From contig CACYYM010000008.1 of the NCBI GenBank assembly GCA_902778625.1, forward strand, positions 1 to 64,000: 64,000 nt of DNA, written 5' to 3'. The notes beneath the pieces were generated by a model. The model searched no databases and was not told where the DNA came from. It worked only from the letters and a program-made list of their open reading frames with translations. This document shows positions 1 to 64,000 of this stretch, piece by piece; the stretch's first letter is position 1, and each line of letters opens with the position of its first letter. The translations under genes were made by a program, and so were the position numbers. This stretch comes from an uncultured Bacteroidales bacterium. GTDB lineage: Bacteria > Bacteroidota > Bacteroidia > Bacteroidales > Bacteroidaceae.

Positions 1-996
1 ACCAATTACTCGGGCTCTGTGGTTATTCCGGAATCAGTCACATATGGCGGCAAGACCTACAGCGTAACAAGCATTGGCATCAATGCTTTTGCAAAAAGCA
101 GTAATATGATTTCTGTCACTATACCTGAGAGTGTGACCAAAATAGGCGGTTCTGCTTTCTTGGGCTGCAGCAGCCTGACCTCCATCACAATTCCCGAGAG
201 TGTGACAAGCATAGGCCACTGGGCTTTCCAAGGTTGCCGCGGTCTGACCTCCCTAAACATCCCCAATGGTGTAACAATCATCGATGAAGGCGTCTTCTCC
301 AGTTGCACCAGCCTGACCTCCATCACCATTCCCGAGTGTGTAACAAGCATAGGAGGTGGAGCTTTCAATGATTGTGGTAGTTTAGCTTCTGTCACCATAC
401 CAAACGGCGTGACAAGCATAGAAAATGGCGCTTTCCATGGTTGTCGCAGTTTGAAATCCATCACAATTCCTGAAGGCATAACACGCATCGGTTTCTTTAC
501 TTTTAAAGGTTGCCGCAGTCTGACTACCATCATCATTCCAAACGGAGTGACAAGAATTGAAGGCGATGCTTTCATGGATTGCAGTGGTCTGGCTTCCGTC
601 ACGATTCCAAATACTGTGACCAACATTGAAGATGGAGCTTTCTATAATTGCCGTAGTTTGACAGACGTATATTGTTATGCACCAGAGCCTCCCAGCGTGT
701 CTACAACGGATTTCGAAGGCTCTTGGGATGGATATCCGTTTGAGCAATCTTATATAGAGGAACACACTACGCTCCATGTTCCGGCAAGCTCCTTGGAGAA
801 GTACAAAACCGCTTTGCGCTGGAGCGATTTCTGCAACATCGTTCCAATAACAGGTACATCTGTCAAGGACATTCCATTTAGCGGCAAATCAAATTACTTC
901 GACCTCCAAGGCAGACGACTTCCCCAAAAGCCAACGCAAGGCATCAACATCATTCGCTATAGTGACGGCACAACAAGAAAGGTCTTAGTGAAGTAG
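1..996 (+). CDS. BspA-type leucine-rich repeat surface protein, 3' part
   Basis: The frame is open from base 1, so the true start lies upstream and the first GTG (19) is just a valine. The visible 331 residues hold one partial and eight complete 23-residue repeats of the BspA/Treponema pallidum LRR type (pattern x-S-[VI]-T-I-P-x-x-V-T-x-I-x-x-x-A-F-x-x-C-x-x-L). A capping segment follows with the motif LHVPASSLEKYKTA, typical of the end of such arrays. The last 30 residues (FDLQGRR ... DGTTRKVLVK) resemble the short C-terminal module found on many secreted Prevotella proteins, so export to the surface is likely, possibly by type IX secretion. Family members bind host matrix or other bacteria; the ligand cannot be read from sequence. 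Confidence 0.9.
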   Translation, partial: TNYSGSVVIPESVTYGGKTYSVTSIGINAFAKSSNMISVTIPESVTKIGGSAFLGCSSLTSITIPESVTSIGHWAFQGCRGLTSLNIPNGVTIIDEGVFSSCTSLTSITIPECVTSIGGGAFNDCGSLASVTIPNGVTSIENGAFHGCRSLKSITIPEGITRIGFFTFKGCRSLTTIIIPNGVTRIEGDAFMDCSGLASVTIPNTVTNIEDGAFYNCRSLTDVYCYAPEPPSVSTTDFEGSWDGYPFEQSYIEEHTTLHVPASSLEKYKTALRWSDFCNIVPITGTSVKDIPFSGKSNYFDLQGRRLPQKPTQGINIIRYSDGTTRKVLVK

Positions 997-1023
997 AAAC
1001 TTCTTGGTAAATTATTTTAGAGA

Positions 1024-1055
1024 AGCCCTCATTCCTTTCGGATTGAGGGCTCTCT
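1024..1055 (+). terminator. Rho-independent-like hairpin after the LRR gene
   Basis: An 8-bp perfect stem, AGCCCTCA (1024-1031) with TGAGGGCT (1044-1051), closes a 12-nt loop 28 bp after the stop codon. It is followed by CTCTACT rather than a clean T tract. It separates the LRR gene from the convergent fasciclin gene and may serve both strands. Confidence 0.6.
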
Positions 1056-1081
1056 ACTAACAATAACTTATGTTCTTAAAT

Positions 1082-3196
1082 TTACCAAATGTCTTCAGGT
1101 CTTTCGGGGTTGTCGTAAACCTCCTTCGGGCACCATTCCATGTAGTCCATGTAGAACTCTTTCTGCTCGGAGTCGAGGACGGACTTAACACGCATGTAGT
1201 AGGTCTCGTTGGGGTCCAATGTCTGGCGGGTGATGATGTAGCGGAGGTTTGAGCTTCTGTTTCGTTCTATGTCGCCACTGCTGCCATCTGCTGTGACTGA
1301 CTTTGCACCCTTCATGACACCATTGTTGCGCAAACGCTTGTCCACCTCGATGTTGTAGTCATCGTCCTTGCCATCTGCTTCATAGCCTACATTCATGCTG
1401 CCAATCGGTCTTGTCAGGTCAACAGGAATGCCTGCTGCCGGCATCTTATTCGGATTTGAACCAAAATAGAACTGTTGGATGCCTCGGTCGCCATTGGGAA
1501 GCACTTTGTAGCGGAGCTCATAGGTGCCGCGGCGGGGTACAGGAGGCAGTTTGAAAGTAATCTCAAAACGTCCTTTGGCTTTCATCTCGTCGCTGTGCAG
1601 GTTACACCACTGGTAGTTGTATGCATTCAGATAGACAAACAGCGTCTGGTTGTTCATCTGCATGTTTTCGAAGTAGTTGTAAATCCACGTGGCGGGGATA
1701 TAGACGTCTTGGTTCTTCTCGTCTCCAGACTGTTTAAGGCGGATGTCGTTGTTCATAGCCTCTGGGAAGAGAGCCATTCCATCGAAGCGCAGCCTCTGTT
1801 TTGCAAGGTTGTCACGCACTTTGTCGTTATAGGAGAGGGGTGCATCTATGGGATAGATACAGCAGTTGATGATGTCGTTAAGAACTGCGTGCTCAGGGTC
1901 TCTGTCAACCAAGCAACCTACCTTGTCGGGGTCGCAGCTGAGTTCGTGCAGCACTTCCCGTCTGTCTTGTTCCAGAACGGGGAAGCGGTTGAGGTAGATG
2001 CCGTTACTTTCCTTGCTTTCATAAATCTTCAGGATACGGCGTTTGCCCATCGTGGAATAGATTTCATACATCGGGATGGTGAATGTCTGCCTTGTGGCAT
2101 CATAGCCAAACTCGTTTCGGTGGAAGACAAGACGGTCTGCAGGTGTGCGGAAGGGCAGGATGTGATAGGTTGTCCACTGGTACAGCAGGTTGTCCTCGCT
2201 CTCATAGTTCTCATCTGTCACAAACTGGTCGTCATCCGAATATTGGTGATGAGACACGATCCACTGAACCAGTTGTGGGAGCAAAGTGGACGAGGGAGCT
2301 TTCGGGTCAAGTCCTTGCTCACGCCAGAAGGCATCTGTTTCTGAGAAGACCGTAAAGCCATAGAGGCGGTGGCGTGGTGTCCAGTTGTCGCCATTGGGGA
2401 AGTGTCCGTCGATGTAGAGGTGCATATTTTCGGGCAGTTCACCTCGCAGGTACAGGTTCTCATAGACTTCGTCACGTATCTTAGAGAGTGTGTCCATGAG
2501 TCCGCAGGCTTGTATAGCCTTTGCCATCACGAGGAAGCCTTCTTTCTGCTCCTCAAGCAACTGCTGGAAATAGGAAGCAGCTGTGATGTCTTTTGGAGCG
2601 ATAACTTTCCCCACTTGATGTATGATGCCATTTGTAGCAAGTATGTCGCGCTCTGTAAGGCTGAGTGGACTTGTGTTGTTGATGAAGATAGAGTCCACAC
2701 CTTTGTAGCGGACAGACAGTCTGCGGTCGTTCATGTTGCTCAGCGGGAACTCTGTGCCAGTCTCCTGTGGGAAGTTGTTCACTTGGTAAGCCTCCTCGTG
2801 GTCGCCTGAATCAATAATGGAGTTGCAGACAATCACTCTGAAGATGGAGTCACGTTTCTGCTCGCTATAGAAGGCATCCCATGAAGGTGCGCTCAAGAGT
2901 GAGGGGTCTTCCTTGTAGAGTTCTTCCAAGTAATTGCTGATGGCTTTGTTTGTCGGGGCAAAGACAGTATAGTGTCCACGTGCCGTAAGCAGTTCACCAA
3001 CAGTACTTTTACTCCTAATCGAGATTGGTGTGAGTTTCAGAAGTTTGACATATTCGGAATAGGCTTCGTGCTTTTCCAAGTAAGTCATCACACAATCAGC
3101 CTTGAAAACATATCGGGCTGAAGTGTCTATGTTCTCTGTGCAACTATAGAGAAGAATAAGGGTGAAAGATGTAAGAAGAAAGATGTATTTTTTCAT
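1082..3196 (-). CDS. Fasciclin-domain lipoprotein
   Basis: A 704-residue exported lipoprotein: hydrophobic signal with Cys19 in LLYSC. Residues about 30-200 form a FAS1 (fasciclin/beta-Ig-H3) domain with the two hallmark segments VFAPTNKAI and GIIHQVGKVI. A second, more divergent FAS1-like segment (YGFTVFSETDAFW) lies near 280-360. The C-terminal third is a beta-rich region of unknown type. Bacteroidales often carry such lipoproteins near surface glycan or adhesion loci; FAS1 domains usually mediate adhesion, but no ligand can be assigned. It is monocistronic with its own promoter, divergent from the next gene, and no SusC/SusD pair is adjacent. Confidence 0.85.
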   Translation of the reverse strand: MKKYIFLLTSFTLILLYSCTENIDTSARYVFKADCVMTYLEKHEAYSEYVKLLKLTPISIRSKSTVGELLTARGHYTVFAPTNKAISNYLEELYKEDPSLLSAPSWDAFYSEQKRDSIFRVIVCNSIIDSGDHEEAYQVNNFPQETGTEFPLSNMNDRRLSVRYKGVDSIFINNTSPLSLTERDILATNGIIHQVGKVIAPKDITAASYFQQLLEEQKEGFLVMAKAIQACGLMDTLSKIRDEVYENLYLRGELPENMHLYIDGHFPNGDNWTPRHRLYGFTVFSETDAFWREQGLDPKAPSSTLLPQLVQWIVSHHQYSDDDQFVTDENYESEDNLLYQWTTYHILPFRTPADRLVFHRNEFGYDATRQTFTIPMYEIYSTMGKRRILKIYESKESNGIYLNRFPVLEQDRREVLHELSCDPDKVGCLVDRDPEHAVLNDIINCCIYPIDAPLSYNDKVRDNLAKQRLRFDGMALFPEAMNNDIRLKQSGDEKNQDVYIPATWIYNYFENMQMNNQTLFVYLNAYNYQWCNLHSDEMKAKGRFEITFKLPPVPRRGTYELRYKVLPNGDRGIQQFYFGSNPNKMPAAGIPVDLTRPIGSMNVGYEADGKDDDYNIEVDKRLRNNGVMKGAKSVTADGSSGDIERNRSSNLRYIITRQTLDPNETYYMRVKSVLDSEQKEFYMDYMEWCPKEVYDNPERPEDIW

Positions 3197-3217
3197 AGTC
3201 GTTAGTTTTCACAGCCA

Positions 3218-3225
3218 CAAAATTA
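3218..3225 (-). promoter_or_regulatory. Bacteroidota promoter -7 box (fasciclin gene)
   Basis: Reverse strand reads TAATTTTG, matching the TAnnTTTG -7 consensus of the Bacteroidota housekeeping sigma factor, 22 bp upstream of the start codon. Confidence 0.6.
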
Positions 3226-3268
3226 CAAAAAAACTATGAAATACAACAAGGAACTAAGAACTTTTTTG

Positions 3269-3276
3269 TATCTTTG
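3269..3276 (+). promoter_or_regulatory. Bacteroidota promoter -7 box (orphan 274-aa gene)
   Basis: TATCTTTG matches TAnnTTTG and lies 32 bp before the ATG at 3308, divergent from the fasciclin promoter. Confidence 0.65.
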
Positions 3277-3307
3277 CAGAAAATTTTGAAATAATAAATA
3301 ATATTAT

Positions 3308-4132
3308 ATGAAAGAAGAGAAGAAAACTGCAAAAAAGAAGGCAGCCAAGAAAAGCACAAAGAAGCTGGAGAGCATTCTCGACTTGAACGCAAATAATATT
3401 TGGGATTTAGACGAGTTTGCCATCTCGGAAGCATGGGAGCGGGAACGTGCTGAAGAAGACTTCAGCATAAGCGAGGCTAAGCTTCTCAATACAATAAGAC
3501 TTGCTTTTGAGGTTGTTCACTATAATCCGGAAGATGAACGTGCGGTGGAGAAATATGAAAAAGGTGGCTGGGCAAAGCTGACTCATTGTAAGGTAGAGAA
3601 AGGATGTGTTGCAATTCGCCGAAAAGCTATTGAGCGCATCACAGACCTCAGCTATGAGAACATACGCCACATCTCTACATCCATGCTTCTTGAGCTTATA
3701 GACCGCAACTTCGGTGGTGGTTGGGACTCAATAGCCCTTGCCATTCGCGACATTATTGAGACGGGCTTTGAGATAAGTACAACCCAACTGCCTGCAAGCC
3801 GCATTCATGCTCCTGGCGGTACTGTCGAGAAGAAGGTGGCACAAGGCTTTGACGTCCTCGAGATTCCAAAAGGAACATGGGTGGAAGCCATCTTTGCCAA
3901 GAAGAAAGATCCAGTCGAGAAGATTCACATGGACATACTCGAAAGGCAATATGACGAGGACGGCAATCCTATTCCTCTGCCAGACGAGCTGGACATGGCT
4001 GATGAAAATGAAGACGAAGGACTGGAGAATGACGATACCTACTTCAGCAGCCTGACACCTGAAGCTGACGTGAAAGACCTGGAAGAGGAAGGCCTCAACA
4101 TTGAGGACGTCAACGAAGAGGAAGAGGAGTAA
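3308..4132 (+). CDS. Conserved-looking charged protein of unknown function
   Basis: I do not recognise a domain family. The 274 residues have a very basic lysine/alanine N-terminus (1-22, AKKKAAKKSTKK type) and a central folded-looking part (25-215) that is rich in aromatic and charged residues (WDLDEFAISEAW; GGGWDSIALAIRDIIETGF). The tail (about 225-274) is almost purely acidic and ends in a run of glutamates. There is no signal peptide or membrane segment, so it is probably cytoplasmic. The basic head and acidic tail suggest contact with nucleic acid or a basic partner. It has its own promoter and ends 3 bp before the convergent methyltransferase gene. Confidence 0.7.
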   Translation: MKEEKKTAKKKAAKKSTKKLESILDLNANNIWDLDEFAISEAWERERAEEDFSISEAKLLNTIRLAFEVVHYNPEDERAVEKYEKGGWAKLTHCKVEKGCVAIRRKAIERITDLSYENIRHISTSMLLELIDRNFGGGWDSIALAIRDIIETGFEISTTQLPASRIHAPGGTVEKKVAQGFDVLEIPKGTWVEAIFAKKKDPVEKIHMDILERQYDEDGNPIPLPDELDMADENEDEGLENDDTYFSSLTPEADVKDLEEEGLNIEDVNEEEEE

Positions 4133-4135
4133 GCC

Positions 4136-4963
4136 TTACCTTCTGCGGAATTCAGCACAAACAATACCAGTACAAACGGCTACATTGAGGCTCTCAGTAG
4201 TAGCGGAACCCTTTGGGAAGTTGGGAACATAAAGTCTTCTGTTGACAAGTTTCCCAACTTCTTCGCTTATCCCATTGCCTTCATTTCCCATCACGATAAT
4301 GCCATCTTGGGAAAGCTCTTCATTATAGATGTCTTTTCCATCGAGGAAAGTGCCATAGACAGGCATTTTCGTTTCCTTAAGCACTTCTGGCAAGTTGCAG
4401 TAAGAGACTTTCACCCTTGCCAAAGCTCCCATGCAGGACTGCACACACTTGGGATTGTAAACGTCTGCTGTACCTTCAGAACAAAGCACGTGATGAATGC
4501 CAAACCAGTCGGCTATGCGAAGTATTGTGCCCAGGTTGCCCGGGTCTTGAACACCATCGAGAGCAAGGACAAGCTGGTTTTCAAGTGAAGATAGCTGGAG
4601 CTTCTCCTTGGGAATCGGAAAGACAGCCAAGACATTTTGAGGCGTCCTGAGCAAGCTTGCACGCTCCAGTTCCTGCTTACTGACCTCGTCCACTTCCTTT
4701 ATATTATTAATAAGGTGTAGGTTCTGACTTAGCCAATCCTTTGTTGCTGCCAAATAGAGTGGAGTGGAGTAGGGAGCATCTTGACATACGTCGAGCTTTT
4801 GGTGAGAAGCTTGACATACGTCGAGCTTTTGGTGAGAAGCTTGACATACGTCGAGCAGTTCACCCACAAGCTTTGGTCCTTCTGCCACAAAAGCATTTTG
4901 CTGGAGCCGATACTTGCGCATCTCCAATGACTTAATCCACTTGATACGAGCCTTGCTAATCAT
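4136..4963 (-). CDS. TrmH/SpoU-family RNA 2'-O-methyltransferase with internal repeat insertion
   Basis: A SPOUT-fold RNA ribose methyltransferase using S-adenosylmethionine. The three SpoU motifs are present: NLGTILR, VMGNEGNGIS and ESLNVAVC near the C-terminus. The N-terminal substrate-binding domain begins ISKARIKWIKSLEMRKYRLQ. I chose the start at 4963 because this sequence is the family's usual beginning; an in-frame ATG 51 bp upstream would add an untypical leader. Residues 37-61 contain a tandem LDVCQASHQK repeat (2.5 copies), encoded by a 30-bp DNA repeat, at a place where relatives go straight into the next strand. The target RNA (tRNA or 23S rRNA) cannot be assigned. Confidence 0.88.
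   Translation of the reverse strand: MISKARIKWIKSLEMRKYRLQQNAFVAEGPKLVGELLDVCQASHQKLDVCQASHQKLDVCQDAPYSTPLYLAATKDWLSQNLHLINNIKEVDEVSKQELERASLLRTPQNVLAVFPIPKEKLQLSSLENQLVLALDGVQDPGNLGTILRIADWFGIHHVLCSEGTADVYNPKCVQSCMGALARVKVSYCNLPEVLKETKMPVYGTFLDGKDIYNEELSQDGIIVMGNEGNGISEEVGKLVNRRLYVPNFPKGSATTESLNVAVCTGIVCAEFRRR
4781..4856 (-). repeat. In-frame 30-bp tandem repeat inside the TrmH-family gene
   Basis: TTGACATACGTCGAGC occurs at 4781-4796, 4811-4826 and 4841-4856, separated by identical 14-bp spacers, giving exact 30-bp periodicity. Each core is a near-palindrome (TTGAC-4 nt-GTCGA). A single core of the same layout, TCGAC-GCAA-GTCAA, sits at 27929-27942 at the end of one of the intergenic 22-bp arrays. 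The period here is a multiple of three, so the frame is kept. Confidence 0.9.
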
Positions 4964-4985
4964 GATAATGATGCTTACCTGAGTG

Positions 4986-4993
4986 CAAAGGTA
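4986..4993 (-). promoter_or_regulatory. Bacteroidota promoter -7 box (TrmH-family gene)
   Basis: Reverse strand reads TACCTTTG, 22 bp upstream of the chosen start at 4963. This supports that start over the upstream ATG at 5014, which would lie before the promoter. Confidence 0.65.
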
Positions 4994-5037
4994 CGAATTA
5001 TTTTTCACTTTCACTTTCCACTTTTCACTTTTCTTTG

Positions 5038-5045
5038 TATCTTTG
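5038..5045 (+). promoter_or_regulatory. Bacteroidota promoter -7 box (tamL)
   Basis: TATCTTTG ends only 8 bp before the ATG at 5054, implying a very short leader. Confidence 0.65.
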
Positions 5046-5053
5046 CACCATAA

Positions 5054-7321
5054 ATGGGAAAATGTAAACTCATAAAGCCCCTTTTTTTGTTTGGCTTCCT
5101 CTTGGTTTTAAGTGGATGCCACACCTCGCGTTTCATTCCAGAGGACAGTTATCTCTTGACTGGAACAAGCATCAGCAGCGAGGATAAGCGGGTGGCCACA
5201 GATGAGCTTCAGGCCTATATGCCACAACGTCCAAACAGCAAGTGGTTCTCCATTTTTAAGGTCCCTCTTGGCATCTACAGCCTTTCGGGCAGAGACAGCA
5301 CAAAGCGCTTCAATCGTTTCCTCAGACATCTTGGTGAAGCACCAGTCATCTACGACAGGGAAAGAACCATTCAAGCCTGCAACAACATGCAGCTCAGTGT
5401 CCGCAACAATGGCTACCTGAATGCAGAAGTGCTTTTGCTGGAGAAGGCCAAGAAGGATAAGACAAACAAGATAAAGGTCTTCTACCGCATTATTCCTCAT
5501 GAGCGTTACCACATCCGCAACTTCTCTTTTCAGGTTGAGGATGAAGTTTTGCAAAATGCACTCGACAGCCTTGGCTACAAGCCTGCTATGGCCATGAATG
5601 ATGGCAGGATCAAGCCTTATAGCATAAATGAGCTCGATGCAGAGAGGAGCAGGCTTTATGGCTTGCTGGTGGAGAATGGCTACTACAAGTTCAACAAAGA
5701 CTATGTGCATTTCCGTGTTGACACCACCCTTGGCAGCCATCTCGCTGATGTGGAGATGATAGTCAGGAAAGCTGCTGAGAATAATGATTCGCTTGACTTC
5801 ACCCATCACCAGTACCATATTGGAAACATCACCTACGACTTTGGAGAGCACAAACCTTTCTTGCGCAATAAAGTGCTGAGAAACGCGACTGCCATTACAA
5901 ATGGAGGCCTCTATCGCGAGAAAGAGATGCACGAGACTTATGCCCGTATGTCAAGGCTCAGTGCTGTGATGGCTTCAAATGTGCGTATCAAGGAAAGAGA
6001 GAACAATCAGGACACACTGGATGTTGACATCTCCCTTTCTCCCAACAAGCGTAATTCCTTCAGTGCTGAGCTTGAGGGCACAAACTCGGCCGGAGACTTT
6101 GGTGCTGCTGCCAGTCTTACCTATAGCAATCGCAATCTGTTCCGAGGCTCTGACCTCTTCAATATCAAGCTTCGTGGAGCCTTCGAAGCTATTAAAGGAC
6201 TGAGTGGATATACCGACCAGAACTTCATTGAGTACAGCATAGAGTCTGGCCTTACCTTCCCTGACTTCAAGCTACCTTTCCTGCGCTCTGCTTTCCGCAG
6301 AAATGCCCAGGCAACTACAGAGGTGAATGTGGCTTTTGACTCACAAGACCGTCCGGAGTTTCACAGAAGAGTTTTGACAGGTGTGCTGCGTTACAGGTGG
6401 TCAAAGAGGAACCGTCAGCTTCAGCACAGGTTTGACCTTCTGGACCTTGACTATGTCTTCATGCCTTGGATTAGTGATACCTTCCGAGAAAAGTACCTCA
6501 GTGACCCGCAGAACAGAAATGCCATTCTCAAGTACAACTACGAGAACCTGTTCATCATGAACTGGAACTACCACTTCAATTATACTTCAAGGCCGCTTGG
6601 AGCCTCTGCTAGCAACTATGGCACAAATGCCTACACAATCCGTCTTGCAATTGAGACTGCCGGGAACCTGCTATATGGCATCACAAGTGGCACAAAGACT
6701 CAGCAGAATGAAGAGGGAAAGTACACGCTCTTCAATATTGCCTATGCCCAGTATGCCAAGTTTGACTTTGCCTTCTGCAAAAGCTTCCTCATCAACAAGA
6801 ACAATCACCTCGCACTTCATGCAGCATTTGGAATAGCCTATCCGTACGGCAATTCAAGCATCCTTCCCTATGAAAAAAGATACTTCAGCGGAGGTGCAAA
6901 CAGTGTGAGAGGCTGGAGCGTTCGTGAGCTTGGACCAGGCAGTTTCCAAGGCACAGACGGACGCATAGACTTCATCAATCAGACAGGTGACATCAAGCTT
7001 GACCTCAATGCAGAATACCGCACTCACCTCTTCTGGAAGATAGACGGAGCAGCCTTCATAGATGCAGGAAACATTTGGACAATACGAGACTATAGAGAGC
7101 AGCCAGGAGGACAATTCCAGTTTGATGAGTTCTGGCGCCAGATAGCAGTCTCTTATGGCCTTGGCCTGAGGCTCAACCTGGGCTTCTTCATCCTGCGCTT
7201 TGATGGAGGCATGAAAGCTGTGCATCCAGCCTATACAGACAGCCACAGACACTTCCCAATCACACATCCCAAGTTCAAACGCGACTTCACCTTCCACTTC
7301 GCAGTGGGAATGCCTTTCTGA
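5054..7321 (+). CDS. tamL: TamL-like BamA/TamA-family outer-membrane lipoprotein
   Basis: A 755-residue outer-membrane protein. The lipobox is LSGC (Cys22), which distinguishes the Bacteroidota TamL type from proteobacterial TamA. POTRA-like periplasmic segments occupy about 60-330, and a D15/BamA 16-strand barrel fills the rest. The barrel includes the RGW-containing lid segment near SGGANSVRGWSVRELGPGSF and ends in an aromatic beta-signal (FAVGMPF). By family, it works with TamB to assemble or transport material at the outer membrane. The following glycosyltransferase starts 2 bp after the stop and is presumably co-transcribed. Confidence 0.88.
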   Translation: MGKCKLIKPLFLFGFLLVLSGCHTSRFIPEDSYLLTGTSISSEDKRVATDELQAYMPQRPNSKWFSIFKVPLGIYSLSGRDSTKRFNRFLRHLGEAPVIYDRERTIQACNNMQLSVRNNGYLNAEVLLLEKAKKDKTNKIKVFYRIIPHERYHIRNFSFQVEDEVLQNALDSLGYKPAMAMNDGRIKPYSINELDAERSRLYGLLVENGYYKFNKDYVHFRVDTTLGSHLADVEMIVRKAAENNDSLDFTHHQYHIGNITYDFGEHKPFLRNKVLRNATAITNGGLYREKEMHETYARMSRLSAVMASNVRIKERENNQDTLDVDISLSPNKRNSFSAELEGTNSAGDFGAAASLTYSNRNLFRGSDLFNIKLRGAFEAIKGLSGYTDQNFIEYSIESGLTFPDFKLPFLRSAFRRNAQATTEVNVAFDSQDRPEFHRRVLTGVLRYRWSKRNRQLQHRFDLLDLDYVFMPWISDTFREKYLSDPQNRNAILKYNYENLFIMNWNYHFNYTSRPLGASASNYGTNAYTIRLAIETAGNLLYGITSGTKTQQNEEGKYTLFNIAYAQYAKFDFAFCKSFLINKNNHLALHAAFGIAYPYGNSSILPYEKRYFSGGANSVRGWSVRELGPGSFQGTDGRIDFINQTGDIKLDLNAEYRTHLFWKIDGAAFIDAGNIWTIRDYREQPGGQFQFDEFWRQIAVSYGLGLRLNLGFFILRFDGGMKAVHPAYTDSHRHFPITHPKFKRDFTFHFAVGMPF

Positions 7322-7323
7322 TA

Positions 7324-8154
7324 ATGAAGCTCTCCATTCTCATACCAACATACAACTTCGACCCAAGAAAGCTGGTCCAGGACCTTCAGGCACAATTGCC
7401 AGAGGATGCTGAAATCCTTGTTGGTGATGATTCTCCTCCTCATAACATAGGCCGTGCAGCCAGGCGAAATGCCCTTGCCAGAGAAGCAAAAGGAGAGTGG
7501 CTGCTCTTCATAGATGCCGATGCAGAAGTCAGAAGCACGTCTTTTTTGGCAGACTACCTTGCTTATGCTGATGGCAAAATGTTCAATAATCATAGTTCGG
7601 TATTTAGCGTTTTCTGTGGTGGCACAGGCAATCTTCCCACTTGTCCACGTCCAGAAGCCAAGCTGCGTTATGACTATGAAGTGCAGGCAGAGAAAAGGCT
7701 GACACTGGCTCGTCGCAGAGCTCATCCCTATGATGGCTTTACAACCTTCAACTTCATGATACGCAGAGACTTGTTCCTTGACATTCTCTTTGACGAACGC
7801 TTGAAGCAGTATGGCCACGAAGACACACTTTTTGGCTTGGAACTCAAGCGTAGAGGCATCCCCGTCCTCCACATCGACAACAAGCTAACCCATTTGGGTC
7901 TTGAGGATGCAAAGGATTACCTACAAAAGATAGAAACATCTCTCAGAACCTTATCTCAGATGAGCCAAGAACAGAAGCAGAACGTTCGAGTCTCAAGGCT
8001 TGCAGAAAAGCTCAATCACTGGCACCTCTTGCCACTAACCTCTTACATCTTCCGTCTGACCTCTTCCCTCATAAAAGCAAATTTGCTCGGCAAACATCCT
8101 TCTCAGCTGCTCTTTGCATTCTACAAGCTTGGATATTATGCAGAGAAGACTTAA
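7324..8154 (+). CDS. Glycosyltransferase family 2
   Basis: A 276-residue GT-A fold enzyme. The N-terminal nucleotide-sugar segment is LSILIPTYNFDPRKLVQDL, the first acidic motif is GDDSPP, and the metal-binding DxD-type motif is FIDADAEV near residue 63. A later segment (GHEDTLFGLELKRRG) carries the ED acceptor/base motif. There are no membrane spans, so it should act at the cytoplasmic face. Substrate is unknown; coupling to tamL suggests an envelope glycan, which is inference. Confidence 0.85.
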   Translation: MKLSILIPTYNFDPRKLVQDLQAQLPEDAEILVGDDSPPHNIGRAARRNALAREAKGEWLLFIDADAEVRSTSFLADYLAYADGKMFNNHSSVFSVFCGGTGNLPTCPRPEAKLRYDYEVQAEKRLTLARRRAHPYDGFTTFNFMIRRDLFLDILFDERLKQYGHEDTLFGLELKRRGIPVLHIDNKLTHLGLEDAKDYLQKIETSLRTLSQMSQEQKQNVRVSRLAEKLNHWHLLPLTSYIFRLTSSLIKANLLGKHPSQLLFAFYKLGYYAEKT

Positions 8155-8181
8155 TCCAATCTTCTTGCCTTGCTGTCAACT

Positions 8182-8363
8182 CCACGCTGTGTTTGCAAAC
8201 TTGACACGTTATCTTTGGCATTTTAACACGTTAACTTTGGCATTTTAACACGTTAACTTTGGCATTTTAACACGTTAACTTTTGCATTTTAACACGTTTC
8301 GTTTTGCCCCAATCCACGTGTCGATTCTTTTCCTAATATTAAACCTTTGCCAAGATAACGTGT
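8182..8363 (+). repeat. Array A: 22-bp phased palindromic repeats
   Basis: Core pentamers ACACG (or CCACG) begin at 8182, 8204, 8226, 8248, 8270, 8292 and 8314, exactly 22 bp apart. The dominant unit is ACACGTTAACTTTGGCATTT plus TA. An inverted core (CGTGT, 8359-8363) has its palindrome centre at 8360.5, two grid steps beyond the last forward centre (8316.5). It fills the gap between the GT2 and GH92 genes, both on the plus strand. Confidence 0.95.
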
Positions 8364-8396
8364 CACATATATAAATATATATACAAAGGTTCTATT

Positions 8397-10610
8397 ATGC
8401 GCAGGGTCCTCTCTTTCTTGTTTTCTTATTTCCTTGTTACCACTATTTCCTTTGCTGAAGGTGTTACTCAGTTAGTCAATCCGTTCATGGGTACTACAAC
8501 TCTGTGGACGCCCGAGGAACTTGGATTTGTGCCCAAGCCGGGTGAACGGCAATGGGGCGCTGAAGCCTTTCCTGGTGCAGCTCTGCCGAACGCGATGGTG
8601 CAACTTACTCCTGTCACAGCCTATCGCTCAGGTTCGGGTTATCAATATGAAGACAGCCTGATTTACGGCTTCGCCCACACGAGCAAGGGACATTGGAACC
8701 TGCTTCACCTCCCCATTCTGCCCGTCACGGACGAGGGTAAGCCGACGCCTCAGAGCTATGCCTCGCCCTACGGTCACGACAAGGAGGAGGCGCATCCCGG
8801 CTACTATCAGGTCTTCCTCAAAAGATATAATGTGAATGTGGAATTGACCACCACGCTTCGTTGTGGCTACCATCGCTACACCTTCCGTAAGGGCGATAAC
8901 CGTGGCGTGCTCATCGATATTGCCCGCTCCAATAATAATCCGCGCAGATGGGAACTCAGACGTGCCCAAGAGAATAATGCCATTGAAGGCTTTCAGGACG
9001 GTGAAGGTCGCATCTACTTCTATGCCGAACTGTCGGAAGACATAGAGAGCGTGACGGAAGTGGGCAGACCTAATAGGGAAGAAGGAGGATGGACAAGGAA
9101 CGACGGCAGGGGCAGGAACTTCAGCCGTCCCGTCGGAATGGTGAAGCTGAAGAATCCAAAAGGCTCGAAACCCCTGGAACTCAAGATAGGTTTCTCGTTT
9201 GTCAGCATAGAAAACGCGAAGGAAAACCTTGAGGCAGAACTGGCTGGCAAGAGCTTCGAGCAAGTTCGGGCTGATGCTGATAAGGTGTGGAACGACATCC
9301 TCAGCCACATCCAAGTTGAGGGTGGTACTGAGGCCGACAAGCGGATGCTCTATTCGACTTTCTACAAGACATTCCTCTTCCCGCATCTCCGCACGGACGT
9401 GAATGGCGAGAGTGCCGTCGAGGGCTCATCAGGCCAGAAGCTCGGCTTCAACTACTACACAAATCCCTCGTTCTGGGACACCTATCGCAACAAACTCATC
9501 CTCTTGGGTATGGTAACGCCCGATGTGGCCCGAGACATCATTCGCAGCTGCATCGTCAGGGGTGAGGCACGAGGCGGCTATATGCCCACATTCTTCCATG
9601 GAGACCACGCCAGCACCTTCGTGGCTGGCTCGTGGCTGAGAGGCATCAAGGACTTCGACCTCAAACGTGCCTATGCCCTCATGTTGAAGAGCGCTACGGT
9701 GCCGGGAAGAGGAGGCCGTCCGTATCTGGACGAATACCTGGAGCGCGGCTGGATTTCGGAGAAAGATACCGTGAATGTCCCGACTGGAGACGAATACAAA
9801 GGCGCTGTCACAAAGACACTGGAGTTCGCCTACGACGACTATGCGACAGCCCTTGTCGCTCGCGAACTTGGGGATAAGGAGAACGAGCAGTTGCTCCTGA
9901 AACATTCGCAGAACTACAAGACGCTCTTCGACCCCTCGACAGGTTTTTGGCGCGGTAAGGTTTTACGTGATGGAAAGGGCGTTTGGATAGAGGATTTCCG
10001 TCCGAACTACCCGTATTACCAGTATCAATATCGCGAAGCAGATGCTTGGAACTCTCTCTTCTTCGCGCCTCACGACCCCACGGGAATGATTGCGCTCTAT
10101 CCCTCCAAGCAGGCTGTAGAGCAGAAACTCGATTCGCTCTTCACCGTGAAGAACGGCGGCTATCCAGCCTTCAACTGCACAGGCTATCTCGGACTTTATT
10201 GTCACGGCAACCAGCCCGGCCACAGCATCCCTTTCACTTATTACTTCATCGACAAGCAAGAGAAGGCTCAGCACGTCCTTAACACCTTGATGCACAAGTA
10301 CTACGGCATGGGAAAGGAAGGCTTGGCTTATGCAGGAATGGACGATGCAGGCGAGATGTCGAGTTGGTTTGTCCTCAACGCAATAGGCATCTACACCTAT
10401 TCGCCGGCAGATCCAGAATACATCGTGACGGTTCCGCTCTTCGATAAAGTGCACTTTACCCTCGGGAATGGAAAGTCGTTCGACATCGTCAAAGAGGGTA
10501 GTGGCGAGAAGATAAAGCGCATTACCATTGGCGGAACCCCGCTACAAGGCTGGTTCGTTAAGCATTCTGACCTGGCTGAGGGGAAGGAGCTTCGGGTAGA
10601 AACTTATTAA
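8397..10610 (+). CDS. GH92 family alpha-mannosidase, secreted
   Basis: A 737-residue exo-acting glycoside hydrolase family 92 enzyme, a calcium-dependent inverting alpha-mannosidase family. The signal peptide is residues 1-20 (SFLFSYFLVTTISFA). Family landmarks are VNPFMGTTT and the FPGAALPNAMVQLTP segment at the N-terminus, GYMPTFFHGDHAS in the middle, CHGNQPGHSIPFTYYF, and the GMDDAGEMSSWFVLNAIGIY block that carries the catalytic acidic region. The likely substrate is alpha-mannose on host or fungal N-glycans; the exact linkage is not readable. Its 3' end overlaps the convergent nhaA by 53 bp. Confidence 0.92.
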   Translation: MRRVLSFLFSYFLVTTISFAEGVTQLVNPFMGTTTLWTPEELGFVPKPGERQWGAEAFPGAALPNAMVQLTPVTAYRSGSGYQYEDSLIYGFAHTSKGHWNLLHLPILPVTDEGKPTPQSYASPYGHDKEEAHPGYYQVFLKRYNVNVELTTTLRCGYHRYTFRKGDNRGVLIDIARSNNNPRRWELRRAQENNAIEGFQDGEGRIYFYAELSEDIESVTEVGRPNREEGGWTRNDGRGRNFSRPVGMVKLKNPKGSKPLELKIGFSFVSIENAKENLEAELAGKSFEQVRADADKVWNDILSHIQVEGGTEADKRMLYSTFYKTFLFPHLRTDVNGESAVEGSSGQKLGFNYYTNPSFWDTYRNKLILLGMVTPDVARDIIRSCIVRGEARGGYMPTFFHGDHASTFVAGSWLRGIKDFDLKRAYALMLKSATVPGRGGRPYLDEYLERGWISEKDTVNVPTGDEYKGAVTKTLEFAYDDYATALVARELGDKENEQLLLKHSQNYKTLFDPSTGFWRGKVLRDGKGVWIEDFRPNYPYYQYQYREADAWNSLFFAPHDPTGMIALYPSKQAVEQKLDSLFTVKNGGYPAFNCTGYLGLYCHGNQPGHSIPFTYYFIDKQEKAQHVLNTLMHKYYGMGKEGLAYAGMDDAGEMSSWFVLNAIGIYTYSPADPEYIVTVPLFDKVHFTLGNGKSFDIVKEGSGEKIKRITIGGTPLQGWFVKHSDLAEGKELRVETY

Positions 10611-11922
10611 GCATCAGACAACCTACCAGCGCACTCGCAATTGTGCCGCAAAGGATGCCCAACTTGGCGTCGTTCAGCAGGTCGGCATGTTCGGCAGAGG
10701 GATAGCTCAAAGCCGCCATGAACATGCTTACAGTAAAGCCTATTCCGCAAAGCATACAGATGCTCGCAAACGATTTCCAGTTGGCGTTCTCGGGCATTTG
10801 CATGAGGCCCAACTTGATGCCAAGCCACGAGAAACTCAGCACACCACAGAATTTGCCGATTAGCAAACCGAGGAATACGGCCAAACCCACGCCCGAGAAG
10901 AGACTCATCAGACTCATTCCTGCCAGGTTCACGCCCGCATTCGCGAAGGCAAAGAGCGGAATGATTTGGTAGTTGACAGGCATTTTCAGTACGTCCTCCA
11001 TATCTTGAAGCGGGCTGACGAGATGGTCAGAAGCAGACTCGACGCTCTTCAGCAAAGCGATTTCCTCGTCGCTCAGCACAACGGGCTTGTTGCGGTCCGC
11101 ACGCGTAACGACAGTCGAGGGGAAATGGTCGAGCTGATGACGGATGCGCTCGATGTAGAACTTCGTGCCCCTCGGAATGTTGGCAGGAATGCAGAAGGCC
11201 AGCACTACGCCTGCAATGGTGGCATGAATGCCGCTTCCAAGCATGAAATACCAAAGAACGAGGCCCGTATTGAGATAGAAGGCTTTCGTGCGAATGCCTC
11301 GCCAATTACCTATGCAAAGCACTACAACAGTCAGTGCAGAAGCAAGCAGATACCAAAGGTTGAGGTTCTCGGTATAGCGGATTGCAATGACGATGATGCC
11401 ACCCAAATCGTCCGCTACGGCCAGGGCTGCAAGGAATATCTTCAAACCAATAGGACAGCGTTTGCTGAAAATACTCAGGCACCCCAGCGAAAAGGCGATA
11501 TCCGTTGCCATGGGAATCGCCATGCCTCGCTCCATGACCGGGTCTTTCGGACAGACCAGAAAGAATACTATCACGGGCAGAATCATGCCTCCACAAGCTC
11601 CTATGACTGGCGCAAGGGCTTTTTTTATGCTCGACAACTCGCCGCAAAGTACTTCTCGCTTTATCTCGAGACCAACACTCAGGAAGAAGATGGCCATCAG
11701 AAAGTCGTTGATGAAGGCTCCCAAATGCATGGCATGCCCGTTATGGCTGAACAGATTGAAGCCGCCAATGCTTAGACTCACGGGCAGTTCCCAGAACTTT
11801 CGATAGAGGTCGCCCCAAGGTCCATTCGCTATGATGAGGGCGGCAATGGTGGCTATTACGAGAAGTACGCTACTGCTAACGTACTTGCGAAGCATGCTGA
11901 TAAACGGATAATTGTTTTCCAT
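10558..11922 (-). CDS. nhaA: Na+/H+ antiporter NhaA
   Basis: A 454-residue inner-membrane antiporter exchanging Na+ for H+, with about a dozen hydrophobic segments. The ion-binding signature is complete: ATDIAFSLG with its Asp, and AVADDLGGI with the paired aspartates. MENNYPFISMLRKYV was taken as the start because it directly precedes the first helix and follows a TAACTTTG promoter; the longer frame runs upstream through the promoter and is untypical. Its last 17 codons overlap the end of the GH92 gene on the other strand. Confidence 0.93.
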   Translation of the reverse strand: MENNYPFISMLRKYVSSSVLLVIATIAALIIANGPWGDLYRKFWELPVSLSIGGFNLFSHNGHAMHLGAFINDFLMAIFFLSVGLEIKREVLCGELSSIKKALAPVIGACGGMILPVIVFFLVCPKDPVMERGMAIPMATDIAFSLGCLSIFSKRCPIGLKIFLAALAVADDLGGIIVIAIRYTENLNLWYLLASALTVVVLCIGNWRGIRTKAFYLNTGLVLWYFMLGSGIHATIAGVVLAFCIPANIPRGTKFYIERIRHQLDHFPSTVVTRADRNKPVVLSDEEIALLKSVESASDHLVSPLQDMEDVLKMPVNYQIIPLFAFANAGVNLAGMSLMSLFSGVGLAVFLGLLIGKFCGVLSFSWLGIKLGLMQMPENANWKSFASICMLCGIGFTVSMFMAALSYPSAEHADLLNDAKLGILCGTIASALVGCLMLNKFLPEAPSPQPGQNA

Positions 11923-11949
11923 ATTGATTGTTCCTACAATAATCGAGTG

Positions 11950-11957
11950 CAAAGTTA
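11950..11957 (-). promoter_or_regulatory. Bacteroidota promoter -7 box (nhaA)
   Basis: Reverse strand reads TAACTTTG, 27 bp upstream of the nhaA start. Confidence 0.65.
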
Positions 11958-12001
11958 CTGCTTTTTTCATTAAGATGAATGCAGAAAACGAAAAAATTGT
12001 G

Positions 12002-12009
12002 TATCTTTG
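12002..12009 (+). promoter_or_regulatory. Bacteroidota promoter -7 box (L-galactose operon)
   Basis: TATCTTTG lies 23 bp before the ATG of the aldo/keto reductase and is divergent from the nhaA promoter 45 bp away. Confidence 0.65.
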
Positions 12010-12032
12010 CATGAGAAATAACCTTATTCGAC

Positions 12033-12977
12033 ATGAGATACACCGAATTAGGCAAGACAGGATTGAAGATATCAAATCTTTCCTTTGGTGCTTCTTCGCT
12101 TGGAAGCGTTTTCCACGAAACCAAGGAGCAGGAAAGCATCAGAGCCGTAGAAACTGCCATTGAAGGAGGCATCAACTTCATAGATGTTAGCCCGTACTAT
12201 GGTTACTATAAAGCAGAGACTGTTCTTGGGAAAGCTTTGAAGAGGATTCCTCGCGACAAGTATTTCCTCTCCACAAAAGTAGGGCGTTATGGCAAGGATG
12301 GTGTCAATTCTTGGGACTACTCTGCAAAGCGAGCTACAGAAAGTGTTTATGAAAGTATGGAACGTCTCAATGTTGACTTCATTGACCTTATCAATGTGCA
12401 CGATATTGAGTTTCAATCCTTAATGCCTGGAGGTTTGCAAAAAGTTGTGGATGAGACGCTTCCTGCTCTTGTTGAACTGAAGAAGAAAGGTGTTGTCGGA
12501 TATATCGGCATTACTGATTTGCAACTCGAGAACCTGAAGTGGGTGGTGGAGCATAGCGAAGGAATGGTGGAGAGCATCTTGAACTTCTGTCATTATTGCC
12601 TGAATGATGACAAACTTGTTGACTTCCTGGATTATTTCGAGAGCAAAGGCGTGGGCATCATCAATGCTTCTCCACTAAGCATGGGACTGCTTTCTTCCCG
12701 TGGAGCACCAGCTTGGCATCCAGCTCCAAAGCCTTTGGCAGAAGCTTGTGCGAAAGCAGCAAGGTATTGTGAAGCAAAAGGTTATCCAATTGAGAAGCTT
12801 GCCATACAGTACTCGGTAAGCAATCCTCGCATAGCAGGTACATTGTTCTCTTCAGCTAATCCGGAGAATGTGAAGCACAACTTAGCATGGGCAAACGAGG
12901 AGCCTGACTGGCAACTTGTGAATGAAGTGCAGGAGATAATTGGCAACCAAAAACGTGTCAGTTGGTGTAATACTTAA
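12033..12977 (+). CDS. L-galactose dehydrogenase-like aldo/keto reductase
   Basis: A 314-residue NAD(P)-dependent TIM-barrel oxidoreductase. The AKR tetrad is visible: Asp and Tyr in FIDVSPYYG, Lys in STKVGRYG and His in NVHDIEFQSL. From memory, the segments FGASSLGSVF, GINFIDVSPYYG and HDIEFQSL resemble plant L-galactose dehydrogenase much more closely than generic AKRs. The predicted reaction is L-galactose (or L-fucose) to its lactone. It is first of three genes with gaps of 20 bp and a 4-bp overlap, followed by a lactonase-type amidohydrolase and a zinc dehydrogenase, which fits an oxidative sugar pathway. Confidence 0.85.
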   Translation: MRYTELGKTGLKISNLSFGASSLGSVFHETKEQESIRAVETAIEGGINFIDVSPYYGYYKAETVLGKALKRIPRDKYFLSTKVGRYGKDGVNSWDYSAKRATESVYESMERLNVDFIDLINVHDIEFQSLMPGGLQKVVDETLPALVELKKKGVVGYIGITDLQLENLKWVVEHSEGMVESILNFCHYCLNDDKLVDFLDYFESKGVGIINASPLSMGLLSSRGAPAWHPAPKPLAEACAKAARYCEAKGYPIEKLAIQYSVSNPRIAGTLFSSANPENVKHNLAWANEEPDWQLVNEVQEIIGNQKRVSWCNT

Positions 12978-12997
12978 ATTTCTATTTACAATCTTCA

Positions 12998-13879
12998 ATG
13001 ATTATTGATGCTCATAGTCACCTTTGGCTGAGGCAAGACACACAAGTTGATGGCAAACCAATCAAGTCTCTAAAGAATGGCAGAAGCCTGTTCTTTGGTG
13101 ATGAAGTGCAGATGTTACCGCCTTTCATGATAGATGGCGTGAACTCTGCCGAGGTCTTCCTCTCGAATATGGATTATGCACAAGTTGGGGCTGCTGTAGT
13201 GGTTCAGGAACTTATCGATGGCAATCAAAATGACTACCTCAGCAAAGTACAGCAACAATATCCAGACCGCTTCTTTTGCATGGGAATGGCTTGGAACCTT
13301 GATGAAGCAAAAGCAGTTTGTGATGCGGGCTTGAAGGGCATAGCTTTCCCTGGACACCGTATGAAAGAGTCTTTGCTTGACCTCATGCCTGTATTTAAGC
13401 TTATGGAGGAGAAAGAACTTGTCCTCTCGATGTGTTTGGGAGATGATGAACATCAGATTGCTGAGATGAAGGAGGTGATTAAGGAATGTCCGAAGCTTAA
13501 GGTGGCAATAGGTCATTTCGGCATGGTCACGACGCCTTCCTTCAAGAGTCAAGTCCTTTTGGCAAGATGTGGCGAGAATGTTATGATTGAATCAGGTGGC
13601 ATCACTTGGCTCTACAACTCCGAGTTCTATCCCTATCCTTCAGCAGTTCGCAGTATAAAAGAAGCAGCAGAATGGGTTGGCATGAACCGCTTGATGTGGG
13701 GTAGTGATTACCCTCGCACCATAACTGCCATAACTTACAGAATGTCATACGATTTTATATTAAAAACAAAAGAACTAAGTGAACAAGATAAGGCAATCTT
13801 CTTAGGTGAGAATGCTCTTCGCTTTTATGGCTTCAAGAATCTGCCCGACTTGCCTTATATTAAAAATATGTCAGAATGA
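12998..13879 (+). CDS. Amidohydrolase-family sugar lactonase (COG3618-like)
   Basis: A 293-residue amidohydrolase-superfamily protein. The metal-binding start is IDAHSHLW; later landmarks are a GIAFPGHRM segment, AIGHFGM, and MWGSDYPRT with the catalytic Asp. This arrangement is that of the COG3618 group, which includes L-fucono- and L-galactono-lactonases. The predicted reaction is hydrolysis of the lactone made by the upstream dehydrogenase to the free aldonate. The final ATGA overlaps the start of the downstream zinc dehydrogenase. Lactonase rather than amidase is inferred from context. Confidence 0.82.
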   Translation: MIIDAHSHLWLRQDTQVDGKPIKSLKNGRSLFFGDEVQMLPPFMIDGVNSAEVFLSNMDYAQVGAAVVVQELIDGNQNDYLSKVQQQYPDRFFCMGMAWNLDEAKAVCDAGLKGIAFPGHRMKESLLDLMPVFKLMEEKELVLSMCLGDDEHQIAEMKEVIKECPKLKVAIGHFGMVTTPSFKSQVLLARCGENVMIESGGITWLYNSEFYPYPSAVRSIKEAAEWVGMNRLMWGSDYPRTITAITYRMSYDFILKTKELSEQDKAIFLGENALRFYGFKNLPDLPYIKNMSE

Positions 13880-14889
13880 AAGCAATACAGATTACGCACA
13901 ATCAGGAGTACAACATAATAGAATTGCCACGCCCTGTGCCAAAGGCGGGAGAAGTCTTGCTCAAAGTTCAATATGTAGGCTTCTGCGGCTCGGACATAAA
14001 CACCTTTATGGGCAGGAATGCAATGGCTTTGAATCCTGTTATTCCTGGTCATGAGATAGGTGCAACGATAGAAGAAGTCGGAGCAGATGTGCCTACGAGT
14101 CTCAAGCCAGGAATGGTGGTGACTTGCAATCCCTACACAAACTGCGGACAATGTGCAAGTTGCAGAAACAGAAGATTTAATGCTTGCCAGCACAATGAGA
14201 CCTTAGGTGTTCAACGCGATGGTGCTATGCGTGAGTACATTACTTTACCTTGGCAGAAGATAATACCTGCAGGCAACCTTCCTGTCAAAACATGTGCATT
14301 GATTGAACCTATGTCTGTTGGTTTCCATGCAGTTAGTAGAGGTCAAGTCACGGATAATGATGTTGTGATGGTGATTGGCTGTGGAATGGTGGGGCTTGGC
14401 GCTATTGTACGAGCCTCACTTCGTGGAGCCACAGTCATAGCGGCAGATATAGATGAAGAAAAGCTTGCTTTGGCTAAGGAACTGGGTGCGGATTACACTG
14501 TAAACACTAAAGAACACTTTGTTCTCCCCATAGATGGGAAATTAAATGGTGTTTCTCCTTCGGTAATTATTGAGGCTGTTGGTTCTGTTCCCACTTATCA
14601 GATGGCAATAGAGCAAGTTGCTTTTACGGGGCGAGTGGTTTGCATAGGTTATGCCAAGAGCGAAGTGCTTATGCAGACAAGGTTCTTTGTGCAGAAAGAA
14701 CTTGATATCCGAGGCTCAAGGAATGCTTTGCCAGAGGATTTCGAGGCAGTAATCCGTTATCTTGAGAGAGGAACTTGCCCCGTAGATAAGCTGATAACAA
14801 AGGTCATCAAACCTGACGAAGGGTTTGAAACCCTTCGATGGTGGAGCCAGAACCCAGGCAAAGTGTTCCGCATTCTCATGGAAATGTAA
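13876..14889 (+). CDS. Zinc-dependent alcohol dehydrogenase, candidate L-galactonate 5-dehydrogenase
   Basis: A 337-residue medium-chain dehydrogenase. Catalytic-zinc ligands are Cys in GFCGSD, His-Glu in PGHEIG and the LIEPMSVG Glu. The structural zinc site is the four-cysteine cluster NCGQCASCRNRRFNAC. The Rossmann motif is VIGCGMVGLGA. This is the sorbitol/threonine dehydrogenase class that also contains LgoD, which oxidises L-galactonate to D-tagaturonate. In this operon that activity would complete L-galactose to lactone to aldonate to ketouronate. Other polyol or aldonate substrates remain possible. Confidence 0.83.
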   Translation: MKAIQITHNQEYNIIELPRPVPKAGEVLLKVQYVGFCGSDINTFMGRNAMALNPVIPGHEIGATIEEVGADVPTSLKPGMVVTCNPYTNCGQCASCRNRRFNACQHNETLGVQRDGAMREYITLPWQKIIPAGNLPVKTCALIEPMSVGFHAVSRGQVTDNDVVMVIGCGMVGLGAIVRASLRGATVIAADIDEEKLALAKELGADYTVNTKEHFVLPIDGKLNGVSPSVIIEAVGSVPTYQMAIEQVAFTGRVVCIGYAKSEVLMQTRFFVQKELDIRGSRNALPEDFEAVIRYLERGTCPVDKLITKVIKPDEGFETLRWWSQNPGKVFRILMEM

Positions 14890-14940
14890 GGACTACTCCA
14901 GCGTAAATCCTCAACTATCCATACGTCGCTGTCCATTTAA

Positions 14941-15028
14941 GCACGCTAAGTTGCTCAACTCAACACGTTAAAATCATCAACTCAACACGTTAAAATCATC
15001 AACTTAACACGTTAAAATGTCAAACACA
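14941..15028 (+). repeat. Array B: 22-bp phased palindromic repeats
   Basis: Cores start at 14941 (GCACG), 14963, 14985 and 15007 (all ACACG), exactly 22 bp apart. The filler is AAATCATCAACT-like and unlike array A. An odd palindrome AACACA-C-TGTGTT follows at 15023-15035, slightly off the grid. The array ends 42 bp upstream of the DPP IV promoter. Confidence 0.92.
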
Positions 15029-15069
15029 CTGTGTTGAAATTGCAAACGAAGGCTTTCTCGTGTCTTTTC

Positions 15070-15100
15070 TTTGTCAAGTAGAAAATTATTTGTAATTTTG
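15070..15100 (+). promoter_or_regulatory. Complete Bacteroidota promoter (DPP IV)
   Basis: TTTG (15070-15073) and TAATTTTG (15093-15100) are separated by 19 bp, matching the -33/-7 consensus. The ATG follows 29 bp later. Confidence 0.75.
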
Positions 15101-15129
15101 TTGCGTAATTCAATAAAACCTATCGATTG

Positions 15130-17331
15130 ATGAAACGAATCATTATCTTTTGGGCACTCTTTTGTGCCATCTTTACCTGCAAAGCAGATCAGCTAACTTT
15201 GAACGACTTGACTGGTGGAACTTACTCTCAGCGAGGCATATATGGCGTGACGCCTCTGCTCGACGGAGAAAGCTACAGCCAACTTGCTCCTGGCGGTAAG
15301 CAGATTGTGCGCCACAGCTTTAGGACGGGCGAACAAACTGAGGTCCTCTTCGATGTGGACAACATAAAGAACCGCGTAAAGCTTGACCGCATCGATGGCT
15401 ATCAGATGAGTCCAGACGAAAAGAACATCCTCGTGCAAACCCAAACGAAGAGCATCTACAGACATAGCAAGACGGCTGAATATTATATATATAATGTAAA
15501 GAATCGCACACTCGCTCATCTCAGCGAAGGAGGGCCTCAGGAACAACCCTTGTGGAGCAGGGACGGCACGATGGTGGCCTTTGTGCGCGAAGGCAATCTC
15601 TTTCTTGTGAAGCTGCTCTTCAACAATAGTGAGAGCCAAATCACAAAGGATGGGGAGTTCAACAAAGTTATCAATGGTAAGCCGGATTGGGTGAACGAAG
15701 AGGAGTTCTCGTTTGCCCGTGCCTTCGACTTCAATGCCGACAACACGATGATTGCCTGGATTCGTTATGACGAGACTGAGGTTCCGATGTTCAGCTTCCC
15801 TTGGTATAAAGGGATGAACCCTGAAAAGAAAGACTATGCTCAGTATCCCGGCTCGTACGATTACAAGTACCCGATTGCCGGAGCAAAGAATAGTGTCGTA
15901 AGCGTGCACAGTTTCGACATCAAGAGTCGCGTTATCCGGAAGATGCAGCTGCCTATCCCGACAGACGGTTATGTGCCTCGTATCTTCTTTACAGACGATG
16001 CTGAGAAGCTTCTCATCCTTACTCTCAACCGTCATCAGAACCAGCTCGACATCTATCTTGCCAATCCTCGTTCAACGGAATGCCGAGTTATTGTACGCGA
16101 GCAAGCAGAATGTTATGTGCCTGAAGATGCGTTGACCACGTTCAGCACCATACCCGGAGGTTTTGTCCTGATGAGCGACCGAAGCGGCTACAAGCATCTC
16201 TATCTCTATGACTTGAACGGCACGCTTCGCCGACAACTGACGAGCGGCAACTATGAAGTGAAGGCCTTCTATGGTTATGACAGTAAGACGGGTAACACGT
16301 TCTTTGCAAGCAATCAGGAAAGTCCGCTTCGAAAGAGTGTTTATAAGAGTGATTCGAAGGGAAAAGTGACACGCCTCAGTACTTCTGCAACTGGTACGAA
16401 CACAGCCATTTTCAGTTCTGGCTGCCGTTACTTCATGAACACTTGGAGCGACCTCAATACACCCTCTGTCACGACACTTTGTGATGCTTCTGGCAAGACG
16501 CTCATGACACTTGAAGACAACTCAGCTCTTCGTCAGAAACTTGCAGGTTTGCGGCTTGGCGAGCGCAAGTTCTTTACCTTCACCACAACAGACGGCATTC
16601 AGCTCAACGGCTTTATGGTTTTGCCTGCAGACTTCAATGCAAACAAGAAATATCCTGTCGTGATGCATCAGTATTCAGGTCCAGGCTCTCAGCAAGTTGT
16701 GGATAGCTGGAATGCAGGCAATATGGGTGGCTGCCTCTACGAGCAATACTTGGCTCAAGAGGGTTTCATCTCGGTATGTGTTGACGGTAGAGGAACTGGC
16801 GGTAGAGGCAGAGACTTCGAGCAATGCACCTACCTCAAGCTGGGGCAATTAGAGAGTCACGACCAAGTAGAGGCTGCCATCTGGCTTGGCCAGCAGAGTT
16901 ATGTCGATAAAGACCGCATTGCCATTTGGGGCTGGAGCTACGGAGGATTCAATACCTTGATGAGTATGAGTGAAGGTCGTCCCGTCTTTGCTTGTGGTGT
17001 GGCAGTTGCAGCTCCTACAAGCTGGAAGTATTACGACACCATTTATACAGAGCGCTTCATGCGTACGCCTAACGAAAATGGCGATGGCTACAACGTTTGC
17101 CCAATCAGTCGTGCATCAAAGCTTAACGGCAAACTCTTGCTGGTTCACGGTATGGCAGACGATAATGTGCATTTCCGTAATGCAGCAGAATACACAGAAG
17201 CGCTCGTTCAGGCAGATAAAGACTTCCGCGAACTGACCTATACCAACCGCAATCACAGCATCTATGGAGGCAACACGCGCAATCATCTTTTCCGCCAGAT
17301 CACGCAGCACTTCAAGGAGATGCTCGATTAA
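15130..17331 (+). CDS. Dipeptidyl peptidase IV (S9B prolyl peptidase)
   Basis: A 733-residue secreted serine peptidase that removes X-Pro or X-Ala dipeptides. The signal peptide is residues 1-19 (FWALFCAIFTCKA). An N-terminal eight-bladed propeller carries the EE entrance motif (WVNEEEFSFARAF). The C-terminal alpha/beta hydrolase has nucleophile Ser603 in GWSYGG, the acid in HGMADDNVHF and the His in NRNHSIYGG. I used the ATG at 15130 rather than the TTG just before it. It is monocistronic, with a promoter in front and a terminator behind. Confidence 0.93.
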   Translation: MKRIIIFWALFCAIFTCKADQLTLNDLTGGTYSQRGIYGVTPLLDGESYSQLAPGGKQIVRHSFRTGEQTEVLFDVDNIKNRVKLDRIDGYQMSPDEKNILVQTQTKSIYRHSKTAEYYIYNVKNRTLAHLSEGGPQEQPLWSRDGTMVAFVREGNLFLVKLLFNNSESQITKDGEFNKVINGKPDWVNEEEFSFARAFDFNADNTMIAWIRYDETEVPMFSFPWYKGMNPEKKDYAQYPGSYDYKYPIAGAKNSVVSVHSFDIKSRVIRKMQLPIPTDGYVPRIFFTDDAEKLLILTLNRHQNQLDIYLANPRSTECRVIVREQAECYVPEDALTTFSTIPGGFVLMSDRSGYKHLYLYDLNGTLRRQLTSGNYEVKAFYGYDSKTGNTFFASNQESPLRKSVYKSDSKGKVTRLSTSATGTNTAIFSSGCRYFMNTWSDLNTPSVTTLCDASGKTLMTLEDNSALRQKLAGLRLGERKFFTFTTTDGIQLNGFMVLPADFNANKKYPVVMHQYSGPGSQQVVDSWNAGNMGGCLYEQYLAQEGFISVCVDGRGTGGRGRDFEQCTYLKLGQLESHDQVEAAIWLGQQSYVDKDRIAIWGWSYGGFNTLMSMSEGRPVFACGVAVAAPTSWKYYDTIYTERFMRTPNENGDGYNVCPISRASKLNGKLLLVHGMADDNVHFRNAAEYTEALVQADKDFRELTYTNRNHSIYGGNTRNHLFRQITQHFKEMLD

Positions 17332-17354
17332 CGGTCTGACATATTGCAAACAAT

Positions 17355-17387
17355 AAAGCCCCCTGAAAATTCAGAGGGCTTTTATTT
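17355..17387 (+). terminator. Intrinsic terminator between DPP IV and queF
   Basis: A 12-bp stem with one mismatch, AAAGCCCCCTGA (17355-17366) with TCAGAGGGCTTT (17371-17382), closes a 4-nt AAAT loop. It is followed by TATTTTG on the plus strand and preceded by an A-rich stretch that gives a T-rich tail on the minus strand, so it can serve both convergent genes. Confidence 0.8.
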
Positions 17388-17402
17388 TGCGGAAATGTGT
17401 TT

Positions 17403-17864
17403 TTACAGGTCGTGATGCAGAAGGCGGTATTGCGCCATTTCCTCGTACTTCGTACCAGGCTTGCCGTAGTTGGCAAAGGGATAAATGCTGATGCCGCCAC
17501 GAGGAACAAAGATGCCTGTCACCTCGATGTACTTGGGTGCCATCAAGCGGATGAGGTCCTTCATGATGATGTTGACGCAGTCCTCGTGGAAGCTACCATG
17601 ATTGCGGAATGAGAAGAGGTAAAGCTTGAGGCTCTTGCTCTCCACCATTCGCTTGTCGGGCAGGTAGCTGATGCGTATCTCTGCAAAGTCTGGCTGGCCT
17701 GTGATAGGACACAAAGCCGTGAATTCAGGGCAGTTGAAGCGTACCCAATAGTCGTTCTCGGGATGCTTATTCTCGAATGCCTCCAGCACGTCGGGATTGT
17801 AGTCCTGTGGTATCTCGCTCTTCTTGCCAAGAGCCTTGAGTCCTTCCTTCTCTCTGTTTTCCAT
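17403..17864 (-). CDS. queF: NADPH-dependent 7-cyano-7-deazaguanine reductase QueF
   Basis: A 153-residue unimodular QueF that reduces preQ0 to preQ1 in queuosine synthesis. The nucleophilic Cys52 is in [10 protein letters not shown]; the NADPH/substrate segment is [16 protein letters not shown] with the conserved FHE after it. It starts 4 bp after the queC stop, and the two enzymes act in sequence on the same intermediate. Confidence 0.96.
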
Positions 17865-17868
17865 ATTA

Positions 17869-18525
17869 TTAGGCTTTACTTTCCAAGTATTTCTTGAGGC
17901 CTTCGCGACGAAGTTTGCATGAGGGACAATGTCCGCAGCCGTCGCCCACGATGCCGTTGTAGCATGTTAGCGTGCGATAGCGAATAGTGTCGAGCACGCC
18001 AAGCTCGTCGGCAAGTGCCCAAGTCTGCTGCTTGTCGAGCCACATCAGAGGTGTGTGCAGACGGAACTGCTCGTCCATTGCAAGGTTGAGCGTCGTGTTC
18101 AGGCTCTTGATGAAGCCATCCCGGCAATCCGGGTAACCGCTGAAGTCTGCTTGCCCAACGCCCGTTATGACGTCGTAAATGCCGTGATTGCGTGCATAAA
18201 TGGCAGCGACAGAGATGAAGAAGAGATTCCTTCCAGGCACGAAAGTCGTGGGGTAGGGGTCGCCTTCTTTTCTCTCTGTTTCAATCTCGAGTTCTGTATT
18301 GGTCAGGCTGCAGTCTGGACTGAGTTGAGAGATGAAGCTGATGTCCATGCATTCCCAAGGTACGCCAGCCTCTTCGCAAAGTTGCTTTGCTATCTCAACC
18401 TCCAGAATGTGTCTCTGCCCATAACGGAAAGTGAGGGCTCGCACCTCGTCAAAGTGCTTGAGAGCCCAGTAAAGGCAAGTCGTGGAGTCTTGTCCGCCGG
18501 AAAGAACTACAAGAGCGTTGGTCAT
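17869..18525 (-). CDS. queC: 7-cyano-7-deazaguanine synthase QueC
   Basis: A 218-residue ATP-dependent enzyme converting 7-carboxy-7-deazaguanine to preQ0. The PP-loop is [12 protein letters not shown] at residues 6-17. The C-terminal zinc site has four cysteines in [16 protein letters not shown]. It sits 15 bp downstream of a secreted metallopeptidase-like gene and directly upstream of queF. The earlier steps (queD, queE) are not in this window. Confidence 0.96.
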
Positions 18526-18540
18526 AATGCAAAAAATGAA

Positions 18541-19356
18541 TCAGTCTCCTACGGCCTTAATGTATTCTGCCCAAAGTGCGTCTGTCGTATTCTCGGGCTT
18601 GTCGCCAAGAATGTGCTTCATTGCTTTGTCCCAACTCCAAGGCTTGAGCTCAGCTGCAGAGCGGTTGAACTTGCGGATAAAGTCCTTATCCTTATTGAGT
18701 TGTAACCAGTAGAGGAAATAACCCGTTACGCGATAACCTTTGCGCCAAGAGTCTCCGCGCGTGCGATCTTTGCTGCTGAAGTCCTGATCGAAGCATCCGC
18801 AAGCCACACGAACTGCATCGGCAAGACCTTCGATGAAGAGCCAGTACTCACTCTTGCCATCATACTGTCCGCAACCTTCAGGAGAAAGCTGGTAAGCATG
18901 AGTCAACTCATGATAGAGGACGCCACGAGTCTCATAATCAAGGCGTAAGGTATCGTTTCCAGCGAAGCAACGCTCAATCCAATTTGTGCTGTAACGAATG
19001 CCAACATAATCGCCGCTTCCGTACTTCTCGCTGATGCCATTATAGTCCTTAATAGTATAAACGATACGCTTCAGGCGAGGCACATTCGAGTCTTTCGGTC
19101 CGTAATAAAGTGTCTGCAGCACGCGCAAGGCATTCTCTTGAATGTAGGGAACAGGATTGGGAATGATGCTGTGATAAATCCTTGAGCCTTCACTTTCGGG
19201 AGCTTCGTCGTGGAACTCAACATCTCCGGGATTGTAGTCCTTCCACTTCTTCTCCACCTTGATCGGAGCGTGGTACTTAGTGTCTTTGTAGATTGCTTGT
19301 GCTTGCATGCCAAAAGTAATAGCAGCTGCTGCGATGAGTGTGAATGTACGTTTCAT
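18541..19356 (-). CDS. Basic secretory protein (BSP/PF04450) family putative metallopeptidase
   Basis: A 271-residue exported protein: signal peptide 1-21 ending in GMQAQA. The HExxH zinc motif is in VLYHELTHAYQ (near residue 152), followed by a downstream Glu in FIEGLADAVRVACG. This is the layout of the basic secretory protein/plant BSP peptidase family. Substrate and activity are unproven. Its promoter lies just upstream. Since queC starts 15 bp after its stop, it heads an odd mixed operon with two queuosine genes. Confidence 0.82.
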   Translation of the reverse strand: MKRTFTLIAAAAITFGMQAQAIYKDTKYHAPIKVEKKWKDYNPGDVEFHDEAPESEGSRIYHSIIPNPVPYIQENALRVLQTLYYGPKDSNVPRLKRIVYTIKDYNGISEKYGSGDYVGIRYSTNWIERCFAGNDTLRLDYETRGVLYHELTHAYQLSPEGCGQYDGKSEYWLFIEGLADAVRVACGCFDQDFSSKDRTRGDSWRKGYRVTGYFLYWLQLNKDKDFIRKFNRSAAELKPWSWDKAMKHILGDKPENTTDALWAEYIKAVGD

Positions 19357-19395
19357 CTAGTTATTCTGAATTAAGTGTTAAACGTTTTGCGAGTG

Positions 19396-19403
19396 CAAAG
19401 GTA
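19396..19403 (-). promoter_or_regulatory. Bacteroidota promoter -7 box (BSP-queC-queF)
   Basis: Reverse strand reads TACCTTTG, 39 bp upstream of the BSP-family start codon. Confidence 0.6.
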
Positions 19404-19408
19404 TAATA

Positions 19409-19446
19409 AAAAGTTTAAAGTTTAGAGTTTAAAGTTTAGAGTTTAT
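19409..19446. repeat. TTTAAAGTTTAGAG low-complexity tandem repeat
   Basis: AAAGTTTAAAGTTTAGAG-type 14-bp units occur almost perfectly 2.5 times. A near-reverse-complement version (AACTTTAAACTCTAAACTTT) occurs in front of the DUF3127 gene at about 58843-58875. Both lie beside promoters. Confidence 0.7.
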
Positions 19447-19462
19447 ACTTATTTAAGGTAAT

Positions 19463-22198
19463 TTAAGTTAGTTTCGTTATAGGTTCGGCAGAATTGCGTT
19501 CTGCGGCGAGGGCTTTTTCGTGGTCTTCGAGCTGAACGGAGAGTCGTGCAATTTGCATCATCGTGTCGTTTCTTTGCTTGGTCAGGGTTTGCTGCTTTGA
19601 TGCGATACTTCCCTGAATGTCAGGCGATTGAGTATTGCATCGGCCATCTTCTGTATCGAGGGCGATGATGCGGCTGTTCAGGTCTTCCACCTTTGCTTGG
19701 CAGAGCAACATGTCCGTGCTGATTTGCTTCAAGTTACTTCGAATCTTGCTCCAATCTTTGCCGTCGACAAAGACTTCGTCGAGCTCGCCTTGTTGTACAG
19801 GTGGATGTTGCAGGTTGAAGGCATGCATCCAGAGGTCGAGCTTCTCGTTCAGTTCCTTTTGTTCGCCTTCAAGCCTTTCAATATGTGCCAGATAGTAGTC
19901 GTGTCGGCCTTGCATAATGTCATTGTCGTGCCGGATGACTTTCATCTTTTCGCGCTCGTCTTCGTAGAGTTCTTGGGCAGATATTACGGATTGTAAATGC
20001 TTCTGGTGCAAAGTCTTGGCATCACGTTCTGGAATTATTTGTTGATATGTTTTCTGGTTTTCAGCCTTTCTGCCTTCGAGGTTTTCTGCCTGCTTTGAGA
20101 TGACTTGTAATGAGCGGGCAAACGCCTGCAACTGAGTTTTCATGCCTTCCAGGTTTGTCTTTTCCACATCGAGGGCAGCTTGCTTCGTCGTAATCTCCTG
20201 TTCTGTAGCGAACCAATCGGTGCAGAGTTTCTGTATTTGTTCGTAGAGTTGCTCAGGGCTTCTTTGCCAAACGGAATACCAATCTTTCAGGGTAATTGCA
20301 GCCTGCATGTTTTCGTAGATGCGTGTGAACTGCTTGTTGACACTTTCGAGCTGAATGCCAGTCTGTTCCACTTCACGGCTTAGCACTTGCAAGCCTGTAT
20401 TGAGTTCGCTGAGTCGCACGTTCACCTCGCTCTTTTTCTGCTCCAGCTTCTGCAGCTCTTCGCTTATCTTTGCGATGCTGCTTTGATGGAAGGTGAAGGT
20501 CTCGAGCTCCTTTTCGGCCTTTTCTGCATCACGGCTCACGTTTTCGATGAACTGGCGGAGCAATGCTGTTCTGGCGTCGAGGTTTGTGCTTTCGGAGCAT
20601 TCAATGAAAGTTGGGTCGAGATCGGCATAAATTTTCCACTCCTGCACGTCTTCGTTCTGGCGGATTCGAATGGCATTAAGTGCTTCCTCTTCGGCACTGA
20701 GCTGCCCCTTCGCAGTTGCCAGTTCTGCTTGCATTTCAGAGAGTTGTTGAGCTTTTGCATTGGACTCAGAAGCCAGCATCTCGTAGTCGGTTTTCATCTC
20801 TCCGATGAGTTTGCTCTGGTCGAGCATTGTGTCGCTATGATAAGGATGATGTGTGGCTCCGCAGACCGAGCAGCTCACGCCTTCTTTCAGGTCGGCTCGA
20901 AGCTGGATGATGTCCTGTCCTTTACTCAGCAGATAAGTGTATTCCTTTTCCTTGCAGAGTCTCGAAGCCTTTCCTGCCTCGTCTTCGAGCTGACGGACAT
21001 TATCTTCCAAATGCTGGATGTTCAATCGTAGTTGCGTCACCTTCTTGCTCTTCTCTTCAATGCTCTCGTAGCCAGTACTGATGCGCTTCCAGAGTGATAG
21101 GGCAGAGCGCAGTTGTCCGCGACGTCCTTTCAGTTGAAGTGCCCTTTCCTGAAGCATCAGACCGTCCTGACCTTGAATGTATGAGCGGTGCATACTCAGC
21201 TCTGCTTCGGCCGTTTCAGTCTGCGAAACGAGGTCTTGGTACTGACCGAAAGCCTTTCCCAGTAATTCGTTCTCCTCGTTCTGTCGTTTGATAGCTTGCT
21301 GGCGTTTCAGCTGAACGTCTGTGCGGCGCTTCGCCCTGTCTTCCAGGTGCCTGAGTTGCAAGAGGATTGCTTCGCCGTGCTTGAGCATATTCTCATGAAT
21401 CTCCATGCTCTGACGCTTTGAGCGAAGCTTTTCGAGCTCGCCAGAAAGAGCCGCTGTTGCCTTTTCTTTCTCGGCTGTCATCGAGGAAAGTACGGTCATC
21501 TCTTCCTTAATCTTATTTTGATAGTCGAGCAGGAACTGGATCTCGGCATCGATGGACTCGTTGGCTCCAGTCAGATGATAAGCTGTGCAGACGTGGTCGA
21601 AGGCATTTTGCAGGTTTGCGGTGGCATTCCTAAGTTGTTCACGAGCTTGTCCTTCGCGCTTCTCCTGGTCGGCCATCTTTTGGCGGTTCGCTTCGGTTTC
21701 TCGCTCCAAGACAGATAGTCCGCGCTTGTCCCTGCCAATCTGGTCCTTTACGACCGCAAGCTTCTGATAAGTGCCGTGAATGCCCTCGAATTGGTCGTAG
21801 CGCTCTAGCATGCTCAAGTCGTTCTGATAGATGGCTTTCTGCTTGCCAAGCTCGAACAGACGTTTCTTTTCGCGTTCAAGAGCCATATTCGTCTCGTTGA
21901 ACCGTCGCAACCATTGTTGCTGAGCTTGCAGACGTCCGAGGCTCTCTTCGAGCCCTTGCAACTTCGTCTCTGCCAAGCGCTTGGCATCTTTCACGCGTTG
22001 CAATTGCGTTGAGTTCAGGATGCGAGAATCGTGTTTCATTCTTTCGTTCGTAACCAGTTCCTCGAGGTTGAAGTTTATCCCGCCATCCGCCTGCTCTGGC
22101 AGTTCAATCCTTACTTCCTGACTCTCTTGGGGCTGCTTCTCAATAGGAGTTCCCGGGTTCGTGCTCTTGTCTTTTTTCTTAAAGAAATTCATCGTCAT
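19463..22198 (-). CDS. Headless SbcC/Rad50-like zinc-hook coiled-coil protein
   Basis: A 911-residue, almost entirely alpha-helical protein with long heptad-rich coiled coils on both sides of CSVCGATHHPY. Cys443 and Cys446 fall at the midpoint of the chain. The CxxC followed by HxP-type residues is the zinc hook of SbcC/Rad50, which dimerises two coiled-coil hairpins through one zinc. Unlike SbcC, neither end has a Walker A, signature or Walker B motif: the N-terminus is a short charged leader (MTMNFFKKKDKS) and the C-terminus ends in plain coiled coil. No partner nuclease (sbcD) is adjacent. It has its own promoter and is monocistronic. Its role is unknown; tethering or competition with SbcCD is speculation. 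Confidence 0.85.
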   Translation of the reverse strand: MTMNFFKKKDKSTNPGTPIEKQPQESQEVRIELPEQADGGINFNLEELVTNERMKHDSRILNSTQLQRVKDAKRLAETKLQGLEESLGRLQAQQQWLRRFNETNMALEREKKRLFELGKQKAIYQNDLSMLERYDQFEGIHGTYQKLAVVKDQIGRDKRGLSVLERETEANRQKMADQEKREGQAREQLRNATANLQNAFDHVCTAYHLTGANESIDAEIQFLLDYQNKIKEEMTVLSSMTAEKEKATAALSGELEKLRSKRQSMEIHENMLKHGEAILLQLRHLEDRAKRRTDVQLKRQQAIKRQNEENELLGKAFGQYQDLVSQTETAEAELSMHRSYIQGQDGLMLQERALQLKGRRGQLRSALSLWKRISTGYESIEEKSKKVTQLRLNIQHLEDNVRQLEDEAGKASRLCKEKEYTYLLSKGQDIIQLRADLKEGVSCSVCGATHHPYHSDTMLDQSKLIGEMKTDYEMLASESNAKAQQLSEMQAELATAKGQLSAEEEALNAIRIRQNEDVQEWKIYADLDPTFIECSESTNLDARTALLRQFIENVSRDAEKAEKELETFTFHQSSIAKISEELQKLEQKKSEVNVRLSELNTGLQVLSREVEQTGIQLESVNKQFTRIYENMQAAITLKDWYSVWQRSPEQLYEQIQKLCTDWFATEQEITTKQAALDVEKTNLEGMKTQLQAFARSLQVISKQAENLEGRKAENQKTYQQIIPERDAKTLHQKHLQSVISAQELYEDEREKMKVIRHDNDIMQGRHDYYLAHIERLEGEQKELNEKLDLWMHAFNLQHPPVQQGELDEVFVDGKDWSKIRSNLKQISTDMLLCQAKVEDLNSRIIALDTEDGRCNTQSPDIQGSIASKQQTLTKQRNDTMMQIARLSVQLEDHEKALAAERNSAEPITKLT

Positions 22199-22211
22199 TC
22201 AAATTTGCCTG

Positions 22212-22219
22212 CAAAGTTA
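22212..22219 (-). promoter_or_regulatory. Bacteroidota promoter -7 box (zinc-hook gene)
   Basis: Reverse strand reads TAACTTTG, 13 bp before the start codon. Confidence 0.65.
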
Positions 22220-22261
22220 CGAAAAAAAGTTAAGAATTAAGAAAGGTGCATCAAGATTTTT

Positions 22262-22312
22262 AACGTGTTACGCTGGCCATCGTAACGTGTAATGTTTGGC
22301 ATTATAACTAGC
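22262..22312 (-). repeat. Array C: short 22-bp phased repeat, inverted orientation
   Basis: CGTGT at 22264-22268 and 22286-22290 are 22 bp apart, in the contexts TAACGTGTTACG and TAACGTGTAATG. A degenerate third slot (AACTAGCTGT) is at 22306-22315. This is the smallest array in the window. Confidence 0.8.
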
Positions 22313-22331
22313 TGTGCTTCGAATCACACTG

Positions 22332-22339
22332 CAAAGGTA
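22332..22339 (-). promoter_or_regulatory. Possible distal minus-strand promoter reading through array C
   Basis: Reverse strand reads TACCTTTGCAG, the same form as other promoters here. It lies 134 bp upstream of the zinc-hook gene, so a transcript from it would include array C in its leader. Confidence 0.4.
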
Positions 22340-22431
22340 CGGCGTTTTTTCTACGCTGCCAAATTTCAGCACTCGAATTGGGGCGTTTTCAGCACGAATT
22401 TGAGTGATTTTTGCAACCCGCTGAAAATCAG

Positions 22432-22682
22432 GCCTGTACAAACGCACAAACAGTACAAGCAAAAAAGGGACACACGTTGGTTCGCTATTATATATTATTA
22501 TTAATAATTACATTACTTAACTATTATATATATTTAATTGCACTTCCGTTTGTCTCAAAATCGGTTGTACGTTTTGTGTGGTTGTACGGATTTCCTTTTT
22601 CTGCGTCATGAGGTCAAGCCCGTACAAACGTACAAACCGTACAAACCATACAAGCAAAAAAAGACAGGTTGGTTTTGCTATC
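22432..22682. repeat. Duplicated GTACAAA-rich element with inverted copy between
   Basis: Copy 1 (22432-22488) and copy 2 (22618-22681) share the order GTACAAACG, GTACAAGCAAAAAA, then GTTGGTT and GCTAT. GTACAAAC blocks recur at 8-9 bp in copy 2. The segment 22563-22589 (GTTGTACGTTTTGTGTGG) is a related sequence in reverse orientation, able to pair with copy 2. Confidence 0.75.
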
Positions 22683-22696
22683 TCGGAATTAATTCG

Positions 22697-22704
22697 TAAA
22701 TTTG
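22697..22704 (+). promoter_or_regulatory. Bacteroidota promoter -7 box (hisS operon)
   Basis: TAAATTTG lies 28 bp before the hisS ATG. Confidence 0.6.
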
Positions 22705-22732
22705 CACGCAAATTTGAATAAACGAACAGATT

Positions 22733-24088
22733 ATGGCTCAGAAACCAAGTATTCCAAAAGGTACGCGAGACTTCGGTCCAGCCGAAATGGCAAGGCGTAA
22801 CTATATTTTTAATACGATTCGCGAGGTCTATTCCCTCTATGGCTTTGAGCAAATAGAGACTCCTGCCATGGAAAACCTCTCAACCCTTATGGGAAAATAT
22901 GGCGAAGAAGGCGACAAACTGCTCTTCAAGATTCTTAATAGTGGCGATTTCCTTCGTGGAATCAGCCCAGACGACCTTGCAAACGGCGCAACTGGTCACC
23001 TCGCAGCTCAACTTTGCGAAAAAGGCTTACGATATGACCTGACCGTTCCCTTTGCGCGTTATGTCGTTCAGCATAGGGAAGAGTTGACCTTGCCGTTCCG
23101 TCGCTATCAGATTCAACCGGTTTGGCGTGCCGACCGTCCGCAGAAGGGACGCTATCGCGAGTTCTATCAATGCGATGCAGACGTGGTTGGCAGTGACTCC
23201 CTGCTTTGCGAAGTAGAATTAATGCAGATTATCGATACCGTGTTCCAGCGATTTGGCATTCGCGTCTGCATCAAAATCAACAACCGCAAAATCCTTAGCG
23301 GCATAGCTGAAATGATTGGTGAGGCCGACAAGATTGTGGACATTACCGTTGCCATCGATAAGCTCGACAAGATAGGGCTCGATGCCGTGAACGAAGAACT
23401 GCGCGAGGACGGCATCAGCGAGGAAGCTATCCAGAAGCTTCAGCCCATCATCAACCTGAGCGGAACGAATGCCGAGAAGATTGCCACAATGCGCGAAGTG
23501 CTGGCCGGCAGCGAAGTGGGGCAGAAAGGCATAGACGAAGTGGAATACGTCATCTCTAAACTCTCAACTCTACACTCTCAACTGGAATTAGACTTGACCT
23601 TGGCTCGCGGACTCAACTACTATACGGGCTGCATCTTCGAGGTCAAGGCGCTGGACGTTGAGATTGGCAGCATAACAGGCGGCGGCCGATACGACAATCT
23701 GACCGGCATCTTCGGTATGCCTGGCTTGAGCGGTGTTGGCATCAGCTTTGGCGCAGACCGAATCTATGATGTCCTGAATCAGCTCGGCCTCTATCCCGAA
23801 GCTGTCACGACCGCCACACAACTGCTCTTCATCAACTTCGGCGATAAGGAGACTGCCTACTCTCTTCCCATCATCGCCAAGCTTCGCGGACAAGGCATCC
23901 GTTGCGAGATATATCCAGATGCCGCCAAAATGAAGAAGCAGATGCAGTACGCTAACCAGAAAGCGATTCCTTTCGTCGCTATGACTGGCGAAACGGAAAT
24001 GGCCGCAGGAAAGGTGATGCTCAAGAACATGACAAGTGGCGAACAACAGCTCGTTTCGCCTGAAGAACTGGCAAGCATCATTCTTTGA
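22733..24088 (+). CDS. hisS: Histidyl-tRNA synthetase
   Basis: A 451-residue class II synthetase that charges tRNA-His. Motif 2 is visible around [29 protein letters not shown], and the histidine-specific segment [14 protein letters not shown] precedes motif 3 ([11 protein letters not shown]). The C-terminal anticodon-binding domain begins near residue 355. It heads a run of six same-strand genes with short gaps or overlaps. Confidence 0.97.
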
Positions 24089-24113
24089 AATTTGAAATTT
24101 AAATTTTGAATTG

Positions 24114-24818
24114 ATGGTTGCCCTTTATCTCATACCTGTTACGCTTGGCGAGACTTCGATTGAGCAAGTCCTGCCTTCGTATAACCATGAGATTATTATG
24201 GGCATACGTCACTTCATCGTCGAAAACATCCGCTCTGCCCGTCGCTTCCTTCGACAGACAGATAGGGAGTTTCCCATCGACGATTGCACGTTCTTCGAGA
24301 TGGGCAAACATGCAGACGAAAAGCTTTTCAGCCAGTACTTGCAGCCATTAAGAGAAGGCAAACCTGTTGGCGTCATTAGCGAAGCAGGTTGTCCAGCCGT
24401 TGCAGACCCGGGAGCTGATATCGTCGGCATTGCTCAAAGAGAAGGCTTGCGAGTCGTTCCACTTGTGGGACCAAACAGCATGATTATGGCCGTTATGAGT
24501 AGCGGACTTGGTGGACAATGCTTTGCCTTCAATGGCTATCTGCCCGTCGAACCAGTTGACCGCGCAAAACGGCTCAAGATGCTCGAGACAAGGGCTTGGA
24601 CAGAGGGACAAACGCAACTCTTCATCGAAACGCCTTATCGCAACCAAAAGATGTTCCAGTCGCTCCTCACCAGCCTTCGTCCACAAACACGACTCTGTAT
24701 TGCAGCCGGCATCACAACCAAGGATGAATATATCCGCACCCTTCGCATCTCGGAATGGAAGAACACGAAACTGCCCGACCTGAGCAAAGTGCCGGCAATT
24801 TTCCTAATTAACAAGTAA
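24114..24818 (+). CDS. RsmI-like SAM-dependent methyltransferase (tetrapyrrole methylase fold)
   Basis: A 234-residue protein with the RsmI/uroporphyrin-III methylase fold: ALYLIPVTLGE at the N-terminus, then GVISEAGCPAVADPGADIV, the SAM-binding block typical of RsmI, and PLVGPNSMIMAVMSSG. It is shorter than canonical RsmI, which methylates 16S rRNA C1402, and in this phylum a second short paralogue is common, so the exact target is left open. I took ATG 24114 rather than the TTG just before it. Its TAA overlaps the next ATG by 1 bp. Confidence 0.85.
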   Translation: MVALYLIPVTLGETSIEQVLPSYNHEIIMGIRHFIVENIRSARRFLRQTDREFPIDDCTFFEMGKHADEKLFSQYLQPLREGKPVGVISEAGCPAVADPGADIVGIAQREGLRVVPLVGPNSMIMAVMSSGLGGQCFAFNGYLPVEPVDRAKRLKMLETRAWTEGQTQLFIETPYRNQKMFQSLLTSLRPQTRLCIAAGITTKDEYIRTLRISEWKNTKLPDLSKVPAIFLINK

Positions 24819-25909
24819 TGAAGTACTCAATCATAGTTCCCGTATATAATCGTCCGGACGAAGTCGATGAACTGCTCCAAAGCCTTACAGAACAGACGCT
24901 CAAGGACATGGAGGTCATCATCGTTGAGGATGGTTCGAGCCAGCCTTGCGAGAATATCGTCCATCGCTATGCCGGCAAGCTTCAACTTCGTTATTATACA
25001 AAAGAGAATAGCGGACCTGGACAGACGCGAAACTTCGGAGCAGAGCATAGCCAAGGCGAGTATCTCATCTTCCTCGATAGCGATTGTGTCTTGCCTCCCG
25101 ACTTTCTGAAAGTGGTTGACGAAGAGCTGAAACGGAAGGATTGCGATGCTTGGGGCGGACCAGACAGGGCTCACGCAAGCTTCACAAATGTGCAGAAGGC
25201 CATCAGTTACAGCATGACTTCGTTCCTCACGACTGGCGGTATTCGTGGCGGCAAAAAGCAGATGGATAGGAAGTTCTATCCGCGCTCGTTCAATATGGGC
25301 ATTCGCCGCAGCCTTTACCGTCAATTGGGCGGTTTCTCGTCCATGCGTTTCGGCGAGGATATTGACTTGAGTCTGCGCATCTACAAGAGCGGAGCAAGTT
25401 GCCGACTCTTCCCTGAAGCTTGGGTTTGGCACAAACGACGCACCGATTTTAAGAAATTTTTCAAGCAAGTTCACAACTCTGGTATTGCCCGCATTAACTT
25501 GATGAAGCGTCATCCGGGAAGCCTGAAGCTTGTGCATCTCTTGCCAGCAGTCTTTACGATTGGAACGTTCCTTTGCCTGTTGCTTTTCCTCGTTGGACTG
25601 TTCTTCGCAGGCATCGGGCTTTATACTGGCTTTTTCGGTGGCACAGGCTGTAACATGGGACTCATCGTCGCTTTCTTGGGCGCAGCATTAATACTCCTTG
25701 CTTTGTTGCCTCTCCTGCTCTTCTCGTTGCTCGTCTTTATCGACAGCTCTATTCGAAACGGCAGTATTAAGATAGGAATCCTCTCCATTTGGGCAAGCTT
25801 CATTCAGCTCATCGGTTACGGCACAGGTTTCATCCGTGCTTGGTGGCTGAGATGTGTGTGTGGCAGAAACGAAGAACTACAGGCTTTCAAAGAGAATTTC
25901 TACGAATGA
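24818..25909 (+). CDS. Membrane glycosyltransferase family 2
   Basis: A 363-residue GT2 enzyme. The N-terminal GT-A domain has IIVPVYNRPDEV, VEDGSS and the metal-binding LDSDCV motif. Catalytic-region residues include a GEDIDLS motif near 186. Two to three membrane segments follow from about 245 to 345. This is the polyprenyl- or lipid-acceptor type that acts at the inner membrane in surface polysaccharide synthesis; the acceptor is unknown. It overlaps radC by 4 bp (ATGA). Confidence 0.87.
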   Translation: MKYSIIVPVYNRPDEVDELLQSLTEQTLKDMEVIIVEDGSSQPCENIVHRYAGKLQLRYYTKENSGPGQTRNFGAEHSQGEYLIFLDSDCVLPPDFLKVVDEELKRKDCDAWGGPDRAHASFTNVQKAISYSMTSFLTTGGIRGGKKQMDRKFYPRSFNMGIRRSLYRQLGGFSSMRFGEDIDLSLRIYKSGASCRLFPEAWVWHKRRTDFKKFFKQVHNSGIARINLMKRHPGSLKLVHLLPAVFTIGTFLCLLLFLVGLFFAGIGLYTGFFGGTGCNMGLIVAFLGAALILLALLPLLLFSLLVFIDSSIRNGSIKIGILSIWASFIQLIGYGTGFIRAWWLRCVCGRNEELQAFKENFYE

Positions 25910-26586
25910 AGACAATAAAAGACTGGGCTCCAGAAGACCGACCGCGCGAAAGGCTCCTTGCAAATGGAGCTGATACGCTGAGCAAAGCCGAGCTGCTTGC
26001 CATCTTGATTGGAAGCGGTGTGCCAGGCAAGTCGGCTGTCGATATTATGCGAACGATGCTTTCCGATTATGGCGACAGTCTGATGAATTTGAGCAAAGCT
26101 TCCGTTCAGGACTTGATGCGTTATCCGGGAATAGGCGAGGCGAGGGCTGTTACGATTGTCGCGGCTTGTCAGCTTACCAACCAGCGCCTCAAGGAAGCCC
26201 TTCCTCAACGCATGCACATCAAGACTTCTGCTGATGCCTTCGAATATTTCCGCCCACGAATGCAAGACCTTACCATTGAGGAGTGTCATTTGCTTCTACT
26301 CGATCAAGGCATGAAAGTCAAGAACTCCGTTTTGCTTAGCAGAGGAGGCATAGCAGGAGCCTCAGTCGATGTGCGTTGCCTGTTGCGCGAAGCTCTTCTG
26401 GGCCAAGCTGTTGCAGTCGTGCTTTGCCACAACCATCCAAGCGGAAGGACCCAGCCAAGTCGTGATGACGACTATCTTACCAAGAAAGCTGCCGAGGCTT
26501 GTAGTGCCGTCAGCATCCGCTTCGTAGACCATATCATCTTTGCTGGCGATAATTATTATAGTTATCAGGAAAATGGAAAACTCTGA
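25906..26586 (+). CDS. radC: RadC family JAB-domain protein
   Basis: A 226-residue protein: an N-terminal helix-hairpin-helix-type segment (YPGIGEARA) and a C-terminal JAB/MPN metalloprotease-like domain with the complete CHNHPSGRTQPSRDD motif. The start is set by similarity (MKTIKDWAPEDRPRERL) and by the ATGA overlap with the glycosyltransferase. Despite the name, a repair role is not well supported for the family. Confidence 0.93.
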   Translation: MKTIKDWAPEDRPRERLLANGADTLSKAELLAILIGSGVPGKSAVDIMRTMLSDYGDSLMNLSKASVQDLMRYPGIGEARAVTIVAACQLTNQRLKEALPQRMHIKTSADAFEYFRPRMQDLTIEECHLLLLDQGMKVKNSVLLSRGGIAGASVDVRCLLREALLGQAVAVVLCHNHPSGRTQPSRDDDYLTKKAAEACSAVSIRFVDHIIFAGDNYYSYQENGKL

Positions 26587-26893
26587 ACTAAAGATGCAAG
26601 AACGGGTTATTGAAGTGCTGAAGACCGTCTTCGACCCTGAAATACCTGTCAACATATACGACCTTGGGCTTATCTATCGCATAGAGTTGAGCGAGGACAA
26701 TACAGAACTTAGCGTCGATATGACGTTGACTGCGCCCAATTGCCCTGCTGCCGACTTCATCGTTGAAGATGTCAGGCAAAAGCTCGAAACGATTACTGGC
26801 ATCAAGAAGGTCGAAGTCAATCTTGTCTTTGAGCCAGAATGGGACAAGGACTTGATGAGCGAAGAAGCAAAAATGGAACTCGGATTCCTTTAG
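26573..26893 (+). CDS. DUF59/MIP18-family iron-sulfur assembly protein (SufT/PaaD-like)
   Basis: A 106-residue protein with the family signature VFDPEIPVNIYDLGLIY and the conserved Cys in LTAPNCPAAD, followed by KKVEVNLVFEPEWDKDLMSEEAK. Such proteins help mature Fe-S clusters. It overlaps radC by 14 bp. The start could alternatively be the Met seven residues later (MQERV). Confidence 0.92.
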   Translation: MENSELKMQERVIEVLKTVFDPEIPVNIYDLGLIYRIELSEDNTELSVDMTLTAPNCPAADFIVEDVRQKLETITGIKKVEVNLVFEPEWDKDLMSEEAKMELGFL

Positions 26894-26925
26894 TCATTCA
26901 AAATTTATAACTCCAAAATTCAAAA

Positions 26926-27693
26926 TTGAAACCTATATATTTTATAGCAGATGCTCATTTAGGCAGCCTTGCAATTCCGCACAGCCGTCAACAGGAAAGG
27001 CGTCTCGTTCGCTTCCTCGATGAGATTAAGGACAAGGCAGGAGCCATCTATATGCTTGGCGACATGTTCGACTTCTGGTTCGAGTATCAAACCGTTGTGC
27101 CGAAAGGCTACACCCGTTTTCTCGGCAAAATAAGCGAGTTGACAGATATGGGAATCGAGGTGCATTACTTTACCGGCAATCACGACATTTGGTGCCTCGA
27201 CTACTTGGAAAGGGAATGCGGCATGATTCTTCATCATAACGCGCTCACGCTTGAACTTGGCGACCAGACGTTCTACCTTGCACATGGCGACGGCTTGGGA
27301 GATAGGGATTGGAAGTTCAAACTAATCCGAAGCATCTTCCACAACAAAACATGTCAATGGATGTTCCGTTGGCTACATCCTTATTTTGGCATGAAATTCG
27401 GCCTTAACTGGGCAAAACATAGCCGCATAAAGCATGATGCTGGAGGTGGAGAACCACCTTATCAGGGCGAAGACAAAGAGCCATTGGTTATCTTTGCGAA
27501 GCAATACTTGAAAGAGCATCCCGATGTGGACTTCTTCCTCTTCGGGCATCGGCACATCGAACTTGACCTCGCCTTAACCCGACAGACGCGTATGCTCATC
27601 CTTGGTGACTGGATAACGCAGTTCACCTATGCTTATTATGATGGCGAGCAACTCTATCTGGAAAGCTATACAGAAGGCGAAGACCATAAGTAA
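26926..27693 (+). CDS. lpxH: UDP-2,3-diacylglucosamine diphosphatase, TTG start
   Basis: A 255-residue calcineurin-fold phosphoesterase that makes lipid X in lipid A synthesis. All metal motifs are present: IADAHLGS, GDMFDFWFEY, TGNHD, HGDGLGD and GHRHIE. The only plausible initiator is TTG at 26926: the frame has a stop at 26908 and no ATG or GTG between, and KPIYFIADAHLG directly follows. Last gene of the hisS run. Confidence 0.9.
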   Translation: MKPIYFIADAHLGSLAIPHSRQQERRLVRFLDEIKDKAGAIYMLGDMFDFWFEYQTVVPKGYTRFLGKISELTDMGIEVHYFTGNHDIWCLDYLERECGMILHHNALTLELGDQTFYLAHGDGLGDRDWKFKLIRSIFHNKTCQWMFRWLHPYFGMKFGLNWAKHSRIKHDAGGGEPPYQGEDKEPLVIFAKQYLKEHPDVDFFLFGHRHIELDLALTRQTRMLILGDWITQFTYAYYDGEQLYLESYTEGEDHK

Positions 27694-27711
27694 ATTATAT
27701 ATTCGCACATT

Positions 27712-27945
27712 ACACACGCTAACTTCGAAAACTTAACACGTTAACTTCGAAAACTTAACACGCTAACTTCGAAAACTTAACACGTTAACTTCGAAAACTT
27801 AACACGTTAACTTCGGAAACTTAACACGCTAACTTCGAAAACTTAACACGTTAACTTCGGAAACTTAACACGCTAACTTCGAAAACTTAACACGTTAACT
27901 TCGGAAACTTAACACGTGAAGCTTTAGCTCGACGCAAGTCAACTT
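27712..27945 (+). repeat. Array D: longest 22-bp phased array (10 units plus one)
   Basis: ACACG cores start at 27714 and then every 22 bp to 27912 (10 units). Units alternate between CACGTTAAC and CACGCTAAC, and between CTTCGAAAAC and CTTCGGAAAC, giving partial 44-bp superunits. An eleventh core of different sequence, TCGAC-GCAA-GTCAA (27929-27942), is centred 1 bp off the grid. It fills the convergent gap between lpxH and the amylase gene. Confidence 0.96.
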
Positions 27946-27952
27946 CGGAAAC

Positions 27953-29545
27953 TCAACTCAATATGATGCCAAAGTTGGCAGGAAGAGTGAGGATAAGAGA
28001 TTCGTCAGAATTGAACGGCATGCTTACCTTGTTACCAGTCAGCATATTAGTTATTGGTTTCTTTGTCTTTGCTTTAATGCCTGAGAACTCATAGAAATGC
28101 TTGGGAATTTTGAGCGAAATGGTCTCTTCCTGATTGGAAAAGTTGGCTACGACTAACGCGAACTTCTTCCCCAAATGGCGGATAAAGGCATACTGTCGTT
28201 GGAGATGTGGATTGGCATACATCAGGTCGTAGAAGCCGCCTTCAGCAAACAAGTGTTGCTCTCTAAGTTGAAGAATGCTTTGATAAGTCTTTTGCAAGGC
28301 AGTTTCCTCTGCTGTCAGCAGTTTGCCATCAAAGCGACCTTTGTTGCGCCAGCGTCGGATGCTGGGAACACTCCAATAATCAAAGATAGTGGTTCGCCCG
28401 TCAAGTCCGCTAAAACCTTCTGCATCCATACCTCTTTCGCCGAGTTCCTGACCAAAGTAAAGCATGAAAGGACAAGGCATGAGGCTGCTGATGAGAAGTG
28501 CCGGCAAAGCTTTCTTGGCGTCACCTAACAGGAAATCGCTTGCAAGACGCTGTTCGTCGTGGTTCTCCAAGAAGTTGAGCATCTTGCCTCGTATATCATC
28601 AACCGATTGCCAACAAGATGTGATGCTTTGTGTGCTTTGACCTCGACAAACATTCAGCAAAGTGTCGTAAAGCCCCACTTTATCATAGAGGTAATCAAAA
28701 TGGCCCCGATGAATGTAGTCGCGATAAAGGTTTGGATTGTAAACTTCTGCTATGAAGATGATTTCCGGATAAGTTTTTTTTACCTGTGGCAACGCCCATT
28801 CCCAGAACTCAACTGGCACCATCTCGGCCATATCGCAACGGAATCCGTCGATTCCCTTCGAGGCCCAATACATCAGGATGTCAAGCATCTTGTGATAAGT
28901 GTTTGGGCCATAGTTCAGCTTCACCGTTTCGTACCAGTCATTCTTCGATGGCATAGAGGTGAACCTGTCGTTGCCTGTTGCTTTCGCAGGAATTTCCTGA
29001 TAGGTGCTTCCCTGCAAGATGTTGTCGAGACAAAGCGGTTCTGGCAGATAGTAGAAGTTGTTGTCGGGCGAGTAGGGGAGTGTTGTGTCATCGTCCTCGC
29101 CAAGGTCTCGAACACCTTTTGGCTTTGCATCCGAATGATACTGACGGGCAACATGATTGGGCACGAAGTCGATGATGACCTTCAAGCCTGCCTTATGTGT
29201 CCTGTCAACAAGTAGCTCGAACTCACGAATGCGCTTTGAAACGTCTTTCGCTAGGTCGGGGTCTACGTCATAATAATCGCGAATGGCATACGGACTGCCT
29301 GCTTCGCCCTTCACTACATCAGGGTTGTCGGCAGGAATACCTATGGCAGAGTAGTCCGTTTTGCTTGCGTGTTCGATGATGCCAGTATACCAGATATGCG
29401 TACAGCCAAGTGCTCGGATCTGCTCCAAAGCCTTGGCTGTAAAGTCTTGCATCAAGCCGCACCCATTCTGCTGCTTGGTTCCATTTGGAATGCAGTTTGC
29501 CTTATCGTTACCGAAAAGGCGGGTGAAGACCTGATAGATGGTCAT
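27953..29545 (-). CDS. Alpha-amylase family glycoside hydrolase (GH13)
   Basis: A 530-residue GH13 TIM-barrel enzyme without a signal peptide, so probably cytoplasmic alpha-glucan metabolism. Conserved regions: VIIDFVPNH (I), DGFRCDMAEMVP with nucleophile Asp (II), IIFIAEVY with acid Glu (III), and FLENHDEQR with the third acid (IV). The start is MTIYQVFTRLFGN, 1 bp after the fabD stop, so it appears translationally coupled to fabD. An upstream in-frame extension would run into fabD and is rejected. Confidence 0.9.
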   Translation of the reverse strand: MTIYQVFTRLFGNDKANCIPNGTKQQNGCGLMQDFTAKALEQIRALGCTHIWYTGIIEHASKTDYSAIGIPADNPDVVKGEAGSPYAIRDYYDVDPDLAKDVSKRIREFELLVDRTHKAGLKVIIDFVPNHVARQYHSDAKPKGVRDLGEDDDTTLPYSPDNNFYYLPEPLCLDNILQGSTYQEIPAKATGNDRFTSMPSKNDWYETVKLNYGPNTYHKMLDILMYWASKGIDGFRCDMAEMVPVEFWEWALPQVKKTYPEIIFIAEVYNPNLYRDYIHRGHFDYLYDKVGLYDTLLNVCRGQSTQSITSCWQSVDDIRGKMLNFLENHDEQRLASDFLLGDAKKALPALLISSLMPCPFMLYFGQELGERGMDAEGFSGLDGRTTIFDYWSVPSIRRWRNKGRFDGKLLTAEETALQKTYQSILQLREQHLFAEGGFYDLMYANPHLQRQYAFIRHLGKKFALVVANFSNQEETISLKIPKHFYEFSGIKAKTKKPITNMLTGNKVSMPFNSDESLILTLPANFGIILS

Positions 29546-29546
29546 C

Positions 29547-30446
29547 TTACTGGATGCCTTCGATTGTGATGCCTTCGATGCCTTTAGCAATCTTGGAAAT
29601 CATTCCCTGCAAAGCACGACCGGGACCACATTCTGTGAAATCTGTTGCACCTGCGGCAAGCATATTCTGAACCTCGTAAGTCCAACGAACAGAGGCTGTC
29701 AGCTGAGCAATCAGATTCTGCTTAATCTCGGCTGCATCTGTGTGAGCCTTAGCATCTACATTCTGATAGATGGGGCAAGAAGGTGTGTGGAATTCGGTCT
29801 TCTCAATGGCTGCCTGAAGCTCATCCTTAGCAGGTTGCATGAGAGGACTATGGAAAGCACCGCCAACAGGCAGTACCAAAGCACGCTTTGCACCAGCTTC
29901 CTTCAGTTTCTCACAAGCGGCGTTAATCTCTTCAACATTGCCGCTGATAACCAACTGCCCAGGGCAATTGTAGTTTGCAGGCACGACAACTCCCTTGCCT
30001 TCTGCTGTTACCTCGGCACAAACCTGCTCTACAGTCTCATCAGGAAGGTTGATGATTGCAGCCATAGTGCTAGGTGCGGCTTCGCAAGCCTTCTGCATCG
30101 CCATTGCACGAGCATGCACGAGACGAAGTCCGTCCTCAAATGAAAGAGCTCCAGCAGCTACGAGAGCGCTGAACTCACCCAAGCTGTGACCACCAACCAT
30201 ATCGGGTTTGAAGGCATCGCCCATACAGATTGCAGTAATAACACTATGCAAGAAGACGGCAGGTTGGGTAACTTTAGTCTGCTTCAACTCCTCTTCGCTA
30301 CCCTCGAACATGATGTCTGTGATGCGGAAACCAAGTATCTCGTTGGCCTTTTCAAAGAGTTCTTTTGCCTTTGGATTGCTTTCATAGAGCTCTTTACCCA
30401 TGCCTGTAAACTGTGCTCCCTGACCGGGAAAAACAAATGCTTTCAT
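29547..30446 (-). CDS. fabD: Malonyl-CoA:ACP transacylase
   Basis: A 299-residue enzyme loading malonyl groups on acyl carrier protein. Motifs: FPGQGAQFTGMG at the start, nucleophile Ser88 in GGHSLGE, the catalytic His region in VGGAFHSPLM, and GQLVISG. It is the first gene of a two-gene unit with the GH13 enzyme. Confidence 0.95.
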   Translation of the reverse strand: MKAFVFPGQGAQFTGMGKELYESNPKAKELFEKANEILGFRITDIMFEGSEEELKQTKVTQPAVFLHSVITAICMGDAFKPDMVGGHSLGEFSALVAAGALSFEDGLRLVHARAMAMQKACEAAPSTMAAIINLPDETVEQVCAEVTAEGKGVVVPANYNCPGQLVISGNVEEINAACEKLKEAGAKRALVLPVGGAFHSPLMQPAKDELQAAIEKTEFHTPSCPIYQNVDAKAHTDAAEIKQNLIAQLTASVRWTYEVQNMLAAGATDFTECGPGRALQGMISKIAKGIEGITIEGIQ

Positions 30447-30481
30447 ATGATATCTTTTGTTACGTTATTCAAAATGCGCGG

Positions 30482-30489
30482 CAAAGATA
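30482..30489 (-). promoter_or_regulatory. Bacteroidota promoter -7 box (fabD)
   Basis: Reverse strand reads TATCTTTG, 35 bp upstream of fabD. Confidence 0.65.
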
Positions 30490-30573
30490 CAATAAATTAT
30501 TCATATAATAGCAATAAGTATGCAACTATCTCTTCGCGCGTACATTATTTATTGATATAGGTCATTACAAACC

Positions 30574-32133
30574 TTACCATTCATCCACCTTTTGCACTTT
30601 TCTAAATGTGTCGAGCTGCTTTTGTAAACGTGCCAAATGCTTTGCATACTTAGCTTCAGACACTACGTTGTGAAGCTCGTTCGGGTCACGTTTGAGGTCG
30701 TAAAGCTCATCATAAGCGCTGGCAGCATTCTTCGGATTATAGAAGTGCAAGAGCTTGTAACGTCCATCACTCACGCCATCGTGCCGCATCACATTGTGTT
30801 CTGCCGGACAATCATAGTAGTGATAGTACAGATACTTGCGCCAGTTCTTGGGAGTTTTGCCTTTGTGCGACATAATTGGAAGCAGCGAAGTGCCAACCAT
30901 TTGCTGGGGCTTTTCAGCATCTGCAATGTCGAGGAACGTCGGAGCAAAGTCGATGTTCTGCACCAAAGCATTACTCGTTTCGCCACCATTCATGCCTGGA
31001 GCGTAAACGAGTAGGGGAGTGCGGAACGACTCTTCGTACATGAAGCGCTTGTCGAACCAACCATGTTCGCCCATATAAAAGCCTTGGTCGCTTGTATAGA
31101 CAACCATCGTGTTGTCCATCAAGCCGTTAGCTTCCAGATAATCAAGCAGTCTTCCGACCTGCTCGTCTATGCTATGAATTACGCGCATATAGTCGCGAAT
31201 ATAACGCTGAAACTTCCATTTAAGCAAGTCATCACCCTGAAGATGCTGAGCCAACATGGCTTCATTGCGAGGATTATACACCGACTCCCACTTCTCTCTC
31301 TGTTCTGGCGACATACGGGAAAGCTGATAACGGAACCCGTCACCATTTCGTTCGTGCGTATAACCCATGCCTGGCTTTATCTGCGTGACTTTCAGGTCGT
31401 AGCACATCTCCATGTCTTTCGCAATACTCATCTGCTGTTCATGAGCAGCACGACCTCTTGTGGCGTAGTCATCGAAGAAGGTCTCAGGCAAAGGAAACTC
31501 GATATCTTCGTAAAGCTCAAGCATATCAAGTGGCGGCATCCAGTTCCTGTGTGGCGCTTTATGATGGACGAAGAGTGCAAAGGGTTTCGTTCTGTCGCGC
31601 CCTTCAAGGAACTCTATCGCGTGGTCTGTAATGAGGTTCGTAGCATAACCTTTCTCTACGACATACTTGCCGCCACTTTCCTTTGAGCGGAACTTCGGGT
31701 CATAATAGTCGCCTTGACCAGGAAGGATGCGGTATTCGTCGAATCCTTTAGGCTCGCAAAGCATGTGCCATTTGCCAATCATACATGTCTGATAACCTGC
31801 TTGTTGCAGATATTGACTCACGAAAGGCGCGTTCTCATCGATGGGACAATCAAGCGTCCTTTGTCCGCTCTGATGGCTATACATGCCAGTCATCAGGCAA
31901 GCACGGCTGGGAGTACTGAGCGAGTTCTCAACATAAGCCCGCTGAAAGAGTATTCCTCGTTCTGCAAGCCGGTCGAGATTGGGCGTTGGAGCTTGCTTAG
32001 AGAGCTGATGGCCATAAGCGCTAATGGCTTGATACGAGTGGTCGTCGCTCATGATATAGACAATGTTCCAACGCTGAGCTTGAGCAGAAGTAACGGCACA
32101 ACTGCCAAGCAAAAATAGTGGAAGCTTATTCAT
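30574..32133 (-). CDS. Serine-type arylsulfatase family protein, secreted
   Basis: A 519-residue formylglycine-dependent sulfatase with a signal peptide (1-19, ending SAQA). Metal ligands Asp30-Asp31 are in MSDDHSYQ; the modified residue is Ser73 in SLSTPSRACLMTG, the serine-type motif that needs an anaerobic maturase (not in this window). YTSDQGFYMGEHGWFDKRFM carries the second metal/substrate block. The overall pattern recalls N-acetylglucosamine- or hexose-sulfatases of gut Bacteroidales. It sits 36 bp downstream of a Gfo/Idh oxidoreductase and is probably co-transcribed. Confidence 0.9.
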   Translation of the reverse strand: MNKLPLFLLGSCAVTSAQAQRWNIVYIMSDDHSYQAISAYGHQLSKQAPTPNLDRLAERGILFQRAYVENSLSTPSRACLMTGMYSHQSGQRTLDCPIDENAPFVSQYLQQAGYQTCMIGKWHMLCEPKGFDEYRILPGQGDYYDPKFRSKESGGKYVVEKGYATNLITDHAIEFLEGRDRTKPFALFVHHKAPHRNWMPPLDMLELYEDIEFPLPETFFDDYATRGRAAHEQQMSIAKDMEMCYDLKVTQIKPGMGYTHERNGDGFRYQLSRMSPEQREKWESVYNPRNEAMLAQHLQGDDLLKWKFQRYIRDYMRVIHSIDEQVGRLLDYLEANGLMDNTMVVYTSDQGFYMGEHGWFDKRFMYEESFRTPLLVYAPGMNGGETSNALVQNIDFAPTFLDIADAEKPQQMVGTSLLPIMSHKGKTPKNWRKYLYYHYYDCPAEHNVMRHDGVSDGRYKLLHFYNPKNAASAYDELYDLKRDPNELHNVVSEAKYAKHLARLQKQLDTFRKVQKVDEW

Positions 32134-32169
32134 GGTATATCTTGTCTTCTTTTCTTATTTCCTACTATA

Positions 32170-33150
32170 TTATATTTCTTGTACCATTCGTTCTTGTGCA
32201 ATGGCAATCTCTTGCATTATTCGCGTTACATATGGTATTACTATATGGCATTCCTGACGGTTCTCGATGAGGTTGAGGAACTCCTGGAACTCGTAGCTGA
32301 GGCGATGGCGACCTGTCTCGCTCTTGAAGGTGACTGGTTCTTTGCCTTTCAGGTGCAGGGTAAAGGAGTCCATAATGCTCACCGAACCGTGCACTTCAAT
32401 GTAACCTTCCTCGCCCTGAATGCAGCCATAAGAGAATCCGTCGCTGTCCTTCGATGCACTTAGAACTGCAAGAGATGTGGGGTAGTGGCAGAGTAGGGTA
32501 CCACTTGTATCGATGCCATTGAAGCCCCGATTGCAGTCGTAACGAATGGTTCGAGGCGGTCCAAAGAGCGCAATCGTGAAGCAAAGATTATAGACATTCA
32601 GGTCGGCAAGCGTGCCTCCAGCCATTGCAGGGTCGAAGACAGGCGTGAGTTCGCCCTTGAGATAACGGTCGTAACGACTGCTTCGTTGAGCATAGTTGCA
32701 ATGAACCATCCTTACTTTTCCAATCTGCGGCAAGACTTCCTGCAGTTTACGGAACAGCGGCATATACAACAAGGAGAATGCAGGCAAGCAATAAACACAG
32801 CGAAGTATCGCCATATCAACCAGTTCGTCGGTTTCAACTCGATTGACGGCAATGGGTTTCTCTACAATGACATTCTTATCAGCCATCATTGCCTGGATGG
32901 CATATTCATGGTGAACATGGTTGGCATTCGCGATGTAAACAAAGTCTGCCTCAGCTTCTTGAAGCATTCTCGCGTAGTCCGTATAGACGAAGCCTGTTGG
33001 AGCATAAGCTTGGCAAAGGTCGATAGCATGTTCCACACTGTGTTCGCGAGCATAAATGCCAGTTACTTCGATCTTGCCGGCAAACTCTTCATGAAGCATT
33101 CGCATGACTTCTTCGGCAATCTTTCCTGTTCCTGCAATCGAAATTTTCAT
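32170..33150 (-). CDS. Gfo/Idh/MocA family oxidoreductase
   Basis: A 326-residue NAD(P)-dependent sugar oxidoreductase family member: Rossmann start MKISIAGTGKIAEEV, the EKP-type motif in VIVEKPIAVN, and a C-terminal beta-sheet domain with MAGGTLADLNVYNL. The Rossmann methionine is chosen as start; the longer frame begins upstream of the promoter. Substrate is unknown; pairing with a sulfatase suggests processing of a released sugar. Confidence 0.88.
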   Translation of the reverse strand: MKISIAGTGKIAEEVMRMLHEEFAGKIEVTGIYAREHSVEHAIDLCQAYAPTGFVYTDYARMLQEAEADFVYIANANHVHHEYAIQAMMADKNVIVEKPIAVNRVETDELVDMAILRCVYCLPAFSLLYMPLFRKLQEVLPQIGKVRMVHCNYAQRSSRYDRYLKGELTPVFDPAMAGGTLADLNVYNLCFTIALFGPPRTIRYDCNRGFNGIDTSGTLLCHYPTSLAVLSASKDSDGFSYGCIQGEEGYIEVHGSVSIMDSFTLHLKGKEPVTFKSETGRHRLSYEFQEFLNLIENRQECHIVIPYVTRIMQEIAIAQERMVQEI

Positions 33151-33170
33151 AATCAAATTGTTTCTTTGTG

Positions 33171-33178
33171 CAAATTTA
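33171..33178 (-). promoter_or_regulatory. Bacteroidota promoter -7 box (Gfo/Idh-sulfatase)
   Basis: Reverse strand reads TAAATTTG, 20 bp upstream of the chosen start. Confidence 0.6.
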
Positions 33179-33299
33179 AATAATTTCGGAGAAAGGACAA
33201 AACAAATTTCGAAGAATGTTGTTGAATATGATGTCAAACATCTAATTGATAGACATCTGCTGCTGTTCAACTCGTTCTGCCATGTCTCGCTGCAAAACT

Positions 33300-33376
33300 C
33301 AGCACGCTAAGTTCGTTATACATACATGTATCTATAATTATACATACATGTACATTTAATTATACATACATGTATA
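33300..33376 (+). repeat. Array G: 22-bp phased palindromes with divergent TACATGTA cores
   Basis: One degenerate classic core, CAGC-AC-GCTAA, is centred at 33304.5. Three TACATGTA palindromes follow, centred at 33326.5, 33348.5 and 33370.5, each in a unit TTATACATACATGTATCTAT-like of 22 bp. The period and register are the same as in the ACACG arrays although the arms are entirely different. Confidence 0.88.
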
Positions 33377-33527
33377 TATAATCAACATAGCCAGCGAAGT
33401 TATATAAGCTATCATTTTATGACATCAATTTCAATGTGGCGAGTAAACGTAAATATTGTTGCGCAATTTCTACTAAACATAACGTCCATTATCATCATAA
33501 TACTTGATTCTTATACATTATATAATA

Positions 33528-33564
33528 ATAAAGGCAATGCAATCCTTGCTTGGATGCATTGCCT
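33528..33564 (-). terminator. Intrinsic terminator of spt
   Basis: AGGCAATGCAATCC (33532-33545) pairs with GGATGCATTGCCT (33552-33564) with one bulged base and a 6-nt loop. On the minus strand it is followed by TTATTATTAT, 49 bp after the spt stop. Confidence 0.8.
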
Positions 33565-33612
33565 AATATGGAGTTTGATAAATATTCGCTTAGTGGTTTG
33601 CTTTACGTCTGC

Positions 33613-34800
33613 TTAGATAATTCCAAGTTCTTTGAAGACTTTCTTCAGCTTCACGACTGATTCGTCAACTTGTTCGCGTGTGTGATTTGCCATCAAAGCA
33701 TATCGAACAAGTGTGTCCTGCGGTGCACAAGCTGGCGGAATCACAGGATTGATGAAGACGCCTTCGTTGAATGCCTTTGCAACAGCCATGAAAGTCTTAT
33801 CTGTGTCGCGCACATAAAGTGGAATGATGGGACTCTCTGTGTCACCAATCTCGAAGCCTTCTTCGCGGAAACGCTTAAGTGCGTAGTTCGTTACACTCCA
33901 GAGAGCTTCCAGTCTTTCTGGCTCATTCTGGATAATATGAAGTGCCTCGCGAGCTGCAGCTGTGGCTGCTGGCGTACAACTTGCGCTAAAGATATAGGTA
34001 CGAGCCGTATGCCTGAGCCAGTTGATGACACTGCTGTCTGCTGCGATGAAACCGCCGATGGAAGCCAAACTCTTAGAGAAAGTTCCCATGATGAGGTCGA
34101 CATCTTTAGTCAGTCCAAAGTGGTTGCAGACACCTCTACCCTGCTTGCCAAAGACACCGATACCGTGAGCCTCGTCTACCATAATGGCGACGTTCTGATA
34201 TTTCTTCTTCAGCTCGACGATTTCGGGCAGTTTGCAAAGGTCGCCTTCCATGCTGAAGACACCATCTACGACAACCAGCTTGACACGTTCAGGCTCACAC
34301 TTCTGGATCATCTTCTCGAGGTCATCCATATCGTTGTGCTTATACTTGAGCTGCGTGGCAAAGCTGAGACGACGGCCATCAACAATACTTGCGTGGTCGC
34401 GGTCGTCGCAGATAACATAGTCGTTACGGTCAACAAGCTGACTGATAACGCCGCTATTTACGGTGAAACCTGTTGCAAAGCAGAGCGCCTCGTCCTTGCC
34501 GACAAACTCTGCCAGTTCTTTCTCGAGCTGAACGTGAATGTCGAGCGTGCCGTTGAGGAATCGGCTTCCTGCACAACCGCTGCCGTATTTCTGCATAGCT
34601 GCGCAACCAGCATCAATGACGCGTTGGTCGCCAGTCAAACCTGTGTATGCATTCGAGCCAAACATCAGCACACGTTTGCCTTCCATGATGACTTCTGTGC
34701 CTTGTTTGCCTTCTATCTCTCGGAAATAAGGGTAAATACCCTGCGCCATGAACTCCTGTGGGAGCGTGTATTTAGCGCATCTGTCTTGTAATAATCCCAT
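33613..34800 (-). CDS. spt: Serine palmitoyltransferase (alpha-oxoamine synthase)
   Basis: A 395-residue PLP enzyme of the alpha-oxoamine synthase family. The cofactor lysine is Lys243 in GTFSKSLASIGG; Asp209 and His212 are in VDEAHGIGVFG, and SGCAGSRFLNGT is the family glycine-rich loop. The N-terminus GLLQDRCAKYTLPQEFMAQG matches the Bacteroidota SPT branch, which condenses serine with an acyl-CoA to start sphingolipid synthesis, rather than KBL or BioF. A lipid kinase starts divergently 178 bp away. Confidence 0.88.
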   Translation of the reverse strand: MGLLQDRCAKYTLPQEFMAQGIYPYFREIEGKQGTEVIMEGKRVLMFGSNAYTGLTGDQRVIDAGCAAMQKYGSGCAGSRFLNGTLDIHVQLEKELAEFVGKDEALCFATGFTVNSGVISQLVDRNDYVICDDRDHASIVDGRRLSFATQLKYKHNDMDDLEKMIQKCEPERVKLVVVDGVFSMEGDLCKLPEIVELKKKYQNVAIMVDEAHGIGVFGKQGRGVCNHFGLTKDVDLIMGTFSKSLASIGGFIAADSSVINWLRHTARTYIFSASCTPAATAAAREALHIIQNEPERLEALWSVTNYALKRFREEGFEIGDTESPIIPLYVRDTDKTFMAVAKAFNEGVFINPVIPPACAPQDTLVRYALMANHTREQVDESVVKLKKVFKELGII

Positions 34801-34845
34801 GTATGTTTAAATATGTACGAAGTACAATTTATTATTTTAGCGCTG

Positions 34846-34853
34846 CAAAGGTA
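34846..34853 (-). promoter_or_regulatory. Bacteroidota promoter -7 box (spt)
   Basis: Reverse strand reads TACCTTTG, 45 bp upstream of spt. Confidence 0.6.
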
Positions 34854-34959
34854 CAAAAAAATAATTGAACATTGAACAATGTACATTGAAAATTATTCCT
34901 TATTCCTTATTTCTTTTACCTTTTAACCATTTAAGCTTTTAACATATTCACTTTTTTCG

Positions 34960-34967
34960 TATCTTTG
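34960..34967 (+). promoter_or_regulatory. Bacteroidota promoter -7 box (lipid kinase)
   Basis: TATCTTTG, 11 bp before the ATG at 34979. Confidence 0.65.
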
Positions 34968-34978
34968 CAGCGCGATAT

Positions 34979-36034
34979 ATGGAAAAACGGACAAAGATAG
35001 TATTCATCGTCAACCCTATCTCGGGAACTTCGGACAAGCAGCATATCATCGACCTTATTCCGAAGTATCTCGACAGCCGTCGCTTTGAGTGGACTATTTG
35101 CAAGACTGAGCACAAAGGTCATGCTGCAGAGTTTTCAGGCAAAGCGATAGAAGAAGGCGTGAATATTGTTGTGGCTGTGGGCGGAGACGGCACTGTCAAC
35201 GAGGTTGCGCGAAGCCTGATTCATACAGACACAGCCCTTGGTATCATTCCTTGTGGCAGCGGCAATGGCTTGGCTCGACACCTTTATATTCCGATGAACC
35301 CTGATGGCGCTTTGCAAGTGCTTGCCGATTGTCACATCGAGAGCCTCGACTATGGTTTGATTGACGATGTGCCTTTCTTCTGCACTTGTGGTGTGGGGTT
35401 TGACGCTTTTATCAGCGACCGTTTTGCCAAAAGTAATCGTCGAGGCTTGTTAACTTATATCGAGAACACGTTGAAGGAAGGACTTAAGTACAAGCCTGAT
35501 ACGTATGAGATAACGGTTGACGGAGAAAAGCAAGTCTACAAAGCATTCCTTATTGCATGCGCCAATGCAAGCCAGTATGGCAACAACGTCTATATAGCCC
35601 CCCATGCAAGCATGAGCGATGGACTAATGGATGTTACTTTAATGGAACCATTCACGGTTCTCGAAGCGCCTCAAATAGCCATTCAGCTCTTCAATAAAAC
35701 CATAAACACGAACAGCCGCATCCGTTCATTTCGTTGCCAACAACTGCACATCAAGCGTTCTGCGCCAGGTGTCATACACTTCGATGGCGACCCGAAGGAT
35801 GCAGGCGAAGAACTCGATGTAAAGCTTGTGCCGAAAGGAATCCGTATGGTCGTCAATACACGCGAACAAGCCTATCTTCCTCCCCTACTCCGCACGTTTG
35901 CAGACTTCTATCATGGTGTGAACGAAGAGATTACAAGCTTTGGCGCTGACCTCAAAGCCGACTTTATGGAAAGTGGACGACGCATCAGTACCATCAACAA
36001 GGAACTTCTTCGAAAACTAAGGAAGAAGCCTTAA
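34979..36034 (+). CDS. DAGK-family lipid kinase (YegS/BmrU-like)
   Basis: A 351-residue diacylglycerol-kinase catalytic-domain protein. Motifs: IVNPISGT near the start, VAVGGDGTVNEVA (ATP-binding glycine loop) and IPCGSGNGLARHL. The C-terminal beta domain includes HFDGDPKDAGE with the conserved DGE-like acid. Substrate may be diacylglycerol or, given the divergent spt, a sphingoid base or ceramide; the latter is inference from position only. The 3' end overlaps the small convergent gene by 18 bp. Confidence 0.88.
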   Translation: MEKRTKIVFIVNPISGTSDKQHIIDLIPKYLDSRRFEWTICKTEHKGHAAEFSGKAIEEGVNIVVAVGGDGTVNEVARSLIHTDTALGIIPCGSGNGLARHLYIPMNPDGALQVLADCHIESLDYGLIDDVPFFCTCGVGFDAFISDRFAKSNRRGLLTYIENTLKEGLKYKPDTYEITVDGEKQVYKAFLIACANASQYGNNVYIAPHASMSDGLMDVTLMEPFTVLEAPQIAIQLFNKTINTNSRIRSFRCQQLHIKRSAPGVIHFDGDPKDAGEELDVKLVPKGIRMVVNTREQAYLPPLLRTFADFYHGVNEEITSFGADLKADFMESGRRISTINKELLRKLRKKP

Positions 36035-36211
36035 TTCCTTCTCGAAATTTGCTGCAATAATCTCCTTCTTTTCCTGAGTCAAATCAGCTTTTTCTAATGC
36101 GAGTTGCAAAGCTTTGATTGCTTTTACCTTAGCTTGTTGTTGTCCCATCTTCACACCACTTCGATAAGGCGTGGATGGAAGCAAAGCTCTATTGAAGTTT
36201 CCGTCGCTCAT
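36017..36211 (-). CDS. Small conserved-looking protein downstream of purT
   Basis: A 64-residue protein that begins MSDGNFNRALLPSTPYRSG, a start I associate with small uncharacterised Bacteroidales proteins, then an Ala/Glu/Lys-rich helix. It starts 2 bp after the purT stop and shares its unit. No function can be given. The tight spacing and compositional normality argue that it is a real gene. Confidence 0.7.
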   Translation of the reverse strand: MSDGNFNRALLPSTPYRSGVKMGQQQAKVKAIKALQLALEKADLTQEKKEIIAANFEKELRLLP

Positions 36212-36213
36212 TC

Positions 36214-37377
36214 TTAACTAACTGTAACCTTGCTTGCTAAAGCCTTACATTTGTCGCGAAGCATGTCTTGTGAGGCATTAAGACTATCCCAACATACCAC
36301 AACACCCATTCTGCGACCAACATGAGCCACTGGTTTACCGAAGATACGAAGGTCAGTCTTCGGAGCTTCACACACTTTCTCGATGCCCTGATATTGAGGA
36401 TTGTCAGTTTCGACGGGTGAGAGAATCACAGCAGAAGCTCCTTGCCGATAAAGTTCAATCTCAGGAATGGGAAGCGACAGGACTGCTCTTGCATGCAATT
36501 CGAACTCGCTGAGATTCTGTGTTCCTGCAAGCGTAACCATTCCCGTATCATGTGGACGAGGACTGAGTTCGCTGAAGATGACACCTCGTTGCTCACTTAC
36601 GAAGAATTCTACGCCCCAAATACCGGAACCAGTTAACGCAGCTGTTACCTTCTTTGCCATCGCCTGGGCTGCTGCCAAATGCTCTGGCTTCATAGCTTTT
36701 GGCTGGAAGCTTTCGCGATAGTCACCACCTTTCTGAACATGTCCGATAGGTGCACAAGTGAGTGTTTCGCCATTATCTTGGGTGACAGTAAGCAGCGTAA
36801 TTTCATAGTCGAAAGGTATAAATTCCTCGACAATCACTTCCATGATGTCGCCTCGACTGCCTCCGCAAGCACAAGCCCAAGCCTGTTCAAGTTCATTTGC
36901 GCAGTCAACTTTGCTCTGTCCATGTCCGCTACTGCTCATCAAAGGCTTGATAATACATGGAAAGCCTATGATGGAAGCAGCTTGCTTCAGTTCATCAAAG
37001 GTGCTTGCATAACGATAATCCGCTGTTTGCAACCCGAGTTCTGTATGAGCGAGCTCGCGAATGGCTTTGCGATTCATTGTGTAATTGACCGCACGAGCAC
37101 TGGGAACTACACGGATTCCTTGCTTTTCGAACTCATAGAGCTTCTCCGTCCTGATAGCTTCTATCTCAGGAACTATGATGTCGGGCTTCACTTCGTTGAC
37201 TGCCGCAACAAGTGCTTCGCCATCGAGCATACTGAAAACACGGCATTCGTCTGCCACCTGCATAGCCGGAGCACCTGCATACTTGTCGCAAGCAACTACG
37301 TATTGTCCTAATCTTTGACACGCTATCACGAACTCTTTACCAAGCTCTCCTGAGCCCAAAAGCATTATCTTTTTCAT
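36214..37377 (-). CDS. purT: Formate-dependent GAR formyltransferase
   Basis: A 387-residue ATP-grasp enzyme that formylates glycinamide ribonucleotide with formate in purine synthesis. Landmarks: [35 protein letters not shown] (ATP-binding), and [15 protein letters not shown] near the active site. It lies 35 bp after rarA and directly before a 64-residue protein. Confidence 0.95.
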
Positions 37378-37412
37378 AATTTTCTTATTACCTTATTATC
37401 TTTATTTCCTAT

Positions 37413-38693
37413 TTATTTGTCAGTAAACCTGTCTTTTCCCCAACACTTCTCCATTTGTGCCCGAAGCTTATCTTCCGCCGGATTGTTCTGTGGATGCCAG
37501 AAACGTTGGTCTTTCAACTCGTCGGGAAGGAACTGCTGAAGAACGAAATTACCTTCATAGTCGTGGGCATACTTGTAACCCTTGCTGTAACCCAGGTCTT
37601 TCATTAATGTCGTGGGAGCATTTCTAAGGTGAAGAGGAACTGGTTGATTGCCGGTCTCCTGCACTTTTTGAATAGCATCGTTGATGGCCATATAAGCAGA
37701 ATTGCTCTTCGGACTTGAGGCAAGATAGACTGTTGCCTCAGCCAAAGGAATGCGACCTTCAGGCCAACCGAGTTTCATCACAGCATCGAAAGCTGCATTT
37801 GCTAACAGAAGGGCATTCGGATTAGCAAGTCCAATATCTTCACTTGCGCTGATAACCAGTCTTCTTGCTATGAATGCAGGGTCTTCCCCACCCTCTATCA
37901 TTCGGGCGAGCCAATAGATTGCAGCATCTGGATCGCTGCCCCTGATGCTCTTGATGAAAGCTGAAATGATGTCATAATGCATTTCGCCATCCTTGTCGTA
38001 AGCAAGCGGATTCTGCTGCAAGCAATTGGTGACAATCTCGTCCGTTATTTCGATGTCTCCCTCTTCTGGAGCCGACTCGTAAACAAGCTCAAGTATGTTA
38101 AGCAGCTTACGAGCGTCACCTCCGCTGAAACGCATCAGCGCGCTGGTTTCTGTGAAATGGAATACACGTTTGCTCAACTCGACATCATGCTCAACTGCAT
38201 AGTGAGCGAGCTGCATCAAATCTTTTTCTTCAAGTGGCTTCAACGTATAAACTTGGCAACGAGAAAGCAGCGGACGAATCACTTCGAAAGAAGGATTCTC
38301 CGTAGTAGCCCCGATAAGTGTGACAACACCTTGTTCCACAGCTCCAAGCAAAGAGTCTTGTTGCGACTTGGAGAAGCGGTGGATTTCGTCGATGAAAAGT
38401 ATCGGATTGTTCTGGTTAAAGAACCTCGTCGAGCGAGCCTTCTCAATAACATCGCGAACGTCCTTAACCCCACTCGTCACTGCGCTGAGTGTATAGAAAG
38501 GAACTTCCAGCTTACGGGCAATAATGCTTGCAAGTGTAGTCTTCCCCACTCCAGGAGGTCCCCAGAGGATGAAACTGTTAACGTGACCGCTTTCAAGCAT
38601 CTTCCGAAGCACCGCACCTGGTCCTACCAAGTGTTGTTGCCCGATATAATTGTCGAGCGTCAACGGACGCATTCTTTCTGCTAAAGGTTGCAT
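37413..38693 (-). CDS. rarA: Replication-associated recombination protein A (RarA/MgsA) AAA+ ATPase
   Basis: A 426-residue clamp-loader-like ATPase acting at stalled forks. Walker A is WGPPGVGKTTLAS, Walker B is ILFIDEIHRFSKSQQD, sensor 1 is IGATTENPSF, and the C-terminal tetramerisation part includes RNAPTTLMKDLGYSKGYKYAHD. MQPLAERMRPLTLDNYIGQ is the family start; its promoter lies 8 bp upstream. Confidence 0.95.
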   Translation of the reverse strand: MQPLAERMRPLTLDNYIGQQHLVGPGAVLRKMLESGHVNSFILWGPPGVGKTTLASIIARKLEVPFYTLSAVTSGVKDVRDVIEKARSTRFFNQNNPILFIDEIHRFSKSQQDSLLGAVEQGVVTLIGATTENPSFEVIRPLLSRCQVYTLKPLEEKDLMQLAHYAVEHDVELSKRVFHFTETSALMRFSGGDARKLLNILELVYESAPEEGDIEITDEIVTNCLQQNPLAYDKDGEMHYDIISAFIKSIRGSDPDAAIYWLARMIEGGEDPAFIARRLVISASEDIGLANPNALLLANAAFDAVMKLGWPEGRIPLAEATVYLASSPKSNSAYMAINDAIQKVQETGNQPVPLHLRNAPTTLMKDLGYSKGYKYAHDYEGNFVLQQFLPDELKDQRFWHPQNNPAEDKLRAQMEKCWGKDRFTDK

Positions 38694-38701
38694 AACGCCT
38701 G

Positions 38702-38709
38702 CAAAGATA
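38702..38709 (-). promoter_or_regulatory. Bacteroidota promoter -7 box (rarA)
   Basis: Reverse strand reads TATCTTTG, only 8 bp upstream of the start, implying a nearly leaderless message. Confidence 0.65.
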
Positions 38710-38789
38710 CGAAGAAGCATGCAAAAACACAAATAAATTCGTGCTTTTTCGTATTACCTTTTTAAACTAGTCCTGAGGAGTTGCCAAAC

Positions 38790-38890
38790 TTCACACGTTA
38801 AGTTGCAAAACTTCACACGTTAAGTTGCAAAACTTCACACGTTAAGTTGTCAAACTTCACACGTTAAGTTGCGAAACTTCACACGTTAAG
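38790..38890 (+). repeat. Array E: 22-bp phased palindromic repeats
   Basis: ACACG starts at 38793, 38815, 38837, 38859 and 38881, all 22 bp apart. The unit CACACGTTAAGTTGCAAAAC plus TT forms a longer palindrome AACTTCAC-AC-GTTAAGTT with one mismatch. It lies 81 bp upstream of the rarA promoter box. Confidence 0.95.
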
Positions 38891-38957
38891 TTTTACACAT
38901 CCCCTTGATATTGTTTTTCATTATTCGTTATTACAATTACAGATTGCCATATAACAA

Positions 38958-38984
38958 AAGAAAGCCCGAAGTAGACTTCGAGCT
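38958..38984 (-). terminator. Probable intrinsic terminator of pheS
   Basis: AGCCCGAAGT (38963-38972) pairs with ACTTCGAGCT (38975-38984) with one wobble; on the minus strand it is followed by TTCTTTTG. It lies 24 bp after the pheS stop. Confidence 0.65.
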
Positions 38985-39008
38985 CTCTTATTATAATAGA
39001 ATAATGTC

Positions 39009-40031
39009 TTACCTTGCGCTTGTGAACTCGTCGAGGAAGCGAACGTCGTTCTCGGAAAACATTCGGAGATCCTTCACCTGATATTTCAAGTTCGTGATGC
39101 GCTCGATGCCCATACCGAAAGCATAGCCTGTGTAAACTTTGCTGTCGATGCCATTTGCATCGAGAACTGCGGGATCAACCATTCCGCAACCAAGTATCTC
39201 GAGCCAGCCGCTGCCCTTACACATCGAGCAGCCCTTGCCTCCGCAGATGGTACAGCTGACATCCATCTCGGCACTGGGTTCCGTGAAGGGGAAGTAGCTT
39301 GGGCGAAGGCGTATCTTCGTCTCAGGTCCGAAGAGCTCTTGGGCAAAGAGAAGGAGCACTTGCTTGAGGTCTGTGAAGCTGACATTCTTGTCAACATACA
39401 AGCCTTCAATCTGATGGAAGAAGCAATGAGCACGTGCACTCACGGCTTCGTTGCGGTAAACACGGCCAGGGCAAAGTATGCGAATGGGCGGTTGCGTCTT
39501 TTCCATCACACGAGACTGCACGCTGCTGGTGTGGCTGCGAAGAATGATGTCGGGATGCGACTCCACGAAGAACGTGTCCTGCATATCGCGAGCAGGATGG
39601 TCGTCGGCAAAGTTCAGACTGCTGTAAACGTGCCAGTCGTCCTCCACCTCAGGGCCTTCTGCCAAGGTGAAACCAAGGCGGCTGAAGATGTCGACGATTT
39701 CGTTCTTGACAATCGTCAAGGGATGACGTGAGCCAAGAGCAATGGGATAAGGTGTCCTGGTGAGATCAATGGCCGAAGCACCTGTGGCAGCAGCCTCGCC
39801 GGCACCTTCCTTCAAAGCGTTTATCTTGTCTTGAGCAAAGTTCTTCAGCTCGTTGATTTTCATACCGACTTCTTTCTTCAATTCGGCCGGAACGCTTCTG
39901 AAGTCATTCATCAACTGGGATATCTCACCTTTCTTGCTCAAATACTTGATTCGCAGAGCTTCTGCCTCCTGAGCATTCTTTGCTTGAAGTGCAGCAATTT
40001 CCTGCATCAACTGTTCTATTTTCTGTAACAT
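39009..40031 (-). CDS. pheS: Phenylalanyl-tRNA synthetase alpha subunit
   Basis: A 340-residue class II synthetase subunit. A coiled-coil N-terminus (1-85) binds tRNA; motif 2 is around HCFFHQIEGLYVD, the FTEPSAEMDV segment binds phenylalanine/ATP, and motif 3 is YAFGMGIERI. A CxxCxxxGCSMC-type cysteine group is present near 250. pheT is not adjacent, as is common in this phylum. Confidence 0.96.
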   Translation of the reverse strand: MLQKIEQLMQEIAALQAKNAQEAEALRIKYLSKKGEISQLMNDFRSVPAELKKEVGMKINELKNFAQDKINALKEGAGEAAATGASAIDLTRTPYPIALGSRHPLTIVKNEIVDIFSRLGFTLAEGPEVEDDWHVYSSLNFADDHPARDMQDTFFVESHPDIILRSHTSSVQSRVMEKTQPPIRILCPGRVYRNEAVSARAHCFFHQIEGLYVDKNVSFTDLKQVLLLFAQELFGPETKIRLRPSYFPFTEPSAEMDVSCTICGGKGCSMCKGSGWLEILGCGMVDPAVLDANGIDSKVYTGYAFGMGIERITNLKYQVKDLRMFSENDVRFLDEFTSAR

Positions 40032-40059
40032 AAATAGCCTTTATTTCTGTTTTCGCGTG

Positions 40060-40067
40060 CAAAAGTA
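40060..40067 (-). promoter_or_regulatory. Bacteroidota promoter -7 box (pheS)
   Basis: Reverse strand reads TACTTTTG, 28 bp upstream of pheS. Confidence 0.6.
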
Positions 40068-40111
40068 CAAAATATTTCTTAATTCTTAACTCTTAATTCT
40101 TAATTTCTTTG

Positions 40112-40119
40112 TAATTTTG
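40112..40119 (+). promoter_or_regulatory. Bacteroidota promoter -7 box (lipoprotein-murB-MBL)
   Basis: TAATTTTG lies 27 bp before the ATG at 40147. Confidence 0.6.
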
Positions 40120-40146
40120 CAGCCGATTTAGTCGTTAGGTTGCAGA

Positions 40147-41010
40147 ATGAGCACAAAGTGTAAGGGAATTTGTCTTGTTGTGGCTGTTATGGTTGCGACA
40201 CTTTTTTCGTGTGGCAACAAAGTCAGCGAAGCGAATCTGGACGAGCTGGACTTGTTGCTGGAAGACAGTATTCCCGTAGATACTTTGACGAAAGAAGAGG
40301 AGGAACTTGGGCTGACAGAGGAGAAGACACCTCTGTTCGACGGCATCTTCAACGACTTCCTTTTTGCCTACCTTCACAGCCCAACCCTTCGAGAGGAACG
40401 TACTGCAAAGCCTCTGCGACTTGAGCACACAGAGCGACCTGCCGAGATTCTTGAAGACTTCAACCCTGAGTTCGAATTCAGTTTCCTGTCAGGCGATTAC
40501 TTCACAACCCTTTATGGAAACGCCTCGCAAATGCGTGCAGAGGATGACGAGGAACAAGAAGAAGACTCGATTGTCAGCTTGCAACGCATCAATCTCAATG
40601 ATGGAACGATTCGCAACTTCCAGTTCGTTCGTGAAGAAGGCAGGTGGAATCTTGAAGCTATTCGTGAAGAAACCTTCAACGACGACGCACTCAACGACTT
40701 CCTCAGCTTTTATGCTCGTTTCTGTTCCGACAGTCTTTTCCAAGCTCAATCGATAGCCGATCCGCTTCACATCGTGATTCAAGACAACGAAGACGAGGAC
40801 GGAAGCATCAACGGCATTATTGACGCTGATCAATGGGAAACGTTCTGTCCGGAAGTTCCAAGCGGCATCATCTCGAACATTCGGAAAGGTCAGAGCTATG
40901 GAGGCAGGAAAATCGTGCTGAGAAAAAGCGGCCTTTCGAACGGTTTGCAAGAGATATTTACTTTTACAAAAGAACGAGGCAACTGGCGTCTTACAAGATA
41001 TGAGAATTGA
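40147..41010 (+). CDS. Lipoprotein, DUF4348-like
   Basis: A 287-residue predicted lipoprotein with Cys22 in TLFSC, an acidic linker (about 28-60) and two similar halves. Each half has an F-D/N-D-F-L/F-x-x-Y/F pattern (IFNDFLFAYL; ALNDFLSFYARFCSD) and a later tryptophan-containing strand (EGRWNLEAI; RGNWRLTRYEN), suggesting an internal duplication. The pattern recalls DUF4348. Role unknown; it is first of three overlapping genes with murB and an MBL hydrolase. Confidence 0.8.
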   Translation: MSTKCKGICLVVAVMVATLFSCGNKVSEANLDELDLLLEDSIPVDTLTKEEEELGLTEEKTPLFDGIFNDFLFAYLHSPTLREERTAKPLRLEHTERPAEILEDFNPEFEFSFLSGDYFTTLYGNASQMRAEDDEEQEEDSIVSLQRINLNDGTIRNFQFVREEGRWNLEAIREETFNDDALNDFLSFYARFCSDSLFQAQSIADPLHIVIQDNEDEDGSINGIIDADQWETFCPEVPSGIISNIRKGQSYGGRKIVLRKSGLSNGLQEIFTFTKERGNWRLTRYEN

Positions 41011-42004
41011 GAACACTTTCGGAATTGAGGCAGAAGCTAGTGCAGTCATCTACTACGACTCGGAAAAGGGACTGATTAAAACAATCCAAAGGCTTCGCGC
41101 ATACGACGACAGCATCCCACTCTTGCTTGTTGGAGAAGGTAGTAACCTGCTATTTCTCAGTGACTATAAAGGTTTTATCTTGAAGTCTAACATTAAGGGA
41201 TTTACCATTAAGCAAGAGACGGCAGACGATGTGCTTGTTGAAGTCGGTTCGGGCGAAATATGTGACGAGTTTATTGAGCAAGCCATCCAACATGGTTGGT
41301 ACGGGATGGAGAACCTTTCTCTCATTCCTGGTCAGGTCGGAGCCGCAGCCGTGCAGAACATCGGAGCTTATGGTGTGGAGGCTCAAGACGTGATTGAAGA
41401 GGTGAAAGGCATCGGTCTAAATGACGCCGAAGAACGCATCTGGAAGCAAAAAGACTGCGGGTATGGCTACCGTCAAAGTATCTTCAAAGGCGAGTTGTGG
41501 GGCAAATATGCCATCACTCGTGTTACTTTCCGCCTCAAAAAACACTTCGAGCCGAAACTTCAATATGGCGGTCTTGTGAAAGCTATCGAGCAGGCCGGAC
41601 TCTCGAAAGACACTCTGACGGCGGAGCAATTGCGTCAAGTCATCATCGACATCCGTCGAGCCAAACTTCCTGACCCAAAAGAGCAAGGCAACGCAGGCAG
41701 TTTCTTCAAGAATCCTGTTGTGCCGAAAGAGCAGGCAGAACGTCTTCTTTCCGAATATCCAACGATGCCTCACTACCCTGCCGAAGAGGGAAAAATCAAG
41801 TTGGCTGCAGGTTGGTTGATTGAGCAGGCTGGCTGGAAGGGCAAAAGCCTCGGTCCTGCTGCCGTTCATGACCGTCAAGCGTTGGTGCTCGTAAACAAGG
41901 GCGGAGCTACAGGTCACGATATACAACGGCTTTGCGAGGCTGTCAAGAAGGACGTCAAAGAGCGTTTCGGTATAGAACTTGAACCGGAAGTCAACTTTAT
42001 ATGA
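41000..42004 (+). CDS. murB: UDP-N-acetylenolpyruvoylglucosamine reductase
   Basis: A 334-residue FAD enzyme of peptidoglycan precursor synthesis. FAD-binding motif LLVGEGSNLLFLSDYKGFI, substrate region SLIPGQVGAAAVQNIGAYG, catalytic serine in QGNAGSFFKNP and the C-terminal Glu in LEPEVNFI. It overlaps the upstream lipoprotein by 11 bp and the next gene by 4 bp (ATGA). Confidence 0.95.
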   Translation: MRIENTFGIEAEASAVIYYDSEKGLIKTIQRLRAYDDSIPLLLVGEGSNLLFLSDYKGFILKSNIKGFTIKQETADDVLVEVGSGEICDEFIEQAIQHGWYGMENLSLIPGQVGAAAVQNIGAYGVEAQDVIEEVKGIGLNDAEERIWKQKDCGYGYRQSIFKGELWGKYAITRVTFRLKKHFEPKLQYGGLVKAIEQAGLSKDTLTAEQLRQVIIDIRRAKLPDPKEQGNAGSFFKNPVVPKEQAERLLSEYPTMPHYPAEEGKIKLAAGWLIEQAGWKGKSLGPAAVHDRQALVLVNKGGATGHDIQRLCEAVKKDVKERFGIELEPEVNFI

Positions 42005-42762
42005 AGATTACTTTCCTTGGCACAGGCACAAGCATTGGCGTACCTCAAATCGGTTGCCAATGCGAAGTTTGCAGGAGCAACGACCCTCGCGACAAGCGTT
42101 TGCGGGCTTCGGCACTCTTCGAAGAAGGCGACACAAGACTTCTCGTGGACTGCGGTCCCGACTTTCGCGAGCAGATGCTCCGTATTAAGATGGCGAAGCC
42201 GCTTGATGCCGTTCTTATCACTCACGAGCATTACGACCACGTTGGAGGTATCGACGACCTCCGTCCATTTACTTTCGACCGCAATCTTCCCCTGTTTGCA
42301 GACGATTATGCCTGTCGTCACTTGCGTCAAAGACTGCCCTATTGCTTGGTTCGACACACTTATCCTGGCATTCCGAAGCTGGATTTGCACGAGATTAAGG
42401 AAGGTGACAAGATGCAATTTGGCTCGCTCGAAGTGACGGCCATTCGTGTCATGCATGGCGAGTTGCCCATTTTGGGTTACAGGATTGGCGATGTGGCTTA
42501 CCTAACGGACATGACCGAGTTGTTCGACTCTTCACTTCCTTTGCTCGAAGGCATCAAGTTGCTCATTATCGGAGCCTTGCGACATACACCTCACAAGACG
42601 CACCAAACCGTAGAACACGCCATTGAGTTCAGCCGAAGTCTGGGCAACATTCCGACCTACTTCATACACATGTGTCACCAAGTCGGCCTGTATGCAGAGG
42701 AAGAACAGAAGCTTCCTTCAGGCTTCCACTACGCCTACGATGGATTAGTTCTCGAGGTGTGA
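42001..42762 (+). CDS. MBL-fold metallo-hydrolase (PhnP-like)
   Basis: A 253-residue metallo-beta-lactamase fold protein. The metal motif HEHYDHVGG is preceded by LGTGTSIGVPQIGCQCEVCRS, where the cysteines match the extra zinc site of the PhnP/cyclic phosphodiesterase group; a late HMCHQ histidine completes the site. Probably a cytoplasmic phosphodiesterase; substrate unknown. Confidence 0.9.
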   Translation: MKITFLGTGTSIGVPQIGCQCEVCRSNDPRDKRLRASALFEEGDTRLLVDCGPDFREQMLRIKMAKPLDAVLITHEHYDHVGGIDDLRPFTFDRNLPLFADDYACRHLRQRLPYCLVRHTYPGIPKLDLHEIKEGDKMQFGSLEVTAIRVMHGELPILGYRIGDVAYLTDMTELFDSSLPLLEGIKLLIIGALRHTPHKTHQTVEHAIEFSRSLGNIPTYFIHMCHQVGLYAEEEQKLPSGFHYAYDGLVLEV

Positions 42763-42769
42763 GGCAAAA

Positions 42770-42848
42770 CTTAACACGTTAAGTTCGTCGACTTAACACG
42801 TTAAATTGCTCAACTTAACACGTTAAAAAAATTTTTTAGCACGTCGAT
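42770..42848 (+). repeat. Array F: 22-bp phased palindromic repeats
   Basis: ACACG starts at 42774, 42796 and 42818 (22 bp apart) in CTTAACACGTTAA contexts. A fourth, GCACG at 42839, is 1 bp short of the grid. It lies 94 bp upstream of the ftsK promoter. Confidence 0.92.
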
Positions 42849-42936
42849 TTTTTCAATTTGGCACTTCTAAATTGTTAAATAGGCTTGGCTAAAGATGCTT
42901 CCATACGTTAATAAAAAGAAAAACTTATGTTTTCTT

Positions 42937-42967
42937 TTTGTTGTCTGCGCGCTTTTTTGTATTTTTG
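42937..42967 (+). promoter_or_regulatory. Complete Bacteroidota promoter (ftsK operon)
   Basis: TTTG (42937-42940) and TATTTTTG (42960-42967) are 19 bp apart. The ftsK ATG follows 21 bp later, which favours the start at 42989 over an upstream in-frame codon. Confidence 0.75.
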
Positions 42968-42988
42968 CACCCGCTAATAATATATAAT

Positions 42989-45490
42989 ATGGACGCGAAG
43001 AAAAGCGTAAGACAATATAAGCCTGCGAGCAAAACTCCTGCAAGGCGCAAAAAGAAAGAGCAATCCAGTTGGGCTCGTTCGCTCAGTTGGTTCCGCTCTA
43101 ACATTAAGGACAACGAAGACGTTGACCCGAAGAAACGTGTCGAACACGGTGATAATCTGCGTTTCGTATGGGGCGCAGTTCTCGCCATTCTCTCGTTGGG
43201 AATCCTTATTGCCCTCGTCTCTCACATCTTTACGGGTGCGGAAGACCAGAAATATGTCACGAGTGAATCCTATACGGCGGCAAATTGGTTGGGGCGTTGG
43301 GGCTATGAAGTTGCTCATTGGCTAATGGATAACACCTTTGGTGTGTCAAGCATTCTCATCCCTGTTCTCATGCTTGCAACAAGCATTCGCATCATGGGAT
43401 TGGCAAAAGTAAGACTTCATCTTTGGTTTCTCAACTGCATGATAATCATGGCTTGGGTCTCTGCCTTTGCCGCTTACATAGTGCCTTTCATCCCTGGAGC
43501 CCAGAACTCTTACATCCTTTGGGAAGGCATGATTGGTCAGAACGAATTGCATTTCCTCAGAGAAAAAGTGGGAAGTTTTGGCACGCTCCTCATCTTCGTT
43601 CTTTCTGCCCTACTCTATCTCTTCTATCTCAGCGATGAAGCCATCACTTTTATCCGTCATCTTGTCGTCAGGAAGAAAGATGAAGAAGCCGAAATAATCG
43701 AAGAGGAACCTGAAGCAGAACAAGAAGCTTTCACGCCTTTGATGCCTGATAGCGAAGACGAAGGCCCGAAAGAAGAAGAGGAAGAGGAAGTTGAAAAGCC
43801 TATCCCATTCTCGGATGAAGCCACTCAAACCGCGACTACCATTAGCTTCGACGATGATCCGTTGGCTCCCCTGAAAGGCTTTGAAGAGCAAGAAGACGAG
43901 GATAACATCACTGTTGTTGTTGGTCAAGACCCGGAAAAGGCGAACCTTTCCGACGGACGAGCCCTTGAACCTTACGATCCGAAACTCGATCTGGAGAACT
44001 ACAAATACCCCACAATCGACCTCCTCACCCATTATGATAACACGACGAATGCTATCGATATGGAGGAACAACGCAACAACAAAAACCGCATCAAAACGGT
44101 GTTGAGCAACTTCCGCGTCGAAATCCTCGACAACACGAAAGCAACCATCGGTCCGACCATCACGCTCTACGAGATTACGCCTGCTCCTGGCATTCGCATC
44201 AGCACGATTCGTAACCTAGAAGATGACATTGCCCTGAGCCTAAGTGCCCTTGGCATTCGTATCATCGCTCCCATTCCAGGCAAAGGAACTATCGGCATAG
44301 AAGTACCGAACCTCAAGCCTCAAATGGTTTCGATGGAAAGCATCTTGAACAGCCGTAAGTTCCAAGAAACGGATTATGAGTTGCCGATGGCTCTTGGTAA
44401 AACCATAACAAACGAAGTCTTTATCGCAGACCTGACCAAGATGCCGCACTTGCTTGTGGCTGGTGCAACAGGTCAAGGCAAGTCTGTAGGCTTGAATGTC
44501 ATAATTACTTCATTACTTTATAAGAAGCATCCTGCCGAGCTGAAACTGGTGATGATTGACCCGAAGAAGGTCGAGTTCAGCCTTTATGCGCCAATAGTTA
44601 ACCATTTCCTTGCACAAGTTAAGGGTAACGAAGATGTGGAAGAGCCCATCATAACCGACGTCAACAAGGTGATTCAGACACTAAAGAGCCTCTGTATCGA
44701 GATGGACCAACGCTATGACCTGCTCAAGAAAGCCCATGCAAGGAACGTCAAGGAATACAACGAAAAGTTCCGCGAACGCCAGCTTAATCCGCAGAATGGA
44801 CATAGGTTTATGCCTTATATCGTTGTCGTTATTGACGAGTATGGCGACCTCATCATGACTGCAGGCAAGGAGATTGAGCTTCCTATTGCTCGTATCGCTC
44901 AGCTCGCAAGAGCGGTTGGTATCCACATGATTATCGCGACTCAACGTCCTACGGCTAACATCATTACCGGTACCATCAAGGCAAACTTCCCGGCTCGAAT
45001 GGCGTTCAAAGTCACAACAGGCGTTGACAGTAAGACAATCCTCGACCGAACCGGAGCAAATCAGCTTGTTGGCAAGGGCGATATGCTTTTGATGACAGGC
45101 TCAGAACCTGTTCGAATCCAATGTGCATTCATCGATACGAATGAGCTTGAAGACATCGTTCATCATATCGCAAAACAGCAGAGTTACACGTCTCCCTACC
45201 TCTTGCCAGAAGTTCCGCTTGAAGGAGAAGATGACAGCAGCTTGGGTGATGTAGACATGACGCATCTCGACCCGATGTTCGAGGATGCAGCACGCATGAT
45301 AGTCAGCGAGCAAAACGGCAGCACAAGCATGATTCAACGTAAGTTTGCTATCGGTTACAATCGCGCAGGACGCCTGATGGACCAGCTCGAGAAGGCTGGC
45401 ATCGTAGGTCCCGCGAAAGGCAGCAAGCCCCGCGAAGTACTTTGTGTTAGCGAAGAACAACTGATGATGATAATGGATAACCTACGTTAA
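42989..45490 (+). CDS. ftsK: DNA translocase FtsK
   Basis: An 833-residue septal DNA pump. Four membrane helices (about 55-210) are followed by an acidic linker (about 230-310), a RecA-type motor with Walker A GATGQGKSVG and Walker B YIVVVIDEYGD, and the C-terminal gamma winged helix (SMIQRKFAIGYNRAGRLMDQLE) that reads KOPS. Short for an FtsK, as usual in this phylum. First gene of a seven-gene same-strand run. Confidence 0.95.
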   Translation: MDAKKSVRQYKPASKTPARRKKKEQSSWARSLSWFRSNIKDNEDVDPKKRVEHGDNLRFVWGAVLAILSLGILIALVSHIFTGAEDQKYVTSESYTAANWLGRWGYEVAHWLMDNTFGVSSILIPVLMLATSIRIMGLAKVRLHLWFLNCMIIMAWVSAFAAYIVPFIPGAQNSYILWEGMIGQNELHFLREKVGSFGTLLIFVLSALLYLFYLSDEAITFIRHLVVRKKDEEAEIIEEEPEAEQEAFTPLMPDSEDEGPKEEEEEEVEKPIPFSDEATQTATTISFDDDPLAPLKGFEEQEDEDNITVVVGQDPEKANLSDGRALEPYDPKLDLENYKYPTIDLLTHYDNTTNAIDMEEQRNNKNRIKTVLSNFRVEILDNTKATIGPTITLYEITPAPGIRISTIRNLEDDIALSLSALGIRIIAPIPGKGTIGIEVPNLKPQMVSMESILNSRKFQETDYELPMALGKTITNEVFIADLTKMPHLLVAGATGQGKSVGLNVIITSLLYKKHPAELKLVMIDPKKVEFSLYAPIVNHFLAQVKGNEDVEEPIITDVNKVIQTLKSLCIEMDQRYDLLKKAHARNVKEYNEKFRERQLNPQNGHRFMPYIVVVIDEYGDLIMTAGKEIELPIARIAQLARAVGIHMIIATQRPTANIITGTIKANFPARMAFKVTTGVDSKTILDRTGANQLVGKGDMLLMTGSEPVRIQCAFIDTNELEDIVHHIAKQQSYTSPYLLPEVPLEGEDDSSLGDVDMTHLDPMFEDAARMIVSEQNGSTSMIQRKFAIGYNRAGRLMDQLEKAGIVGPAKGSKPREVLCVSEEQLMMIMDNLR

Positions 45491-45529
45491 ACATGAAAAG
45501 ATGAAATATATAAAAGTTAAAGTATCATT

Positions 45530-46168
45530 ATGAAACATATTGCATTTCTCCTTTTTTTTTACATTTTTACCTTTTCACCTTTTCATCTTTTGTTCGCTCA
45601 AGATGCTATGAAGGTGCTCGATATTGCAGCCGACCGCATCCGTAAGGCAGGAAATGTCAAGATTGAATACAAAGCTGGCGTCTTTCATGGCGGCACGGAA
45701 ACAGCTTCTTCTGCTGGCACAATGTGGTTACAGGAAAGTAAGATGAAACTCGATGCAGATGGCATAAAGACATGGTACAATGGCAAGACACGTTGGTGCT
45801 ACGTAACAGAAGCTAACGAGGTAAACATCGATGAGCCCAACAAAAAGGAAATGGCTGCCATGAACCCCTACACCTTCATGAACATCTACAAGAAAGGCTT
45901 CAGTATGACCGTCAAAGAAACAGCATTGCGAGGTGAAGCAGTTTACGAGGTGTATCTCAAAGCCAAATATGCCAAAATGGATGTTAAAGAAGTTTATGTT
46001 GATATTCGCAAGAGCGACTACCAACCCCTATGTGTTCGCGTTCGCGAAGATAAGGATTGGCAACGCGTAAGCGTTCTCAGCTTCAAAGGAAACATCAACC
46101 TCAGCGACGACTTCTTTACCTTCAAGGAAAGCGATTATCCGAATGTTTTAATCAATGACATGAGATGA
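45530..46168 (+). CDS. lolA: LolA-like outer-membrane lipoprotein carrier
   Basis: A 212-residue periplasmic protein with a signal peptide (1-23) ending in LLFA. The LolA/LolB half-barrel pattern is seen in the VKIEYKAGVFHGG ... GTMWLQESKMKLD ... KTWYNGKTRWCYV strands and in IDEPNKKEMAAMNPYTFM. By family it shuttles lipoproteins to the outer membrane. It follows ftsK, a common Bacteroidota order, and its last codons overlap trxB by 4 bp. Confidence 0.9.
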   Translation: MKHIAFLLFFYIFTFSPFHLLFAQDAMKVLDIAADRIRKAGNVKIEYKAGVFHGGTETASSAGTMWLQESKMKLDADGIKTWYNGKTRWCYVTEANEVNIDEPNKKEMAAMNPYTFMNIYKKGFSMTVKETALRGEAVYEVYLKAKYAKMDVKEVYVDIRKSDYQPLCVRVREDKDWQRVSVLSFKGNINLSDDFFTFKESDYPNVLINDMR

Positions 46169-47097
46169 CAAACTATACTAAACTTCTCATAATAGGCAGC
46201 GGCCCAGCTGGTTATACAGCAGGCATTTATGCAGGTCGTGCTGGTTTGAAACCAATCTTGCTCGAAGGACTTCAACCAGGTGGACAACTAACCATCACCA
46301 CAGAAGTTGAGAACTTCCCCGGTTTCCCCGATAGCGTTGATGCAAACGAACTGATGGACAACATGCGAAAGCAATCAGAACGCTTCGGCACACAAATACT
46401 TCCGAATATTGTAACAAAGGTTGACCTCTCGTCTCGTCCTTTCCACATTACTCTTGATGATGGCAATGAATGGACTGCCGACTGTCTCGTCATCGCAACA
46501 GGAGCAAGTGCAAAGTATCTTGGTCTTAGCGACGAACAGAAATACATGGGCAGAGGCGTCAGTGCCTGTGCAACCTGCGACGGCTTCTTCTACCGCAAAA
46601 AAGTGGTGGCAGTCGTTGGTGGAGGCGATACAGCTTGCGAAGAGGCATCGTACCTGGCCGGACTCGCTTCGAAGGTGTACCTCATCGTTCGCAAGCCCTT
46701 CCTTCGTGCCTCAAAGATAATGCAGGAACGCGTCTTCAACAACGAGAAGATCGAGGTCCTCTTCGAGACAAACACACTTGGCCTTTACGGCGAGAACGGC
46801 GTCGAAGGTGCACATCTTGTCTTCCGCAAAGGGGAAAGCGACGAGAGGAAGTACGACCTTCCCATCGACGGCTTCTTCCTTGCCATCGGACATCACCCGA
46901 ATAGCGAACTCTTCTCGCCTTGGCTCAAGACCAACGAAGAGGGCTACATCATGACAGAAGGCGACTCTCCCCGTACAAATGTGCCTGGAGTCTTTGCTGC
47001 AGGCGATGTGGCCGACCCGCACTATCGCCAGGCAGTCATAGCCGCCGCAAGCGGAGCGAAGGCTGCGATGGAAGCAGAAAAGTATTTAGCACAATGA
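46165..47097 (+). CDS. trxB: Thioredoxin-disulfide reductase
   Basis: A 310-residue FAD/NADPH enzyme. FAD site IIGSGPAGYTAGIYAGRAG, redox pair in ACATCDGFFY, NADPH site VVGGGDTACEEASYL, and the C-terminal FAAGDVADPHYRQAV block. It overlaps the next gene by 4 bp. Confidence 0.95.
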   Translation: MTNYTKLLIIGSGPAGYTAGIYAGRAGLKPILLEGLQPGGQLTITTEVENFPGFPDSVDANELMDNMRKQSERFGTQILPNIVTKVDLSSRPFHITLDDGNEWTADCLVIATGASAKYLGLSDEQKYMGRGVSACATCDGFFYRKKVVAVVGGGDTACEEASYLAGLASKVYLIVRKPFLRASKIMQERVFNNEKIEVLFETNTLGLYGENGVEGAHLVFRKGESDERKYDLPIDGFFLAIGHHPNSELFSPWLKTNEEGYIMTEGDSPRTNVPGVFAAGDVADPHYRQAVIAAASGAKAAMEAEKYLAQ

Positions 47098-48593
47098 ACA
47101 AGTACCAGCTGTATAGACTAATCTGCAAGAATGCCGACCAGAAAGAAGAGCGGCACCCGATGCTCGACAAGAATCGCTTCATGAAGTTCCTGATGGCTTT
47201 CATGTGGCTATATTATGCCGCCATCCTGATCTTCATGGGCGTCGTGATGGCGATGGGCATGAAGAACAGCTACAATGGAGTGGCAGCATTCCATGTCTTC
47301 GACGGCGGCTTGCTTTACATATTGATAACAGACTTCTGGGTGCGATTCATCCTTCAAGAGACGCCGGCACAGCAAGCACAGCCCTATGCCTTGCTGCCTG
47401 TCCGCAGAAGTTTCCTGATGAACGTCTATCTCACTCGTTCCGGCCTTGCCTGGGGCAATCTCTATTGGTTCTTCCTGCTTGTACCGTTCGGGCTTATAGC
47501 GATTGCCATTCCTGCCGGATGGATTGCCTTCTTTGGGTGGTTGCTCGGTTGGTGGCTGCTTTTGGTTGCCAACGGCTATGCCTATCTCTTCTGTCGAGCC
47601 CTTATCCTGAAGCATATGGCTTGGCTGCTTTTGCCTCTTGCCATTCATGGTGCCTTGCTGGCCATCATGCTCGTGCCCGACAAGAACCCACTCGACATGC
47701 CCTGCACCCTCTTCTTGTACGACTTCCTGCGATGGAAGTTGTGGCCCTTCCTCTTGGTCGGTGCGCTCATTGCTCTGTTGTATTGGGCTAACTACAAGCT
47801 GCAGATGGGAATGGTGCACGACGAGATAGGAAAGAAGGAGGAGAAGGAAATCAAGCACGCCACGCAGTTTAACTTCCTGAACCGTTACGGCAAGCTCGGC
47901 GAGTACCTGAAGCTCGAGGTCAAGCAAAGGCTTCGCAACAAGACGGTGCGCATGAGTTTCCTCGTCGGCTTGTTCATGATGGTGCTGTTCAGCGTCATCA
48001 TGTACTTCAGCGATGTGTACGACAACAATTTCATGCGCTCGTTCATTTGTCTTTACAACTATATTGTCTTGGGCATGATGACGCTCGTGATGATTATGTG
48101 CTACGAAGGGAACTACATCGACGGCTTGATGAGTCGCCGCGAGAGCATACTGCAACTGCTCACGGCCAAGTACTACTTCAATGTCGCGCTCTTGCTCATT
48201 CCGCCCATCATCCTGCTGCCCTTGATGATAATCGGCAAGATGTCCGTCTGGATGAATGTCGGCTACTTCTTCTTCACGGCAGGCGTGCTCTACCCTCTCC
48301 TCTTCCAGATGGCAGTCTACAACGACAACACGCTTCCCATGAACACAAAGATAACAAGCAAGCAGGGCAACACGGCTCAGCAGATTGTCAGCATCGTCAT
48401 CCTCTTCCTGCCGATTGGCTTGGAGAAGGCAGCTACGGCTATACTTGGTGAACCCTGGGGATATGTCTTCCTCGCGGTTCTCGGCATCATTGGTGTGGCA
48501 ACTCATCATTATTGGCTACGCAACGTTTATACGCGATTCATGGCACGCCGCTATAAAAATATGGAAGGCTTCAGAGCTTCGCGCAACTCATAG
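47094..48593 (+). CDS. DUF5687 multi-pass membrane protein, ABC transporter permease candidate
   Basis: A 499-residue integral membrane protein with roughly eleven hydrophobic segments and a cytoplasmic charged region in the middle (about 240-290, HDEIGKKEEKEIKHATQF). The pattern matches DUF5687. It is followed 24 bp later by an ABC ATPase, so the two very likely form an exporter-type transporter. The start MNKYQLYRLICKNADQK overlaps trxB by 4 bp. Substrate unknown. Confidence 0.85.
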   Translation: MNKYQLYRLICKNADQKEERHPMLDKNRFMKFLMAFMWLYYAAILIFMGVVMAMGMKNSYNGVAAFHVFDGGLLYILITDFWVRFILQETPAQQAQPYALLPVRRSFLMNVYLTRSGLAWGNLYWFFLLVPFGLIAIAIPAGWIAFFGWLLGWWLLLVANGYAYLFCRALILKHMAWLLLPLAIHGALLAIMLVPDKNPLDMPCTLFLYDFLRWKLWPFLLVGALIALLYWANYKLQMGMVHDEIGKKEEKEIKHATQFNFLNRYGKLGEYLKLEVKQRLRNKTVRMSFLVGLFMMVLFSVIMYFSDVYDNNFMRSFICLYNYIVLGMMTLVMIMCYEGNYIDGLMSRRESILQLLTAKYYFNVALLLIPPIILLPLMIIGKMSVWMNVGYFFFTAGVLYPLLFQMAVYNDNTLPMNTKITSKQGNTAQQIVSIVILFLPIGLEKAATAILGEPWGYVFLAVLGIIGVATHHYWLRNVYTRFMARRYKNMEGFRASRNS

Positions 48594-48617
48594 TTCTTAA
48601 TTCATAGTTCAGTTTAT

Positions 48618-49337
48618 ATGGATATTATTATTAAAGACCTCAAGAAGACATTCGGCGAAAAGGTTGCCGTCGACATACCAGAACTCACCATCCACAGCGG
48701 TGAACTGCTTGGACTTGTTGGTAACAATGGTGCAGGCAAAAGCACGCTCTTCCGTCTCATCCTCGACCTTATCAAGGCAGACACGGGAACAGTTCACATG
48801 AAAGACAGAAAAGTTGACATCAACGTGGCCGAAACAGAAGCTTGGAAGGATTGGACAGGTGCTTTCGTAGACGAGAGTTTCCTCATCGACTACCTGACCC
48901 CCGACGAGTACTTCCAGTTCATTGCCCGCCTCACCGATACGAGCGACGAGCAGTTGCAGGAGTTCCTTGCGCAGTACCAGCATTTCATGGCAGACGAGCT
49001 TGCAGGACAAAAGAAGCTCATCCGCACTCTCAGTGCCGGCAATAAGCAGAAGGTGGGCATCATGGCCGCCATGCTCCTTCGCCCGCAAGTGCTTATCCTC
49101 GACGAGCCCTTCAACTTCCTCGACCCCAGCAGCCAAAATGCCATCAAGCATTTGCTGAAGAAGTACAACGAGGAAACTGGCGCAACGATTCTCGTCAGCA
49201 GCCACAACTTGCAACACACCGTCGACATCAGCGAACGTATTGTTCTCCTAGAGCATGGAAAGGTTATTCATGACATCGACAACAGGGAAAAGCAGGCACA
49301 GAATATCCTCGAGAACTACTTCGAGATAAACGATTAA
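48618..49337 (+). CDS. ABC transporter ATP-binding protein
   Basis: A 239-residue nucleotide-binding subunit: Walker A GNNGAGKSTLF, an LSAGNKQKVG signature (atypical SAGNK in place of SGGQ), Walker B VLILDEPFNFLD and the switch His in ILVSSHNL. It pairs with the upstream DUF5687 membrane protein. Confidence 0.93.
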   Translation: MDIIIKDLKKTFGEKVAVDIPELTIHSGELLGLVGNNGAGKSTLFRLILDLIKADTGTVHMKDRKVDINVAETEAWKDWTGAFVDESFLIDYLTPDEYFQFIARLTDTSDEQLQEFLAQYQHFMADELAGQKKLIRTLSAGNKQKVGIMAAMLLRPQVLILDEPFNFLDPSSQNAIKHLLKKYNEETGATILVSSHNLQHTVDISERIVLLEHGKVIHDIDNREKQAQNILENYFEIND

Positions 49338-49344
49338 ACGAATT

Positions 49345-50085
49345 ATGAGAAAGATACTCCTATCCATTGTTGCAGCTTTTATGATGCTCTCCACGGCATC
49401 TGCACAGCTCGACTTGCGCATACTCAATCACCTTTCTGTAGGCGCAGAAGTCGGCACAATGGGCTGGGGAGTAGATATCAGTGTGCCCGTCACGCATTTC
49501 GTTGACGTACAAGCAGGCTTCTCCATGATGCCAAAGATTGGCATCAACACCTCGCTTGGTCTCAATCAAGCGTATCCTGAGATTGATAGAATACCTGTTA
49601 GAGGCAAGGCATTGATGAAGAACGGCAAACTTCTTGTCAACGTAATGCCTATTCCTTTCCTTTCCAGTTTTCATGTCACAGCAGGTGCATATATCGGACC
49701 GGAAGAAATCATGGGATTGTACAACAAAGAGTCCCTTCTCAATGTTGCCCAATACAATTCCCTGCATCCTGACGAAAAGCTTGGATTGGCCTTGGGAGAT
49801 TATGTCCTTGAACCTGACGCAACAGGCAATATCGACGGAAAGCTCAAGGTCAATCTCGTGAAGCCCTACGTTGGCATAGGCATCGGCCGTGGCGTCCCCA
49901 AAGGTAGGATTGGCTTTAAGTTCGACATAGGTTGCGTCTTCTGGAACAAGCCAACAGTGTACTGCAACAACAACGAAGTGTTAGATACAGATGCAGGTGG
50001 CAAAGGCCAGGATGCCATGAGAATCATCACAAAGTTTAAGTTCTACCCAGTCATGAACTTCCGCCTTTGCGGAAAGATTTTCTAA
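49345..50085 (+). CDS. Putative outer-membrane beta-barrel protein
   Basis: A 246-residue exported protein: signal peptide 1-20 ending in STASA, followed by alternating hydrophobic strands (LSVGAEVGTMGWGVDISVP; YVGIGIGRGVPKGRIGFKFDIGC) and a C-terminal strand ending in Phe (NFRLCGKIF), as expected for a small outer-membrane barrel. I do not recognise the family. It starts 7 bp after the ABC ATPase. Confidence 0.75.
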   Translation: MRKILLSIVAAFMMLSTASAQLDLRILNHLSVGAEVGTMGWGVDISVPVTHFVDVQAGFSMMPKIGINTSLGLNQAYPEIDRIPVRGKALMKNGKLLVNVMPIPFLSSFHVTAGAYIGPEEIMGLYNKESLLNVAQYNSLHPDEKLGLALGDYVLEPDATGNIDGKLKVNLVKPYVGIGIGRGVPKGRIGFKFDIGCVFWNKPTVYCNNNEVLDTDAGGKGQDAMRIITKFKFYPVMNFRLCGKIF

Positions 50086-50117
50086 TAAACTGTAAACAGT
50101 TAACCATCAAATAGCAA

Positions 50118-51275
50118 ATGAAGTCGGTACCTCGCGGCATTCCTTGTTTGACACTTACAATAGCGCTTTTCGGCTATCTGTCCTCGGTGATGGGCTTTAC
50201 CAACATGCTCAATACGATTATGCGGACGGCTCATGATTTGTTGCTCAACACGGTATTCTATCTCATGGCAATGTGTGTGCTGACTGGAGCTTTGAGTCGC
50301 ATTTTCAGCGTCTTTGGTGTTGTTGACTTGTTACAAAGGATGCTCAAACCCGTGCTTCGCCCACTATTTAACCTGCCTGGCGTCTCTTCAGCCGGAGCCT
50401 TAATGACTTTTCTGAGCGACAAACCAGCCATCATTTCTGTCGCAAAGAATCCCCTTTTTGCCCGTTACTTCAAGCGCTACCAGCACATCAGCCTTGTGAA
50501 CTTTGCAGGAAGCTATGCTATGGGCTTGCTCGTCATCGTATTCATGATGGGACAGGGCTTCTATACTGAGCCCTTTTACGGACTTATTGGAGCCATCATC
50601 GGAAGCATCATTGCCACAAGACTAATGCAACGGCTCGTGCTCAAGGAACATCCCGAATACCGTGAAGAGGATGTCCTCCCTGCACAATTGGAGGAAGAGG
50701 AATCTCGCACACCTTACGAGACTGTGCCCGACGACCCTCGCCAGACACTATTCGTGCGTATGCTTGATGCGCTTCTCGATGGCGGCAAGAGTGGTGTAGA
50801 GGTTGGCCTCGCCATCATTCCTGGCGTACTCATCATCTCGACGCTTGTCATGGTCTTCACTTTCAGCACAGATCCTGCAACGGGAACCTATACCGGAGCC
50901 GCTTATCAGGGAACAGGACTTCTGCCCTATTTGGCTGGTAAAGCTGACTTTATTTTCCAATGGCTCTTTGGCTTCAACGCGAGCGAACTCGTCGCTTTCC
51001 CCATCACAGCACTCGGAACGGTAGGCGCTGCACTTGGTCTCATTCCTGAGATGATGAGCAAAGGCATTATCGACAGCAACGCCATTGCCGTCTTCACTGC
51101 AATGGGTATGTGTTGGAGCGGCTTCCTCAGCGCCGATGCCGCCACGCTCGACTCGCTCGGCTATCGGCATTTCATCTCCCGCAGCTTTACCTGCACCTTC
51201 ATTGGAGGCATTGCAGCAGGCATCATCACACACTGGCTCTTCGTTCTCGTCACCTATATCATTACATTTTTGTAA
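50118..51275 (+). CDS. Gate-domain (nucleoside recognition/SpmAB-YjiH-like) membrane protein
   Basis: A 385-residue protein with about nine membrane segments. Two Gate-like halves are seen: LMTFLSDKPAIISVAKNPLF in the first, and GKSGVEVGLAIIPGVLIIS with ELVAFPITALGTVGAALGLIP in the second. The family is related to nucleoside transporters and spore maturation proteins, but no substrate is established. Last gene of the ftsK run. Confidence 0.82.
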   Translation: MKSVPRGIPCLTLTIALFGYLSSVMGFTNMLNTIMRTAHDLLLNTVFYLMAMCVLTGALSRIFSVFGVVDLLQRMLKPVLRPLFNLPGVSSAGALMTFLSDKPAIISVAKNPLFARYFKRYQHISLVNFAGSYAMGLLVIVFMMGQGFYTEPFYGLIGAIIGSIIATRLMQRLVLKEHPEYREEDVLPAQLEEEESRTPYETVPDDPRQTLFVRMLDALLDGGKSGVEVGLAIIPGVLIISTLVMVFTFSTDPATGTYTGAAYQGTGLLPYLAGKADFIFQWLFGFNASELVAFPITALGTVGAALGLIPEMMSKGIIDSNAIAVFTAMGMCWSGFLSADAATLDSLGYRHFISRSFTCTFIGGIAAGIITHWLFVLVTYIITFL

Positions 51276-51379
51276 AGATAATCGAAAAGAGCCAATTAGC
51301 AAATTGTCATGCAATCTGCCGATTCTCTTTCTTTTCGCTGTTTTTGCACACTGTCAAAGAAGACGAAAAAAGTGCCTCA

Positions 51380-51511
51380 AAACGTCAAAATTGTTGGCGT
51401 AACATGCGACGATTCCAAACGTCGCACGCGGAAATTGCAATCGCAGCACGCTGTGTTTTATTTTTCGCCAGCGGAAATCAGGCAACTCAGCACGTCAAAA
51501 AGTGTGCAAAA
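51380..51511 (+). repeat. Array I: strongly degenerate 22-bp phased repeats
   Basis: Cores on an exact 22-bp grid: AAACG 51380, ACATG 51402, GCACG 51424, GCACG 51446, CCAGC 51468, GCACG 51490. Units differ greatly between cores, so this was recognisable only from the period. Confidence 0.72.
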
Positions 51512-51903
51512 AAGTACGAAATCGACCACTTTTGCTAAGTGGAGTTTACAATCCGGAATTTTTCATCATGAAATACGAATTGTAACTAGTTAATTATCAG
51601 TGTGGTTTCGTTTTCAGCGCTTTTTACCTAAAGAACGAGCAAAACCATACACGAGCCCATTTTCGTCGATTCTAGGGCGTTTACTAAAAACACAAGTGTA
51701 AGCATTTCTCCTCATTTAATTACATTTTGTTTAATGTTTATCGACAAGTTTACTATGTAAGAATTCTGTCTTTTTATCCATTAAGAAAAGATTTCAACAT
51801 ACGACTTCAATCAAATTTCATGGCTGCTTGAACTATAATTATGCTCAGGCACAGGCGGAAGACCTTGTCTATCTGCATCTTCGGTTGGAAAAAATCAAAT
51901 AAA

Positions 51904-51935
51904 TTTGGTTTTTCGCTTACTTATTCGTAACTTTG
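51904..51935 (+). promoter_or_regulatory. Complete Bacteroidota promoter (valS)
   Basis: TTTG (51904-51907) and TAACTTTG (51928-51935) are 20 bp apart; the ATG follows 33 bp later. Confidence 0.7.
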
Positions 51936-51968
51936 CAGCCGTTTATATATAATAAGGTATTAAACAAA

Positions 51969-54680
51969 ATGGAATTAGCAACAAAATATAGTCCCGCTGA
52001 AGTCGAGGGAAAATGGTACGAGTACTGGATGAAGCATAAGCTCTTCGCGAGCAAGCCCGACAGCCGTGAACCCTACACGATTGTCATTCCGCCACCAAAC
52101 GTGACGGGCGTGCTGCACATGGGCCACATGCTCAACAACACCATTCAGGACATCCTGATTCGTAAAGCTCGCCTCGACGGGAAGAACGCTTGCTGGGTGC
52201 CCGGAACAGACCACGCTTCGATTGCTACTGAGGCAAAGGTTGTAAATCGTCTTGCAGAGCAAGGCATCAAGAAGCGCGACCTCACGCGAGAGGAGTTCCT
52301 GAAGCACGCATGGGCTTGGACAGAAGAACATGGCGGCATCATCCTCAAGCAACTTCGCAAACTTGGAGCAAGCTGCGACTGGGACCGCACAGCCTTCACG
52401 ATGGACGAAAAGCGCAGTGAAAGCGTGCTCAAAGTCTTCTGCGACCTCTACGACAAAGGTCTTATCTATCGTGGCCTCCGCATGGTCAACTGGGACCCCA
52501 AGGCGCAAACCGTGCTCTCGACCGAAGAGGTTATCTATCGCGACGAGAAGTCGAAGCTGTATTACCTGAAATATTATGTTGCAGATGCCGACGTGAATCC
52601 AGTTGCGCCAACAAATGAAGAAGGCGAGGTTTTGCATAAGGATGCCAAGGGCTACTATGCCGTTGTTGCTACCACGCGTCCAGAAACCATTATGGGCGAC
52701 ACGGCAATGTGTATCAACCCAAAAGACCCGAAGAACCAATGGCTTCGTGGTCATAAGGTCATCGTGCCGCTGGTTGGCCGCGTCATTCCCGTTATCGAAG
52801 ACCGTTACGTCGATATCGAGTTCGGTACAGGTTGCTTGAAGGTGACGCCAGCTCACGATGTCAACGACTATCAGCTTGGCAAGACACATAACCTTGAGAC
52901 CATCGACATCTTCAATCCCGACGGCACAATCTCCGAGCAGAGCCCTCTTTATGTTGGAATGGACCGCATGGATTGTCGCAAGCAAATCGTCAATGACCTC
53001 GAAGCAGCAAATTTGCTCGAGAAGGTCGAGGACTACGAGAACAAAGTGGGCTACAGTGAACGCAATCAGGACACAGCTGTCGAGCCACGCCTTTGCAAGC
53101 AGTGGTTCCTTTCGATGAAGCATATGGCCGACATCGCCCTGCCACCCGTGCTCGAAGGCAAACTGAAATTCCATCCCACGAAATACGTCACGACATATCG
53201 CAACTGGCTCGAAAACATTCAGGACTGGTGCATAAGCCGTCAGCTTTGGTGGGGTCATCGCATTCCTGCTTACTTCATCGACGGCGAAGATGAAGAAAGA
53301 TTTGTTGTTGCCCTCACTCCAGAAGAAGCCCTTGCAAAGGCTCAGGAGAAGTTCGGCAAAGATATCACTAAGGACATGCTCCATCGCGACGAAGATGCCC
53401 TCGACACTTGGTTCAGCTCATGGCTTTGGCCTATCTCGCTCTTCGACGGCATCAACAATCCCGGCAACGAAGAAATCAGCTACTACTACCCCACCAGCGA
53501 CCTCGTGACAGGACCCGACATCATCTTCTTCTGGGTGGCTCGCATGATTATGGCTGGCGAGGAATACATGGGCGACATCCCCTTCCGCAACGTATACTTC
53601 ACGGGCATCGTGCGCGACAAACTTGGCCGAAAGATGTCGAAGTCGCTTGGCAACTCACCCGACCCACTCGAACTTATCGAGAAGTATGGAGCCGACGGCG
53701 TTCGTATGGGCATGATGCTCGCCGCTCCTGCAGGCAACGACATCCTCTACGACGACGCCCTCTGCGCTCAGGGTATGGCTTTCTGCAACAAAATGTGGAA
53801 TGCCTTCCGTCTCGTCAAAGGCTGGGACATGAGCGACACAATCGCTCAACCAGAGGCCAATATCGCTTCTATCAAGTGGATGCAAGCAAAGCTCAACGAC
53901 ACATATGCCGAAATTAATGACCTATACAGCAAATATCGCTTGAACGAAGCTCTGATGGCTGCCTTCAAACTCTTCACAGATGAGTTCAGCGGTTGGTATC
54001 TTGAGATGATAAAGCCTGCTTATCAAACACCTATTGACAGCAAGACGCTCGAAGCAACGCTCAACATCTTCGACCAACTCTTGCACATCATACATCCCTT
54101 CATGCCCTTCATCACGGAGGAACTATGGCAACACATTGCCGAAAGAAATGAAGGTGAATCCCTGATGGTTTCAGTTTTCAAGACGGCCACTCCGACGAAG
54201 GATGATGCTGAGCTCATCGCTAAGGTTGAGGAGATGAAGCAAATCGTGAGCGGCGTTCGTGCCGTTCGTCAGAGCAAGAATATTTCGCCTCGCGAACCTT
54301 TGGCTTTGCAAGTGATTGGTGCCGCAAAACAGGGTGTGACCAGCATTTCTGCCCTTGCTGCTATTATCGAAAAGCTTGCAGGACTCAACAAAATTGAGCC
54401 TGTTGCAGAGAAGACTGAAGGCACACAGGCATTCCTGGTCGGCACAGACGAGTACGCAGTACCCATTGGCAACCTGATTGATGCGGAAGCAGAACGCGCG
54501 AAGGCTGAAACGGAAATCAAGCGTCTGCAGGGCTTTATGGCAGGTATCGAGAAGAAGCTCGGGAACGAACGCTTCGTGCAGAATGCACCAGCTCAGGTCG
54601 TCGAACTCGAACGCAAGAAGCTCGCCGATGCTCAGAGCAAGATTGCCGCCCTTGAAGCCACAATCAAAGCATTAGGATAA
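51969..54680 (+). CDS. valS: Valyl-tRNA synthetase
   Basis: A 903-residue class I synthetase. HIGH motif in [16 protein letters not shown], a large CP1 editing domain (about 195-395), KMSKS in [14 protein letters not shown], the anticodon domain, and the C-terminal coiled-coil arm (about 835-903, [19 protein letters not shown]). The start [20 protein letters not shown] is typical and lies just after the promoter. Monocistronic with a strong terminator. Confidence 0.97.
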
Positions 54681-54693
54681 TTTGCAACAAAAG

Positions 54694-54733
54694 AAAAGCA
54701 GGGAACTTCACCGATGAGGTTCCCTGCTTTTTG
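54694..54733 (+). terminator. Strong intrinsic terminator between valS and porD
   Basis: AAAAGCAGGGAAC (54694-54706) pairs perfectly with GTTCCCTGCTTTT (54719-54731), a 13-bp stem followed by TG; symmetric enough to stop transcription from both convergent units. Confidence 0.88.
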
Positions 54734-54753
54734 ATTATATTGGCTCAACGCTT

Positions 54754-55668
54754 TTATTTCTTTATTCTATCCCAAGTGTTACTCTGTGAAGCATCGATTG
54801 CGAAGAGTATTTCATAGGCTTTGTCCTTCTCTTCGCGTGTGCCTTTCTTCTCAAAGATGTTGACAAGTTCGTCACGTTTGTACTCGGTAAAGAGTTGAGC
54901 AACCTTCGTCATGTTCTTTGCCTTATTAGCTTCTTCGAGAAGGTCGAGAGCATCGGCTATGGCAGCACGGGCACTATCAGGAACTTCATACATGCGGTCG
55001 AGGCCTTGACGGTGATAAATATAGTTGAACTCGCGCATACATTCCATCGAGCCGTCGATGTAGTCGCTCAACAAGGCATAACGATTGCTGCTGTCTCCAA
55101 AAGGCTTCCATCCAGGGAAGCCCATGCTTTCGCCTGCTGTCGCGATGTCCTCAGCGATGTGGAAGCAATCGGTGCCCCCCATTGGTGCCATCGTGTCAAG
55201 GTCCATACCAATTATCATATAGGCATAGTAAGCGAGGAGCGCCACAAGGTTGTTGTCGATTTGGTTAGCCTGATACTCAAGCTGGTCGAACTCACCAAAC
55301 TGGAAAGTAAAGTCAACGTCGTTAACGGAATAGGCAACCGTGTTGTATGTGCTGCCATAAACCGGACGCAAGCTATTCATGAGTAACGTGCACTCGAAGG
55401 TATTCTCGTCCTGAGTGTACTTATTGACCGTGATGTTGAAGTTGCATTGTATCTTCTCGTTCTCGCGGAAAGGAATCTCTGTCCACTTGTGGTTGTTGAG
55501 GAAGTCGGTAAGCTTTTGCTGCAAAGACTCGAACACCTCAGTTCTTGTGCCCTCAATCTTTGTTGAGTTAACAGTCACACGGGCCTCAAGCTCTTGGGCT
55601 TGCATGGCACATGTATATATAATGAATAATGTAAAAGATACAATAAACTTAAATGCTTGCATTCTCAT
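54754..55668 (-). CDS. porD: PorD/DUF4835 type IX secretion-associated protein
   Basis: A 304-residue periplasmic protein with a signal peptide (about 3-24, ending MQAQ). The N-terminal ELEARVTVNSTKIEGT and the YAYMIIGMDLDTM segment are characteristic of DUF4835, named PorD in Porphyromonas type IX secretion. It starts 1 bp after coaBC, the usual order in this phylum, and supports the presence of the secretion system that could export the LRR protein at the left end. Confidence 0.88.
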   Translation of the reverse strand: MRMQAFKFIVSFTLFIIYTCAMQAQELEARVTVNSTKIEGTRTEVFESLQQKLTDFLNNHKWTEIPFRENEKIQCNFNITVNKYTQDENTFECTLLMNSLRPVYGSTYNTVAYSVNDVDFTFQFGEFDQLEYQANQIDNNLVALLAYYAYMIIGMDLDTMAPMGGTDCFHIAEDIATAGESMGFPGWKPFGDSSNRYALLSDYIDGSMECMREFNYIYHRQGLDRMYEVPDSARAAIADALDLLEEANKAKNMTKVAQLFTEYKRDELVNIFEKKGTREEKDKAYEILFAIDASQSNTWDRIKK

Positions 55669-55669
55669 G

Positions 55670-56863
55670 TTATCTCTTAACTATACATTCAACTATGTCT
55701 TCTGCAACCTCTCGCTTCGTCTTAGTGTCGTATGCTGTAAGACCATTATGGCGATCAATGATGGTCACCTTGTTCGTATCAACGCGGAAGCCTGCGCCCT
55801 TGTCCTGAAGACTGTTAAGAACAATGAGGTCGAGATTCTTGCGCTCCATCTTGTCCTTAGCATTCTTCAGTTCGTTGTCTGTCTCAAGCGCAAAGCCAAC
55901 AAGTACTTGCTTCTTTTTCTTTTGGGCGCCAAGAGCAGCGGCAATATCCTGCGTTGGCTGAAGCTTGATGGTCAAGTCGTCGCCCTTACGCTTTATCTTC
56001 TTATCGACAGTCGTCTTTGGCGTGAAATCAGCAACTGCTGCGCAAAGAATGGCAATGTCAGTTTTTGGGAAATGCTTCGTTGCTGCCTCATACATCTGCT
56101 GAGCACTCTCAACATCAATGCGCTTAATGTTAGGATGGCTTGTCTGCAACATCACAGGACCACAGATAAGCGTCACCTCTGCACCTTGCTCAGCACAAAC
56201 CTCGGCAAGGGCAAAGCCCATTTTACCGCTACTATAGTTGCCGATGAAGCGAACGGGATCAATCTTCTCGTAAGTGGGGCCAGCCGTGATGAGCACTTTC
56301 TTGCCTGCCAGTTTCTGCTGCTTAGCGAAGTATTGTTCAAGCACTTCAACAATCTTCTCGGGCTCTTCCATGCGTCCTTTGCCTTCCAGTTTGGAAGCAA
56401 GGAAACCAGTTCCAGGCTCGATAATGTGGTTGCCGTAGCTCTGTAACTTCTGCAGGTTGGCCTGAGTTGAAGGGTGAGCATACATATCGAGGTCCATAGC
56501 CGGAGCAACAAACACAGGAGCTTTCATGCTTAAATATGTAGTGACAAGCATGTTGTCGGCTATGCCATTTGCCATTTTTCCAATAGTGCTTGCCGAAGCA
56601 GGAGCGACGAGCATCGCATCTGCCCAAAGCCCAAGACTCACATGAGAATGCCAACTGCCATCTCTTCTGTCGAAGAACTCACTGACGACTGGTTTCTGCG
56701 TCAACGTAGCCAACGTGAGAGGCGTGATGAACTCCTTTGCTGAAGGCGTCATCACAACCTGCACTTCGGCTCCTTTCTTGATGAGAAGCCGGGCAAGGAT
56801 GCAAGCTTTATAGGCTGCTATGCTTCCTGTTATGCCAAGTACTATCTTCTTATTTTCCAGCAT
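55670..56863 (-). CDS. coaBC: Bifunctional phosphopantothenoylcysteine decarboxylase/synthetase
   Basis: A 397-residue fusion making 4'-phosphopantetheine for coenzyme A. The CoaC flavoprotein half has GITGSIAAYKA and APASASTIGKMANGIADNM, and the CoaB half has ITAGPTYEKIDPVRFIGNYSSG and AAVADFTPK. Start MLENKKIVLG overlaps the exonuclease gene by 14 bp. Confidence 0.94.
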   Translation of the reverse strand: MLENKKIVLGITGSIAAYKACILARLLIKKGAEVQVVMTPSAKEFITPLTLATLTQKPVVSEFFDRRDGSWHSHVSLGLWADAMLVAPASASTIGKMANGIADNMLVTTYLSMKAPVFVAPAMDLDMYAHPSTQANLQKLQSYGNHIIEPGTGFLASKLEGKGRMEEPEKIVEVLEQYFAKQQKLAGKKVLITAGPTYEKIDPVRFIGNYSSGKMGFALAEVCAEQGAEVTLICGPVMLQTSHPNIKRIDVESAQQMYEAATKHFPKTDIAILCAAVADFTPKTTVDKKIKRKGDDLTIKLQPTQDIAAALGAQKKKKQVLVGFALETDNELKNAKDKMERKNLDLIVLNSLQDKGAGFRVDTNKVTIIDRHNGLTAYDTKTKREVAEDIVECIVKR

Positions 56864-57617
56864 ATTTAAGTGCAAGACGTTCAAGCGTTTGTTTCGTGTT
56901 CATTGTGAAGTCACCTTGAAGCATCCAAGCCTTATAGTTAGGATCTTTTTTGAGCACATCCTTCACAGCTTGACCTTTGTATTTGCCGAAGTTGATTACC
57001 TCGACGCCTTTATCGTCATAAACAAATCGGCAGGCAAGGTCAACACCTTTTTGTATCTGACTGAAGTCGGCAAGATAGGCAACATCATTCTTCAGGTCAT
57101 CATATCTGTCGAGTTGAGCTTCGAGCACTTCAAGCGTGGCTCTTGTGTCGGCCAATGCGCTATGAGCATTCTCGAGATTCTTCCCACAATAGAACTTATA
57201 GGCAGCCACAAGTGTACGCTGTTCCATCTTGTGGAAGATGTTCTGCACATCTATCAGCTTCTTCTCGTTGACGTGGATGTCGATACCTAGCAAGGCGAAC
57301 TCCTCAGCTAGCATCGGCACATCGAACTTGTTGCTGTTATAGCCAGCTAAGTCGCAACCCTCGAATACCTTCGCCAGTTCTTCAGCCTTCTCTGCGAACT
57401 TGGGACAATCTTTGACATCTTTGTCTGTGATGCCTGTCACTTCGCTCGATTCCTTAGATATATGCATGCCAGGATTGAAGCGAAGTGTCTCTGCCCTTTC
57501 GTTTCCGTTTGGCTCGAGGCGAATGTAGCAGAGCTCTACGATGTGGTCCTTGCCAATCGTCAAGCCTGTCGTCTCGAGGTCGAAGAAGATGATTGGCCGC
57601 TCGAGCTTGAGTTTCAT
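56850..57617 (-). CDS. DnaQ-like DEDDh 3'-5' exonuclease
   Basis: A 255-residue exonuclease, probably the epsilon-type proofreading subunit or a relative. ExoI FFDLETTGL, ExoII LAGYNSNKFDVPML and ExoIII AHSALADTRATLEVL supply D-E-D-D-H. The C-terminal 70 residues (INFGKYKGQAVKDVLKKDP) form a small extra domain found in Bacteroidota homologues. It sits between dnaN and coaBC. Confidence 0.92.
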   Translation of the reverse strand: MKLKLERPIIFFDLETTGLTIGKDHIVELCYIRLEPNGNERAETLRFNPGMHISKESSEVTGITDKDVKDCPKFAEKAEELAKVFEGCDLAGYNSNKFDVPMLAEEFALLGIDIHVNEKKLIDVQNIFHKMEQRTLVAAYKFYCGKNLENAHSALADTRATLEVLEAQLDRYDDLKNDVAYLADFSQIQKGVDLACRFVYDDKGVEVINFGKYKGQAVKDVLKKDPNYKAWMLQGDFTMNTKQTLERLALKYAGK

Positions 57618-57620
57618 TGT

Positions 57621-58745
57621 TTAATCTTCTACGCGCATCGGCATCAGCAGCATCAGCACCTCGTCTTCCGGGTTCTCGTCGGCGGGACGAATTACACCAG
57701 GACGGCTTGGATCGGCCACTTCTATTTTGAGCATTTCGCTGTCAAGAATGCCTGCTATCTCAAGCAGGAATGTGCAGCTGAAGCCAATGCTGATGGGGTT
57801 GCTCGTGTATTCGCAAAGGATGAACTCCTCAGCTCTTGTCGCATATTCATTGTCCTGACCGGTCAGCTTGATGTTGTTGTTGCCCAGTTCGAGCTTAACA
57901 AGTCCACTACTCTGGTTGCAGAAGACGCTGACACGCTTCAGGGCACTAATCAAGGCTTGACGGTCAACGCGAGCTGAGAAGGGATTGTTCTCGGGAATAA
58001 CGGCGTTGTAGTTCGGATAGCGACCTTCGATGAGGCGGAAGTGCATCACCATATCGGCAGAAGAGATGGTTGCCTTCTCGTTGTCGAAAGCAATGGTGAT
58101 GTTCTCTTCTTCCTTCGTCAGGACAGCCTTCAAGATAGCCGACACCTTCTTCTGCAGGATGAAGCCAGCAGTCAGACCACTCTTTACGGTGCGGTTTGTA
58201 TTGCGGACAAGTTTGCGACCATCTGTGCCAGCGAAGACGATGCTATCAGGCTTGATGTCAACATAGATGCCGTTCATCACCAGACGAATCTCGTCGTTAG
58301 CGGTAGCGAAGAGGCAACGATTGATACCATTAAGCAGAACGCTTGCAGGCAGTTCAATGCGAGTTGCATCGTCGCCAACAGTCTTTGCCATTGGATAAGG
58401 CGCAGCGTCCATAGCCATCACAACAAATGAACCGGAGTTGTGAACGACCTTTACCTCCTGCGTATCAGGGTTGTAACCGATGTTAAGAGGCTGTTCTGCG
58501 AGTTCCTTCATCGATTCGATGAGCGTCTTTGCAGGGATGCAGAAGCGAGCGTCGCCAGTTTGTTCGATTGTGGGAACGGTTGTGATGAAATACTTCTCAC
58601 TGTCGGAAGCTGTGATGGTAATAGTGCCACCAGCAACATCGAGCAGGAAACAATCCAGAATAGGCATAGAGTTCTTGCTTGCCATCACTTTGCTGGCAGC
58701 AGTCAAACGGCCATAGAAAGCCGTGCTTGAAACTTTGAAATTCAT
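57621..58745 (-). CDS. dnaN: DNA polymerase III sliding clamp beta subunit
   Basis: A 374-residue three-domain clamp, beginning MNFKVSSTAFYGRLTAASKV and ending DEVLMLLMPMRVED with the conserved P-M-R. First gene of the dnaN-exonuclease-coaBC-porD unit; gap to the exonuclease start is 3 bp. Confidence 0.96.
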   Translation of the reverse strand: MNFKVSSTAFYGRLTAASKVMASKNSMPILDCFLLDVAGGTITITASDSEKYFITTVPTIEQTGDARFCIPAKTLIESMKELAEQPLNIGYNPDTQEVKVVHNSGSFVVMAMDAAPYPMAKTVGDDATRIELPASVLLNGINRCLFATANDEIRLVMNGIYVDIKPDSIVFAGTDGRKLVRNTNRTVKSGLTAGFILQKKVSAILKAVLTKEEENITIAFDNEKATISSADMVMHFRLIEGRYPNYNAVIPENNPFSARVDRQALISALKRVSVFCNQSSGLVKLELGNNNIKLTGQDNEYATRAEEFILCEYTSNPISIGFSCTFLLEIAGILDSEMLKIEVADPSRPGVIRPADENPEDEVLMLLMPMRVED

Positions 58746-58778
58746 ATTATTTTAAGTTATGTATATATTTTCGCACGA

Positions 58779-58786
58779 CAAAGATA
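58779..58786 (-). promoter_or_regulatory. Bacteroidota promoter -7 box (dnaN operon)
   Basis: Reverse strand reads TATCTTTG, 33 bp upstream of dnaN. Confidence 0.6.
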
Positions 58787-58881
58787 TGTTTTTTCCTTAC
58801 GATAACAAAGAAAAGACAAGAAAAAAACACGCAAAAAGAAAAACTTTAAACTCTAAACTTTAAACTTTAAACTTTATTTTG

Positions 58882-58889
58882 TACCTTTG
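58882..58889 (+). promoter_or_regulatory. Bacteroidota promoter -7 box (DUF3127 gene)
   Basis: TACCTTTG lies 30 bp before the ATG at 58920. An upstream in-frame codon (58887) would overlap the promoter and is rejected. Confidence 0.65.
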
Positions 58890-58919
58890 CAGCCAAAATC
58901 ATTAAAACAAGACAAACAA

Positions 58920-59345
58920 ATGGAATTAACAGGAAAGATTATTGCAGAGTTCAACGAAAGAGGTGGTGTTAGCAGCAGAACTGGTAACGAATGGAAGGCT
59001 AAGTCGTATGTTATAGAAGTACCAGGAGACTATCCTCGCAAGTGTGTCTTCGACGTTTTCGGTGCTGATCGTCTTCAAGCCTTCAACATTCAGATTGGCG
59101 AAACGCTGACGGTTCACTTCGACATTGATGCTCACGAGTATAACGGACGCTGGTTCAACGACATTCGCGCCTTCCGTATCGATCGCGGACAAGCAGCTCC
59201 CACAGCCACGACTGATGCTGCTCCTGTTGCTCCGACAGCCGCTCCTGCACCTCAAGCCGTTTCAGAAGCTCCAGCTCCTCAGGCTGAGGCAGCTCCCACG
59301 ATACCTTTCGAGGCACCATCTGCAACGGACGATCTGCCGTTTTAG
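58920..59345 (+). CDS. DUF3127 SSB-like OB-fold protein
   Basis: A 141-residue protein. Residues 1-85 (MELTGKIIAEFNERGGV ... FDVFGADRLQAFNIQIGE) match DUF3127, a small OB-fold-like domain. About 85-130 is a Pro/Ala-rich linker, and the chain ends in ATDDLPF, very close to the DDDIPF tip with which bacterial SSB recruits partners. This fold-linker-tip layout is that of SSB. It diverges from dnaN. A DNA-binding role is inference. Confidence 0.87.
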   Translation: MELTGKIIAEFNERGGVSSRTGNEWKAKSYVIEVPGDYPRKCVFDVFGADRLQAFNIQIGETLTVHFDIDAHEYNGRWFNDIRAFRIDRGQAAPTATTDAAPVAPTAAPAPQAVSEAPAPQAEAAPTIPFEAPSATDDLPF

Positions 59346-59357
59346 TCCACAGTTCAT

Positions 59358-59436
59358 AGTCCATAGTCCATAGTTGTTTTTCACACAGACACAAGGCGCA
59401 AGCCAACTATGAACTCATAACTATGGACTATGGACT
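59358..59436. repeat. 18-bp perfect inverted repeat upstream of tRNA-Arg
   Basis: AGTCCATAGTCCATAGTT (59358-59375) and AACTATGGACTATGGACT (59419-59436) are exact reverse complements 43 bp apart. The arms are themselves 9-bp tandem repeats. Could form a large hairpin after the DUF3127 stop; no T tract follows, so terminator function is uncertain. Confidence 0.9.
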
Positions 59437-59441
59437 TTCAA

Positions 59442-59515
59442 GGCTCCGTAGCTTAGCTGTATAGAGCGTCAGATTCCGGTTCTGAAGGTCCTGGGTTAGA
59501 ATCCCAGCGGAGTCA
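59442..59515 (+). tRNA. tRNA-Arg (anticodon CCG)
   Basis: Acceptor GGCTCCG (59442-59448) pairs with CGGAGTC (59508-59514, one G-T), discriminator A at 59515. The anticodon stem TCAGA/TCTGA encloses TTCCGGT with anticodon CCG at 59476-59478, reading codon CGG. The T stem is CTGGG/CCCAG with loop TTAGAAT, an A in place of the usual C of TTC. The 3' CCA is not encoded. Confidence 0.95.
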
Positions 59516-59528
59516 CTTCGAAATGATT

Positions 59529-59557
59529 GGGCTGCAGTTTATCTGCGGCCCTTTTTG
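59529..59557 (+). terminator. Terminator after tRNA-Arg
   Basis: GGGCTGCAG (59529-59537) pairs with CTGCGGCCC (59543-59551) with one G-T pair, followed by TTTTTG. Confidence 0.85.
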
Positions 59558-59783
59558 TTTAGTAAACAATCCTATACCTTTATATTTTAATATGTGTGAG
59601 CAAATCAACTACGCAGAAATTGTCATGGAAATTCATGATTTTGACCCTATTTCCTTGCGATATTTGGAAGCGAAAAGCGTCGAGGCTGAATAAAACGCAG
59701 AATTTGGCGGTTTAAGCGATGTTTGATTATCAGAGACTTAACACTAGATATGCATGTAATAATAGTGGTTTATGCACAAAAAC

Positions 59784-59902
59784 AACGTGTTTCGAGCCAC
59801 ATTTCAACGTGTTAAAATGGGATTTTCGACGTGTTAAGTTGGCAAACTCGACGTGTCGAGTTGACAAACTTAACGAGTGAAGTTTCAAAACTCGACATTT
59901 CA
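59784..59902 (-). repeat. Array H: 22-bp phased palindromic repeats, inverted orientation
   Basis: CGTGT starts at 59786, 59808, 59830 and 59852, then CGAGT 59874 and CATTT 59896, all 22 bp apart. The fourth unit is a perfect palindrome CTCGAC-GT-GTCGAG. Classic TTAAC and variant CTCGAC arms are mixed within one array while the spacing stays exact. Confidence 0.93.
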
Positions 59903-60060
59903 AGGGCGGAAATGAGACCTTAGGAAAAAATCTTTACAACTTTTTGCGCCGAAACACATATAGTGGTTTGTAAAGTATTTTCCCGAGTTTAACGAGGTGA
60001 ATCAAAAGATTATTATGAATATTTTTCAACTTTCACCTTTTAATTTTCAATTAAAATTCG

Positions 60061-60068
60061 TATCTTTG
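60061..60068 (+). promoter_or_regulatory. Bacteroidota promoter -7 box (tex-radA)
   Basis: TATCTTTG lies 22 bp before the tex ATG. Confidence 0.65.
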
Positions 60069-60090
60069 CAGGCTGTAAAAGGTAAAAAGA

Positions 60091-62208
60091 ATGAACTATA
60101 AACTGATTGCCGAACGAACTGGCCTCAAAGAGAAGTACGTACAACAAGTCGTCGATTTGCTGCAGGAAGGGGCTACTGTGCCCTTCATCAGCCGTTATCG
60201 CAAAGAAGCGACTGGCGGAATGACGGACGTCGAAGTGGCACAGGTGGCTGCGGAACTCGACAATGTCAACGAGCTCGAACACCGTAAAGAGTTCATACTC
60301 TCTGCCATCGAGGCACAGGAAAAGCTCACTCCAGAACTGCGAAAGCGTATCGAGGAATGTTGGGATGCAACCACTTTGGAGGACATCTATCTGCCATACA
60401 AGCAGAAGCGTCGCACTCGTGCTCAAGTTGCACGAGAAGCCGGACTGGAGCCTCTTGCCGATGCCATAATGAAACAAACCTTCACACCACTTAGCGTATT
60501 GATTAAGAACGCTAAATACAAAGAAGGATTAAGTGCGGAAGAAGCTCTGCAAGGCGCAAAGGATATTATTGCTGAACGCGTGAGCGAAGACGAACGGGCA
60601 AGGCAAACTCTCAGGACAACCTTCTCGATTCATGCTCAGATACAGAGCAAAGTCATCAAAGGCAAAGATGTTGAAGGACAGAATTATCGCGATTACTTCG
60701 ATTGGACGGAACCCCTGAAACGCTGCTCCAGCCATCGTTTGCTGGCTATGCGAAGGGGTGAGGCAGAAGGCATCCTGCGTGTCTCGATCTGTGTTGACGA
60801 TGAGCCTGCAATGGAACGAATCGCCCGTCAGTTCGTGAGAGGCAACAATGAGTGCAGCAGAGCTGTGCTGGAAGCCGTCGAGGACGGTTATAAGCGACTC
60901 CTCGAGCCCAGCATCTCGAACGAGTTTGGTGCTTCGTCGAAGCAGAAAGCAGATGCCGAAGCCATCCGAGTATTCGTTAGTAATCTGGAACAACTGCTGA
61001 TGGCTTCACCCCTCGGACAGAAGCGTGTTATGGCGATTGACCCGGGTTTCCGAACAGGATGCAAGGTCGTCTGTCTCGATTCGGAAGGCAATCTCCTCCA
61101 TCACGACGTCATCTTCCCCCACCCTCCTCGTGCTGAGCGCGTTAAGGCGATGCTGACTGTCCAGAATCTTGTCGAGAAATATGGCGTTCAGGCCATCAGT
61201 ATCGGCAACGGAACAGCTGGTCGTGAGACGGAGGACTTCGTGCGTCACCTCGACCTTCCCGAAGGTGTGGAGATTTACAGCGTGAGCGAAGACGGAGCCA
61301 GCATCTATAGTGCCAGCGAGATTGCGCGTGAAGAGTTCCCAAACGAGGACGTGACCGTTCGCGGAGCCGTCAGCATAGGTCGGCGATTGATGGACCCTCT
61401 TGCTGAACTCGTAAAGATAGATCCTTCCAGCATTGGCGTGGGACAATACCAGAAAGACGTCAATCAAACGGCTCTCAGAAAGAGCCTTGAAGATACCGTC
61501 ATCAATTGTGTGAACAGAGTTGGCGTGAACCTCAATACCGCGAGTCAGTGGTTGTTGACTTACGTGAGCGGCCTCGGACCTTCGCTTGCCCAGAATATTG
61601 TCCGCTATCGACGTGAGAATGGGCCTTTCCACTCACGCAAAGAGTTGATGAAAGTGCCGCGTCTTGGGGCAAAAGCCTTCGAGCAATCGGCAGGTTTCCT
61701 TCGCATAAAAGGTGGAAATGAGCCGCTCGATAATAGCGCAGTCCACCCTGAAAGATACGAGTTGGTTGAGCGAATGGCTCGCGACCAAAAGTGTTCTGTT
61801 GCGGAACTCATGGCCAGCAAGGAACTCAGGGACAAGATAGATGTCAATCGTTATGTGAGTGGTGATGTCGGATTGCCAACCTTGAAGGACATTATGACTG
61901 AGCTCGACAAGCCAGGTCTAGACCCTCGTCAGCCTTTGCATGCTTTCGCTTTCGACCCGACAGTTCATGAAATTGGCGACCTTCGCGAAGGAATGTTGCT
62001 TCCAGGAATCGTGACAAACATCACGAACTTTGGAGCTTTCGTCGACATAGGTGTTCACATCAAGGGTTTGGTGCATGTTTCGCAACTCGCCGACCACTAT
62101 GTAAAAGACCCAACAACCGTTGTAAAAGTGCAACAACAAGTAATGGTTCGAGTTGTTGGAATAGATTTACAAAGAGAACGTATCTCGTTGAGCATGAAGA
62201 AACTATAA
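60091..62208 (+). CDS. tex: Tex-family RNA-binding transcription accessory protein
   Basis: A 705-residue protein with the Tex layout: N-terminal helical region (PFISRYRKEATGGM), a YqgF/RNase H-like domain (AIDPGFRTGCKVVCLD), helix-hairpin-helix repeats (GLGPSLAQNIVRYRRENGPF), and a C-terminal S1 RNA-binding domain (GIVTNITNFGAFVDIGVHIK). Followed 3 bp later by radA. Confidence 0.95.
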   Translation: MNYKLIAERTGLKEKYVQQVVDLLQEGATVPFISRYRKEATGGMTDVEVAQVAAELDNVNELEHRKEFILSAIEAQEKLTPELRKRIEECWDATTLEDIYLPYKQKRRTRAQVAREAGLEPLADAIMKQTFTPLSVLIKNAKYKEGLSAEEALQGAKDIIAERVSEDERARQTLRTTFSIHAQIQSKVIKGKDVEGQNYRDYFDWTEPLKRCSSHRLLAMRRGEAEGILRVSICVDDEPAMERIARQFVRGNNECSRAVLEAVEDGYKRLLEPSISNEFGASSKQKADAEAIRVFVSNLEQLLMASPLGQKRVMAIDPGFRTGCKVVCLDSEGNLLHHDVIFPHPPRAERVKAMLTVQNLVEKYGVQAISIGNGTAGRETEDFVRHLDLPEGVEIYSVSEDGASIYSASEIAREEFPNEDVTVRGAVSIGRRLMDPLAELVKIDPSSIGVGQYQKDVNQTALRKSLEDTVINCVNRVGVNLNTASQWLLTYVSGLGPSLAQNIVRYRRENGPFHSRKELMKVPRLGAKAFEQSAGFLRIKGGNEPLDNSAVHPERYELVERMARDQKCSVAELMASKELRDKIDVNRYVSGDVGLPTLKDIMTELDKPGLDPRQPLHAFAFDPTVHEIGDLREGMLLPGIVTNITNFGAFVDIGVHIKGLVHVSQLADHYVKDPTTVVKVQQQVMVRVVGIDLQRERISLSMKKL

Positions 62209-62211
62209 GGA

Positions 62212-63585
62212 ATGGCAAAAGACAAGACAGTATACGTCTGCGACTATTGCGGACAAGAAAGCGTGAAGTGGATGGGCAAATGTCCCGCTTGCAATCGCTG
62301 GGGCACGATGAAAGAAATGAAGATTGCCGCCCCATCAAAGCCTTCGTTGTCTAAGACGGTAAGTCAATCCACTCTGGAACGCCCTGCTCCTCAACAACTT
62401 CACACAATTGAAGCTGGTGCTGAGCCACGCATAGATATGGGCGATAACGAGCTGAATCGCGTTCTTGGCGGAGGTCTAGTGCCAGGAAGCCTCGTTCTTC
62501 TAGGTGGCGAACCTGGCATCGGCAAGAGCACACTCACGCTTCAAACTGTTCTTCAATTGCAAGGAAGACGCATTCTCTATGTGAGTGGTGAGGAAAGTGC
62601 AAGGCAAATAAAGCTCAGAGCAGACAGGTTGGGACCAGTCAACGAAGGGCTCTATGTGCTTTGCGAAACATCGCTCGAAACAATCTTCCAGCACATCGAA
62701 GAGATGAAGCCAGACCTCGTTGTCATCGACTCCATACAAACTGTTCAGACAGAAACAGTCGAGTCTTCAGCAGGTTCACTTGCCCAAATCAGGGAATGTG
62801 CTGCAGCTCTGCTCAGATATGCAAAGGCAGGAGGTACTTCCATCTTGCTCATCGGACATATAAATAAGGAAGGTTCGCTTGCTGGACCAAAGGTTCTGGA
62901 GCATATCGTTGATGTCGTTCTGCAATTCGAAGGCGACCAGCACCACCTTTACCGCATCCTTCGAAGTATCAAGAACCGCTTCGGAAGCACGAGCGAGCTG
63001 GGCATTTATGAGATGCGACACGATGGACTTCGTCAGGTAAGCAATCCGAGCGAACTGCTTCTCACAGACAATCGTGAAGGACTCTCAGGTGTGGCCATCT
63101 CCTGCTCGATAGAAGGTGTGCGACCTTTCCTGATAGAGACGCAGGCTTTGGTAAGCACAGCAGCCTACGGAACTGCACAAAGAAGCACTACAGGCTTTGA
63201 TGGTCGTCGACTGAACATGCTTTTGGCAGTTCTCGAGAAACGTGTTGGCTTCAAACTAGCCCAGAAAGATGTCTTTCTGAACATAGCAGGAGGACTTCGC
63301 GTAACAGACCCCGCAATCGACCTCAGCGTGATTGCTGCTGTGCTTTCCAGCAACGGCGATATGCCCATTGAAGGCGATGTCTGCATGGCTGGCGAGGTTG
63401 GACTGAGCGGAGAGATAAGGCCTGTGGCTCGCATAGAACAGAGAATCGCAGAAGCAGAGAAGCTTGGTTTCAAGCGCATACTCATTCCGTCGCACAACAT
63501 GAACGGACTCGACAAGAAACAATATAAGATAGAACTCGTGCCCGTCCGCAGAGTAGTAGAAGCCGTAAGAGAGTTATTTGGATAA
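62212..63585 (+). CDS. radA: DNA repair protein RadA (Sms)
   Basis: A 457-residue RecA-like branch-migration helicase. Zinc finger CDYCGQESVKWMGKCPAC at 10-27, Walker A GGEPGIGKST, the RadA-specific KNRFG motif in SIKNRFGSTSELGIYEM, and a C-terminal Lon-like domain (about 300-457). Its TAA overlaps the next ATG by 1 bp. Confidence 0.96.
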   Translation: MAKDKTVYVCDYCGQESVKWMGKCPACNRWGTMKEMKIAAPSKPSLSKTVSQSTLERPAPQQLHTIEAGAEPRIDMGDNELNRVLGGGLVPGSLVLLGGEPGIGKSTLTLQTVLQLQGRRILYVSGEESARQIKLRADRLGPVNEGLYVLCETSLETIFQHIEEMKPDLVVIDSIQTVQTETVESSAGSLAQIRECAAALLRYAKAGGTSILLIGHINKEGSLAGPKVLEHIVDVVLQFEGDQHHLYRILRSIKNRFGSTSELGIYEMRHDGLRQVSNPSELLLTDNREGLSGVAISCSIEGVRPFLIETQALVSTAAYGTAQRSTTGFDGRRLNMLLAVLEKRVGFKLAQKDVFLNIAGGLRVTDPAIDLSVIAAVLSSNGDMPIEGDVCMAGEVGLSGEIRPVARIEQRIAEAEKLGFKRILIPSHNMNGLDKKQYKIELVPVRRVVEAVRELFG

Positions 63586-64000
63586 TGGAATTCAGTGTAT
63601 TATTTGTTGCATTTTGCTTGGTGTTCATGATATGGGCACTCATAGCAGACAGATTAAAGCCAGGACTCATTCTGTTCACTTGTGTCGTCATGATGCTTTG
63701 TGCAGGTATCCTGCAGCCGAAAGAGTGTTTGGAAGGCTTCTCGAACAAGGGAATGATAACCGTTGCCTTGCTCTTCCTCGTCAGCGAAGGCGTGAGAAGG
63801 AGCGGCGTCCTGGAGCGCATCATCCTGAACCTTTTGCCTCAGAAACACACAACAGTAACAAAAGCCAACGCAAAGCTCTTGCCAACGATTGCAGCGCTCT
63901 CTGCATTCCTGAACAATACCCCTGTCGTTGTCATCTTCGCTCCCATCATCAAGAACTGGGCAAGGAAGGTCGGCCTTTCGCACACAAAGTTCCTCATCCC
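63585..64000 (+). CDS. SLC13/DASS family permease, 5' part
   Basis: The frame runs off the right edge after 138 codons. The visible part has three to four membrane segments and the family block GMITVALLFLVSEGVRRSG, plus the re-entrant signature LPTIAALSAFLNNTPVVVI, which carries the sodium-site NNTP. Members transport sulfate, dicarboxylates or similar anions; large bacterial ones carry internal TrkA-C domains that would lie beyond the window. Confidence 0.85.
   Translation, partial: MEFSVLFVAFCLVFMIWALIADRLKPGLILFTCVVMMLCAGILQPKECLEGFSNKGMITVALLFLVSEGVRRSGVLERIILNLLPQKHTTVTKANAKLLPTIAALSAFLNNTPVVVIFAPIIKNWARKVGLSHTKFLI

What the first reader, a model, noticed from the sequence alone, without database searches (positions are those of the whole stretch)
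8182..59902. A dispersed family of intergenic palindrome arrays locked to a 22-bp period
Nine intergenic regions carry tandem cores exactly 22 bp apart: A 8182-8363, B 14941-15028, C 22262-22312, D 27712-27945, G 33300-33376, E 38790-38890, F 42770-42848, I 51380-51511 and H 59784-59902. The archetype is AACTTAAC-AC-GTTAAGTT followed by a 4-bp spacer. Filler is uniform within an array but differs between arrays, so the arrays are homogenised locally, while the period is shared everywhere. 22 bp is about two helical turns, so every palindrome faces the same side of the DNA, as expected for dimeric protein binding. The period is not a multiple of three, there are no long unique spacers, and loops are too short for good RNA hairpins, which argues against coding, CRISPR and multi-hairpin RNA. 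I do not know a described system with these properties. Inference: a phased binding platform for an unidentified nucleoid or regulatory protein.
Basis: partly seen in the sequence, partly recalled or inferred. Interest (0 to 1): 0.93.

Follow-up and report, generated by a model that had tools for sequence, protein, structure and literature searches.

The report
Evenly spaced 22-bp palindrome platforms
In two related draft bacterial genomes, more than a hundred sampled gaps between genes hold short stacks of mirror-image DNA words repeated every 22 letters; the stacks lie more evenly along the chromosome than chance, mostly keep the 22-letter step where the words differ, and would likely serve as landing platforms for a DNA-binding protein that is not yet identified.

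Summary
A profile finds 62 arrays in 439 kb of this genome and 52 in 394.5 kb of a relative (shuffles 0 and 0; reversed DNA 2 and 0). Steps are 22 bp in 213 of 227 and 187 of 188 cases. Arrays are intergenic (1 of 114 inside an ORF), lie near stop codons and are frequent between convergent genes. The TTAACACGTTAA word is one of several: arms differ between arrays yet stay complementary (245 of 376 pairs; 176 +/- 10 when dealt at random), and three unrelated words stand at the 3' end of one gene across six species, always at 22 bp. Indels inside arrays are rare although adjacent units differ at 6-8 of 22 bases. Arrays also repel each other along the chromosome (gap CV 0.50 and 0.42; random-gap null 0.70-0.81). 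REP tags and transposase, CRISPR spacers and strand-specific RNA folding are not supported. I favour platforms kept for their geometry, likely bound by a dimeric protein acting as a barrier between transcription units. No binder was found, arrays come and go between species, and a mobile repeat is the main rival.

The parts
8198..8303 (+). Array A, 5 units, word TTTTAACACGTTAACTTTGGCA; between GT2 glycosyltransferase and GH92 genes, co-directional
14935..15040 (+). Array B, 5 units; between alcohol dehydrogenase and DPP-IV peptidase genes, co-directional
22257..22318 (-). Array C, 3 weak units; divergent gap beside the HisRS gene; G027 and G035 also have arrays in the orthologous gap
27708..27923 (+). 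Array D, 10 units, TTAACACG(T/C)TAACTTCGAAAACT; convergent gap between metallophosphoesterase and SusG-like amylase genes; only a remnant of about 1.5 units in G008, a TACATGTA array in G035
33295..33400 (+). Array G: one CACG unit, then TATACATACATGTATATATAA units in the same 22-bp phase; at the 3' end of the aminotransferase gene 33613-34800(-)
38765..38892 (+). Array E, 6 units, AACTTCACACGTTAAGTT + 4; between MgsA/RarA-type AAA+ and PheS genes
42768..42872 (+). Array F, 5 units; starts about 6 bp after the stop codon of a metallo-beta-lactamase-fold gene, upstream of ftsK; G036, G008, G027 and G012 have an array on this side of ftsK, G005 and G035 on the other side, G076, G013 and G020 none found nearby
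51396..51457 (+). Array I, 3 weak units; before the ValRS gene; no array in the orthologous gap of G008 and G027
59779..59906 (-). Array H, 6 units, mixed words (TTAACACG, CGACACG); between a tRNA gene and the tex gene

Best explanation
These are intergenic arrays of about 4-6 palindromes held at a 22-bp step and spread more evenly than chance along the chromosome, and they would likely act as platforms on which a dimeric DNA-binding protein, not yet identified, lines up on one face of the helix to form a barrier or anchor between neighbouring transcription units. Shown here: the period, the dyad symmetry kept with different arm sequences, the rarity of indels, the position near stop codons, the under-dispersed unit number and the even spacing. 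Inferred: that this geometry is kept by selection; that a protein reads it; that occupied platforms limit read-through or supercoil exchange between genes, or anchor the nucleoid every 6-8 kb. Since words and exact sites change between species while density and spacing are alike in the two genomes measured, I infer that coverage of the chromosome matters more than control of particular genes.
For: Profile arrays 62 (G000) and 52 (G008) against 0 and 0 in shuffles, 2 and 0 in reversed DNA. TRF, without a motif: period 22 is 53 of 77 intergenic repeats of period 14-45 in G000 and 45 of 59 in G008; 21-23-bp repeats are 13.0, 11.9, 3.9, 2.5 and 0 per 100 kb in G000, G008, 13 other genus members, 5 genomes of other genera of the family and 10 other families. 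Non-22 steps: 14 of 229 and 1 of 217; 1 gap per 2.5 substitutions in 35 array-free orthologous gaps. In-phase centres beyond the arrays. Arms complementary across arrays: G000 245 of 376 (permuted 176 +/- 10, max 213), six other clade members 117 of 192 (69 +/- 7). Three words at one gene end across six species, period 22 throughout. Units per array: mean 4.66, variance 1.71; mean 4.62, variance 1.16. Even spacing: gap CV 0.50 (null 0.70 and 0.81) and 0.42 (null 0.77 and 0.79); gaps under 3.5 kb 8 of 65 (18.4 and 23.9 expected) and 3 of 50 (15.7 and 16.0 expected), 2000 draws each; with profile arrays alone CV 0.48 and 0.40 against 0.72 and 0.76. Orthologous 3' flanks share arrays more than chance: 27 both, 32 and 21 one only, 109 neither, Fisher P 2.8e-5 (comparisons not independent).
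Against: No binder found: HU (PF00216) and ParB (PF02195) copy numbers do not follow the arrays. One protein binding all arrays would have to accept arms as different as TTAA, GCCG and ATAC. Arrays come and go: of 80 array-bearing orthologous 3' flank comparisons 53 have it on one side only. G008 arrays have a recurring terminal unit, as a discrete element would. Decayed units at array edges show no arm covariation (256 units, z -2.9 to +2.0), and G008 arms show no excess (207 of 304 against 205 +/- 3). In G008 the in-phase excess three to five units out is slight (4 against 1.3, another phase reaches 5). In-register duplication or exchange between arrays would also keep phase without selection. 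Position near stop codons is shared with REPs (PMC3733652, passages read) and says little about function.
Confidence: 0.42

Rival explanations
1. A non-autonomous mobile or selfish repeat (REP-, BIME- or MITE-like) that lands near stop codons, is moved by an unknown enzyme and is thinned by selection or target immunity.
For: Presence/absence in orthologous gaps: 6 both, 10 only G000, 5 only the relative, 148 neither; for example a 3-bp gap against 168 bp with a 6-unit array, and 2 bp against 152 bp with an array. Recurring terminal unit in G008, which I read as AAAACRACYSCAGTTACG. Narrow unit number. REPs also lie beside stop codons and between convergent and co-directional genes (PMC3733652, passages). 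Target immunity (recalled from Tn7 and Mu) could give an exclusion zone.
Against: No comparable ends in G000 (edge unit 4.3 bits against 12.1 in G008). Y1_Tnp has no match in G000, G005, G008, G012, G020 and G036, though it has in G013, G027, G035 and G076. Different words at the same gene end would need several element families with the same period. G008 keeps a remnant at site D, so some near-empty sites are contractions. I know of no mobile repeat that is evenly spaced.
Confidence: 0.3
2. A mutational product: fold-back synthesis and slippage at palindromes makes and erases such arrays, which are merely tolerated at gene ends.
For: Alternating 11-bp half-units in opposite orientation give both the palindrome and the 22-bp period; G000 arrays have their own arms; a near-empty site holds a remnant.
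Against: In the clade the period does not vary with the word; few indels although neighbours diverge; a common CACG/CGTG centre (95 of 128 TRF arrays, where the axis choice favoured C..G centres); even spacing; no 21-23-bp intergenic repeat in 151 kb of ten other families at the threshold (with a lower one, lists one 23-bp repeat of two copies in G039).
Confidence: 0.15
3. RNA-level elements: multi-hairpin 3' UTRs or terminators.
For: Position after stop codons; mean folding-energy z from -2.1 to -2.5.
Against: Sense strand folds better in only 15 of 35 and 8 of 22 co-directional arrays; centre orientation 14:14 and 8:10 relative to transcription; hairpin-plus-T-run terminators are about as common with arrays as without (25/69 and 14/51 in G000; 18/50 and 10/37 in G008); words at one site range from A+T-rich to G+C-rich.
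Confidence: 0.07

Closest known systems
REP / BIME and CGTC- or GTAG-tagged palindromic repeats (PMC3733652, passages read)
   Same: Short intergenic palindromes in many copies, near stop codons, between convergent and co-directional genes, families with alternative complementary stems, uneven lineage distribution.
   Different: No GTAG or CGTC enrichment (fewer than in shuffles), Y1 transposase absent from six array genomes including this one, 22-bp step, several words within one genome, even chromosomal spacing.
BrickBuilt MITE minisatellite of Porphyromonas gingivalis (PMC4596501, abstract and passages read)
   Same: Bacteroidales (recalled placement), tandem repeats without spacers, 23 nt, always intergenic, narrow host range.
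   Different: One 23-nt consensus, leader and tail with terminal inverted repeats, 19 copies in ATCC 33277; here 22 nt, several words, no common ends in G000, 68 loci in 439 kb.
PINSR, 188-bp repeat of Prevotella intermedia (PMC4755523, abstract and passages read)
   Same: Intergenic, 177 and 184 copies, sublineage-specific, no terminal inverted repeats.
   Different: Described as one 188-bp consensus; whether it is a 22-bp palindrome array could not be tested, as its sequence is in a figure that is not held.

Membership tests
REP/BIME (RAYT-linked) | Y1 tyrosine transposase (PF01797) in the genome | tested here: not met
   no match in G000, G005, G008, G012, G020, G036; matches in G013, G027, G035, G076; 22 of 61 genus genomes match in all
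REP/BIME (RAYT-linked) | GTAG or CGTC tag beside the stem | tested here: not met
   GTAG 21 and CGTC 50 in G000 arrays, 40 and 70 in shuffles; 17 and 23 against 52 and 59 in G008
REP/BIME (RAYT-linked) | Intergenic, near 3' ends, rarer between divergent genes | tested here: met
   median 38 and 21 bp from stop codons, 142 and 169 bp from start codons; 9 of 60 and 9 of 46 arrays with both neighbours known are divergent
MITE (BrickBuilt type) | Terminal inverted repeats and target duplications | tested here: inconclusive
   recurring end unit in G008 only (12.1 against 4.3 bits); target duplications not resolvable between species this diverged
MITE (BrickBuilt type) | One conserved 23-nt repeat | tested here: not met
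   22 nt, several unrelated words
CRISPR array | Unique spacers between constant repeats | tested here: not met
   spacers of 4 nt, recurrent (TGCA, GGCA, TGCC)
Intrinsic terminator arrays | Strand-specific hairpin plus U-run | tested here: not met
PINSR | 188-bp consensus sequence | not testable with these tools
Described RNA families | Match to an Rfam model | tested here: not met
   only a tRNA at 59442-59515

The most novel reading that the evidence does not exclude
A chromosome-organising system written in geometry rather than in sequence: any palindrome will do, provided it repeats at 22 bp in a stack of about five and one stack sits every 6-8 kb between genes. The words drift and are replaced between species while period, symmetry, position and spacing persist, which no bacterial repeat or nucleoid-protein site known to me does.
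Probability: 0.27. Interest if true: 0.93.

Novelty: new variant of a known kind. Interest (0 to 1): 0.74.

Why it matters
Dispersed intergenic palindromes are usually read as selfish repeats or RNA hairpins. Here the conserved quantity appears to be spacing, at two scales (22 bp within arrays, 6-8 kb between them), while sequence changes. If confirmed, this would give a visible, computable mark of chromosome organisation in a group of gut bacteria, and a way to ask what fences neighbouring transcription units.

Tried and rejected
Hairpin covariation at single-unit level: 256 in-phase non-core neighbours, no covariation. RNA strand bias: none. Replacement of terminators: none. RAYT mobilisation: rejected for this genome. 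HU and ParB as lineage-specific binders: copy numbers do not follow. Phage or plasmid origin: array D has no blastn match; one viral contig holds one pair (L223, not followed). Protein-coding repeat: period not a multiple of 3, arrays intergenic. Integron attC, LytTR and parS likenesses were thought of from memory and not pursued beyond the ParB count. The skeleton AAC-N4-C-NN-G-N4-GTT looked clade-specific (10 of 61 genus genomes, the same ten with FtsK identity of 80% or more among the 57 with an FtsK match; in 393 order genomes only two single hits besides G000), but sister genomes turned out to carry 21-23-bp palindromic arrays with other words. Long array-free stretches: one (G000 C4 144.6-164.2 kb) holds VapE-like and BT4734-like genes among ordinary ones; not pursued. 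Literature: searches (open-licence PMC only; some lists capped) showed no description of such arrays; I read abstract and passages of PMC4596501 and PMC4755523, passages of PMC3733652 and PMC5608340 (nothing relevant in the last), and only listings of the rest.
Full report
Where it is. The window is contig C8, bases 1-64000, of an unnamed 3.08-Mb, 39-contig draft genome (G000).

Checking the observation. All nine arrays are present. In a scan that uses no motif, over periods 14-35, chains of three or more 2-nt-gap palindromes appear at period 22 (4 chains; mean 0 in 40 shuffles) and once at 33. TAACACGTTAA occurs 111 times in the genome and its reversed control never. A profile learned from strict arrays finds 62 arrays in 439 kb of G000 and 52 in 394.5 kb of G008; shuffles give 0 and 0, reversed DNA 2 and 0, at the same threshold. 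TRF, independent of the profile, gives period 22 for 53 of 77 intergenic repeats of period 14-45 in G000 and 45 of 59 in G008. The profile was trained on these same genomes, so its counts are descriptive; the shuffle, reversal and TRF results are the controls.

Anatomy. The commonest unit is CAAACTTAA-CACG-TTAAGTTTG, with a 4-nt spacer between 18-nt cores. Other words in the same genome include GCCG-CACG-CGGC, TTCA-CACG-TGAA and ATACATACATGTAT; centres are CACG or CGTG in 95 of 128 TRF arrays of nine clade genomes, with an axis choice that favoured C..G centres. With the axis fixed by the centre only, arms are complementary in 245 of 376 positions in G000 against 176 +/- 10 when right arms are dealt among arrays, and in 117 of 192 against 69 +/- 7 in six other clade members; G008, which mostly uses one word, shows no excess (207 of 304 against 205 +/- 3). 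Thus palindromy is kept while sequence changes. Against this, decayed units at array edges show no covariation. Units per array are under-dispersed: mean 4.66, variance 1.71 in G000; mean 4.62, variance 1.16 in G008.

The period looks constrained. Between adjacent units G000 has 5.9 substitutions per step and 14 non-22 steps in 229; G008 has 7.8 and 1 in 217. Array-free orthologous gaps in the same clade show one gap opening per 2.5 substitutions (35 alignments, 60% identity or more; such alignments overcount gaps). CACG-like centres outside the recognised array, up to five units away, are in phase 33 times against 4.4 per other phase in G000 and 12 against 2.0 in G008; three to five units out the figures are 13 against 2.5, and 4 against 1.3 with another phase at 5. 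Array G joins a CACG unit and CATG units in one phase. Caveats: the scan penalises steps other than 22, and in-register duplication or exchange keeps phase without selection.

Place in the genome. Of 60 G000 arrays with both neighbours known, 35 are co-directional, 16 convergent and 9 divergent; in G008 22, 15 and 9, plus one inside an ORF. Convergent gaps of at least 120 bp number 18 in G000 and 13 in G008; since arrays lengthen gaps, these ratios overstate occupancy. Median distance is 38 and 21 bp to stop codons, 142 and 169 bp to start codons; in co-directional gaps the mean position is 0.27 and 0.30 of the way from stop to start. This resembles REPs (PMC3733652, passages read).

Even spacing. 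On contiguous stretches (G000 439 kb, 68 array loci; G008 409.7 kb, 55 loci) distances between arrays average 6.3 and 7.5 kb with CV 0.50 and 0.42. Random choice of gaps matched for orientation type and with the same 1-kb merging gives 0.70 (gaps of 90 bp or more) and 0.81 (all gaps) for G000, 0.77 and 0.79 for G008; at most 1 of 2000 draws is as even. Distances under 3.5 kb are 8 of 65 (18.4 and 23.9 expected) and 3 of 50 (15.7 and 16.0 expected). Pair counts show repulsion below 3-4 kb and no long-range order. With profile arrays alone the CVs are 0.48 and 0.40 against nulls of 0.72 and 0.76. Arrays that I missed would tend to raise the CV. My gene finder is simple, and both genomes are drafts of which I saw about 14%.

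Relatives. The AAC-N4-C-NN-G-N4-GTT triple occurs in 10 of 61 genus genomes, reversed control 0; among the 57 genomes with an FtsK match these are exactly the ones with FtsK identity of 80% or more. Sister species with FtsK identity about 60-70% carry 21-23-bp arrays with other words: CAACACGTTG in G077, TGCCATACTATGGCA and others in G017, TGAGTCCATGTGCGTGGACTCA in G029. Intergenic 21-23-bp repeats per 100 kb: 13.0 (G000), 11.9 (G008), 3.9 (13 other genus genomes, 797 kb), 2.5 (5 genomes of other genera of the family, 200 kb; 5 repeats), 0 (10 other families, 151 kb, with a lower threshold, lists one of 23 bp), 1.0 (E. coli K-12, 100 kb, one of 21 bp). A lag test agrees for the clade (140 of 352 gaps at lag 22) and the genus, but shows no lag-22 excess in the family's other genera (5 against 4.3), so that last extension is weak.

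Turnover. In 169 comparable orthologous gaps 6 have arrays on both sides, 10 only in G000, 5 only in the relative, 148 neither. Examples: convergent genes 3 bp apart at 4133 have a 168-bp gap with a 6-unit array in G008; array D is a remnant of about 1.5 units in G008 and a TACATGTA array in G035. At the 3' end of the aminotransferase 33613-34800, G000 has the TATACATG word, G005, G036, G027 and G008 the CACG word, G035 CAGAGGGACGCGTCCCTCTG, all at 22 bp. Orthologous 3' flanks: both 27, G000 only 32, other only 21, neither 109, and 54 left out as too short on both sides; odds ratio 4.4, P 2.8e-5, comparisons not independent.

Mechanism. A mobile repeat explains presence/absence and the recurring end unit of G008, but not the even spacing or three unrelated words at one site, and the obvious enzyme is missing here. 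RNA roles lack strand bias. A mutational process explains new words but not constant period, centre and spacing. A phased protein platform explains period, symmetry and spacing; its weak points are the missing binder and the diversity of arms. I therefore hold it at 0.42, with the mobile repeat at 0.30.

Noticed in passing
window 19410-19445, 23550-23583, 24084-24110, 34864-34943, 40076-40105, 58841-58876, 60024-60050 and others: A second dispersed family: 7-8-bp tandem repeats (AAAGTTT, TCAACTC, TTTCAAC) mostly in gaps, 28 of period 7 in 439 kb of G000; in G005 and G035 such repeats appear to run into the first codons of the gene after ftsK.
   Followed up: no
window 4780-4856: Exact 30-bp tandem repeat (2.6 copies, 100% match) inside ORF 4136-5014(-).
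   Followed up: no
window 166-353: 69-bp repeat within ORF 19-996, of the kind seen in leucine-rich repeat surface proteins (recalled).
   Followed up: no
L223: One viral contig (IMGVR_UViG_3300021255_002830) holds a TAACACGTTA pair at 22 bp, perhaps host DNA beside a provirus.
   Followed up: no
G000:C4:144600-164200 (L148, L149): 19.4-kb array-free stretch with VapE-like and BT4734-like genes, perhaps recent mobile DNA without arrays; the PINSR paper notes the same for that repeat (passage).
   Followed up: partly
G008 arrays, e.g. L157, L158, L162: Terminal units share their own consensus, read as AAAACRACYSCAGTTACG, with CTGCAG, CCCCAG or CCCTAG centres, unlike inner units.
   Followed up: partly
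window 57621-58745 and 42938-45490: dnaN and ftsK lie in the window, so part of this stretch is core chromosome.
   Followed up: no
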